From NCBI GenBank assembly GCA_035236585.1, contig CP141136.1, positions 34,246,949 to 34,310,948 of the forward strand: a stretch of DNA of 64,000 nucleotides, given 5' to 3'. The notes under the pieces are model-generated. The model worked only from the letters and a program-made list of their open reading frames with translations. It was not told the origin of the DNA and searched no databases. The translations under genes were made by a program, and so were the position numbers. This document shows, in pieces, positions 1-64,000 of the stretch (positions are counted from its first letter, which is position 1; the number at the start of each line of letters is the position of its first letter). Source of the DNA: Warburgia ugandensis (Eukaryota; Streptophyta; Magnoliopsida; Canellales; Canellaceae).

Positions 1-99
1 TGGACATCTAGATTGCATTTTTCATCAGATTACATGGTCAAATTTAGCTAATTTAAGGATCTACATTGGTCGGATAAACCACTTCTAGCTTTGGATTGA

Positions 100-440
100 T
101 GATCAGGACTAATCTATGGGGTCTGATCGTCGATCCGTCATCAACAAGTCACTATTTGAATAGTGACAGATCAGACGGCTGAGGTTTCTTGATAGGTTCT
201 CATCCAAATTACACCATTCTAGTCTCATCCTAACTAATTCAGGGTTGTAGGATTCATCCGTGGTGTTTGATCATTAATCAAATACTGCAAAATTACTGTG
301 TGAACAGTACCCATTTGGATGGCTGTATTGTTCAATAGGTCTATAGTCAATTTACATCTAAATTCATCAATTCCTCCTATATTATAGTAATTTTAGGGCT
401 GTTTAATTCATCTATGGTTTCTGATCAGCCATCAAACTTC
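100..440. repeat. Diverged ~145-bp tandem-like repeats
   Basis: Three related stretches start near 111, 252 and 406 and share a pattern like ATTCATCYRTGG followed by TCTGATC and ATCAAA. They are spaced 140-154 bp apart. The rest of each unit is poorly conserved. The region lies inside the presumed transposon and has no recognisable coding content. Confidence 0.35.
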
Positions 441-984
441 AAATTCATCTAAGTTGATTTTAGGGTTTGTCAACTATGTATCTACCTATGCATAAACTTA
501 GATTAAGAAATAGATGGTTGGATCATCCTTAAATTTAGATCTAGGATAGAAATTCATGGATCTAACAAATTTCACCAAATTAAGAACTAGGTTTTTTAGA
601 TCTTACCTAAAGGAAGCATGATCATGTTTTTTCCTTTCCTAGGTAGATCAACTCCGATTTGCCATGAAACGCTCCATCCCTAGCCATGTGCACTGTTCAT
701 GCCCCAATCTATGGTTGTTCCTCCTCCGATCATGGAAGAACCAAAGGGGTTTTGTTCCCCTCTTTGTAAAGATAAAATGGATGGCTAGATTAACAATCCT
801 AGCCACCATTGTTGTTGGAAAGGAATGGGAACTATATAAGGGTTTGCCTGAGATGAAAAAAATCAGGAAAACTCGATTTGGGTATCCCTCAATCGCTGGA
901 AAAGCACAAATCTGATAGGGATATGCTCGGGGAAGAGGAGAAGCAGAGGATTTGGGGGTTTTGCTTTGCTAGTGAGCTGGAATT

Positions 985-1570
985 GAATTTTAAAGTCACT
1001 TTAATAAAGTGACTTCAAAAGTGAGAGACTTTTAAAGTTGCTTATAATTAAATGACTTCAAAAGTTATTGACTTTTAAAGTCGCTTTGTGTCAAAAGACT
1101 TTAATAGCCCATTCCCACCTAATATTAATCATCCCACAAAATTTCTTCTCATACTTTTAAAGTTGCTTAGAATAAACGACTTTAAAAAAGGGTCACTTTT
1201 AAAGTCATTTTTTTATTAAACAACTATAAAAGTCCATTCCCGCTAAATATAATATTCCTGCCAAATTTTTCATGATACTTTTGAAGTTGTTTACATAAAA
1301 TGACTTCAAAAGTTATTGATTTTTAAAGTCATTTTCTACTAAACAACTTCAAAAGTTATAAACTTTTGAAGTCATTTAATGTTAAATGACTTTAAAAGTG
1401 CTTTTCGCAAAAAATTCCCTCATCACTCTAGTTTTTTAAAGTCGCTTATAGTTACATGACTTCTTAAGTCTATATATTTAAAGTCGTTCATTTTAAATTG
1501 ACTTATAAAATATTTATGAACTTGGTAGTCAAATAAGTGACTTCTTTTATGCTGACTTTAAAATCCTTGT
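985..1570. repeat. Subterminal short inverted/direct repeat cluster of the CACTA-like element
   Basis: A degenerate word pair, CTTTTAAAGTCGCTT and AAGTGACTTCAAAAG, recurs roughly every 30-50 bases in both orientations. Clear copies start near 990, 1008, 1028, 1060, 1072, 1158, 1196, 1300, 1320, 1345 and 1385. Such clusters flank the terminal inverted repeats of CACTA elements, where they bind the TnpA-type protein in known members. The region is otherwise non-coding. Confidence 0.55.
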
Positions 1571-1581
1571 GTGGAGTAGTG

Positions 1582-1835
1582 ACATTTGCACCTTAGACCT
1601 TCAAAACAATAGAATTAAGCCTAATTAGTAATAGTTATGTGATTTCTAAGACTAAAAAATTAAAAATATAGGGGCACGTATACAATTTATCTTCTAAAAT
1701 AGTTCTAATGTGAAATTTCTCTTTCTTGTGTAAAATTAGATATTTTGTGTATTTTTTACATTGTATCTGTTACCTTCAAAAGAGTAGAATCAAGCCTAAT
1801 TAGTGATAATTAAGTTATTTTTAAGACTAAAATAT
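1582..1835 (-). repeat. AT-rich ~176-bp satellite, B orientation, about 1.4 monomers
   Basis: The word ACCTTCAAAA recurs at about 1597 and 1772, a spacing of 175. It is accompanied by the family words AGTAGAATTAAGCCTAATTAG, split over monomers, and TGTATACAATTTATCTT. The right boundary is the fusion of the satellite word ACTAAAATATTCA to the non-satellite sequence CCATAGAAGAT at 1836-1841. The CACTA end borders it on the left. Confidence 0.8.
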
Positions 1836-4059
1836 TCACCATAGAAGATACAGCTTGGTGCTTTGGGTCTTTTATTTCTGTAATTATTGAGTTTCAAATG
1901 TTTGAATGTTAGATATCTCAAGTTATGCATGTCATGTGGCTTTGCAACTAATATTAAGGATGATCAGAAGGGAATCCTTTGTATTGGTTTGAAGCCATAA
2001 TATACATTCTTGTCCTAATATTCCTGAAGGCCATTAAAGACACATTTGGTGAAACTTCCCATTTCCCAATTGTTTTGTTCTGCAGTTTTAGCACTGTGAA
2101 CTTTCTGGATACCAGCACCGATAGGAGCTATAAGAGTGAGGCTAGATCATAGCAAACAACATTCTCATTTTTTCTAGTTCAAAAGGAAAGTCACTCCAGT
2201 AACTATTCCAAGTGCACCCCAAATATGCCCAGTTTCTGACATTCAAATGTCAACTTGCGAGTATTGCTTTATGCATTTGCTTGATGAAAAAGAATCCAAG
2301 CCATTATTGTAAATGTTTTAACTGAAAGGTGATATAGCGTTTCACCAATTTTAGAGAGTCCATGCATCTATCATATTTATTCCTGCATAAGTAGGCTTAA
2401 AGAATGAGCTTTACATGCCAAGAGCTTTGTAATGACTTAGAATCATTAGAAAGCTAGTTGATGCTAGAAGTATTTTCAAAGAAGCTTATAATCTAGGTTA
2501 TGTATTAATTAAGCTTGTAATATTTGTGGTGAAATTTCATACGAGTATCATTCTTTGTCTACTTATGAATAAATAAAGGTGAAAGAAGCTTTCAGGAAGA
2601 AATAAAATTCCTTCTGTGGTCACATATTCATGAATTTGCAAGCTTTTCTACAAGGATGATAGGTTTGTGGAGTCGATATAATTCTAATGGAAATGCAAAG
2701 GAACGAAGGAAATGTATAAGATTTTTGTTATGATTGGTAGTTGGATGTAAATATTGGAAAAATGGCAAGCTGGATATGAAATAAGGAATTAGGGGATTGG
2801 AGTGTATGAATAATGGCATGAAGAGGATGGTAATAGCCTTAGATCAACAGAAACATTTTCCTTAGTTGAGCACATAAAAATTGCCATTAGGAGAATCCCA
2901 AAGTAGCCATTTGAAACATTTTGTGAAGTCACAAATGTGTTGATATCGCACTTATACACCATGCATGAGTGGCACTAAACACTAAAATCCTCTTGTGTGA
3001 TATAATACCTACTATATAGCTTTCACTAGTGGTTGCCTGTTTACGTAGCCTTTCACAATTGATGCAGAAGAACCCGGTTTACTTGTAATAGCAAAAGGTA
3101 AAGTTTTTTATTTATAAGGGGTGTAAAGCACCAAGTTGACTAGGATAAGCATGCTTTGGGACTCATGGAACCTAGAGCTTATGATTTGTCCTTTGTTTTG
3201 GACTCAAAAGGATCCAAACCAATGGTGTCAACACATGTTGATCAATGGTGTCAATAGTCACCCATGATGGGATTCCTTTGATGTCTCAGTTTGTGATTAT
3301 ATATTCTTTTGGTTTGATAGCTGAAATATTTCTTGTGCCAAAAGAAAGGAAGTCTGAATGAACATGTTTTTAGGGGATCTTTCATCTTGCTATCTGCTTT
3401 CTTAATAAGCCTTTCTTCAAACCCCAAATTGGTCTCTGAATGCATCAAACCAATGTTTCACATTATAATGGAGTCAAGTGGATTTGCAATTTAGATAAGT
3501 TTCAGGCACCAAGTGCACAACTGTAGGTACATTATAGAATCAATTAAATGAACTAATGCATTAGAACTAATGCATCATTTATGCTTGATTAGAGCATTTT
3601 GGGGGGCCAATACTATCATATACAAAGTGTAGACTAGAACCTATTTCTTACTTGTGGATCAAAGAATTGATGACCAAGACAAATTGCCTACTTGAATAAT
3701 ACCTTTATGCACCCGTACTGCAAGTTTTCTATTGTATCTTATTTCAAGCATATCAAGGAAACTAATACTAAAGAGAAACTCAAAAGACGGACAAAGTTTG
3801 ATAGAATTTGTACTTATGCATTAGGTTAAGAGAGTAATTTAGCATTATATATAGGTCTAATAAATTAGTATTTATAGTACCCATCATTGGAGAACCAATT
3901 CTCTTATGTTTGCAAAGCATCATTTGGGCAATTAGCTCCTGTTGTTTGTCGCATTTGCAGTCTATGTAAATTTGATGGGAGAAAGAGGGTTAAAGTCCAG
4001 TAGCCAAAATCTGATAAATAACTTCTTTATGAGGTTTTGCTCCTTTAAGTATTCACATG
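1836..4059 (+). repeat. Left arm of a ~2.2-kb inverted repeat (non-satellite DNA)
   Basis: Read 5'->3', this segment matches the reverse complement of 44311-46516. For example, AAGATACAGCTT at 1850 matches the complement of AGCTGTATCTT near 46492. CTTGCAAATTCATGAATATG, near 45707, is found reversed near 2625-2645. Both arms join satellite at the same inner point, next to TACAAATGT/ACATTTGTAC. The arms share no obvious coding exon. By orientation and collinearity with 45727-46812, the left arm corresponds to sequence downstream of exon 2 of the phosphatase-like pseudogene. It is clearly more diverged from the array units than they are from each other. I see no gene in it; the 60-75-codon open frames are unsupported. 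Confidence 0.85.
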
Positions 4060-5516
4060 GTACAAATGTAAAAAATGCACAAATTGCTCAAACTAGACCT
4101 TCAAGATACAATTTGCTCTTTCTAAGAAATCACTTAATTAGGCTTCATTCTACTATTTTGAAGGTCTAGAATACAAATGTAAAAAATGCACAAAAATCTA
4201 ATTTTGCAAAAGAAAAAGCAATTTCACATTCCAAATATATTAAAAGATAAATTGTATACATATTTTGAATATTTTAGTCTTAGAAATTACTTAATTATAA
4301 CTAAATTTTCTTAATTCTATTGTTTTGAAGAACTAGGGTACAAATGTAAAAATTGCACAAAGTAACTAATTTTACACACTAAAGAGCAATTTTACTAATT
4401 AGTCACTATTCTACTATTTTGAAGGCCTGGGGCACAAAATATGTAATTTTACTCAACAAAGAGCGATTTCACATTCCAACCATATTAAAGGATAAATTGT
4501 GTACATATTCAAATATTTGAAATATTTTAGTCTTATAAATCACTTAATATCACTAATTAAGCAATATTCTACTATTTTGAAGGCCTAGGGCACATATGTA
4601 AAAATGTATAAAATATCTAATTTTACATAAGAAAGCAATCTCACATTCCAAAAATTTTAAAAGATACATATCCTTATATTTTGAATGTTTTAGTCTTAAA
4701 AATCACTTAATTATCACTAATTATACTTAATTTTACTAATTTGATGGTCCAAGCTACAATGTAAAAAATGCACAAAATATCTAATTTTGCAATAGAAAGA
4801 GCAATTTCACATTCCAGTTATATTAAATAATAAATTGTGTACTTATACCTAAATTTTGAATATTTTTGTCTTAGAAATCATAAATTTGGCTTAATTCTAT
4901 CATCTTGAAGGTCCAGGGTACAAATGTGAAAAATGCACAAAATATATAGTTTTATACAAGACAGAGCAATTTTACATTCTAACTATATTAGAAGATAAAT
5001 TGTACACATATCCCTATATTTTGAATATTTTAGTCTAAGAAATCACTTAATTATCACTTAATTCTAATGCCTTAAAGGTCGAGGGTACAGATGTAAAAAG
5101 TCTACAAAATATCTAATTTTACACAAGAAAGGAAAATTTCACATGGCAATTATATTAAAAGAAAAATTGTATACATACCCCTATATTTTAAATATTTAGG
5201 TGTTAAAAGTCACTTAATTAACTCTAACTAGGCTTAAGTATATTGTTTTGAAGGTTCAGTGTGCAAATGTATAAAATGAACAAAATATCTAATTTTCCAG
5301 ATGAAAGAGCAATTTCATAGTTCAATTATATTAAAAGATAAATTATATACACATTCCCTAATTTTGAATATTTTAGCCTTGCATATTACTTAATTATAAT
5401 TAATTTTTCTTAATTCTATTGTTTTGAGGTCTAAGGTGCAAATGTAAAAAATACACAAAATAACTAATTTTACACAAGAATGAACAATTTCACATTCCAA
5501 CTATAGTAAAAGATAA
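4060..5516 (+). repeat. Satellite A block 1
   Basis: Head-to-tail monomers in A orientation, starting at the inner junction of the left inverted arm. The monomer cadence is seen in repeated GCAATTTCACATTCC-type words and TTGAATATTTTAGTCTTA. The block ends at the AAAGATAATTTTTGT switch. Confidence 0.75.
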
Positions 5517-7090
5517 TTTTTGTGGCATGGACATTCAGAATAGTAGAATTGAAACAAATCAGTGATAATAAAGTGATTTCCAAGACTAGTTGTTCAAAAT
5601 ATTAGGATATGTATACAATTTATCTTTTAAAATAGTTGGAATCTGAAATTGTTCTTTCTTGTGTAAACTTAGATATTTTGCGCCTTTTTACCTTTGTACC
5701 ATAGTCATTCATAACAGTAGAATTAAACAAAATTAGGGATGATTAAGTGATTTCTAAGACTAATACAAGCAAAATATTAGGAAATGGATACAATTTAACT
5801 TTCACTATAGTTGAAATGTGAAATTGCACTATCTTATGTAAAACTAGATATTTTGTGGATTTTTTACTTTTGTACCCTCGACATTCAAAACAATACAATT
5901 AGTCCAAATTAGGGATAATTAAGTGATTTCTGTGGCTCAAATATTCAAACAATAGGGATACATATACAATTTATCTTTTAGAATAGTTGGAATGTGAAAC
6001 TGCTCTTTCGGATGAAAATTTAGATAATTTGTGCATTTGTACCGTAGAGCTTCAAAACAGTACAACTAAGCCAAATTAGAGACAATTAAGGGATATTTAA
6101 GAATAAAATATTAAAAATATAGGGAGGTGTATACAATTAGTTGGAATGTGAAATTGCACTTTCTTGTGCAAAATGAGATATTTTATAAATTTTTTACGTT
6201 CGCATGCTAGACCTTTAAAACAGTAGAAACCTAGATAGTGATTATTACGTAATTTTTAACACTAAATTATTCAATATATATGCTTATATATACAATTTAT
6301 CTTTTAATGTAGTTGGAATGTTAAATTGCTCCGTCTAGTATAAAATTAGATGTTTTGTATATTTTTTACATTTGTACCCAAGAACTTTATAAAAATAGAA
6401 TTAAGCCAAATTAGTGATAATTAAGAGATTTGAACCAAAATGTTTAAAATTTAGGGACATGTATACAATTTATCTTTTAATATAGTTGGAATGTGAAGTT
6501 GCTCTTACTTTTACAAAGTTAGATATTTTACATTTGTACACTGGACCTTCAAAATTGTAGAATTAAGCCCGACGAGTGATAATTAAGTGATTTATAGGAC
6601 CAAAATATTCAAAATATATGACTATTTATACAATTTATCTTTTAAAGTAGTTGGAATGTGAGATTGCTCTTTCTTGTGTAAGTTAGATATTTTGTGCATA
6701 TTATTTTGTGCATATTTTACATTTGTGCCTAGACCTTCAAAACAATTGAATATTGGTAATTAGTGACAATTAAGTTAATTTTTAAGTCTAAAATATTTAA
6801 ATATAGGGATATGTATGCAATTTATCTTTTAATATAGTTGGAATGTGACATTGCTCTTTGTTGTGTAAATTAGATATTTTGTGCATTTTTGACATTTGCA
6901 CCCTTGACCTTCAAAATAGTAGAATTAGTCCCAAGTAGTGATAATTAAGTAATTTTTAGGACTAAAATATTCAAAATAAAGGGATATGTATATACTTTAT
7001 CTTTTAATATAGTTGGGATATGAAATTACTCTTTCTTGTGTAAGATTAGCTATTTTGTGGATTTTTTGTGTCTGTGCGCTTGACCATCAA
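5517..7090 (-). repeat. Satellite B block 1
   Basis: About nine monomers in B orientation (TTTACATTTGTACC, TATACAATTTATCTTTTA, AGTTGGAATGTGAAATTGC). The block starts after the A-to-B switch and ends at the CATCAAATTTTATTCAAG switch near 7088. Confidence 0.75.
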
Positions 7091-8284
7091 ATTTTATTCA
7101 AGAAAGAGCTATTTCACATTCCAACTATATTAAAAGATAAACTGTATGTATACTCTTGTATTTTGAAAATTTTAGTCTTGGAAATCACTTAATTATTTTT
7201 TTTTAATGTCGAGGGTACGAATGTAAAAAATGCACAAAATATGTAATTTTACTCTAGAAAGAGCAATTTCACATTCCAACCATATTAAAGGATAAATTGT
7301 GTGCATATTCATATATTTGAAATATTTTAGTCTTATGAATCACTTAACATCACTAATTAGGCAATATATTACTGTTTTGAAGGCCTAGGGCACATATGTA
7401 AAAATGTACAGAATATCTAATTTTACATAAGAAAGAAATCTCACATTCCAACAATTTTAAAAGATACATATCCCTACATTTTGAATGTTTTAGTCTTACA
7501 AAACACTAACTATCACTAATTAGGCTTAATTCTACTAATTTGAAGGTCCAAGCTACAATGTAAAAAATGTAAAAAATATCTAATTTTCCAATAGATAGAG
7601 CAATTTCACGTTCCAGTCATATGAAATGATAAATTGTGTACTTATCCCTAAATTTTGAATATATTTGTCTTAGAAATCATAAATTTGGCTTAATTCTATT
7701 ATCTTGAAGGTCTAGGGTACAAATGTAAACAATGCACAAAATATATAGTTTTATACAAGACCGAGGAATTTTACAATCTAACTATATTGGAAGATAAATT
7801 GTACACATATCCCTATATTTTGAATATTTTTGACTAAGAAATCACTTAATTATCAATTATTAGGCTTAATTCTAAAATGTCCATATCTAATTTTATGTAA
7901 GAAAGGGAAATTTCACATTGCAATTATATTAAAAGAAAAATTGCACATATATCCCTATATTTTGAATATTTAAGTGTTAAAAGTTACTTAATTATCACTG
8001 ACTAGGCTACTGTTTTGAAGGTCCTGAGTACAAATGTATAAAATGAACAAAATATCTAATTCTACAGTTGAAGGAGCAATTTTACAATTCAATTATATTG
8101 AAAGATAAATTATATACACCTTCCTTAATTTTGAATATTTTAGCCTTACATATTACTTAATTATAACTAATTTTTCTTAATTATACTATTTTGAAGGTCT
8201 ACAGTACAAATGTAAAAAACACACAAAATAACTAATTTTGCACAAGAATGAACAATTTCACATTCCAACTATAGTAAAAGATAA
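7091..8284 (+). repeat. Satellite A block 2
   Basis: A-orientation monomers that reproduce the order of variants seen in block 1. Examples are the short ACAATTTTAAAAGATAC monomer near 7448 and the TTTGGCTTAATTCTAT variant near 7684, which show the higher-order periodicity. Confidence 0.75.
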
Positions 8285-9848
8285 TTTTTGTAGCATGGAC
8301 ATTCAGAATAGTAGAATTGAGACAAATTAGTGATAATAGAGTGATTTCCAAGACTTGTTAGTTCAAAATATTAGGATATGTATACAATTTATCTTTTAAA
8401 ATAGTTGGAATCTAAAATTACTCTTTCTTGTGTAAAATTAGATATTTTGCGCTTTTTTACCTTTGTGCATGATCATTCATAACCGTAGAATTAAACAAAA
8501 TTAGGGATGATTAAGTGATTTCTAAGACTAATACAGGCAAAATATGAAATGTATACAATTTATCTTTCACCATAGTTGAAATGTGAAATTGCACTATCTT
8601 ATGTAAAACTAGATATTTTGCAAATTTTTTACTTTTGTACCCTCGACATTCAAAACAATACAATTAGGCCAAATTAGGGGTAATTAAGTGATTTCTATGG
8701 CTAAAATATTCAAACCATAGGGATACATATACAATTTATCTTTTAGAATACTTGGAATATGAAACTGCTCTTTCCAATGAAAAATTAGATAATTTGTGCA
8801 TTTGTACCATAGAGCTTCAAAGCAGTACAACTAAGCCAAATTAGAGATAATTAAGGGATTTTTAAGAATAAAATATTCAAAATATAGGGAGGTGCATACA
8901 ATTAGCTGGAATGTGAAATTGCACTTTCTTGTGCAAAATTAGGTATTTTATAAAAAATTTACATTTACACCCAAGACCTTTAAAATAGTAGAGTTAAGCC
9001 CAATCATTGATTATTAAGTAATTTTTAAGACTAAAATATTCAATATATATGCACATGTATACAATTTATCTTTTAATGTAGTTGGAATGTTACATTACTC
9101 TGTCTAGTATAAAATTAAATGTTTTGTGTATTTTTTACGTTTGTACCTTGGAACTTTATAAAAATACAACTACGCCAAATTAGTGATAATTAAGAGATTT
9201 GACCCAAATTGTTTAAAATTTAGGGATATGTATACAATTTATCTTTTAATATAGTTGGAATGTGAAGGTGCTCTTACTTTTGCAAAGTTAGATATTTTAC
9301 ATTTGTACACTGGACCTTCAAAATAGTAGAATTAAGCCCGATGAGTGATAATTAGGTGATTTCTAAGACCAAAATATTGAAAATATATTACTATTTATAC
9401 AATTTATCTTTTAAAGTAGTTGGAATGTGAGATTGCTCTTTCTTGTGTAAACTTAGATATTTTGTGCATATTTTACATTTGTGCCTAGACCTTCAAATCA
9501 ACAGAATATTGGCTAGTTAGTGACAATTAAGTTATCTTTTAAGACTAAAATATTTAAATATAGGGATATGTATGCAATTTATCTTTTAATATAGTTGGAA
9601 TGTGACATTGCTCTTTGTTGTATAAATTAGATATTTTGTGCATTTTTGACATTTGTACCCTTGACCTTGAAAATAGTAGAATTGGACCAAGTAGTGATAA
9701 TTAAGTGATTTTTAAGACTAAAATATTCAAAATAAAGGGATATGTATAAGCTTTATCTTTTAATATTGTTGGTATATGAAATTACACTTTCTTGTGTAAG
9801 ATTAGCTATTTTGTGGATTTTTTATGTTTGTGCACTAGACCATCAAAT
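8285..9848 (-). repeat. Satellite B block 2
   Basis: B-orientation monomers in the same variant order as 5517-7090, including the shortened monomer near 8900 (GGGAGGTGCATACAATTAG). The block ends at the B-to-A switch near 9848. Confidence 0.75.
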
Positions 9849-10581
9849 TTTATTCAAGAAAGAGCTATTTCACATTCCAACTATATTAAAAGATAAACTA
9901 TATACATATCCCTATATTTTGAAAATTTTAGTCTTAGAAATCACTTAATTATTTTGTTTTTAATGTCGAGGGTACGAATGTGAAAAATACACAATATATG
10001 TAATTTTACTCCAGAAAGAGCAATTTCACATTCCAACTATATTAAAGGATAAATTGTGTACATATTCATATATTTGAAATATTTTAGTCTTATGAATCAC
10101 TTAACATCACTAATTAGGCAATATTATACTATTTTTTAGGCCTATGGCACATATGTAAAAATGTACAGAATATCTAATTTTACATAAGAAAGCAATCTCA
10201 CATTTCAACAATTTTAAAAGATACATATCCCTATATTTTGAATGTTTTATCTTAGAAATCACTTAATTATCACTAATTAGGCTTAATTCTACTAATTTGA
10301 AGGTCCAAGCTACAATGTAAAAAATGCACAAAATATCTAATTTTGTAATAGAAAGAACAATTTCACGTTCTAGTTATATTAAATGATAAATTGTGTACTT
10401 ATCCCTAAATTTTGAATATTTTTGTCTTAGAAATCATGAATTTGGCTTAATTATATTATCTTGAAGGTCTAGGGTACAAATGTAAAATAGCACAAAATAT
10501 ATAGTTTTATACAAGAGAGAGCAATTTTACATTCTAACTATATTAGAAGATAAATTGTACACATATCCCTATATTTTGAAT

Positions 10582-10591
10582 ATTTTAGTCT
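10582..10591. repeat. 5' target-site duplication of the LINE (ATTTTAGTCT)
   Basis: The 10-bp word ATTTTAGTCT directly before the LINE start is repeated at 13678-13687 directly after the LINE tail. The uninserted form of the same satellite position occurs near 5028, 16480 and 19228. Confidence 0.85.
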
Positions 10592-10597
10592 GAAAAT

Positions 10598-10737
10598 AGG
10601 CGAGGGTTGCTAAGGCGTTCTCCCAGAAGTGACGAGCTACATCGGATCCCGGGTGTAGTGAAAAGTGGGCAAGGGCTGCTAGAGCGTCCCCTCGGAAGCG
10701 ACATGCTACATTAAAACCTAGGTGCAGGGAAAAGTGG
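10598..10737 (+). repeat. Two 69-bp tandem units in the LINE 5' leader
   Basis: Unit 1 (10598-10668) and unit 2 (10668-10737) share the order GGCGAGGGTTGCT / GGCAAGGGCTGCT, then GCGTYCYC, GCGAC- or GTGAC-type words, GCTACAT, GTGYAG and GAAAAGTGG. They are diverged copies. Repeated 5' leader units in LINEs often carry internal promoter activity; that role here is inference. Confidence 0.7.
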
Positions 10738-10759
10738 ACATAGGTTCATACCATGGAGG

Positions 10760-13647
10760 TTGAGAAAGGCGGTAGTAAATAGGGTATCTCTAGAACATAA
10801 GATTGGCATCGCTACATGGAATATAGGGACATTGACAAGTAGGAGTTTGGAGTTAGTAGACGCAATGAAATGTAGGAGAGTCAACATCGCTTGTATCCGA
10901 GAAACCAAGTGGAAAGGAGCTAAAGCTAAAGAAATAGATGGGTATAAATATGGTACGTAGGAAAGGAAAAGTAACAAAAAATGGCGTAGGAATAATAGTG
11001 GATATGGAATTAAAGGATAAAGTTGTGGACGTTAAAAGAATCAATGTTAGAATTATAATAATTAAAATTGTTCTAGGAGAGCAGATTATAAATGTTATAA
11101 GTGCATACACACCACAAGTAGGGTTACAAGATAGAATCAAGAGACAGTTTTGGAAAGATATGGAGGGAGTCATACAAGAAATTCCCAACATTGAGCAGAT
11201 ATTTATAGGAGCAGACTTAAATGGCCATGTAGGAACAGATAAGGAAGGATATGATAGAATACACAGAGGGTATGGTATAGGTGAACGAAATGAGATGGGG
11301 GAGAATATCCTCGATTTTTCTTTGTCATATAACTTGTCTATTGCAAATACACTCTTTAAGAAGAGGGATAAACACTTAATGACCTTTAAAAGTGGACTTC
11401 ATAAAAGCCAAATAGACTTTTTTCTACTTAGGAATAATGAACAATCTATATGCAAGGATTATAAGGTGATACTAGGTGAGAGTTTAACCTCACAACATAG
11501 GTTAATGGTTATGGACATCCATATTAAAAGATGGAGTAAAAGAACTGAACTTAATACACATCCAAAAACTAAGTGGTGGAACTTAAAAGGAGAGAAAATA
11601 ACCTCATCCAAAAATAAGTTGATGGTAGAAGGAAATTGGAACTATGAAACAGAAGTAAATACCATGTGGACTAATATGGCTGAGTCCATTAAGAAAGTGG
11701 CAAAAGATGTCTTAGAAGTATCTAAAGGTAAAAGGCTATTAGCAAAGGAAACATGGTGGTGGAGTGAAACAGTGCAAAAAGTTATTAAAGAAAAATGGAT
11801 GCATTTTAAAAGCTTGGCAGAAGATTAGAAATAATGAAAACTATGAACAATATAAGAATGCTAAAAATGCTACTAAGAGAATAGTAAGTGAGGCTAAACT
11901 TAAAGCATATGATGAGCTCTATAATAAATTAGGAACAAGAGAATGTGAGAAAGATGTGTTTAAACCTGCAAAAGTAAGAGTACAGAAGGGTAAGGACTTA
12001 GATCATGTTAGGTGTATTAGAAGTGATGATCAAAGAGTATTAGTCAAAGAAGATGAGATCAAACAGAGGTGGTAAACATACTTTCAAAAATTATTAAATG
12101 ACAATGGCTCTGAGAATATAGGGATTGAAAATAATATAAATCTAAATAACATTGGATATTATAGATATGAACATAGGATTAGAATACCTGAAGTAAAAGA
12201 GGCCTTGAAAAAGATGAAATCAGGAAAGGCCATGGGGCTTGATGGTGTACCAATAGAGGTTTGGAAGCATATAGGAGATATTGGGGTAGTTTGGTTGACC
12301 AAGTTGTTTAACAAGATTATAAAATCAAAGAAAATGCCTGATGAGTGGAGGAAAAGCTCTATTGTACCAATCTATAAGAATAAAGGTGACATTCAGAGAT
12401 GCAATAATTATCAAGGGATCAAACTTATGAGCCACACCATGAAACTTTTTGAAAGAGTGATTGAGAAGAGGATACGACATGAAACAAGTGTATCAGAGAA
12501 TCAGTTTGGTTTCATGCATGGGAGGTCTATCATGGAAGCTATTTTCTTGTTAATACAATTAGTAGAGAAATATAGGGAGAGGAGGAAAGACCTACATATG
12601 ATCTTTATCGATTTAGAGAAAGCTTATGATAGAGTCCCTAAAGGGTTAATATGGAGGGTGTTGGGTGGTAAGGGGGTTTCTCAGGGGTATATAGACATAA
12701 TTAAAGATATGTATGAGGGAGCAGTAACAAATGTTAAGACCACTAGTGGCGTGACTGGTGATTTTCTTGTCACTATAGGATTACACTAAGGATCGACATT
12801 GAGTCCATACCTCTTCACATTGGTTATGGATGAGTTAACAAAACATTTGCACGAGGAGATCCCCTGGTGCATGCTATTTGCAGATGATATAATCTTACTT
12901 GATGAAATAAGGGAGGGTGTAAACATAAAGCTAGAGTTATGGAGAGAAGCATTAGAATCTGAAGGATTTAAAATTAGCCAAACTAAAACAAAATATATGG
13001 AATGTAATTTTAACAAGGAGAGTAGGAGTGGAACACCAGTCAAGATTGATAACCAAGAAGTCCCCGTGAAAGACCTCTTTCAGTACTTAGGATCATTGAT
13101 CCATGAGAGTGGAGAGATTGAGGGGGAGGTTACCCAGAGAATCCAAGCGGATTGGAACAAATGGAGATGTGCATCTAGAGTTTTATGTGATCAGCGAGTG
13201 CCGCTCAAACTAAAAGGAAAATTCTATGGGATGGCTATAAGGCCGGCCATGCTCTATGGATCAGAGTGTTGGCCAATTAAGGAACATGATACTCATAGGA
13301 TGGGTGTCACAGAAATGAGGATGTTGAGATGGATGAGTGGTAAGACAAGAAAGGACAGAATTAGAAATGAAAATATTAGAGGAAATTTAGGGGTAGCACC
13401 AATAGGTAATAAGATGAGAGAGATTAGACTTAGATGGTTTGGACATGTCCAAAGGAGACCAACAATCGCACCAGTTAGAAGGAGTGAGGCAATACAAGTA
13501 GAAGGTTCTAAAAGGGCAAGGGGAAGGTCTAAAAGAATGTGGATAGAAGTGGTGAGGAAAGATTTAAAACTTTGGGACTCAATGAAATCACGGTATTTAA
13601 TAGAGTGGAATGGAGGAATAAGATTCATGTGGCTGAGCCTTAATTAG
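10760..13647 (+). pseudogene. RTE LINE polyprotein (endonuclease + reverse transcriptase), broken
   Basis: The reading frame runs through 10760-10960, 10938-11828, 11764-12075, 12205-12789 and 12799-13647, in three frames. Endonuclease (about 10800-11550): ATWNIGTL, RETKW (catalytic Glu), GADLNGHVG (Asp/Asn), SQIDFF and SQHRL (His) are all present. Reverse transcriptase (about 12150-13000): GLDGVPIEVWK, VPIYKNKGD, IDLEKAYDRVP (motif A Asp), GSTLSPYLF (motif B) and FADD at 12877-12888 (motif C). The C-terminal tail has RWFGHVQRR and ARGRSKRMW, typical of plant RTE. Defects: a frameshift near 10950-10965; another near 11810-11825; a stop at 12073-12075 after RW; a TAA at 12787-12789 where Gln is expected just before motif B (CAA to TAA). 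No separate ORF1 is seen, as in RTE. Confidence 0.9.
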
Positions 13648-13657
13648 GATAAGGTCT

Positions 13658-13677
13658 TGATGATGATGATGATGATG
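13658..13677 (+). repeat. LINE 3' microsatellite tail (TGA)n
   Basis: About six TGA repeats follow GGATAAGGTCT at the 3' end of the LINE. RTE elements end in short tandem repeats of this kind rather than poly(A). The truncated copy at 50251 has a longer tract of 14 units. Confidence 0.85.
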
Positions 13678-13687
13678 ATTTTAGTCT
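13678..13687. repeat. 3' target-site duplication of the LINE (ATTTTAGTCT)
   Basis: Exact 10-bp direct repeat of 10582-10591. It continues into AAGAAATCACG, the expected downstream satellite sequence. Confidence 0.85.
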
Positions 13688-14166
13688 AAGAAATCACGTA
13701 ATTATCACTTAATTCTAATGCTTTAAAGGTCGAGGGTACAGATGTCAAAAGTCCACAAAATATCAATTTTACAAAAGAAAGGGAAATTTCACATTCCAAT
13801 TATATTAAAAGAAAAATTGTATACATATCCCTATATTTTGAATATTTAAGTGTTAAAAGTCACTTAATTATCACTAACTAGGCTTAAGTCTATTGTTTTG
13901 AAGGTCCAGAGTACAAATGTATAAAATGAACAAAATATCTAATTTTCTAGATGAAAGAGAAATTTCACAGTTCAATTATATTAAAAGATAAATTATATAC
14001 ACATTCCTTAATTTTGAATATTTTAGCCTTGCATATTATGTAATTATAATTAATTTTTCTGAATTCTACTGTTTTGAAGGTCTAGGGTGCAAATGTAAAA
14101 AATGCACAAAATAACTAATTTTACATAAGAATGAACAATTTCACATTCCAACTATATTAAAAGATA

Positions 14167-15745
14167 ATTTTTGTACCATGGGCATTCAGAATAGTAGAAA
14201 TGACACAAATTGGTGATAGTAGAGTGATTTTCAAGACTAGTTAGTTCAAAATATTAGGATATGTATACAATTTATCTTTTAAAATAGTTGAAATCTGAAA
14301 TTTCTCTTTCTTGTGTAAAATTAGATATTTTGCACTTTTTTACCTCCGTACCATGGTCATTCATAATAGTAGAATTAAACAAAATTAGGGATGATTAAGT
14401 GATTTCTAAGACTAAAATAGGAAAAATATAAGGAAATGTATACAATTTATCTTTCACTATAGTTGAAATGTGAAATAGCACTATCTTATGTAAAACTATA
14501 TATTTTGTGAATTTTTTACTTTTGTACCCTCGTCATTCAAAACAATACAATTAGGCCAAATTAGGGATAATTAAGTGATTTTTGTGGCTAAAATATTCAA
14601 ACCATAAGGATACGTATACAATTTAACTTTTAGAATAGTTGGAAAGTGAAATTGGTCTTTTCGATGAAAAATTAGATAATTTGTGCATTTGTACTGTAGA
14701 GCTTCAAAACAGTACAACTAAGCTAAATTAGAGACAATTAAGGGATTTTTAAGAATAAAATATTCAAAATATAGCAAGGTGCATACAATTAGTTGGAATG
14801 TGAAATTGCACTTTCTTGTGCAAAATTAGGTATTTTATAAATTTTTTACGTTTGCACCCTAGACCTTTAAAATAGTAGAGTTAAGCCAGTCAGCAATTAT
14901 TAAGTATTTTTTAAGACTAAAATATTCAATATATATGCATATGTATACAATTTATCTTTTAAAGTAGTTGGAATGTTAAATTATTCTGTCTAGTATAAAA
15001 TTAGATGTTTTGTGTATTTTTTACATTTGTACTGTGGAGCTTTATAAAAATACAATTAAGGCAAATTAGTGATAATTAAGAGATTTGAACCAAAATATTT
15101 AAAATTTAGGGATATGTATACAATTTATCTTTTAATATAGTTGGAATGTGAAGTTGCTCTTACTTTTGCAAAGTTAGATATTTTGTAGATATTTTACATT
15201 TGTACACTAGACCTTCAAAATAGTAGAATTAAGCCCAATGAGTGATAATTAGGCGATTTCTAAGACCAAAATATTGAAAATATATGACTATTTATACAAT
15301 TTATCTTTTAAAGTAGTTGGAATGTGAGACTGCTCTTTCTTGTGTAAACTTAGATATTTTGTGCATATTTTACATTTGTGCCTAGACCTTCAAATCAACA
15401 GAATATTGGCTAGTTAGTGACAATTAAGTTATCTTTTAAGACTAAAATATTTAAATATAGGGATATGTATGCAATTTATCTTTTAATATAGTTGGAATGT
15501 GACATTGCTCTTTGTTGTATAAATTAGATATTTTGTGCATTTTTGACATTTGTACCCTTGACCTTGAAAATAGTAGAATTGGACCAAGTAGTGATAATTA
15601 AGTGATTTTTAAGACTAAAATATTCAAAATAAAGGGATATGTATAAGCTTTATCTTTTAATATTGTTGGTATATGAAATTACACTTTCTTGTGTAAGATT
15701 AGCTATTTTGTGGATTTTTTATGTCTGTGCACTAGACCATCAAAT
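14167..15745 (-). repeat. Satellite B block 3
   Basis: B-orientation monomers. The last ~380 bases, and the first ~300 bases of the following A block, are almost identical to about 9464-10150 one HOR unit upstream. This is much closer than the typical similarity between units. Confidence 0.75.
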
Positions 15746-16914
15746 TTTATTCAAGAAAGAGCTATTTCACATTCCAACTATATTAAAAGATAAACTATAT
15801 ACATATCCCTATATTTTGAAAATTTTAGTCTTAGAAATCACTTAATTATTTTGTTTTTAATGTCGAGGGTACGAATGTGAAAAATACACAATATATGTAA
15901 TTTTACTCCAGAAAGAGCAATTTCACATTCCAACTATATTAAAGGATAAATTGTGTACATATTCATATATTTGAAATATTTTAGTCTTATGAATCACTTA
16001 ACATCACTAATTAGGCAATATTATACTATTTTTTAGGCCTATGGCACACATGTAAAAATGTATAGAATATCTAATTTTTCATAAGAAAGCAATCTCACAT
16101 TCCAACAATTTTAAAAGATACATATCCCTATATTTTGAATGTTTTAGTCTTAGAAATCACTTAATTATCACTAATTAGGCTTAATTCTACTAATTTGAAA
16201 GCCAAAACTACAATGTAAAAACTACACAAAATATCTAATTTTGCAATAGAAAGAGAAATTTCACATTCCAGTTATATTAAATGATAAATTGTGTACTTGT
16301 CCCTAAATTTTGAATATTTTTGTCTTACAAATCATAAATTTGGCTTAATTCTATTGTCTTGAAGGTCTAGGGTACAAATGTAAAATACGCACAAAATATA
16401 TAGTTTTATACAAGACAGAGCAATTTTACATTCTAACTATATTAGAAGATAAATTGTACACATATCCCTATATTTTGAATATTTTAGTCTAAGAATTCAC
16501 TTCATTATCACTTAATTCTAATGCTTTAAAGGTCGAGGGTACAGATGAAAAAAGTCCACAAAATATCTAATTTTACACAAGAAAGGGAAATTTCACATTG
16601 CAATTATATTAAAACAAAAATTGTATACATATCCCTATATTTTGAATATTTAAGTGTTAAAAGTCACTTAATTATCACTAACTGGGCTTAAGTCTACTGT
16701 TTTGAAGGTCTAGAGTACAAACGTATAAAATGAACAAAATATCTAATTTTGCAGATGAAAGATCAATTTCATAGGTCAATTATTTTAAAAGATAAATTAT
16801 ATGCACATTCCTTAATCTTGAATATTTTAGCCTTACATATTATTTAATTATTACAAAATAACTAATTTTGCACAAGAATGAACAATTTCACATTCCAACT
16901 ATAGTAAAAGATAA
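15746..16914 (+). repeat. Satellite A block 4
   Basis: A-orientation monomers in the standard variant order. Near 16850 part of a monomer is missing: TTATTTAATTATTAC runs directly into AAAATAACTAATTTTGC. This shortens the block to ~1.17 kb. Confidence 0.75.
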
Positions 16915-18494
16915 TTTTTGTACCATGGACATTCAGAATAGTAGAATTGAGACAAATTAGTAATAATAGAGTGATTTCCAAGTCTAGTTAGTTCAAAATA
17001 TTAGGATATGTATACAATTTATCTTTTAAAATAGTTGAAATCTGAAATTGCTCTTTCTTGTGTAAAATTAGATATTTTGCGCATTTTTACCTCTGTACCA
17101 TGGTCATTCATAACAGTAGAATTAAAAAAAAAAAGGGATTATTAAGTGATTTCTAAGACTAATATAGGAAAAATATTAGGAAATGTATACAATTTATCTT
17201 TCACTATAGTTGAAATGTGAAATTGCACTATCTTATGTAAAACTAGATATGTTGTGGATTTTTTACTTTTGTACCCTCGACATTCAAAACAATACAATTA
17301 GTCCAAATTAGGGATAATTAAGTGATTTCTGTGGCTCAAATATTCAAACAATAGGGATACGTATACAATTTATCTTTTAGAATAGTTGGAATGTGAAACT
17401 GCTCTTTCGGATGAAAATTTAGATAATTTGTGCATTTGTATTGTGGAGCTTCAAAATAGTACAACTAAACCAAATTAGAGACAATTAAGGGATTTTTAAA
17501 AATAAAATATTCAAAATATAGGGAGGTGTACACAATTAGTTGGAATGTGAAATTGCACTTTCTTGTGCAAAATTAGATATTTTGTAAATTTTTTACATTT
17601 GCACCCTAGCCCTTTAAAACAGTAGAGTTAAGCCTAGTCAGTAATTATTAAGTAATTTTTAATACTAAAATATTCAATATATATGCATATGTATACAATT
17701 TATCTTTTGATGTAGTCGGAATGTTAAATTGCTCTATCTAGTATAAAATTAGATGTTTTGTGCATCTTTCACATTTGTACCCTAGAACTATATAAAAATA
17801 GAATTAAGCCAAATTAGTGATAATTAAGAGATTTGAACCAAAATGTTTTAAATTTATAGATATGTATAAAATTTATCTTTTCATATAGTTGGAATGTGAA
17901 GTTGCTCTTACTTTTGCAAAGTTAGATATTTTGTAGATATTTTACATTTGTACACTAGACCTTCAAAATAGCAAAATTAAGCCCGATGAGTGATAATTAG
18001 GTAATTTCTAAGACCACAATATTCAAAATATATGACTATTTATACAATTTATCTTTTAAAGTAGTTGGAATGTGAGATTGCTCTTTCTTGTGTAAACTTA
18101 GACATTTTGTGCATATTTTACATTTGTCCCTAGACCTTCAAAACAATAGAAGATTGGCTAATTAGTGAAAATTTAGCTATCTTTTAAGACTAAAATATTT
18201 AAATATAGGGATATGTATGCAATTTATCTTTTAATATAGTTGGAATGTGACATTGCTCTTTGTTGTATAAATTAGATATTTTGTGCATTTTTGACATTTG
18301 TACCCTTGACCTCCAATATAGTAGAATTAGTCCTAAGTAGTGATAATTAAGTGATTTTTTAGACTAAAATATTCAAAATAAAGGGATATGTATATGCTTT
18401 ATTTTTTAATATAATTGGAATATGAAATCACACTTTCTTTTGTAAGATTAGCTATTTTGTAGAGTTTTTATATCTGTGCGCTAGACCATCAAAT
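16915..18494 (-). repeat. Satellite B block 4
   Basis: B-orientation monomers in the same order as the other B blocks, ending at the B-to-A switch near 18494. No coding content. Confidence 0.75.
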
Positions 18495-19718
18495 TTTATT
18501 CAAGAAAGTGCTATTTTGACATTCCAACTATATTAAAAGATATAATGTATGCATACCCACCCCTGTATTTTGAAAATTTTAGTCTTAGAAATCACTTAAT
18601 TATTTTGGTTTTAATGTCGAGGGTACGAATGTAAAAAATGCACAAAATATGTAATTTTACTCAAGAAAGAGCAATTTCACATTCCAACTATATTAAAGGA
18701 TAAATTGTGTACATATTTATATATTTGAAATATTTTAGCCTTATGAATCACTTAATATCACTAATTAGGCAATATTCTCTGTTTTGAAGGCCCATATGTA
18801 AAAATGTACAGAATATCTAATTTTACATAAGAAAGCAATCTCACATTCCAACAATTTTAAAATATACATATCCCTATATTTTGAATGCTTTAGTCTTAGA
18901 AATCACTTAATTATCACTAATTAGGCTTAATTCTACAAATTTGAAGGTCTAAGCTACAGTGTAAAAATTACACAAAATATCTAATTTTGCAATAGAAAGA
19001 GCAATTTCACGTTCCAGTTATATTAAATGATAAATTGTGTACTTATCCCTAAATTTTGAATATTTTTTATCTTAGAAATCATAAATTTGGCTTAATTCTA
19101 TTATCTTAAAGGTTCGGGGTACAAATGTGAAAAATGCACAAAATATATACTGTTATACAAGATAGAGCAATTTTACATTCTAACTATATTAGAAGATAAA
19201 TTGTACACGTATCCCTATATTTTGAATATTTTAGTCTAAGAAATTACTTAATTATCACTTAATTCTAATGCTTTAAAGGTCGAGGGTACAGATGTAAAAA
19301 GTCTACAAAATATCTAATTTTACACAAGAAAGAGAAATTTCACATTGCAATTATATTAAAACAAAAATTGTATACATATCCCTATATTTTGAATATTTAA
19401 GAGTTAAAAGTCACTTAATTATCACTAACTAGGCTTAAATCTACTGTTTTGAAGGTCTAGAGTACAAATGTATAAAATGAACAAAATATCTACTTTTGCA
19501 AATGATAGAGCAATTTCACAGTTCAATTATATTAAAAGATAAATTATATACACATTCCTTAATTTTGAATATTTTAGCCTTGCATATTACATAATTATAA
19601 CTAATTTTTCTTAATTCTACTATTTTGAAGGTCTAGGATGCAAATGTAAAACACGCACAAAATAACTAATTTTACACAAGAATGAACAATTTCACATTGC
19701 AACTATAGTAAAAGATAA
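18495..19718 (+). repeat. Satellite A block 5
   Basis: Last A block of the alternating domain. It ends at the fifth AAAGATAATTTTTGT switch at about 19712-19725. Confidence 0.75.
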
Positions 19719-20060
19719 TTTTTGTGCCATGGACATTCAGAATAGTAGAATTGAGACAAATTGGTGATAGTAGAGTGATTTACAAGACTAGTTAGTTCAA
19801 AATATTGGGATACGTATACAATTTATCTTTTAAAATAGTTGGAATATGAAATTGCTCTTTTACCTTTGTACCATGGTCATTCATAACAGTAGAATTAAAC
19901 AAAATTAGGGATGATTAAATGATTTCTAAGACTAATACAGGCAAAATATTAGGAAACGTATACAATTTATCTTTCACTATAGTTGAAATGTGAAATTGCA
20001 CTATCTTATGTAAAACTAGATATTTTGTGACTTTTTTACTTTTGTACCCTCGCCATACAA
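19719..20060 (-). repeat. Start of satellite B block 5, continuous with array unit 1
   Basis: B-orientation satellite that runs without a break into the first 2.85-kb unit at 20061. Near 19855 about 45 bases of a monomer are missing: AAATTGCTCTTT is followed at once by TACCTTTGTACC. Confidence 0.7.
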
Positions 20061-22913
20061 AACAATACAATTAGGCCAAATTAGGGATAATTAAGTGATT
20101 TATGTGGCTAAAATATTCAAACCATAGGGATACATATCCAATTTCTCTTTTAGAATAGTTGGAATATGAAACTGCTCTTTTTGATGAAAAATTAGATAAT
20201 TTGTGCATTTGTACCGTAGAGCTTCGAAACAGTACAACTAAGCCGAATTAGAGACAATTAAGGGATTTTTAAGAATAAAATGTTCAAAATATAGGGAGGT
20301 GTATACAATTAGTTGGAATGTGAAATTGCACTTTCTTGTGCAAAATTGCATATTTTGTAAAATTTTTACGTTTTCACCTAGACCTTTAAAACATATATAT
20401 ATATATATATATGTATACAATTTATCTTTTAAAATAGTTGGAATGTGATATTGCTCTTTCTTGTATAAAATTAGATATTTTGTGTATTTTTTATATTTGT
20501 ACTCATGACCTTCAATATAGTAGAATTAAGCCTAATTAGTAATAATTTACTTATTTTTAAGATTAAAATATTCAAAATATAGAGATGTGTATACAATTTA
20601 TCTTTTAATATAGTTAGAATGTGAAATTGCTCTTTCTTATGTAAAATTAGATATTTTGTGCACTTTTTACATTGTATCCTCCACATTTAAAATAATAGAA
20701 TTATGACAAATTAGTGATAATTAAGTAATTTTTAAGGCTAAAATATTCAAAATATAGGTATATATGTACAAGTTATTTTAAAATAGTTGGAATGTGAGAT
20801 GGCTCATTCTTATGTAAAATTAGTTATTTTGTGCATATTTACATTTGTACCCTAGACCTTCAATAGAGTAGACTTAAGCCTAATTAGTGATAATTAAGTT
20901 ATTTTCAAAACTAAAGTATTTAAAATATAGGGATATGTATACAATTTATCTTTTAATATAGTTAGAATGTGAAATTGCTCTCTTTTTAATAAAATAAGTT
21001 ATTTTGTGCATTTTTTGATTTATACCCTCAACATTCAAAATAGTAGAACTAATCCAAATTAGTGATAATTAAGTAATTTCTAAGACTAAAATATTCAAAA
21101 TATACGAATATGTATACAATTTATCTTTTAAAATAGTTAGAATGTAAAATTGTTCTTTCTTGTGTAAAATTAGATATTTTGTGCATTTTTTATATTTGTA
21201 CCCTCGACCTTCAAAATAGTATAATTAAGCCTAATTAGTGATAATTAAGTAATTTTTAAGATTAAAATATTTAAAATATTGGGATATGTATACAATTTAT
21301 CTTTTAAAATAGTTGGAACTTGAAATTGCTTTTTCTTGTGTAAAATTAGATATTTTGTGTATTTTTTACACTTATATCTTGAGCCTTCAAAATAGTAGAA
21401 TGAAGCCTAATTAGTGATAATTAAGTGATTTTTTAGAAAGAGTAAATTGCATCTTGAAGGTCCAATTTGAGCAATTTGTGCATTTTTACATTTGTACCTG
21501 GTGAATACTTAAAGGAGAAAAACCCATAAAGAAGTTATTCATCGATTTTGGCTGGTGGACTTCAATCCTCTTTCTCCCATCAAATTTACATAGATTGTAA
21601 ATGTAACGAACAATAGATAGATAATTTCCCAAATGACGCTTTGCAAACATAAGAGAACTAATTCTCCAATAATGGGTACTATAAAAACTAATTTATTAGA
21701 CCTATATATAATGCCAAATTACTCTTTTAACCTAATGCATAAGTACAAATTCTACCATACTTTATCTGTCTTTTGAGTTTCTCTTTAATATTACTTTCCT
21801 TGATATGCTTGAAATAAGATACAATAGGAAACTTGTAGCATAGGTGCATAAAGGTATTATTCTAGTAGGCAATTTGTGTTGGTCATCAATTCTTTAATCC
21901 ACAAGTAGGAACACTTTGTATATGCTAGTATGGAGCCCCCAAAATGCTCTAATCAAGTACAAATGATGCATTAGATCATTTAATGGATTCTATGATGTAC
22001 CTACACTTGTGCACTCAGTGGTGCTTGAAACTTACCTAAATTGCGAACCCACTTGACTCCATTAGAATGTTTAGCATTGGTTTGATGCATTCAGAGACCC
22101 GCTTGGGGTTTGAAGAAATGCTTATTAAGAAAGTAGATAACAAGATGAAAGATCCCCTAAAAACTTGTTTGTTCATACTTCCTTTCTTTTGGCCCAAGAA
22201 ATATTTCAGCTATCAAACCAAAAGAATATATCATCACAAACTAAGACAGCAAAGGAATCCCATCATGGTTGACTATTGACACCATTGATCAGCATGTGTT
22301 GACACCATTGGTTTGGATCCTTTTGAGTTCAAAACAAAGGACAAATCATAAGCTTTAGGTTCCATGAGTCCCAAAGCATGCTTATCCTGGTCAACTTGGT
22401 GCTTTACACCCCTTATATATCAAAAACTTTACCTATGGCTATTACAAGTAAACTGGGTTGTTCATCTGCAGCAATTGTGAAAGGCTCCATAAACAGGCAA
22501 CCACTAGTGAAAGCTATACATTAGGTATTATATCACACAAGAGGATTTCAGTGTTTAGTGCCACTCATGCATGGCATATGAGTGCAATATCAACACATTT
22601 GTGACTTCACAAAATGTCTTACATGGCTATTTTGGGATTCTCTTAATGGCAATTTTTATGTGCTCAGCTTTGGGAAATGTTTCTGTTGATCTAAGGCTAT
22701 AACCATCCTCTTCATGCCATTATTCATACACTCCAATTACCTAATTCCTTATTTCATATCCAACTTGCCATTTTTCTAGTATTTACATCCAACTACCAAT
22801 CATAACAAAAATCTTATGCATTTCCTTCGTTTCTCTTCATTTCCATTAGAATTATAACAACTCCACAAACCTATCATCCTTGTAGAAAAGCTTGCAAATT
22901 CATGAATATGTGA
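20061..22913. repeat. Array unit 1 (2853 bp)
   Basis: Edge unit next to satellite domain 1. The AT tract at 20393-20412 is (AT)10. It carries TTTAAAACAT before the AT tract and CTTCATGCCATT near 22716, variants shared with unit 2 (and the second also with unit 9) but not with the inner units. Confidence 0.85.
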
Positions 22914-25769
22914 AACAATACAATTAGGCCAAATTAGGGATAATTAAGTGATTTATGTGGCTAAAATATTCAAACCATAGGGATACATATCCAATTTCTC
23001 TTTTAGAATAGTTGGAATGTGAAACTGCTCTTTTTGATGAAAAATTAGATAATTTGTGCATTTGTACCGTAGAGCTTCAAACCAGTACAACTAAGCCGAA
23101 TTAGAGACAATTAAGGGATTTTTAAGAATAAAATGTTCAAAATATAGGGAGGTGTATACAATTAGTTGGAATGTGAAATTGCACTTTCTTGTGCAAAATT
23201 GCATATTTTGTAAAATTTTTACGTTTTCACCTAGACCTTTAAAACATATATATATATATATATATATGTATACAATTTATCTTTTAAAATAGTTGGAATG
23301 TGATATTGCTCTTTCTTGTATAAAATTAGATATTTTGTGTATTTTTTATATTTGTACCCATGACCTTCAATATAGTAGAATTAAGCCTAATTAGTAATAA
23401 TTTACTTATTTTTAAGATTAAAATATTCAAAATATAGAGATGTGTATACAATTTATCTTTTAATATAGTTAGAATGTGAAATTGCTCTTTCTTATGTAAA
23501 ATTAGATATTTTGTGCACTTTTTACATTGTATCCTCCACATTTAAAATAATAGAATTATGACAAATTAGTGATAATTAAGTAATTTTTAAGGCTAAAATA
23601 TTCAAAATATAGGTATATATGTACAAGTTATTTTAAAATAGTTGGAATGTGAGATGGCTCATTCTTATGTAAAATTAGTTATTTTGTGCATATTTACATT
23701 TGTACCCTAGACCTTCAATAGAGTAGACTTAAGCCTAATTAGTGATAATTAAGTTATTTTCAAAACTAAAGTATTTAAAATATAGGGATATGTATACAAT
23801 TTATCTTTTAATTTAGTTGGAATGTGAAATTGCTCTCTTTTAATAGAATAAGTTATTTTGTGCATTTTTTGATTTATACCCTCAACATTCAAAATAGTAG
23901 AACTAATCCAAATTAGTGATAATTAAGTAATTTCTAAGACTAAAATATTCAAAATATACGAATATGTATACAATTTATCTTTTAAAATAGTTAGAATGTA
24001 AAATTGTTCTTCCTTGTGTAAAATTAGATATTTTGTGCATTTTTTATATTTGTACCCTCGACCTTCAAAATAGTAGAATTAAGCCTAATTAGTGATAATT
24101 AAGTAATTTTTAAGATTAAAATATTTAAAATATTGGGATATGTATACAATTTATCTTTTAAAATAGTTGGAACTGGAAATTGCTTTTTCTTGTGTAAAAT
24201 TAGATATTTTGTGTATTTTTTACACTTATATCTTGAGCCTTCAAAATAGTAGAATGAAGCCTAATTAGTGATAATTAAGTGATTTTTTAGAAAGAGTAAA
24301 TTGCATCTTGAAGGTCCAATTTGAGCAATTTGTGCATTTTTACATTTGTACCTGGTGAATACTTAAAGGAGAAAAACCCATAAAGAAGTTATTCATCAGA
24401 TTTTGGCTGGTGGACTTCAATCCTCTTTCTCCCATCAAATTTACATAGATTGTAAATGTAACGAACAATAGATAGATAATTTCCCAAATGACGCTTTGCA
24501 AACATAAGAGAACTAATTCTCCAATAATGGGTACTATAAAAACTAATTTATTAGACCTATATATAATGCCAAATTACTCTTTTAACCTAATGCATAAGTA
24601 CAAATTCTACCATACTTTATCTGTCTTTTGAGTTTCTCTTTAATATTACTTTCCTTGATATGCTTGAAATAAGATACAATAGGAAACTTGTAGCATAGGT
24701 GCATAAAGGTATTATTCTAGTAGGCAATTTGTGTTGGTCATCAATTCTTTAATCCACAAGTAGGAACACTTTGTATATGCTAGTATGGAGCCCCCAAAAT
24801 GCTCTAATCAAGTACAAATGATGCATTAGTTCATTTAATGGATTCTATGATGTACCTACACTTGTGCACTCAGTGGTGCTTGAAACTTATCTAAATTGCG
24901 AACCCACTTGACTCCATTAGAATGTTTAGCATTGGTTTGATGCATTCAGAGACCCACTTGGGGTTTGAAGAAATGCTTATTAAGAAAGTAGATAACAAGA
25001 TGAAAGATCCCCTAAAAACTTGTTTGTTCATACTTCCTTTCTTTTGGCACAAGAAATATTTCAGCTATCAAACCAAAAGAATATATCATCACAAACTGAG
25101 ACATCAAAGGAATCCCATCATGGTTGACTATTGGCAACATTGATCAGCATGTGTTGACACCATTAGTTTGGATCCTTTTGAGTTCAAAACAAAGGACAAA
25201 TCATAAGCTCTAGGTTCCATGAGTCCCAAAGCATGCTTATCCTGGTCAACTTGGTGCTTTACACCCCTTATAAATAAGAAACTTTACCTTTGGGCTATTA
25301 CAGGTAAACCGGATTGTTCGTCTGCATCAATTGTGAAAGGCTACATAAACAGGCAACCACTAGTGAAAGCTATACATTAGGTATTATATCACACAAGAGG
25401 ATTTCAGTGTTTAGTGCCACTCATGCATGGCGTATGCATGCAATATCAACACATTTGTGACTTCACAAAATGTCTTACATGGCTATTTTGGGATTATCCT
25501 AATGGCAATTTTTATGTGCTCAGCTTAGGGAAATGTTTCTGTTGATCTAAGGCTATAACCATCCTCTTCATGCCATTATTCATACACTCCAATTCCCTAA
25601 TTCCTTATTTCATATCCAGCTTGCCATTTTTCTAGTATTTACATCCAACTACCAATCATAACAAAAATCTTATGCATTTCCTTCGTTTCTCTTCATTTCC
25701 ATTAGAATTATAACAACTCCACAAACCTATCATCCTTGTAGAAAAGCTTGCAAATTCATGAATATGTGA
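22914..25769. repeat. Array unit 2 (2856 bp), mosaic with left-arm variants
   Basis: The AT tract at 23246-23267 is (AT)11. From about 25045 to 25625 many bases match the left inverted arm (1836-4059) and not the other units: GGCACAAG, AGCTCTAGG, GTAAACCGG, CTGCATCAATTG, GGCTACATAAAC, CCTAATGG, CCCTAATTCC and CCAGCTTGCC. The stretch is either a conversion tract from the inverted arm or an unhomogenised older copy. Confidence 0.85.
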
Positions 25770-28629
25770 AACAATACAATTAGGCCAAATTAGGGATAAT
25801 TAAGTGATTTATGTGGCTAAAATATTCAAACCATAGGGATACATATCCAATTTCTCTTTTAGAATAGTTGGAATGTGAAAGCTTGCTCTTTTTGATGAAA
25901 AATTAGATAATTTGTGCATTTGTACCGTAGAGCTTCAAAACAGTACAACTAAGCCGAATTAGAGACAATTAAGGGATTTTTAAGAATAAAATGTTCAAAA
26001 TATAGGGAGGTGTATACAATTAGTTGGAATGTGAAATTGCACTTTCTTGTGCAAAATTGCATATTTTGTAAAATTTTTACGTTTTCACCTAGACCTTTGA
26101 AACATATATATATATATATATATATATGTATACAATTTATCTTTTAAAATAGTTGGAATGTGATATTGCTCTTTCTTGTATAAAATTAGATATTTTGTGT
26201 ATTTTTTATATTTGTACCCATGACCTTCAATATAGTAGAATTAAGCCTAATTAGTAATAATTTACTTATTTTTAAGATTAAAATATTCAAAATATAGAGA
26301 TGTGTATACAATTTATCTTTTAATATAGTTAGAATGTGAAATTGCTCTTTCTTATGTAAAATTAGATATTTTGTGCACTTTTTACATTGTATCCTCCACA
26401 TTTAAAATAATAGAATTATGACAAATTAGTGATAATTAAGTAATTTTTAAGGCTAAAATATTCAAAATATAGGTATATATGTACAAGTTATTTTAAAATA
26501 GTTGGAATGTGAGATGGCTCATTCTTATGTAAAATTAGTTATTTTGTGCATATTTACATTTGTACCCTAGACCTTCAATAGAGTAGACTTAAGCCTAATT
26601 AGTGATAATTAAGTTATTTTCAAAACTAAAGTATTTAAAATATAGGGATATGTATACAATTTATCTTTTAATATAGTTAGAATGTGAAATTGCTCTCTTT
26701 TAATAAAATAAGTTATTTTGTGCATTTTTTTATTTATACCCTCAACATTCAAAATAGTAGAACTAATCCAAATTAGTGATAATTAAGTAATTTCTAAGAC
26801 TAAAATATTCAAAATATACGAATATGTATACAATTTATCTTTTAAAATAGTTAGAATGTAAAATTGTTCTTCCTTGTGTAAAATTAGATATTTTGTGCAT
26901 TTTTTATATTTGTACCCTCGACCTTCAAAATAGTAGAATTAAGCCTAATTAGTGATAATTAAGTAATTTTTAAGATTAAAATATTTAAAATATTGGGATA
27001 TGTATACAATTTATCTTTTAAAATAGTTGGAACTCGAAATTGCTTTTTCTTGTGTAAAATTAGATATTTTGTGTATTTTTTACACTTATATCTTGAGCCT
27101 TCAAAATAGTAGAATGAAGCCTAATTAGTGATAATTAAGTGATTTTTTAGAAAGAGTAAATTGCATCTTGAAGGTCCAATTTGAGCAATTTGTGCATTTT
27201 TACATTTGTACCTGGTGAATACTTAAAGGAGAAAAACCCATAAAGAAGTTATTCATCGATTTTGGCTGGTGGACTTCAATCCTCTTTCTCCCATCAAATT
27301 TACATAGATTGTAAATGTAACGAACAATAGATAGATAATTTCCCAAATGACGCTTTGCAAACATAAGAGAACTAATTCTCCAATAATGGGTACTATAAAA
27401 ACTAATTTATTAGACCTATATATAATGCCAAATTACTCTTTTAACCTAATGCATAAGTACAAATTCTACCATACTTTATCTGTCTTTTGAGTTTCTCTTT
27501 AATATTACTTTCCTTGATATGCTTGAAATAAGATACAATAGGAAACTTGTAGCATAGGTGCATAAAGGTATTATTCTAGTAGGCAATTTGTGTTGGTCAT
27601 CAATTCTTTAATCCACAAGTAGGAACACTTTGTATATGCTAGTATGGAGCCCCCAAAATGCTCTAATCAAGTACAAATGATGCATTAGTTCATTTAATGG
27701 ATTCTATGATGTACCTACACTTGTGCACTCAGTGGTGCTTGAAACTTATCTAAATTGCGAACCCACTTGACTCCATTAGAATGTTTAGCATTGGTTTGAT
27801 GCATTCGAGAGACCCGCTTGGGGTTTGAAGAAATGCTTATTAAGAAAGTAGATAACAAGATGAAAGATCCCCTAAAAACTTGTTTGTTCATACTTCCTTT
27901 CTTTTGGCCCAAGAAATATTTCAGCTATCAAACCAAAAGAATATATCATCACAAACTAAGACATCAAAGGAATCCCATCATGGTTGACTATTGACACCAT
28001 TGATCGGCATGTGTTGGCACCATTGGTTTGGATCCTTTTGAGTTCAAAACAAAGGACAAATCATAAGCTTTAGGTTCCATGAGTCCCAAAGCATGCTTAT
28101 CCTGGTCAACTTGGTGCTTTACACCCCTTATAAATCAGAAACTTTACCTATGGCTATTACAAGTAAACTGGGTTGTTCATCTGCAGCAATTGTGAAAGGC
28201 TCCATAAACGAGGCAACCACTAGTAAAAGCTATACATTAGGTATTATATCACACAAGAGGATTTCAGTGTTTAGTGCCACTCATGCATGGCATATGAGTG
28301 CAATATCAACACATTTGTGACTTCACAAAATGTCTTACATGGCTATTTTGGGATTCTCTTAATGGCAATTTTTATGTGCTCAGCTTTGGGAAATGTTTAC
28401 GTTGATCTAAGGCTATAACCATCCTCTTCATTTCATTATTCATACACTCCAATTACCTAATTCCTTATTTCATATCCAACTTGCCATTTTTCTAGTATTT
28501 ACATCCAACTACCAATCATAACAAAAATCTTATGCATTTCCTTCGTTTCTCTTCATTTCCATTAGAATTATAACAACTCCACAAACCTATCATCCTTGTA
28601 GAAAAGCTTGCAAATTCATGAATATGTGA
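25770..28629. repeat. Array unit 3 (2860 bp)
   Basis: The AT tract at 26104-26127 is (AT)12. It has an extra base in GCATTCGAGAGACC near 27800, shared only with unit 6. It also has TAAACGAGGCAACC near 28205, seen in no other unit. Confidence 0.85.
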
Positions 28630-31480
28630 AACAATACAATTAGGCCAAATTAGGGATAATTAAGTGATTTATGTGGCTAAAATATTCAAACCATAGGGAT
28701 ACATATCCAATTTCTCTTTTAGAATAGTTGGAATGTGAAACTGCTCTTTTTGATGAAAAATTAGATAATTTGTGCATTTGTACCGTAGAGCTTCAAAACA
28801 GTACAACTAAGCCGAATTAGAGACAATTAAGGGATTTTTAAGAATAAAATGTTCAAAATATAGGGAGGTGTATACAATTAGTTGGAATGTGAAATTGCAC
28901 TTTCTTGTGCAAAATTGCATATTTTGTAAAATTTTTACGTTTTCACCTAGACCTTTGAAACATATATATATATATATATGTATACAATTTATCTTTTAAA
29001 ATAGTTGGAATGTGATATTGCTCTTTCTTGTATAAAATTAGATATTTTGTGTATTTTTTATATTTGTACCCATGACCTTCAATATAGTAGAATTAAGCCT
29101 AATTAGTAATAATTTACTTATTTTTAAGATTAAAATATTCAAAATATAGAGATGTGTATACAATTTATCTTTTAATATAGTTAGAATGTGAAATTGCTCT
29201 TTCTTATGTAAAATTAGATATTTTGTGCACTTTTTACATTGTATCCTCCACATTTAAAATAATAGAATTATGACAAATTAGTGATAATTAAGTAATTTTT
29301 AAGGCTAAAATATTCAAAATATAGGTATATATGTACAAGTTATTTTAAAATAGTTGGAATGTGAGATGGCTCATTCTTATGTAAAATTAGTTATTTTGTG
29401 CATATTTACATTTGTACCCTAGACCTTCAATAGAGTAGACTTAAGCCTAATTAGTGATAATTAAGTTATTTTCAAAACTAAAGTATTTAAAATATAGGGA
29501 TATGTATACAATTTATCTTTTAATATAGTTAGAATGTGAAATTGCTCTCTTTTAATAAAATAAGTTATTTTGTGCATTTTTTGATTTATACCCTCAACAT
29601 TCAAAATAGTAGAACTAATCCAAATTAGTGATAATTAAGTAATTTCTAAGACTAAAATATTCAAAATATACGAATATGTATACAATTTATCTTTTAAAAT
29701 AGTTAGAATGTAAAATTGTTCTTCCTTGTGTAAAATTAGATATTTTGTGCATTTTTTATATTTGTACCCTCGACCTTCAAAATAGTAGAATTAAGCCTAA
29801 TTAGTGATAATTAAGTAATTTTTAAGATTAAAATATTTAAAATATTGGGATATGTATACAATTTATCTTTTAAAATAGTTGGAACTTGAAATTGCTTTTT
29901 CTTGTGTAAAATTAGATATTTTGTGTATTTTTTACACTTATATCTTGAGCCTTCAAAATAGTAGAATGAAGCCTAATTAGTGATAATTAAGTGATTTTTT
30001 AGAAAGAGTAAATTGCATCTTGAAGGTCCAATTTGAGCAATTTGTGCATTTTTACATTTGTACCTGGTGAATACTTAAAGGAGAAAAACCCATAAAGAAG
30101 TTATTCATCAGATTTTGGCTGGTGGACTTCAATCCTCTTTCTCCCATCAAATTTACATAGATTGTAAATGTAACGAACAATAGATAGATAATTTCCCAAA
30201 TGACGCTTTGCAAACATAAGAGAACTAATTCTCCAATAATGGGTACTATAAAAACTAATTTATTAGACCTATATATAATGCCAAATTACTCTTTTAACCT
30301 AATGCATAAGTACAAATTCTACCATACTTTATCTGTCTTTTGAGTTTCTCTTTAATATTACTTTCCTTGATATGCTTGAAATAAGATACAATAGGAAACT
30401 TGTAGCATAGGTGCATAAAGGTATTATTCTAGTAGGCAATTTGTGTTGGTCATCAATTCTTTAATCCACAAGTAGGAACACTTTGTATATGCTAGTATGG
30501 AGCCCCCAAAATGCTCTAATCAAGTACAAATGATGCATTAGTTCATTTAATGGATTCTATGATGTACCTACACTTGTGCACTCAGTGGTGCTTGAAACTT
30601 ATCTAAATTGCGAACCCACTTGACTCCATTAGAATGTTTAGCATTGGTTTGATGCATTCAGAGACCCGCTTGGGGTTTGAAGAAATGCTTATTAAGAAAG
30701 TAGATAACAAGATGAAAGATCCCCTAAAAACTTGTTTGTTCATACTTCCTTTCTTTTGGCCCAAGAAATATTTCAGCTATCAAACCAAAAGAATATATCA
30801 TCACAAACTAAGACATCAAAGGAATCCCATCATGGTTGACTATTGACACCATTGATCAGCATGTGTTGACACCATTGGTTTGGATCCTTTTGAGTTCAAA
30901 ACAAAGGACAAATCATAAGCTTTAGGTTCCATGAGTCCCAAAGCATGCTTATCCTGGTCAACTTGGTGCTTTACACCCCTTATAAATCAGAAACTTTACC
31001 TATGGCTATTACAAGTAAACTGGGTTGTTCATCTGCAGCAATTGTGAAAGGCTCCATAAACAGGCAACCACTAGTGAAAGCTATACATTAGGTATTATAT
31101 CACACAAGAGGATTTCAGTGTTTAGTGCCACTCATGCATGGCATATGAGTGCAATATCAACACATTTGTGACTTCACAAAATGTCTTACATGGCTATTTT
31201 GGGATTCTCTTAATGGCAATTTTTATGTGCTCAGCTTTGGGAAATGTTTCCGTTGATCTAAGGCTATAACCATCCTCTTCATTTCATTATTCATACACTC
31301 CAATTACCTAATTCCTTATTTCATATCCAACTTGCCATTTTTCTAGTATTTACATCCAACTACCAATCATAACAAAAATCTTATGCATTTCCTTCGTTTC
31401 TCTTCATTTCCATTAGAATTATAACAACTCCACAAACCTATCATCCTTGTAGAAAAGCTTGCAAATTCATGAATATGTGA
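28630..31480. repeat. Array unit 4 (2851 bp)
   Basis: The AT tract at 28962-28979 is (AT)9. It has the CATCAGATTTTGG variant near 30107, shared with units 2 and 7. Otherwise close to the inner-unit consensus. Confidence 0.85.
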
Positions 31481-34312
31481 AACAATACAATTAGGCCAAA
31501 TTAGGGATAATTAAGTGATTTATGTGGCTAAAATATTCAAACCATAGGGATACATATCCAATTTCTCTTTTAGAATAGTTGGAATGTGAAACTGCTCTTT
31601 TTGATGAAAAATTAGATAATTTGTGCATTTGTACCGTAGAGCTTCAAAACAGTACAACTAAGCCGAATTAGAGACAATTAAGGGATTTTTAAGAATAAAA
31701 TGTTCAAAATATAGGGAGGTGTATACAATTAGTTGGAATGTGAAATTGCACTTTCTTGTGCAAAATTGCATATTTTGTAAAATTTTTACGTTTTCACCTA
31801 GACCTTTGAAACATATATATATATATATGTATACAATTTATCTTTTAAAATAGTTGGAATGTGATATTGCTCTTTCTTGTATAAAATTAGATATTTTGTG
31901 TATTTTTTATATTTGTACCCATGACCTTCAATATAGTAGAATTAAGCCTAATTAGTAATAATTTACTTATTTTTAAGATTAAAATATTCAAAATATAGAG
32001 ATGTGTATACAATTTATCTTTTAATATAGTTAGAATGTGAAATTGCTCTTTCTTATGTAAAATTAGATATTTTGTGCACTTTTTACATTGTATCCTCCAC
32101 ATTTAAAATAATAGAATTATGACAAATTAGTGATAATTAAGTAATTTTTAAGGCTAAAATATTCAAAATATAGGTATATATGTACAAGTTATTTTAAAAT
32201 AGTTGGAATGTGAGATGGCTCATTCTTATGTAAAATTAGTTATTTTGTGCATATTTACATTTGTACCCTAGACCTTCAATAGAGTAGACTTAAGCCTAAT
32301 TAGTGATAATTAAGTTATTTTCAAAACTAAAGTATTTAAAATATAGGGATATGTATACAATTTATCTTTTAATATAGTTAGAATGTGAAATTGCTCTCTT
32401 TTTAATAAAATAAGTTATTTTGTGCATTTTTTGATTTATACCCTCAACATTCAAAATAGTAGAACTAATCCAAATTAGTGATAATTAAGTAATTTCTAAG
32501 ACTAAAATATTCAAAATATACGAATATGTATACAATTTATCTTTTAAAATAGTTAGAATGTAAAATTGTTCTTCCTTGTGTAAAATTAGATATTTTGTGC
32601 ATTTTTTATATTTGTACCCTCGACCTTCAAAATAGTAGAATTAAGCCTAATTAGTGATAATTAAGTAATTTTTAAGATTAAAATATTTAAAATATTGGGA
32701 TATGTATACAATTTATCTTTTAAAATAGTTGGAACTTGAAATTGCTTTTTCTTGTGTAAAATTAGATATTTTGTGTATTTTTTACACTTATATCTTGAGC
32801 CTTCAAAATAGTAGAATGAAGCCTAATTAGTGATAATTAAGTGATTTTTTAGAAAGAGTAAATTGCATCTTGAAGGTCCAATTTGAGCAATTTGTGCATT
32901 TTTACATTTGTACCTGGTGAATACTTAAAGGAGAAAAACCCATAAAGAAGTTATTCATCGATTTTGGCTGGTGGACTTCAATCCTCTTTCTCCCATCAAA
33001 TTTACATAGATTGTAAATGTAACGAACAATAGATAGATAATTTCCCAAATGACGCTTTGCAAACATAAGAGAACTAATTCTCCAATAATGGGTACTATAA
33101 AAACTAATTTATTAGACCTATATATAATGCCAAATTACTCTTTTAACCTAATGCATAAGTACAAATTCTACCATACTTTATCTGTCTTTTGAGTTTCTCT
33201 TTAATATTACTTTCCTTGATATGCTTGAAATAAGATACAATAGGAAACTTGTAGCATAGGTGCATAAAGGTATTATTCTAGTAGGCAATTTGTGTTGGTC
33301 ATCAATTCTTTAATCCACAAGTAGGAACACTTTGTATATGCTAGTATGGAGCCCCCAAAATGCTCTAATCAAGTACAAATGATGCATTAGTTCATTTAAT
33401 GGATTCTATGATGTACCTACACTTGTGCACTCGGTGCCTGAAACTTATCTAAAATGCGAACCCACTTGACTCCATTAGAATGTTTAGCATTGGTTTGATG
33501 CATTTAGAGACCCACTTGGGGTTTGAAGAAGTGCTTATTAAGAAAGTAGATAACAAGATGAAAGATCCCCTAAAAACTTGTTCATTCAGACTTCCTTTCT
33601 TTTGGCCCAAGAAATATTTCAGCTATCAAACCAAAAGAATATATAATCACAAACTCAGACATCAAAGGAATCCCATCATGGGTGATTATTGAGCATGTGT
33701 TGACACCATTGGTTTGGATCCTTTTGAGTTCAAAACAAAGGACAAATCATAAGCTTTAGGTTCCATGAGTCCCAAAGCATGCTTATCCTGGTCAACTTGG
33801 TGCTTTACACCCCTTATAAATCAGAAACTTTACCTATGGCTATTACAAGTAAACTGGTTGTTCATCTGCAGCAATTGTGAAAGGCTCCATAAACAGGCAA
33901 CCACTAGTGAAAGCTATACATTAGGTATTATATCACACAAGAGGATTTCAGTGTTTAGTGCCACTCATGCATGGCATATGAGTGCAATATCAACACATTT
34001 GTGACTTCACAAAATGTCTTACATGGCTATTTTGGGATTCTCTTAATGGCAATTTTTATGTGCACAGCTTTGGGAAATGTTTCATTGATCTAAGGCTATA
34101 ACCATCCTCTTCATTTCATTATTCATACACTCCAATTACCTAATTCCTTATTTCATATCCAACTTGCCATTTTTCTAGTATTTACATCCAACTACCAATC
34201 ATAACAAAAATCTTATGCATTTCCTTCGTTTCTCTTCATTTCCATTAGAATTATAACAACTCCACAAACCTATCATCCTTGTAGAAAAGCTTGCAAATTC
34301 ATGAATATGTGA
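31481..34312. repeat. Array unit 5 (2832 bp), mosaic with a left-arm patch
   Basis: The AT tract at 31813-31828 is (AT)8, the shortest. Between about 33428 and 33690 it matches the left inverted arm against all other units at several points: GGTGCCTGAAAC, TTCATTCAGACTTCC, ATATAATCACAAACTCAG and CATGGGTGA. A deletion after TGATTATTGA explains the short length. Confidence 0.85.
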
Positions 34313-37164
34313 AACAATACAATTAGGCCAAATTAGGGATAATTAAGTGATTTATGTGGCTAAAATATTCAAACCATAGGGATACATATCCAATTTCTCT
34401 TTTAGAATAGTTGGAATGTGAAACGCTCTTTTGATGTAAAATTAGATAATTTGTGCATTTGTACCGTAGAGCTTCAAAACAGGACAACTAAGCCGAATTA
34501 GAGACAATTAAGGGATTTTTAAGAATAAAATGTTCAAAATATAGGGAGGTGTATACAATTAGTTGGAATGTGAAATTGCACTTTCTTGTGCAAAATTGCA
34601 TATTTTGTAAAATTTTTACGTTTTCACCTAGACCTTTGAAACATATATATATATATATATATGTATACAATTTATCTTTTAAAATAGTTGGAATGTGATA
34701 TTGCTCTTTCTTGTATAAAATTAGATATTTTGTGTATTTTTTATATTTGTACCCATGACCTTCAATATAGTAGAATTAAGCCTAATTAGTAATAATTTAC
34801 TTATTTTTAAGATTAAAATATTCAAAATATAGAGATGTGTATACAATTTATCTTTTAATATAGTTAGAATGTGAAATTGCTCTTTCTTATGTAAAATTAG
34901 ATATTTTGTGCACTTTTTACATTGTATCCTCCACATTTAAAATAATAGAATTATGACAAATTAGTGATAATTAAGTAATTTTTAAGGCTAAAATATTCAA
35001 AATATAGGTATATATGTACAAGTTATTTTAAAATAGTTGGAATGTGAGATGGCTCATTCTTATGTAAAATTAGTTATTTTGTGCATATTTACATTTGTAC
35101 CCTAGACCTTCAATAGAGTAGACTTAAGCCTAATTAGTGATAATTAAGTTATTTTCAAAACTAAAGTATTTAAAATATAGGGATATGTATACAATTTATC
35201 TTTTAATATAGTTAGAATGTGAAATTGCTCTCTTTTTAATAAAATAAGTTATTTTGTGCATTTTTTGATTTATACCCTCAACATTCAAAATAGTAGAACT
35301 AATCCAAATTAGTGATAATTAAGTAATTTCTAAGACTAAAATATTCAAAATATACGAATATGTATACAATTTATCTTTTAAAATAGTTAGAATGTAAAAT
35401 TGTTCTTCCTTGTGTAAAATTAGATATTTTGTGCATTTTTTATATTTGTACCCTCGACCTTCAAAATAGTAGAATTAAGCCTAATTAGTGATAATTAAGT
35501 AATTTTTAAGATTAAAATATTTAAAATATTGGGATATGTATACAATTTATCTTTTAAAATAGTTGGAACTTGAAATTGCTTTTTCTTGTGTAAAATTAGA
35601 TATTTTGTGTATTTTTTACACTTATATCTTGAGCCTTCAAAATAGTAGAATGAAGCCTAATTAGTGATAATTAAGTGATTTTTTAGAAAGAGTAAATTGC
35701 ATCTTGAAGGTCCAATTTGAGCAATTTGTGCATTTTTACATTTGTACCTGGTGAATACTTAAAGGAGAAAAACCCATAAAGAAGTTATTCATCGATTTTG
35801 GCTGGTGGACTTCAATCCTCTTTCTCCCATCAAATTTACATAGATTGTAAATGTAACGAACAATAGATAGATAATTTCCCAAATGACGCTTTGCAAACAT
35901 AAGAGAACTAATTCTCCAATAATGGGTACTATAAAAACTAATTTATTAGACCTATATATAATGCCAAATTACTCTTTTAACCTAATGCATAAGTACAAAT
36001 TCTACCATACTTTATCTGTCTTTTGAGTTTCTCTTTAATATTACTTTCCTTGATATGCTTGAAATAAGATACAATAGGAAACTTGTAGCATAGGTGCATA
36101 AAGGTATTATTCTAGTAGGCAATTTGTGTTGGTCATCAATTCTTTAATCCACAAGTAGGAACACTTTGTATATGCTAGTATGGAGCCCCCAAAATGCTCT
36201 AATCAAGTACAAATGATGCATTAGTTCATTTAATGGATTCTATGATGTACCTACACTTGTGCACTCAGTGGTGCTTGAAACTTATCTAAATTGCGAACCC
36301 ACTTGACTCCATTAGAATGTTTAGCATTGGTTTGATGCATTCGAGAGACCCGCTTGGGGTTTGAAGAAATGCTTATTAAGAAAGTAGATAACAAGATGAA
36401 AGATCCCCTAAAAACTTGTTTGTTCATACTTCCTTTCTTTTGGCCCAAGAAATATTTCAGCTATCAAACCAAAAGAATATATCATCACAAACTAAGACAT
36501 CAAAGGAATCCCATCATGGTTGACTATTGACACCATTGATCAGCATGTGTTGACACCATTGGTTTGGATCCTTTTGAGTTCAAAACAAAGGACAAATCAT
36601 AAGCTTTAGGTTCCATGAGTCCCAAAGCATGCTTATCCTGGTCAACTTGGTGCTTTACACCCCTTATAAATCAGAAACTTTACCTATGGCTATTACAAGT
36701 AAACTGGGTTGTTCATCTGCAGCAATTGTGAAAGGCTCCATAAACAGGCAACCACTAGTGAAAGCTATACATTAGGTATTATATCACACAAGAGGATTTC
36801 AGTGTTTAGTGCCACTCATGCATGGCATATGAGTGCAATATCAACACATTTGTGACTTCACAAAATGTCTTACATGGCTATTTTGGGATTCTCTTAATGG
36901 CAATTTTTATGTGCTCAGCTTTGGGAAATGTTTCTGTTGATCTAAGGCTATAACCATCCTCTTCATTTCATTATTCATACACTCCAATTACCTAATTCCT
37001 TATTTCATATCCAACTTGCCATTTTTCTAGTATTTACATCCAACTACCAATCATAACAAAAATCTTATGCATTTCCTTCGTTTCTCTTCATTTCCATTAG
37101 AATTATAACAACTCCACAAACCTATCATCCTTGTAGAAAAGCTTGCAAATTCATGAATATGTGA
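34313..37164. repeat. Array unit 6 (2852 bp)
   Basis: The AT tract at 34643-34662 is (AT)10. It shares the extra base in GCATTCGAGAGACC (near 36340) with unit 3. It has private variants near 34425 (AAACGCTCTTTTGATG) and 34480 (AACAGGACAAC). Confidence 0.85.
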
Positions 37165-40023
37165 AACAATACAATTAGGCCAAATTAGGGATAATTAAGT
37201 GATTTATGTGGCTAAAATATTCAAACCATAGGGATACATATCCAATTTCTCTTTTAGAATAGTTGGAATGTGAAACTGCTCTTTTTGATGAAAAATTAGA
37301 TAATTTGTGCATTTGTACCGTAGAGCTTCAAAACAGTACAACTAAGCCGAATTAGAGACAATTAAGGGATTTTTAAGAATAAAATGTTCAAAATATAGGG
37401 AGGTGTATACAATTAGTTGGAATGTGAAATTGCACTTTCTTGTGCAAAATTGCATATTTTGTAAAATTTTTACGTTTTCACCTAGACCTTTGAAACATAT
37501 ATATATATATATATATATATATGTATACAATTTATCTTTTAAAATAGTTGGAATGTGATATTGCTCTTTCTTGTATAAAATTAGATATTTTGTGTATTTT
37601 TTATATTTGTACCCATGACCTTCAATATAGTAGAATTAAGCCTAATTAGTAATAATTTACTTATTTTTAAGATTAAAATATTCAAAATATAGAGATGTGT
37701 ATACAATTTATCTTTTAATATAGTTAGAATGTGAAATTGCTCTTTCTTATGTAAAATTAGATATTTTGTGCACTTTTTACATTGTATCCTCCACATTTAA
37801 AATAATAGAATTATGACAAATTAGTGATAATTAAGTAATTTTTAAGGCTAAAATATTCAAAATATAGGTATATATGTACAAGTTATTTTAAAATAGTTGG
37901 AATGTGAGATGGCTCATTCTTATGTAAAATTAGTTATTTTGTGCATATTTACATTTGTACCCTAGACCTTCAATAGAGTAGACTTAAGCCTAATTAGTGA
38001 TAATTAAGTTATTTTCAAAACTAAAGTATTTAAAATATAGGGATATGTATACAATTTATCTTTTAATATAGTTAGAATGTGAAATTGCTCTCTTTTTAAT
38101 AAAATAAGTTATTTTGTGCATTTTTTGATTTATACCCTCAACATTCAAAATAGTAGAACTAATCCAAATTAGTGATAATTAAGTAATTTCTAAGACTAAA
38201 ATATTCAAAATATACGAATATGTATACAATTTATCTTTTAAAATAGTTAGAATGTAAAATTGTTCTTCCTTGTGTAAAATTAGATATTTTGTGCATTTTT
38301 TATATTTGTACCCTCGACCTTCAAAATAGTAGAATTAAGCCTAATTAGTGATAATTAAGTAATTTTTAAGATTAAAATATTTAAAATATTGGGATATGTA
38401 TACAATTTATCTTTTAAAATAGTTGGAACTTGAAATTGCTTTTTCTTGTGTAAAATTAGATATTTTGTGTATTTTTTACACTTATATCTTGAGCCTTCAA
38501 AATAGTAGAATGAAGCCTAATTAGTGATAATTAAGTGATTTTTTAGAAAGAGTAAATTGCATCTTGAAGGTCCAATTTGAGCAATTTGTGCATTTTTACA
38601 TTTGTACCTGGTGAATACTTAAAGGAGAAAAACCCATAAAGAAGTTATTCATCAGATTTTGGTTGGTGGACTTCAATCCTCTTTCTCCCATCAAATTTAC
38701 ATAGATTGTAAATGTAACGAACAATAGATAGATAATTTCCCAAATGACGCTTTGCAAACATAAGAGAACTAATTCTCCAATAATGGGTACTATAAAAACT
38801 AATTTATTAGACCTATATATAATGCCAAATTACTCTTTTAACCTAATGCATAAGTACAAATTCTACCATACTTTATCTGTCTTTTGAGTTTCTCTTTAAT
38901 ATTACTTTCCTTGATATGCTTGAAATAAGATACAATAGGAAACTTGTAGCATAGGTGCATAAAGGTATTATTCTAGTAGGCAATTTGTGTTGGTCATCAA
39001 TTCTTTAATCCACAAGTAGGAACACTTTGTATATGCTAGTATGGAGCCCCCAAAATGCTCTAATCAAGTACAAATGATGCATTAGTTCATTTAATGGATT
39101 CTATGATGTACCTACACTTGTGCACTCAGTGGTGCTTGAAACTTATCTAAATTGCGAACCCACTTGACTCCATTAGAATGTTTAGCATTGGTTTGATGCA
39201 TTCAGAGACCCGCTTGGGGTTTGAAGAAATGCTTATTAAGAAAGTAGATAACAAGATGAAAGATCCCCTAAAAACTTGTTTGTTCATACTTCCTTTCTTT
39301 TGGCCCAAGAAATATTTCAGCTATCAAACCAAAAGAATATATCATCACAAACTAAGACATCAAAGGAATCCCATCATGGTTGACTATTGACACCATTGAT
39401 CAGCATGTGTTGACACCATTGGTTTGGATCCTTTTGAGTTCAAAACAAAGGACAAATCATAAGCTTTAGGTTCCATGAGTCCCAAAGCATGCTTATCCTG
39501 GTCAACTTGGTGCTTTACACCCCTTATAAATCAGAAACTTTACCTATGGCTATTACAAGTAAACTGGGTTGTTCATCTGCAGCAATTGTGAAAGGCTCCA
39601 TAAACAGCAACCACTAGTGAAAGCTATACATTAGGTATTATATCACACAAGAGGATTTCAGTGTTTAGTGCCACTCATGCATGGCATATGAGTGCAATAT
39701 CAACACATTTGTGACTTCACAAAATGTCTTACATGGCTATTTTGGGATTCTCTTAATGGCAATTTTTATGTGCTCAGCTTTGGGAAATGTTTCTGTTGAT
39801 CTAAGGCTATAACCATCCTCTTCATTTCATTATTCATACACTCCAATTACCTAATTCCTTATTTCATATCCAACTTGCCATTTTTCTAGTATTTACATCC
39901 AACTACCAATCATAACAAAAATCTTATGCATTTCCTTCGTTTCTCTTCATTTCCATTAGAATTATAACAACTCCACAAACCTATCATCCTTGTAGAAAAG
40001 CTTGCAAATTCATGAATATGTGA
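37165..40023. repeat. Array unit 7 (2859 bp)
   Basis: The AT tract at 37497-37522 is (AT)13, the longest. It has CATCAGATTTTGGTTGG near 38652 and TAAACAGCAACC near 39602, the latter shared with unit 8. Confidence 0.85.
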
Positions 40024-42874
40024 AACAATACAATTAGGCCAAATTAGGGATAATTAAGTGATTTATGTGGCTAAAATATTCAAACCATAGGGATACATAT
40101 CCAATTTCTCTTTTAGAATAGTTGGAATGTGAAACTGCTCTTTTTGATGAAAAATTAGATAATTTGTGCATTTGTACCGTAGAGCTTCAAAACAAGACAA
40201 CTAAGCCGAATTAGAGACAATTAAGGGATTTTTAAGAATAAAATGTTCAAAATATAGGGAGGTGTATACAATTAGTTGGAATGTGAAATTGCACTTTCTT
40301 GTGCAAAATTGCATATTTTGTAAAATTTTTACGTTTTCACCTAGACCTTTGAAACATATATATATATATATATGTATACAATTTATCTTTTAAAATAGTT
40401 GGAATGTGATATTGCTCTTTCTTGTATAAAATTAGATATTTTGTGTATTTTTTATATTTGTACCCATGACCTTCAATATAGTAGAATTAAGCCTAATTAG
40501 TAATAATTTACTTATTTTTAAGATTAAAATATTCAAAATATAGAGATGTGTATACAATTTATCTTTTAATATAGTTAGAATGTGAAATTGCTCTTTCTTA
40601 TGTAAAATTAGATATTTTGTGCACTTTTTACATTGTATCCTCCACATTTAAAATAATAGAATTATGACAAATTAGTGATAATTAAGTAATTTTTAAGGCT
40701 AAAATATTCAAAATATAGGTATATATGTACAAGTTATTTTAAAATAGTTGGAATGTGAGATGGCTCATTCTTATGTAAAATTAGTTATTTTGTGCATATT
40801 TACATTTGTACCCTAGACCTTCAATAGAGTAGACTTAAGCCTAATTAGTGATAATTAAGTTATTTTCAAAACTAAAGTATTTAAAATATAGGGATATGTA
40901 TACAATTTATCTTTTAATATAGTTAGAATGTGAAATTGCTCTCTTTTTAATAAAATAAGTTATTTTGTGCATTTTTTGATTTATACCCTCAACATTCAAA
41001 ATAGTAGAACTAATCCAAATTAGTGATAATTAAGTAATTTCTAAGACTAAAATATTCAAAATATACGAATATGTATACAATTTATCTTTTAAAATAGTTA
41101 GAATGTAAAATTGTTCTTCCTTGTGTAAAATTAGATATTTTGTGCATTTTTTATATTTGTACCCTCGACCTTCAAAATAGTAGAATTAAGCCTAATTAGT
41201 GATAATTAAGTAATTTTTAAGATTAAAATATTTAAAATATTGGGATATGTATACAATTTATCTTTTAAAATAGTTGGAACTTGAAATTGCTTTTTCTTGT
41301 GTAAAATTAGATATTTTGTGTATTTTTTACACTTATATCTTGAGCCTTCAAAATAGTAGAATGAAGCCTAATTAGTGATAATTAAGTGATTTTTTAGAAA
41401 GAGTAAATTGCATCTTGAAGGTCCAATTTGAGCAATTTGTGCATTTTTACATTTGTACCTGGTGAATACTTAAAGGAGAAAAACCCATAAAGAAGTTATT
41501 CATCGATTTTGGCTGGTGGACTTCAATCCTCTTTCTCCCATCAAATTTACATAGATTGTAAATGTAACGAACAATAGATAGATAATTTCCCAAATGACGC
41601 TTTGCAAACATAAGAGAACTAATTCTCCAATAATGGGTACTATAAAAACTAATTTATTAGACCTATATATAATGCCAAATTACTCTTTTAACCTAATGCA
41701 TAAGTACAAATTCTACCATACTTTATCTGTCTTTTGAGTTTCTCTTTAATATTACTTTCCTTGATATGCTTGAAATAAGATACAATAGGAAACTTGTAGC
41801 ATAGGTGCATAAAGGTATTATTCTAGTAGGCAATTTGTGTTGGTCATCAATTCTTTAATCCACAAGTAGGAACACTTTGTATATGCTAGTATGGAGCCCC
41901 CAAAATGCTCTAATCAAGTACAAATGATGCATTAGTTCATTTAATGGATTCTATGATGTACCTACACTTGTGCACTCAGTGGTGCTTGAAACTTATCTAA
42001 ATTGCGAACCCACTTGACTCCATTAGAATGTTTAGCATTGGTTTGATGCATTCAGAGACCCGCTTGGGGTTTGAAGAAATGCTTATTAAGAAAGTAGATA
42101 ACAAGATGAAAGATCCCCTAAAAACTTGTTTGTTCATACTTCCTTTCTTTTGGCCCAAGAAATATTTCAGCTATCAAACCAAAAGAATATATCATCACAA
42201 ACTAAGACATCAAAGGAATCCCATCATGGTTGACTATTGACACCATTGATCAGCATGTGTTGACACCATTGGTTTGGATCCTTTTGAGTTCAAAACAAAG
42301 GACAAATCATAAGCTTTAGGTTCCATGAGTCCCAAAGCATGCTTATCCTGGTCAACTTGGTGCTTTACACCCCTTATAAATCAGAAACTTTACCTATGGC
42401 TATTACAAGTAAACTGGGTTGTTCATCTGCAGCAATTGTGAAAGGCTCCATAAACAGCAACCACTAGTGAAAGCTATACATTAGGTATTATATCACACAA
42501 GAGGATTTCAGTGTTTAGTGCCACTCATGCATGGCATATGAGTGCAATATCAACACATTTGTGACTTCACAAAATGTCTTACATGGCTATTTTGGGATTC
42601 TCTTAATGGCAATTTTTATGTGCTCAGCTTTGGGAAATGTTTCTCATTGATCTAAGGCTATAACCATCCTCTTCATTTCATTATTCATACACTCCAATTA
42701 CCTAATTCCTTATTTCATATCCAACTTGCCATTTTTCTAGTATTTACATCCAACTACCAATCATAACAAAAATCTTATGCATTTCCTTCGTTTCTCTTCA
42801 TTTCCATTAGAATTATAACAACTCCACAAACCTATCATCCTTGTAGAAAAGCTTGCAAATTCATGAATATGTGA
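40024..42874. repeat. Array unit 8 (2851 bp)
   Basis: The AT tract at 40356-40373 is (AT)9. It has TAAACAGCAACC near 42451 (shared with unit 7), AACAAGACAAC near 40190, and a CATTGATC variant near 42645 related to the one in unit 5. Confidence 0.85.
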
Positions 42875-45726
42875 AACAATACAATTAGGCCAAATTAGGG
42901 ATAATTAAGTGATTTATGTGGCTAAAATATTCAAACCATAGGGATACATATCCAATTTCTCTTTTAGAATAGTTGGAATGTGAAACTGCTCTTTTTGATG
43001 AAAAATTAGATAATTTGTGCATTTGTACCGTAGAGCTTCAAAACAGTACAACTAAGCCGAATTAGAGACAATTAAGGGATTTTTAAGAATAAAATGTTCA
43101 AAATATAGGGAGGTGTATACAATTAGTTGGAATGTGAAATTGCACTTTCTTGTGCAAAATTGCATATTTTGTAAAATTTTTACGTTTTCACCTAGACCTT
43201 TGAAACATATATATATATATATATATGTATACAATTTATCTTTTAAAATAGTTGGAATGTGATATTGCTCTTTCTTGTATAAAATTAGATATTTTGTGTA
43301 TTTTTTATATTTGTACCCATGACCTTCAATATAGTAGAATTAAGCCTAATTAGTAATAATTTACTTATTTTTAAGATTAAAATATTCAAAATATAGAGAT
43401 GTGTATACAATTTATCTTTTAATATAGTTAGAATGTGAAATTGCTCTTTCTTATGTAAAATTAGATATTTTGTGCACTTTTTACATTGTATCCTCCACAT
43501 TTAAAATAATAGAATTATGACAAATTAGTGATAATTAAGTAATTTTTAAGGCTAAAATATTCAAAATATAGGTATATATGTACAAGTTATTTTAAAATAG
43601 TTGGAATGTGAGATGGCTCATTCTTATGTAAAATTAGTTATTTTGTGCATATTTACATTTGTACCCTAGACCTTCAATAGAGTAGACTTAAGCCTAATTA
43701 GTGATAATTAAGTTATTTTCAAAACTAAAGTATTTAAAATATAGGGATATGTATACAATTTATCTTTTAATATAGTTAGAATGTGAAATTGCTCTCTTTT
43801 AATAAAATAAGTTATTTTGTGCATTTTTTGATTTATACCCTCAACATTCAAAATAGTAGAACTAATCCAAATTAGTGATAATTAAGTAATTTCTAAGACT
43901 AAAATATTCAAAATATACGAATATGTATACAATTTATCTTTTAAAATAGTTAGAATGTAAAATTGTTCTTCCTTGTGTAAAATTAGATATTTTGTGCATT
44001 TTTTATATTTGTACCCTCGACCTTCAAAATAGTAGAATTAAGCCTAATTAGTGATAATTAAGTAATTTTTAAGATTAAAATATTTAAAATATTGGGATAT
44101 GTATACAATTTATCTTTTAAAATAGTTGGAACTTGAAATTGCTTTTTCTTGTGTAAAATTAGATATTTTGTGTATTTTTTACACTTATATCTTGAGCCTT
44201 CAAAATAGTAGAATGAAGCCTAATTAGTGATAATTAAGTGATTTTTTAGAAAGAGTAAATTGCATCTTGAAGGTCCAATTTGAGCAATTTGTGCATTTTT
44301 ACATTTGTACCTGGTGAATACTTAAAGGAGAAAAACCCATAAAGAAGTTATTCATCGATTTTGGTTGGTGGACTTCAATCCTCTTTCTCCCATCAAATTT
44401 ACATAGATTGTAAATGTAACGAACAATAGATAGATAATTTCCCAAATGACGCTTTGCAAACATAAGAGAACTAATTCTCCAATAATGGGTACTATAAAAA
44501 CTAATTTATTAGACCTATATATAATGCCAAATTACTCTTTTAACCTAATGCATAAGTACAAATTCTACCATACTTTATCTGTCTTTTGAGTTTCTCTTTA
44601 ATATTACTTTCCTTGATATGCTTGAAATAAGATACAATAGGAAACTTGTAGCATAGGTGCATAAAGGTATTATTCTAGTAGGCAATTTGTGTTGGTCATC
44701 AATTCTTTAATCCACAAGTAGGAACACTTTGTATATGCTAGTATGGAGCCCCCAAAATGCTCTAATCAAGTACAAATGATGCATTAGTTCATTTAATGGA
44801 TTCTATGATGTACCTACACTTGTGCACTCAGTGGTGCTTGAAACTTATCTAAATTGCGAACCCACTTGACTCCATTAGAATGTTTAGCATTGGTTTGATG
44901 CATTCAGAGACCCGCTTGGGGTTTGAAGAAATGCTTATTAAGAAAGTAGATAACAAGATGAAAGATCCCCTAAAAACTTGTTTGTTCATACTTCCTTTCT
45001 TTTGGCCCAAGAAATATTTCAGCTATCAAACCAAAAGAATATATCATCACAAACTAAGACATCAAAGGAATCCCATCATGGTTGACTATTGACACCATTG
45101 ATCAGCATGTGTTGACACCATTGGTTTGGATCCTTTTGAGTTCAAAACAAAGGACAAATCATAAGCTTTAGGTTCCATGAGTCCCAAAGCATGCTTATCC
45201 TGGTCAACTTGGTGCTTTACACCCCTTATAAATCAGAAACTTTACCTATGGCTATTACAAGTAAACTGGGTTGTTCATCTGCAGCAATTGTGAAAGGCTC
45301 CATAAACAGGCAACCACTAGTGAAAGCTATACATTAGGTATTATATCACACAAGAGGATTTCAGTGTTTAGTGCCACTCATGCATGGCATATGAGTGCAA
45401 TATCAACACATTTGTGACTTCACAAAATGTCTTACATGGCTATTTTGGGATTCTCTTAATGGCAATTTTTATGTGCTCAGCTTTGGGAAATGTTTCTGTT
45501 GATCTAAGGCTATAACCATCCTCTTCATGCCATTATTCATACACTCCAATTACCTCATTCCTTATTTCATATCCAACTTGCCATTTTTCTAGTATTTACA
45601 TCCAACTACCAATCATAACAAAAATCTTATGCATTTCCTTCGTTTCTCTTCATTTCCATTAGAATTATAACAACTCCACAAACCTATCATCCTTGTAGAA
45701 AAGCTTGCAAATTCATGAATATGTGA
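42875..45726. repeat. Array unit 9 (2852 bp), right edge
   Basis: The AT tract at 43207-43226 is (AT)10. Like units 1 and 2 it has CTTCATGCCATT near 45522, where inner units have CATTTCATT. Its spacer continues past 45726 into unique DNA, so it keeps the original right boundary. Confidence 0.85.
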
Positions 45727-47590
<1,864 letters not shown>

Positions 47591-48234
47591 AATGGGAGAT
47601 CCAGAGTCCAAGGTTTTCTGTGGGAGGCCCTCCCAAAGCGGTGTTGTGATTGATTGGATTTTATTGGATTTCATGTAGGACCACCATGTGGAATTTTACC
47701 TCTTTTTCCTTTCTGTTTTCTGTTTTGGATTGCTGCAGTGGAATTGGGATAATGCCACGGGTGTGGGTTGTTTGCTAGTCTTGGAAAGTCGTATGTCTAT
47801 CAATTCAAGGGTGAGATTGGAATGACCACGTCCGTTCATACGATGGGACCAAACATAGATTACCTGGATGGTCCAAATGGGTGGCAGGGCAGATTTCTTC
47901 TTTAACTCATCAAGCCCCAGTTTTGGTGGGTCCGGGCAGTTTATCTTGAGTTGAGATATGAAGAAGCCCAAAATCACGAGAATTGGATGATTTGGGGATC
48001 GGAAAAGACGTAATTTTGGTCATAGCTAAAAGTAGTTTTTTTAGACTATAAAATAGGGCCTATTTTTGTGCTTATTGACATAGAGAATATGGAGAAATCA
48101 TGAACGGTCCAAATCAACCAAAGCTTGGGCCATGCCTAGTATGCTCTTGGCTCATTCTTCCTTGATGAGAATGGAATTATCAGCTCCGTTCATATGGTGG
48201 CAGTTGAAAATAGAAATGATTAGGATAAAGGGTA
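47591..48234. other. Unique intergenic DNA upstream of the phosphatase remnant
   Basis: Non-satellite sequence with moderate GC. It contains an inverted-repeat-like pair near 47671-47695 (CATGTAGGACC / CCACCATGTGG). There is an unsupported 93-codon open frame on the minus strand (47696-47977) with no recognisable domain. I see no convincing gene. Confidence 0.4.
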
Positions 48235-48323
48235 GCCAGCTATTGCTGTGTTCCATGCCTTAAGCCCATGACCTCAAAATCACATGACGATATAACTTTA
48301 TCGTTGCACCAAGGCTTCCCCTT
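48235..48323 (-). mobile_element. tRNA-derived SINE fragment (Au-SINE-like)
   Basis: On the minus strand, from 48323, AGGGGAAGCCTTGGTGCAAC then GATAAAGTT resembles a pol III box A region. It is followed about 30 nt later by GAGGTCATGGGCTTAAGGC, a degenerate box B. This order (GCCTTGGTGCAACGGTAAAG, then GAGGTCACGGGTTC) is the head of a widespread plant SINE family. The 3' half is not recognisable past about 48235. The satellite resumes directly at its 5' side. Confidence 0.6.
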
Positions 48324-48507
48324 AAATGAATTGAGACAAATTAGTGATAATAAAGTGATTTCCAAGACTAATTAGTTCAAAATATAGGGATATGTATACA
48401 ATTTATCTTTTAAAATAGTTGAAATTTAAAATTTCACATTCTTGTGTAAAATTAGATATTTTGTGAATCTTTTACATTTATACCCTACACCTTCTAAGAC
48501 TAAGTGA
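48324..48507 (-). repeat. Satellite B, about one monomer
   Basis: B-orientation words (TGATTTCCAAGACTA, ATGTATACAATTTATCTTTT) directly abut the SINE fragment. The start, TTGAGACAAATTAGTGATAA, matches the monomer that begins each B block of domain 1. Confidence 0.7.
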
Positions 48508-48535
48508 TTTCTTGTGTATACATATCCACAAGAAA
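48508..48535. repeat. Short hairpin at a satellite orientation switch
   Basis: TTTCTTGTG (48508-48516) and CACAAGAAA (48527-48535) form a perfect 9-bp stem around a 10-base loop. It sits exactly where B satellite gives way to A satellite. Confidence 0.7.
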
Positions 48536-50248
48536 GTGATAATTAAAAGATAAATTATATGCATATTACTATATTTTGAACTAATTAGTCTTGAAAATCA
48601 TTTAATTATAACTAATTAGTCTCAATTCTACTGTTTTAAAGGTCTAGGGTACAAATGTAAAAAATGCACAAAATATCTAATTTTACACAAAAAAGAGCAG
48701 TTACATATTTCAAATATATTAAAAGATAACTTGTACTCATATCCATGCATTTTGTTCATTTTAGTTTTAAAAATTGCTTAATTATCACTAATTAGGCTTA
48801 ATTCTACTATTTTGAAGGTCTAGGGTACAGATGTAAAAAATGCACCAAATATCTAATTTTACACAAGAAAGAGCAATTTCACATTTCAACCATATTAAAA
48901 GATAAATTGTATACATATCCCTATATATTGAATATTTAAGTCTTAAATTCACTTAATTATTACTAATTATGCTTAATTCTACTTTTTAAAAAGTTTAGGG
49001 TACAAATGTAAAAAATGCACTAAATATCTAATTTTAAACAAGGTAAAGCAATTTCACATTCCAAGTATATTAAAAGATAAATTTGTAAAAATTACATAAA
49101 ATATCTAATTTAACACAAGAAAGAGCAATCTCACATTCCAACTATTTTAAAAGATAAATTGTATACATATACCTATATTTTGAATATTTTAGTCTTAGAA
49201 ATCATTTAATGATGGCTAATTAAGCTTAATTCTACTATTTTTAAGTTGAGGGTACAAATGCAAAAAAAGATAATTAGTAATAATTAAGCTGTGTTTTACT
49301 ATTTTGAAGGTTTAAGGTACAAATGTAAAAGGCCTACAAAAATATCTAATTTTAACAAGAGAGTAAAATTTCACATTCCAACTATATTGAAGGTTAAATT
49401 ATATGTATTCCCATATTTTAAATATTTTTATTTTATAAATCACTTAATTGTTCATAATTTGTAGCCAAAATGAACCATTTTATATTCAAACTATTCTAAA
49501 AGATAAATTATATACATATCCCAATATTTTTAATATGTTACTCTTAGAAATCACTTAATTACCAATAATTAGGCTGAGTTTTGCTATTTTTACAATTTAG
49601 GGTACCAATGGAAAAAGTCTACAAAAATATCTAATTTTATAGAAGAGAGTAAAATTTCACAATCCAACTATATTGAAGGATAAATTATATACGTATTTCC
49701 ATATTTTTAATATTTTAATTTTAAAAATAATTTAATTGTTCTTAATTTGATTTGATTATACTATTTTGAATATCCAAGGTGCAAATGAAAAAATACACAA
49801 AATATCTAATTTTGATTAAGAAAGTGCAATTTCACATTCCAACTTTATTTAAAGATAAATTTTATACAAGTCCTTATATTTTGAATATTTTATCCTTAGA
49901 AATCACTTAATTATTAGTAATTGGGCTTAATTCTTGTGTTTGGAATGTCGAGGGTATAAATGCAAAAAATGCACAAAGTATAAAAAATTTCACAAGAAAA
50001 AGCAATTCCACATTTCAACATTATTTAAAGATAAATTGTATACAAATCCTTATATTTTAAATATTTATGCTTTAGAAATCGCATAATTATCACTAATTAG
50101 GCTTAATTTTAGTATTTTGAATGTTGAGGGTACAAATATAAAAAATACACAAAATATAAAAAATTTCACAAGAAAGAGCAATTTCACATTCTAACTATAT
50201 AAAAAGATAAATTGTATAAATATCCCTATATTTTGAATATTTTATTCT

Positions 50249-50250
<2 letters not shown>

Positions 50251-50292
<42 letters not shown>
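50251..50292 (+). repeat. (TCA)14 microsatellite, tail of the inverted LINE fragment
   Basis: Fourteen perfect TCA units. On the minus strand this is the (TGA)n 3' tail of the RTE LINE, longer than the ~6 units in the full copy. Confidence 0.9.
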
Positions 50293-50493
50293 AGACCTTA
50301 TCCCAATTAGGGGTCGGCCACATGAATCTTATTCCTCCATTCCACTCTATTAAATACCATGGCTTCATTTAGTCCCAAAGTTTTTAAATCTTTCCTCACC
50401 ACTTCTATCCACGTTCTTTTGGGCCTTCCCCTTGCCCTTTTAGAACCTTCAACTTGTATTGCCTCACTCCTTCTAACTGGTGCCGTTGTTGGC
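50251..50493 (-). mobile_element. 5'-truncated RTE LINE fragment (243 bp), inverted relative to the main copy
   Basis: Read on the minus strand, it matches the last ~220 bases of the LINE at 10592-13677: AAGGGCAAGGGGAAGG, AGAAGTGGTGAGGAAAG, and GGATAAGGTCTTGATGATG at the end. It encodes only the C-terminal tail of the reverse transcriptase protein. CTAA(T) at 50247-50251 recurs at 50494-50498 as a 4-5 bp target duplication. The uninterrupted site (TTCTAATAAAATTAC) is preserved one HOR unit away at about 51552-51566. Confidence 0.9.
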
Positions 50494-53400
50494 CTAATAA
50501 AATTACTAAATTATCTCTAATTAGGCTTAATTCTATTGTTTTGCAGGTCTATGGTGCTAATGTAAAAAATGCACGAAATATCTAATATAACACAAGAAAG
50601 GAAAATTTGACATTCCAACTATATAAAAAGATGAATTGTATATATATCCGTATATTTTGAATATTTTAGCCATAGAAATTGCTTAATTATCATTGATGAG
50701 GCTTAATTCTACTATTTTAGAGGCTTTTTTATTCAAATGTAAAAAATGAACAAAATATCTAATTTTACATAAGAATGAGCAATTTTACATTCAAACTATT
50801 TTAAAAGATAAATTGTATACATATTCCAATATTTTTAATATGTTACTCTTAGAAATTACTTAATTACCAATAACTAGGCTGAGTTTTACAACATTTAAGG
50901 TTTAGTGTGCAAATGTAAAAAGTCTACAAAAATATCCAATTTTACATAAGAAAGTAAAATTTCTCATTCCAACTATATTGAAGGATATATTATATTCGTA
51001 TTTCCATATTTTAAGTATTTTTATTTTATAAATCACTTAATTGTTCATAAATTGGCTTGATTCTCCTATTTTAAAGGTCCAAGGTACAATTGAAAAAATA
51101 CACAAAATATCTAATTTTGGACAAGAAGGTGCAATTTCACATTCCAAATTTATTTAAAGATAAACTATATACAAATCCCTATATTTTGAATATTTTATCC
51201 TTAGAAATCACTTAATTATTAGTAATTAGGCTTAATTCTAATGTTTTGAATGTTGAGGGTACAAATGTAAAAAATGCACAAAGTATAAAAATTTTCACAA
51301 GAAAGAGAAATTTCACATTTCAACTTTATTTAAAGATAAGTTGTATATATATATCCCAATATTTTGAATATTTTAGTCTTAAAAATTACTTAATTGTCAC
51401 AAATTAGGCTTAATTCTATAGCTTTAAAGGTTTAGGGTACAAATGTTAAAAATACACAAAATATCTAATTTTACATAAGAAAGAGAAATTTCATATTCCA
51501 ACTATTTAAAAAGATAAATTGTATAGATATCCCAATATTTTGAATATTTTATTCTAATAAAATTACTTAATTATCACTAATTAGGCTTAATTCCATTATT
51601 TTGTAGGTCTAGGGTGCTAATGTAAAAAATGCACGAAATATCTAATTTAACACAAGAAAGGGCAATTTGACATTCCAACTATATAAAAAGATGCATTGAA
51701 TATGTATCCCTATATTTTGAATATTTTAGTAATACAAATTACTTAATTATCATTAATGACGCTTAATTCTACCATTTTAAAGGTTTTGGGTAAAAATGTG
51801 AAAAAATGAACAAAATACAAATTTTACACAAGAATGAGAATTTTACATTCAAACTATTTTAAAATATAAATTGTATACATATCCTAATATTTTTAATATA
51901 TTAGTCTTAGAAATCACTTAATTAGTAATAATTAGGCTGTGTTTTACTATTTTGAAGGTTTAGGGTACAAATGTAAAAAGTCTACAAAAATATCTCATCT
52001 TACACAAGAAAGTAAAATTTCACATTCTAACTATATTGAAGGATAAATTATATATATATTCCCATATTTTGAATATTTTAATTTTATAAATCACTTAATT
52101 GTTCACAACTTGGCTTGATTTTACTATTTTGAAGGTTCAAAGTACAAATGAAAATATATACAAAATAACTAATTTTGTATAAGAAAGAGCAATTTCACAT
52201 ATCCTTATATTTTGAAAATTTTAGTCGTAGATATCCCTTAATTATCATTGATTAAGCTTAACTCTATTTTTTTAAAGGTCCATGGTACAAATGTAAAAAA
52301 TGCACAAAATATCTCATTATACACAAGAAAGAGCAATTTCACATTCCAACTACATTAAAAGATAAATTGTATACATATCCCTATATTTTTAATATTTTAG
52401 TCTTAAAAATTATTTAATTATCACTTATTAGGCTTAATTCTACTTTTTGGAGGTCTAAGGTACAAATGTAAAAAATAAACAAAATATCTAATTTTACACA
52501 AGAAAGAAAATTTTGACATTCCAACTATATAAAAAGATAAATTGTATACATATCCCAATATTTTAAATATTTTAGTCTTAAAAATAACTTAATTAACACT
52601 AATTAGGCTTAATTCTACTTGTTTGAGTGTCCACAGTACAAATGTAAAAAATGAGCAAAATATCTAATTTTACACAAGGAATAGAAATTTCACATTCCTA
52701 CTATATTAAAAGATAAATTACATACATATCCCTATATTTTAAACATTTTAGTCTCTAAAATAACTTAATTATCACTAATTTGCCTTAATTTTACTATTTT
52801 AAAGATCCACGGTACAAATGTAAAAAATGCACAAAATATCTAGGCTTAATTCTCAAGTTTTAAAGGTCTAGCTTATAAATGTAAAAAATACACAAAATAT
52901 CTAATTTCACACAAGAATGAGCAATTTCACATTCCAACTATTTTAAAAGATAAATTATCTATATATCCTTATATTATTAATATTTTAGCCTTAGAATTCA
53001 CTTAATTATCACTAAGTAAGCTTAATTCTACTATTTTGAAGATTAAGGGTACAAATGTAAAAAATCCACAAAATATCTAATTCCACACTCGAAAGTGCAA
53101 TTTCACATTCCAATTATCTTGAAAGATAAATTGTATATATAGCCCACTATTTTGAATATTTTAGTCTTAGAAATTACTTAATTATCACTTATTAGGCTTA
53201 ATTCTACTATTTTAAAGGTCGAGGATACAAATTTAAAAAATACACAATATATTTAATTTAACACAAGCAAGTGCACTTTCACATTCCAACTATATAAAAA
53301 GATAAATTATGTACACATCCCTATATTTTAAATATTTTAGTCTTAAAAATCACTTAATTATACTAATTTGGCATAAATCTACTATCTTGAAAGTCCAGGG

Positions 53401-53898
53401 TACAAAATCAAAAGAAAACAAAATATCAAATTTTGCACAAGAAAGAGTAATTTCACATCCAATTATTTTAAAAGACAAATTGTATACATATCTCTATATT
53501 TTGAGTATTTGTCTTAGAAATCACTTAATTATCACTAATTAGGCTTAATTCTACTATTTTGAAGATTGAGGGTACAAATGTAAAAATGCACAAAATATTA
53601 AATTTTCCATAAGAAAGAGCAATTTCAGATTCCAACTTTTTTCTAAGGGAAATTGTATATATATAACCCTATATTTTGAATATTTTAGTTTAGTCTAGGG
53701 TACAAATGTAGAAAAGGACACAAAATATCTAATTTTGCATAAGAAAGAGGAATTTTACATTCCAAATATATTAAAAGATAAATGTATACATATCCCTCTA
53801 TTTTAAATATTTTAGTCTTATAAATCACTTAATTATCACTAATTAGTCTTAATTCCACTGTATCAAAGGTCTAGGGTACAAATGTAAAAAATAAACAA

Positions 53899-56335
53899 AA
53901 CAATAGAATTAGTAATAATTAAGTGATTTCAAAGAATAAAAATTTTAAAATATAGGTATATGTATGCAAGTTATCTTTTAATATAGTTGGAATTTAAAAT
54001 TACCTTTTTTTTTACAAAATTAAATATTTTGTGCATTTTTTACATTTGTACCTTTGACCTTTAAAGCAGTAAAATTAAGACAAATTAGTAAAAATTAAGT
54101 GATTTTTTAGACTAAAATATTTAAAATATAGGGATATGTATACAATTAATGTTTTAATATAATTCAAATGTAAAATTTCCCTTTCTTTTGTAAAAATATT
54201 TATTTTGTGCAGTTTTTACATTTGCATGCTGGACCTTCAAAATAGTAGAATTAAGCCAAATTAGGGACAAGTAAGTAATTTCTAAGACTAAAATATTCAA
54301 AATATAGGATATGTATACAATTTATCTTTTAATATAGTTGGAATGTGAAATTGCACTTTCTTGTGTAAAATTAGATATTTCGTGGATTTTCTATGTTTGT
54401 ACCTTAAACTTTAAAATAGTAGAATTATGCTTAAGCATTGATTATTAAGCGATTTCTAAGGCTAAAATATTCAAAATATAGGAATATGCATAGAATTTAT
54501 CTCTTAATATAGTTGGAATGAAAAATTGCTCTTTCTTGTATAACATTAGATAATTTGTGCATTTTTGCATTTGTGCGTTGGAACTTTAAAATAGTAAATT
54601 AGGCTCAATTAAGTATTTTTAAGACTAAAATATTAATTTATTGTTTGATATGGTTGGAATGTGATGATGAAGTGATTTTCAAAACTAAAATATTCAAAAT
54701 TTAGGGATATGCATGCAATTTATCTTTTAATATAGTTGGAATGTGAAATTCCTCTTTATTTTATATAATTAGATATTTTTTACATTTTTTACATTTGTAC
54801 CTTTAGCATTTTAAACAATAGAATTAAGCCTCATTAGTGATAATTAAGTGATTTTTGACACTATATTATTCAAAATACAAAGTTATGTATATAATTTATC
54901 TTTTAAAATAATTGAAATGTGAAATTGCTCTTTCTTGTGCAAAATTAGATATTTTGTGTATGTTTTACATTTGTACCCTGTACCTTGAAAATAGTAGAAT
55001 GAAGCCTAATTAGTAATAATTCAGTGATTTCATAGACTAAAATATTCAAAAAATAGGAATATGTGTACCAATTTTCTTTTAATATAGTTGGAATGTGAAA
55101 TTGCCCTTTCTTGTGTAAAATTAGTTATTTTGTGCATTTTGTATATTTGTACTCTAGACTTTCAAAATAGTAGAATTAAAACAAATTAGTTATAATTAAG
55201 TAATTTTTAAGATTAAAATATTCAAAATATAGGGATATGTATAAAATTCATCTATTAAAATAGTTGGAATGTGAAATTGCACTTTTTTTGTAAAATTGAA
55301 TATTTTGTGTATTGTTTACTTTTGTATCCTTGACCTTCAACACAGTAAAATAAAGCCTAATTAATGATAATTAAGTGATTTTTGACACTATATTATTCAA
55401 AATACAAAGTTATGTATACAATTTATCTTTTCAAATAATTGAAATGTGAAATTGCTCTTTCTTGTGTAAAATTAGATATTTTGTGTATGTTTTACATTTG
55501 TACCCTGTACCTTGAAAATAGTAGAATGAAGCATAATTAGTAATAATTCAGTAATTTCATAGACTAAAATATTCCAAAAATAGGGATATGTGTACCAATT
55601 TTCTTTTAATATAGTTGGAATTTGAAATTGATCTTTGTTGTGTACAAAATTAGATATTTTATATATTTGTACCCTTGACCTTCAAAACTATAGAATTATG
55701 CTTAATTAGTGATAATTAAGTGATTTTTAAGATTAAAATATTTAAAATATAGGGATGTGTATACAATTTCTCTTTTAATATAGTTGGAATGCAGAATTGT
55801 TCTTTCCTTTGTAAAATTACATATTTTGTGCATTTTTTATATTTGTACCCTCAACCTTCAACACTGTAGAATTAAGCCAACTTAGTGATAATTAAGTGAC
55901 TTTTATGACTAAAATATTTAAAATATAGCAATATGTATCCAATTTATATTTTAATATAGTTGGAATATGAAATTGCTCTTTGTTTTACCAAATTATATAT
56001 TTTGTATATTTTTTACATTTGTACCCTTGACCTTCAAAACAATATAATTATGCATAAATATTTTTAAGATTAAAATATTGAAATACAGTTTATATTTTAA
56101 AATAGTTGCAATGTGAGATTGCTCTTCTTATGTAAAATTAGATATTTTGTGTATTTTTTTACATTTGTACCCAGGACCTTCAATACATTTGAATTAAGCT
56201 AAATTAGTGATAATTAATTAATTTTTAAGATTAAAAATTAAAAATATAGGTATATGTATACAATTTATCTTTTAAAATAGTTGAAATGTGAGATTGCTCT
56301 TTCTTGTGTAAAATTTGATATTTTGTGCAATTTTT
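53899..56335 (-). repeat. Satellite B block, ~2.4 kb
   Basis: B-orientation monomers. The A-to-B switch is AAATAAACAAAA|CAATAGAATTAG. An internal near-duplicate (TGACACTATATTATTCAAAA at about 54857 and 55385) shows local duplication of about three monomers (~528 bp). Confidence 0.75.
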
Positions 56336-57154
56336 ACGAATGTAAAAAATTTCTCAAAATATCTAATTTTACACTAGAAGGCAATTTCTTATTTCAATTA
56401 TATTAAAAGATAAATTGTATTAATATTCCTATATTTTGAATATTTTTGCCTTAAAAATCACTTAATTATGGCTAATTAGGCTTAATTCTACTATTTTTAA
56501 AGGTCGAGGGTATCAAAGTAAAAAATGAACATAATATCTAATTGTTTTACAAGAAAGAGCAATCTCACATTCCAACTATTTTAAATGATAAATTACATAC
56601 ATATCCCTCTATTTTGAATATTTTAGTCTTAGAAATCACTTAATTATGGCTAATTAGGCTTAATTCTACTATTTTGAAGGTACATGGTACAAATATAAAA
56701 AATGTACAAAATATCTAATTTTACACAAGAAAATGCAATTTCACATTCAAACTACATTAAAAGATAAATTGTATGCATATCCTTATATTTTGAATATTTT
56801 AGTCTTAGAAATTCTTAATTATCACTAAAAGGGCTTAATACTACTGTTTTAAAGGTTTAGGGTACAAATTTAAAAAATTCAAAAAATATAATAATTTACA
56901 CAAGAAATAGTAATTTTATATTCCAACTATATTACAAGATAAATTGTATATATATCCATATATTTTGAATTCTTAGTCTTAGAAATCCCTTAAATGCTAC
57001 TATTTTGAAGGTTCAAGGTACAAATGTAAAAAGTTCACAAAATATATAAATTTACACAAGAAAGAGAAATGTTACATTCTAACTATATTAAAAGATAAAT
57101 TGTATACATATCCATATATTTTGAATTCTTAGTCTTAGAAATCCCTTAAATATT
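56336..57154 (+). repeat. Satellite A block, ~0.8 kb
   Basis: About 4.5 monomers in A orientation. The ends show direct repeats of CATATATTTTGAATTCTTAG (about 56950 and 57113), so the last monomers are a small local duplication. Confidence 0.7.
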
Positions 57155-60100
57155 TTAGTGATAATTAAGGAATTTCCAAGACTAAAATTTCAAAATATAG
57201 GGTATGTATACAATTTATCTCTTAATATAGTTGGAATGTGAAATTGCTTTTTCTTGTGTAAATTAGATATTTTGTGCATTTTTTATATTTGTACCATGTA
57301 CCTTCAAAATAGTAGAATTAAGCCTAATTAGCCATAATTAAGTGAGTTCTAAGACTAAAATATTCAAAATAGAGGGATGTGTATTTTTTCATTTGCACCA
57401 TGGATATTCAAAATAGTATAATCAAATCAAATTAAGAACAATTAAATGATTTTTAAAATTAAAAATTTCAAAATATGGGAATGCATATATAATTTATCCT
57501 TCAATATAGTTGGATTGTGAAATTTTACTCTCTTCTATAAAATTAGATATTTTTGTAGACTTTTTCCATTGGTACCCTAAACTGTAAAAATAGCAAAACT
57601 CAGCCTAATTATTGGTAATTAAGTGATTTCTAAGAGTAACATATTAAAAATATTGGGATATGTATATAATTTATCTTTTAGAATAGTTTGAATCTAAAAT
57701 GGTTCATTTTGGCTACAAATTACGAACAATTAAGTGATTTATAAAATAAAAATATTTAAAATATGGGAATACATATAATTTAACCTTCAATATAGTTGGA
57801 ATGTGAAATTTTACTTTCTTGTGTAAAATTAGATATTTTTGTAGGCCTTTTACATTTGTACCTTAAACTTTCAAAATAGTAAAACACAGCCTAATTATTA
57901 CTAATTAAGTGATTTCTAAGACTAATATATTAAAAATATTAGGATACGTATACAATTTATATTTTAAAATAGTTTGAATGTAAAATTCTCATTCTTGTGT
58001 AAAATTTGATATTTTGTTCATTTTTTCACATTTGTACCCAAAACCTTTAAAATGGTAGAATTAAGCGTCATTAATGATAATTAAGTCATTTTTATTACTA
58101 AAATATTCGAAATATAGGGATACATATTCAATGCATCTTTTTATATAGTTGGAATGTCAAATTTCCCTTTCTTGTGTTAAATTAGATATTCTGTGCATAT
58201 TTTACGTGAGCATCCTAGACCTACAAAATAATAGAATTAAGCATAATTAGTGATAATTAAGTGATTTCATAGAATAAAATATTCAAAATATAGGGATATC
58301 CATACAATTTATCTTTTTAAATAGTTGGAATGTGAAATTGCTCTTTCTTATATAAAATTAGATATTTTGTCTATTTTTTACATTTGTACCCTAAACATTT
58401 AAAGCAGAAGAATTAAGCCTAATTAGTGACAATTAAGTAATTTCTAAGATTAAAATATTCAAAATATTGAGATATATATAAAATTTATCTTTAAATAAAG
58501 TTGAAATATGAAATTGCTTTTTCTTGTAAAATTTTTTATACTTTGCGCATTTTTCTCATTTGTACCCTCAACATTCAATACACTAAAATTAAGCCTAATT
58601 ACTAATAATTAAGTGATTTCTAAGGATAAAATATTCAAAATATAGGAATTTGTATACAATTTATCTTTAAATAAAGTTGGAATGTGAAATTGCACTTTCT
58701 TATACAAAACTAGATATTTTGTGTATTTTTTCATTTGTACCTTGGACCTCCAAAATAATAGAATCAAGACAAATTATGAATAATTAAGTGATTTATAAAA
58801 TTAACATATTCAAAATATGGGAATACGTATATAATTTATCCTTGAATATAGTTGGAATATGAAATTTTACTTTCTTGTGTAAAATTAGATATTTTTGTAC
58901 GCTTTTTACATTTGTACCCTAAACCTTCAAAATAGTAAAACTCAGCCTAATTATTGGTAATTAAATGATTTCTAAGACTTAATATATAAAACTATTGGTA
59001 TATGCATACAATTTATCTTTTGAAATAGTTTGAATGTAAAATTTCTCATTCTTGTGTGAAATTAGATATTTTGCTCATTTTTTCACATTTGTACCCAAAA
59101 CTTTAAAACTAGTAGAATTAAGCCTCATCAATGATAATTAAGTGATTTCTATGACTAAAATATTCAAAATATAGGGATATGTATACAATGCATCTTTTTA
59201 TATAGTTGGAATGTCAAATTGCCCTTTCTTGTGTTAAATTATATATTTCATGAATTTTTTACATTAGCACCCTAGACCTACAAAATAATAGAATTAAGCT
59301 TAATTAGTTATAGGTAAGTAACTTAAAAAAATAAAATAATCAAAATATTGGGATATCTATATAATTTTATATAGTTGGAATGTGAAATTAATCTTTCTTA
59401 TGTGAAATTAGATATTTTGTGTTATTTGTACAATTTTACCCTAGACCTTTAAAGTAGTAGAAATACGCCTAATTAGTAACAGTTAAGTAATTTCTAAGAC
59501 TAAAATATTCAAAATATTGGGATATATATGCAATTTATGTTTAAATAATGTTGAAATGTGAAATTGCTCTTTCTTGCAAATTTTTTTATACTTTGTGCAT
59601 TTTTCACATTTGTGCCCTCGACATTCAAAACACTAGAATTAAGCCTAATTACTAATATTTATATTATTTCTAGGGATAAAATATTCAAAATATAGGAATT
59701 TGTATACAATTTATCTTTAAATAAAGTTGGAATGTGCAATTGCACTTTCTTGTGCAAAATTAGATATTTTGTGTATTTTTTTATTTCTCCTTGAAAATAG
59801 TAGAATCAAGCCAAATTATGAATAATTAAGTGATTTATAAAATTAAAATATTTAAAATATGGGAATACGTATATAATTTATACTTCAATATAGTTGGTAT
59901 GTGAAATTTTACTTTCTTGTGTAAAATTAGATATTTTTGTGGACTTTTTACATTTGTGCCCGAAACCTTCAAAATAGTAAAGCTTAGCCTAATTAATGAT
60001 AATTAAGTAATTTCTAAGACTAATATATTAAAAATATTAGTAGATATATCCAAATTATCTTTTAAAATAGTTTGAATTTAAAATTGCTCATTCTTGTTAA

Positions 60101-63100
60101 AATTGGATATTGTGTTCATTTTTTAACATTTGTACCCAAAACCTTTAAAAGGATAGAATTAAGTCTCATCAATGATAATTAAGTGATTTTTATGACTAAA
60201 ATATTCAAAATATAGGGATATGTATATAATTCATCTTTTTATATAGTTGGAATGTCAAATTGTCCTTTCTTATGTCATATTAGATATTTCATGCATTTTT
60301 TACATTAGCATCCTAGACCTACACAATAATAGAATTAAGCCTAATTAGTGATAATTAAGTGATTTTAAATAATAAAATATTCAAAATATAGGGATATCTA
60401 TACAATTTATCTTTTTATATAGTTGAAATGTGAAATTGCTCTTACTTATGTAAAATTAGATATTTTGGGTATTTTTTACATTTGTACCCTAGACCTTTAA
60501 AGTTATAGAATTAAGCCTAATTAGTGACAATTAAGTAATTTCTAAAGCTAAAATATTCAAAATATTGGTATATATATACAATTTATCTTTAAATAAAGTT
60601 GAAATGTGAAATTGCTCTTTCTTGTGAAAATTTTTATACTTTGTGCATTTTTTACATTTATACCCTCGACATTCAAAACACTAGAATTGAGCCTAATTAC
60701 TAATAATTAAGTGATTTTTTAATAAAATATTCAAAATATAAGAATTTGTATGCAATTTATCTTTAAATAAAGTTAGAGTGTGAAATTGCACTTTCTTGTG
60801 CAAAATTAGATATTTTGTGTATTTTTTCATTTGTACTTTAAACCTTCAAAATAGTAAAATCAAGCCAAGTTGTGAACAATTAAGTGATTTATAAAATTAA
60901 AATATTGAAAATATGGGAATACGTATATAATTTATCCTTCAATATAGTTAGAATGAGAAATTTTACTTTCTTGTGTAAGATGTGATATTTTTGTAGACTT
61001 TTTACATTTGTACCCTAAACCTTCAAAATAGTAAAACTCAGCCTAATTATTGATAATTAAGTGATTTCTAAGACTAATACATTAAAAATATTGGTATATG
61101 TATGAAATTTATCTTTTAAAGTAGTTTGAATGTAAAATTGCTCATTCTTCTGTAAAATTAGATATTTTGTTCATTTTTTTATATTTGTACCCAAAACCTT
61201 TAAAACAATTGAATTAAGCCTCATCAATGATAATTAAGCAATTTCTATGGATAAAATATTCAAAATATACATATATGTATACAATTCATCTTTTTATATA
61301 GTTGGAATGTCAAAATTTCCTTTCTTGTGTTATATTAGATATTTTGTGCATTTTCTACATTAGCACCCTGGACCTGCAAAACAATAGAATTAAGCCTAAT
61401 TAGAGATAATTTAGTAATTTTATTAGAATAAAATATTCAAAATGTAGGGATATTTATACAATTTATCTTTTTATATAATTGGAATGTGAAATTGCTCTTT
61501 CTCGTGAAAATTTTTATATTTTGTGTATTTTTTATATTTGTACCCTCAACATTCAAAATACTAAAATTAAGCCTAATTAGTAATAATTATGCAATTTCTA
61601 AAGCTTAAATATTTAAAATATAAGGATTTGTATACAATTTATCTTTAAATAATGTTGAAATGTGGAATTGCTTTTTCTTGTGAAAATTTTTATACTTTGT
61701 GCATTTTTTGCATTTATACCCTCGACATTCCAAACACAAGAATTAAGCCCAATTACTAATAATTAAGTGATTTCTAAGGATAAAATATTCAAAATATAGG
61801 GACTTGTATAAAATTTATCTTTAAATAAAGTTGGAATGTGAAATTGCACCTTCTTGATCAAAATTACATATTTTGTGTATTTTTTCATTTGCACCTTGGA
61901 TATTCAAAATAGTATAATCAAATCAAATTAAGAACAATTAAATGATTTTTAAAATTAAAATTTTCAAAATATGGGAATACGTATATAATTTATCCTTCAA
62001 TATAGTTGGATTGTGAAATTTTACTCTCTTCTATAAAATTAGATATTTTTGTAGACTTTTTCCATTGGTACCCTAAACAGTAAAAAATAGCAAAACTCAG
62101 CCTAATTATTGGTAATTAAGTGATTTCTAAGAGTAACATATTAAAAATATTGGGATATGTATATAATTTATCTTTTAGAATAGTTTGAATGTAAAATGGT
62201 TCATTCTTCACTACAAATTATGAACAATTAAGTGATTTATAAAATAAAAATATTTAAAATATGGGAATACATATAATTTAACCTTCAATATAGTTGGAAT
62301 GTGAAATTTTACTTTCTTGTGTAAAATTAGATACTTTTGTAGGCCTTTTACATTTGTACCTTAAACCTTCAAAATAGTAAAACACAGCCTAATTATTACT
62401 AATTAAGTGATTTCTAAGACTAATATATTAAAAATATTAGGATACGTATACAATTTATATTTTAAAATAGTTTGAATGTAAAATTTGATATTTTGTTCAT
62501 TTTTTCACATTTGTGCCCAAAACCTTTAAAATGGTAGAATTAAGTGTCATTAATGATAATTAAGTCATTTCTATTACTAAAATATTCAAGATATAGGGAT
62601 ACATATTCAATGCATCTTTTTATATAGTTGAAATGTCAAATTGCCCTTTCTTGTGTTAAATTAGATATTCCGTGCATATTTTACATGAGCACCCTAGACC
62701 TACAAAATAATAGAATTAAGCATAATTAAGTGATAATTAAGTGATTTCATAGAATAAAATATTCAAAATATAGGGATATCTATACAATTTATCTTTTTAA
62801 ATAGTTGGAATGTGAAATTGCTCTTTCTTACGTAAAATTAGATATTTTGTGTATTTTTACATTTGTACCCTAACACATTTAAAGTAGTAGAATTAAGCCT
62901 AATTAGTGACAATTAAGTAATTTCTAAGACTAAAATATTCAAAATATTGGGATATATATACAATTTATCTTTAAATAAAGTTGAAATATGAAATTGCTTT
63001 CTCTTGTGAAAATTTTTATACTTTGCGCATTTTTTTCATTTGTACCCTCAACATTCAATACACTAGAATTAAGCCTAATTACTAATAATTAAGTGATTTC

Positions 63101-63133
63101 TAAGGATAAAATATTCAAAATATAGGGATTTGT
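57155..63133 (-). repeat. Satellite B block, ~6 kb, with ~1.05-kb and ~4.48-kb periodicities
   Basis: About 34 B monomers. The stretch at about 57388-58600 is repeated at about 61880-63080 (offset ~4.48 kb). It includes a fused monomer, GGTTCATT..CTACAAATTA, near 57700 and 62200. Four ~1.05-kb units lie between. Confidence 0.8.
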
Positions 63134-64000
63134 CTATTTCTGACTAATTTGGCACAATTCTGCTATTTTGAAGGTGTATGGTACAAATGCAAAAATGCAG
63201 AAAATATGTAATTTTACACAAGAAAGCGCAATTTCACAGTCCAAATAATTTAAAATATAAATTGCATTCTTATCCCTATATTTTGAATATTTTAGTCTCA
63301 AATATCACTTAATTATTACTAATTAGTCCTAATTCAACTATTTGTAAGGTCAAAGGTACAAATATAGAAAGTACATAAAATATATAATTTTAAACAAGAA
63401 AAAGCAATTTCATATTTTGACTACATTAAAAGATAAGTTGCATACGTATCACTATATTTTGAATATTTTAGCTTTAGAAATAACCTAATTATAACTAGTT
63501 TTACTATATTTTACTGTTTTGAAGTTCTAGAGTGCAAATGTAAACAATGTTCAAATATCTAATTAAGAGCAATTACGTAATCCAATCATATCAAAAGATA
63601 AATTGTATAAATGTCCTAAATTTTGAAAATATTATTCTGAGAAATTACTTAATTATCTCTAATTTGGCTTAACTCTACAATGTTGAAGATTGAGGGTGCA
63701 AAAGTAAAAAATGCACAAAATATCTACTTTTACTTAAGAAGGAGCAATTTCACATTTCAACTATTTTAAAAGATAAATTGTATGCATATCTCCATATTTT
63801 GAATATTTTAGTTTTAAAAATGACTTAATTATTACTAATTAGGCTCAATTCTACTATTTTGAAAGTCTAGGTACAAATGTAAAAAACTACATAAAATATC
63901 TAATTTTACACAAGAAAGGGAAATTTCAAATTCCTACTATTTTACAAGATAAATTGCATGCATATCCCTAAATTTGAATTACTTTAATCTTAAAAATTAA
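63134..64000 (+). repeat. Satellite A block, continuing beyond the window
   Basis: A-orientation monomers after the switch TAGGGATTTGTC|TATTTCTGACTAATT. The monomers are diverged. No other feature is visible to the window end. Confidence 0.75.

Follow-up and report, generated by a model that had tools for sequence, protein, structure and literature searches.

Structure of the locus

The window (the whole stretch of 64,000 nucleotides of Warburgia ugandensis DNA that was analysed) contains an inverted repeat copy, an older satellite array, a young composite array and a 5' fragment of a phosphatase gene:

1833..4395, minus strand: inverted subfamily-B copy that spans proximal intron 2 and the spacer and includes about 295 bp of satellite
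4395..5518, minus strand: minus satellite arm between the B copy and the older array, which it links
5519..20391, no strand assigned: older array built of inverted satellite dimers, with four complete units and a partial fifth (O1 5519-8286, O2 8287-14169, O3 14170-16916, O4 16917-19720, partial O5 19721 to about 20391)
10595..13681, plus strand: insertion in O2 that resembles a non-LTR retrotransposon, flanked by the target-site duplication TTTTAGTCT and having a (TGA)n tail at its 3' end
20061..45726, plus strand: young composite array of nine head-to-tail units of 2832-2860 bp
20061..21500, plus strand: satellite part of unit 1
21501..22913, plus strand: spacer of unit 1, assigned to distal intron 2 of a PFA-DSP-type phosphatase gene and repeated in all nine units
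45727..46812, minus strand: right flank of the array in its ancestral form, consisting of proximal intron 2 of the gene fragment
46905-46813, minus strand: exon 2
47251-47090, possibly from 47287, minus strand: coding exon 1
47288..48237, minus strand: upstream region of the fragment, in collinear order with the gene on C5

Each unit of the composite array consists of approximately 1.4 kb of 176-bp satellite and approximately 1.4 kb of spacer. The units (U1 to U9) start at 20061, 22914, 25770, 28630, 31481, 34313, 37165, 40024 and 42875, the copy number being that of the assembly, and their pairwise identity is 98.6-99.9%. Four of them (U4, U7, U8, U9) are 99.75-99.93% identical to one another, which is what might be seen if the assembler had multiplied fewer units, or only one; such an artefact is nevertheless very improbable, as eight of the nine units have private differences (10, 28, 10, 0, 31, 7, 2, 2 and 1 from U1 to U9), those of U5 including a short tract of subfamily-B alleles. 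The exact copy number could be off. Variants common to several units conflict among units, and therefore the order of amplification cannot be read from the array.

The satellite part of a unit measures approximately 1.38 or 1.44 kb, without or with a short rearranged satellite piece (about 21438-21500 in U1). In U1 it opens with approximately 330 bp that keep the register of the older array; an (AT)n run follows at about 20391-20416, and after it come approximately 1.03 kb of subfamily-A satellite and the rearranged piece. Comparison of U1 with O4 in steps of 200 columns shows identity falling from 89-93% to 77-80% near the AT run. The older dimers have a plus arm of about 1.57 kb and a minus arm of about 1.2 kb, and O1 to O4 are 91.9-95.2% identical to one another; the insertion in O2 matches RVT_1 on two separate frames (3.1e-14 and 2.1e-11). 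The linking arm at 4395-5518 was compared with the minus arms of two older units, and is 90.2% identical to that of O1 and 92.1% to that of O4. The inverted copy at 1833-4395 is unbroken across the point equivalent to the right edge of the composite array, and aligns with the reverse complement of 43957-46516 over 2595 bp at 89.2%. This copy of spacer and right flank, the older dimer array (about 5519-20391) and the multicopy state of the spacer were not part of the first-pass annotation of this DNA. Six satellite strings had no match in the papers searched, and a satellite 31-mer had 0 matches in viral contigs. Four other kilobase-period arrays of the 176-bp satellite that were sampled look satellite-only.

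The phosphatase gene and dispersed copies of the spacer

Exons 1 and 2 of the window fragment, when joined, match At1g05000 (4e-22), and a 29-residue piece of exon 1 is assigned to PF03162 (4e-07); the family search assigned no family to the open reading frame that holds exon 2 alone. The fragment contains the N-terminal domain part of a PFA-DSP phosphatase (PF03162). The catalytic P-loop exon is absent from the window, with no motif at six or more of ten residues in six frames, and was not found on C11; two P-loop-like matches at five of ten residues, considered as remaining exons of the gene, look like chance. An apparently complete gene of five exons (PF03162, 8.6e-55) is located on C5 (locus L042), with an intron that splits the P-loop motif after its sixth residue and with no satellite found in 10 kb. 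Positions 3074-3882 of the C5 locus correspond to window positions 48237-47416 (84% identity) and 3910-4539 to 47412-46789 (88%), and 5381-6774 align with the unit spacers at 85-87%, within an intron 2 that extends from 4516 to 7101 of L042 (exon ends placed by eye). By collinearity with this gene, the array spacer is identified as intron 2 of a PFA-DSP-type phosphatase gene. Thirty-three places in the genome match PF03162, of which three (on C5, C6 and C9) have the catalytic exon; of the remaining 30, 27 have exon 1 but lack the catalytic exon.

A genome search established that the spacer is a dispersed repeat present in about 31 places outside the array, a lower bound from 40 of 46 first-look candidates scored. 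The blocks are distributed in satellite regions of C4, C14 and C11 and form two main subfamilies, A and B, which are also found as inverted pairs, B'(-)...A(+). The examined flanks are those of 21 of the approximately 31 places, the other 10 being partial matches: in 21 of 21, the C5 gene included, the spacer continues uninterrupted into the right flank, of which only 134 bp are present in L018 and 790 bp in the inverted copy of the window. The C4 paralogue of the array locus, P1, aligns over 6079 bp at 95.2% identity across satellite, spacer, exons and beyond, beginning at its position 15758 (window position 43217); it has one A spacer, and an inverted B copy that is 94.9% identical to the B copy of the window.

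The dispersal of the block over several chromosomes with a conserved internal layout would also be produced by a mobile element, Helitron-like or other, that carried satellite and gene fragment together and was inserted in tandem. This origin is highly unlikely: the array edges are native sequence, no recognised Helitron-type termini were seen at the unit ends (judged by eye), and the same satellite adjoins the block in all 20 copies examined outside C5, which fits segmental duplication.

In the tree of spacer copies, the array units form one group (support 100/99) next to subfamily A and nested among the dispersed copies, U2 falls outside the other eight units (100/99), and the inverted copy of the window falls with the B copies. 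Mean K2P distances are 0.115 from all copies to C5, 0.088 from A plus array to B (L038 being added here to the eight B copies used for allele majorities), 0.038 from array to A, and 0.0084 within the array, or 0.0034 without U2 and U5. The first-pass annotation held that unique gene-flank DNA, fused directly to satellite at this locus, had founded a new satellite family. Its location of the array beside a phosphatase gene remnant was correct (exons 1-2 only), as was the view that the array is young, which it is relative to the other copies. The spacer is indeed gene-related, but it is intron rather than flank, and it is multicopy rather than unique. Although the full junction described below was found only at the array locus (40 of 362 candidates scored) and the adjacent remnant is from a phosphatase gene, direct founding from a unique flank is scarcely credible, because the spacer exists in the dispersed places described above and the A copies on C4 are closer to U4 (96.0-96.7% identity) than is the B copy in the same window (91.9%). 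Arrays of spacer without satellite, which the annotation had named as evidence against its proposal, were not seen elsewhere; the closest two outside copies start 5.5 kb apart on C4, after merging of neighbouring pieces of one copy.

Junction, possible exchange tracts and proposed origin of the array

The junction of ATATGTGA with AACAATAC occurs exactly eight times in the window, as expected for the internal junctions of nine units, so that the described nine-copy fusion of satellite to gene-related DNA stands. Each half alone is also present at the matching outer edge of the array. A genome search with a 110-bp junction query gave eight full-length matches, all inside the array, a genome-wide count that is a lower bound from the candidates scored. 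Two further exact matches to the junction 16-mer, on C3 and C9, were considered as second junction sites and attributed to chance: no satellite lies within the 3-kb loci, and the reversed control gave 1+1. Of the 8 bases just outside each breakpoint, 7 match (CCATACAA and CCATAGAA; chance for a random pair approximately 0.002), a likeness for which a plain end join gives no explanation. That it marks the 8-bp target duplication of an insertion was considered and rejected, both flanks being native sequence. No strong secondary structure was predicted at the junction (for a 201-nucleotide stretch, 188 of 200 shuffles were at least as good).

The outer edges keep their original flanks, as had been described: the left edge is in register with the older satellite units, where AACAATAC is found at 5889, 8654, 14541 and 17288, and on the right the spacer is continuous with its flank as in the dispersed copies. 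A segment that left the chromosome as an extrachromosomal circle, was amplified there by rolling-circle replication and returned to its source through homology would be expected to yield near-identical units, head to tail, with a single kind of junction. In sequence, this outcome would not differ from that of unequal exchange; with both edges collinear with ancestral flanks, however, no insertion scar needs to be accounted for, and the circle route is considered unlikely.

U2 and U5 contain 23 and 29 spacer changes, respectively, when indels are included, and 18 and 11 counted private substitutions when columns with gaps or more than two bases are left out. All 18 in U2 fall within spacer positions 755-1324, a span picked after the substitutions had been seen, for which the chance under a uniform distribution is 4e-8; at 10 of these sites the U2 allele is shared by half or more of the A copies, and at 8 by fewer than half. 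Of the 11 in U5, six have the B-majority allele and two the A-majority allele. The U5 alleles at 731, 732, 793 and 830 are present in 9 of 9 B copies, 3 of 3 copies on C14 and none of 8 A copies, and not on C5, and the allele at 737 in 7 of 9 B copies; the allele at 679 is found in 6 of 8 A copies and no B copy, and those at 602 and 834 in none of 21 copies. U5 is not a clean B tract. Both units hold tracts that look imported, partly B-type in U5 and mostly of ancestral alleles in U2, although the U2 tract could instead be retained ancestral sequence. The stretch of B alleles in U5 suggests exchange between the array and outside copies.

The array is probably a young local tandem array that arose by duplication of the boundary between satellite and captured intron at one locus on C11. 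Five steps are envisaged. Judging from the copies and their collinearity with the related C5 gene, a 5' phosphatase fragment of about 4 kb, with exons 1-2 and the greater part of intron 2, would first have entered the 176-bp satellite. Satellite-bounded blocks, mainly of subfamilies A and B, would then have spread to the satellite regions in which they now lie on C4, C14 and C11, an order taken from the tree. The join observed at the (AT)n run may record a rearrangement on C11 by which the older inverted-dimer array was connected to one A block. The observed junction would result from an illegitimate end join, with a one-base overlap (A), of a point in intron 2 to upstream satellite, producing the first 2.85-kb tandem duplication. 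Unequal exchange and gene conversion between units, processes compatible with the patterns in U2 and U5, may have raised the number to nine and kept identity at approximately 99%. On this reading the array needs no encoded function, and is a by-product of satellite-region recombination. A broader idea, tentative and rather doubtful, is that satellite regions act as a platform for capture and amplification, in which inverted dimers and AT runs provoke repeated local amplification with new kilobase periods and the intron of a captured gene fragment becomes satellite, every stage from complete gene to array being preserved in this genome.

Relation to known repeats

Higher-order repeats have kilobase units composed of many monomers only, near-identical within an array and different between arrays. 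The composite array resembles them in its kilobase, many-monomer unit and in near-identity within the array, and differs in that intron 2 makes up roughly half of each unit, so that it is not a pure higher-order repeat. Like a satellite array, it has a constant junction between head-to-tail tandem copies, and its copies are more alike than those elsewhere. The full junction was found at eight places, all in one 25.7-kb array, rather than in a long array or several arrays; thus the array is incipient and not yet a family, and the earlier description as a new satellite family was right about its youth and generous about "family", there being so far one nine-copy local array.

Only partial precedents for gene-derived, intron-derived or composite satellites were found in the literature, although closer ones may have been published. 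In Lathyrus sativus (PMC7004042), satellites are reported to originate from short tandem arrays inside LTR retrotransposons; there as here, otherwise dispersed sequence is locally expanded into new satellite arrays, but the source here is a junction of older satellite with a captured gene intron. Amplified ATF7IP2 fragments that keep 3 of 10 exons and have spread with SINEs are described for the W chromosome of Eremias velox (PMC8160951), and likewise form a repeat composed partly of ordinary-gene fragments with some exons only, whereas the gene piece here has satellite at its borders and was amplified together with satellite as a tandem unit. Crassostrea gigas is also reported to have short, dispersed satellite-like arrays in its genome, which are carried there by Helentrons (PMC7492417); no mobile-element carrier was found here on by-eye reading.

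The beginnings of satellites are usually inferred once the intermediates are gone. The present array is young, composite and private to its locus; it belongs to a known kind, its history is unusually complete, and it shows a gene intron drawn into a satellite repeat unit. One assembly holds a related gene free of satellite, 20 examined satellite-bounded copies of the 5' part of that gene in two main subfamilies, a paralogue of this locus in the single-copy state and the young array itself, and with all of these stages in one assembly the order of the steps is testable in relatives.

A composite array of satellite and intron

The assembly comprises 1.12 Gb in 14 contigs, and much of the window (C11:34246949-34310948) is occupied by a 176-bp satellite that is AT-rich and runs in either direction. 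The first-pass annotation described a nine-copy array with a constant junction, and both the nine units and the constancy of the junction stand, all 8 internal junctions being identical.

Features of the array and of the adjacent gene fragment in the window
20061-45726, composite array of nine head-to-tail units (U1-U9), 2832-2860 bp each, 98.6-99.9% identical
47251-46813, minus strand, exons 1 and 2 of the gene fragment, the only exons found in the window

The position of the unit junction is ambiguous by one base (A), without longer overlap, and a genome search with a 110-bp junction query matched at full length at 8 places, all within the array, among the best 40 of 362 candidates scored. 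Private differences in eight of the nine units rule out plain duplicates made by the assembler, nine being the count as assembled.

The spacer had been annotated as unique-derived gene-flank DNA, but it matches an intron and recurs in at least ~31 places besides the nine units. Its identification as intron follows the match to intron 2 (4516-7101 of the fetched locus L042, ends placed by eye) of a gene on contig C5, which has five exons with ends likewise placed by eye, appears complete, and encodes a joined protein that matches PF03162 (Y_phosphatase2) at 8.6e-55. Because the spacer corresponds to 5381-6774 of L042, the satellite starts ~330 bp before exon 3 in the coordinates of this gene; no satellite was found in the 10 kb fetched around the C5 copy. 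Identity to the spacer is higher for C5 (86-89%) than for C9 (68-78%). The closest solved protein to the gene fragment is Arabidopsis At1g05000, in line with a plant source. Among 33 matches in all, genome-wide, the catalytic exon was found at three places (C5, C6, C9) and exon 1 alone at 27 (C4 23, C14 2, C11 2). By our count, exon 1 or exon 2 is disrupted by a stop or a frameshift in 13 of the 18 fetched non-C5 copies with an exon match.

The number of spacer places is our grouping of 50 genome search rows, with neighbouring pieces merged; among the matches listed, those outside the array fall on C4 (23, at 75.15-75.87 Mb and 15-179 kb), C14 (4), C11 (2), C5 (1) and C9 (1). Flanks were inspected at 21 of the ~31 places. 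Satellite adjoins the spacer in all 20 inspected copies outside C5, and the right flank (proximal intron 2) follows it in 21 of 21, ending after 134 bp in one locus (L018) and after 790 bp in the inverted copy within the window. The arrangement of the unit junction, with spacer leading into satellite, was seen in none of the 21. The array is young and composite, as was proposed for a new satellite forming at a satellite/gene boundary, and it is locus-private, but its source is an already dispersed, satellite-bounded gene fragment, and the gene-derived part of the unit is intron. The set of intermediates is unusually complete. Two published reports offer precedents, one for arrays derived from retrotransposons (PMC7004042), whereas the array here combines satellite with a captured intron, and one for a repeat that holds gene fragments (PMC8160951), the array here likewise being built partly from one. 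Contig C4 has gene-fragment copies right at its start (C4:15502-179636) and again at C4:75.15-75.87 Mb, which may reflect a scaffolding error or a second cluster.

Order of events and probable exchange between copies

Spacer copies other than C5 and three C14 copies split into subfamily A (eight examined), near the array, and subfamily B (nine examined), which takes in the inverted copy at window 1833-4395. Inverted pairs of B'(-) followed by A(+) recur on C4 (~75.350/75.364 Mb and 75.793/75.806 Mb). The second pair is a single-copy paralogue of the array locus: its A side, which contains one spacer, aligns to window 43217-49266 (95.2% over 6079 bp), and its B side to window 1833-4549 (94.9%). 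Mean K2P distances between spacers, which yield an order and not dates, are 0.115 for all copies versus C5, 0.088 for A plus array versus B, 0.038 for array versus A, and 0.0034 from unit to unit without U2 and U5 (0.0084 with both). In the tree the array forms one group (100/99) beside A. U2 branches off apart from the remaining eight units (100/99), and a U3-U8 group of modest support (81/81) excludes U1 and U9.

Informative sites conflict from unit to unit, as expected if units exchange. The private alleles of U5 at spacer positions 731, 732, 793 and 830 are present in all nine B and three C14 copies, in none of eight A copies and not in C5; that at 737 is present in 7/9 B copies. Not all of its remaining private alleles agree with a B source, that at 679 being present in 6/8 A and no B copies, and those at 602 and 834 in none of 21 copies. 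We read this tract as probable conversion, with a B-type copy as donor of at least some of it. All 18 private spacer substitutions counted in U2 lie within positions 755-1324 of ~1475 bases (uniform chance 4e-8, for a span picked after the fact), and the U2 allele occurs in half or more of the A copies at 10 of the 18 sites and in half or more of the eight B copies compared at 11. We read this tract, too, as probable conversion, from a copy outside the sampled set; retained ancestry may instead account for it.

Edges of the array

The outer edges do keep their original flanks, as first annotated. On the left, U1 runs on unbroken from an older satellite array built of inverted dimers (units O1-O4 and partial O5). 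Identity among O1-O4 is 91.9-95.2%, and O5 keeps the register of O4 (89-93%) up to an (AT)n run near 20391-20416, past which it switches to another series of monomers. At the right edge the spacer passes directly into further sequence, as it does in each of the 21 copies inspected elsewhere. Since both edges are continuous with flanking sequence, neither is an insertion scar. The 8 bases just outside the breakpoints (window 20053-20060, CCATACAA, and 45727-45734, CCATAGAA) match at 7 of 8 positions, a likeness with a chance of ~0.002 for a random pair that occurs although both flanks are native sequence.

An insertion interrupts the older array, with a target duplication of TTTTAGTCT:
10595-13681, non-LTR retrotransposon-like insertion in O2, RVT_1 in two separate frames, (TGA)n tail

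Left of the locus, window 982-1400 holds short tandem repeats around ACTTTTAAAGT-like palindromes.

Other arrays of the satellite

Four other local arrays of the 176-bp satellite were sampled once each, over 6-9 kb.

Sampled arrays
C4:75875001-75884000 (L051), period 2804 bp, 99.0% identical
C4:75278001-75286000 (L052), period ~3.11 kb, 98.3% identical
C11:34360001-34367000 (L053), period 2763 bp, 99.5% identical
C7:37606001-37612000 (L054), period ~2545 bp, 99.4% identical

Because all four have kilobase periods, tandem amplification on this scale is not rare in the satellite, and among the sampled arrays the one described here is set apart by the intron DNA drawn into its unit. Comparison of the two C4 samples and the C11 sample with the spacer and the right flank gave no match; the C7 sample is satellite in a single orientation across 44-5999 of its 6000 bases. 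Within the window, 48542-64000 consists of large satellite blocks of alternating orientation, with a suggested period of ~1.05 kb, in which distant pieces are nearly identical (61422-62405 versus 49271-50251, inverted, 97.2%; 57378-58653 versus 61874-63133, direct, 95.3%).
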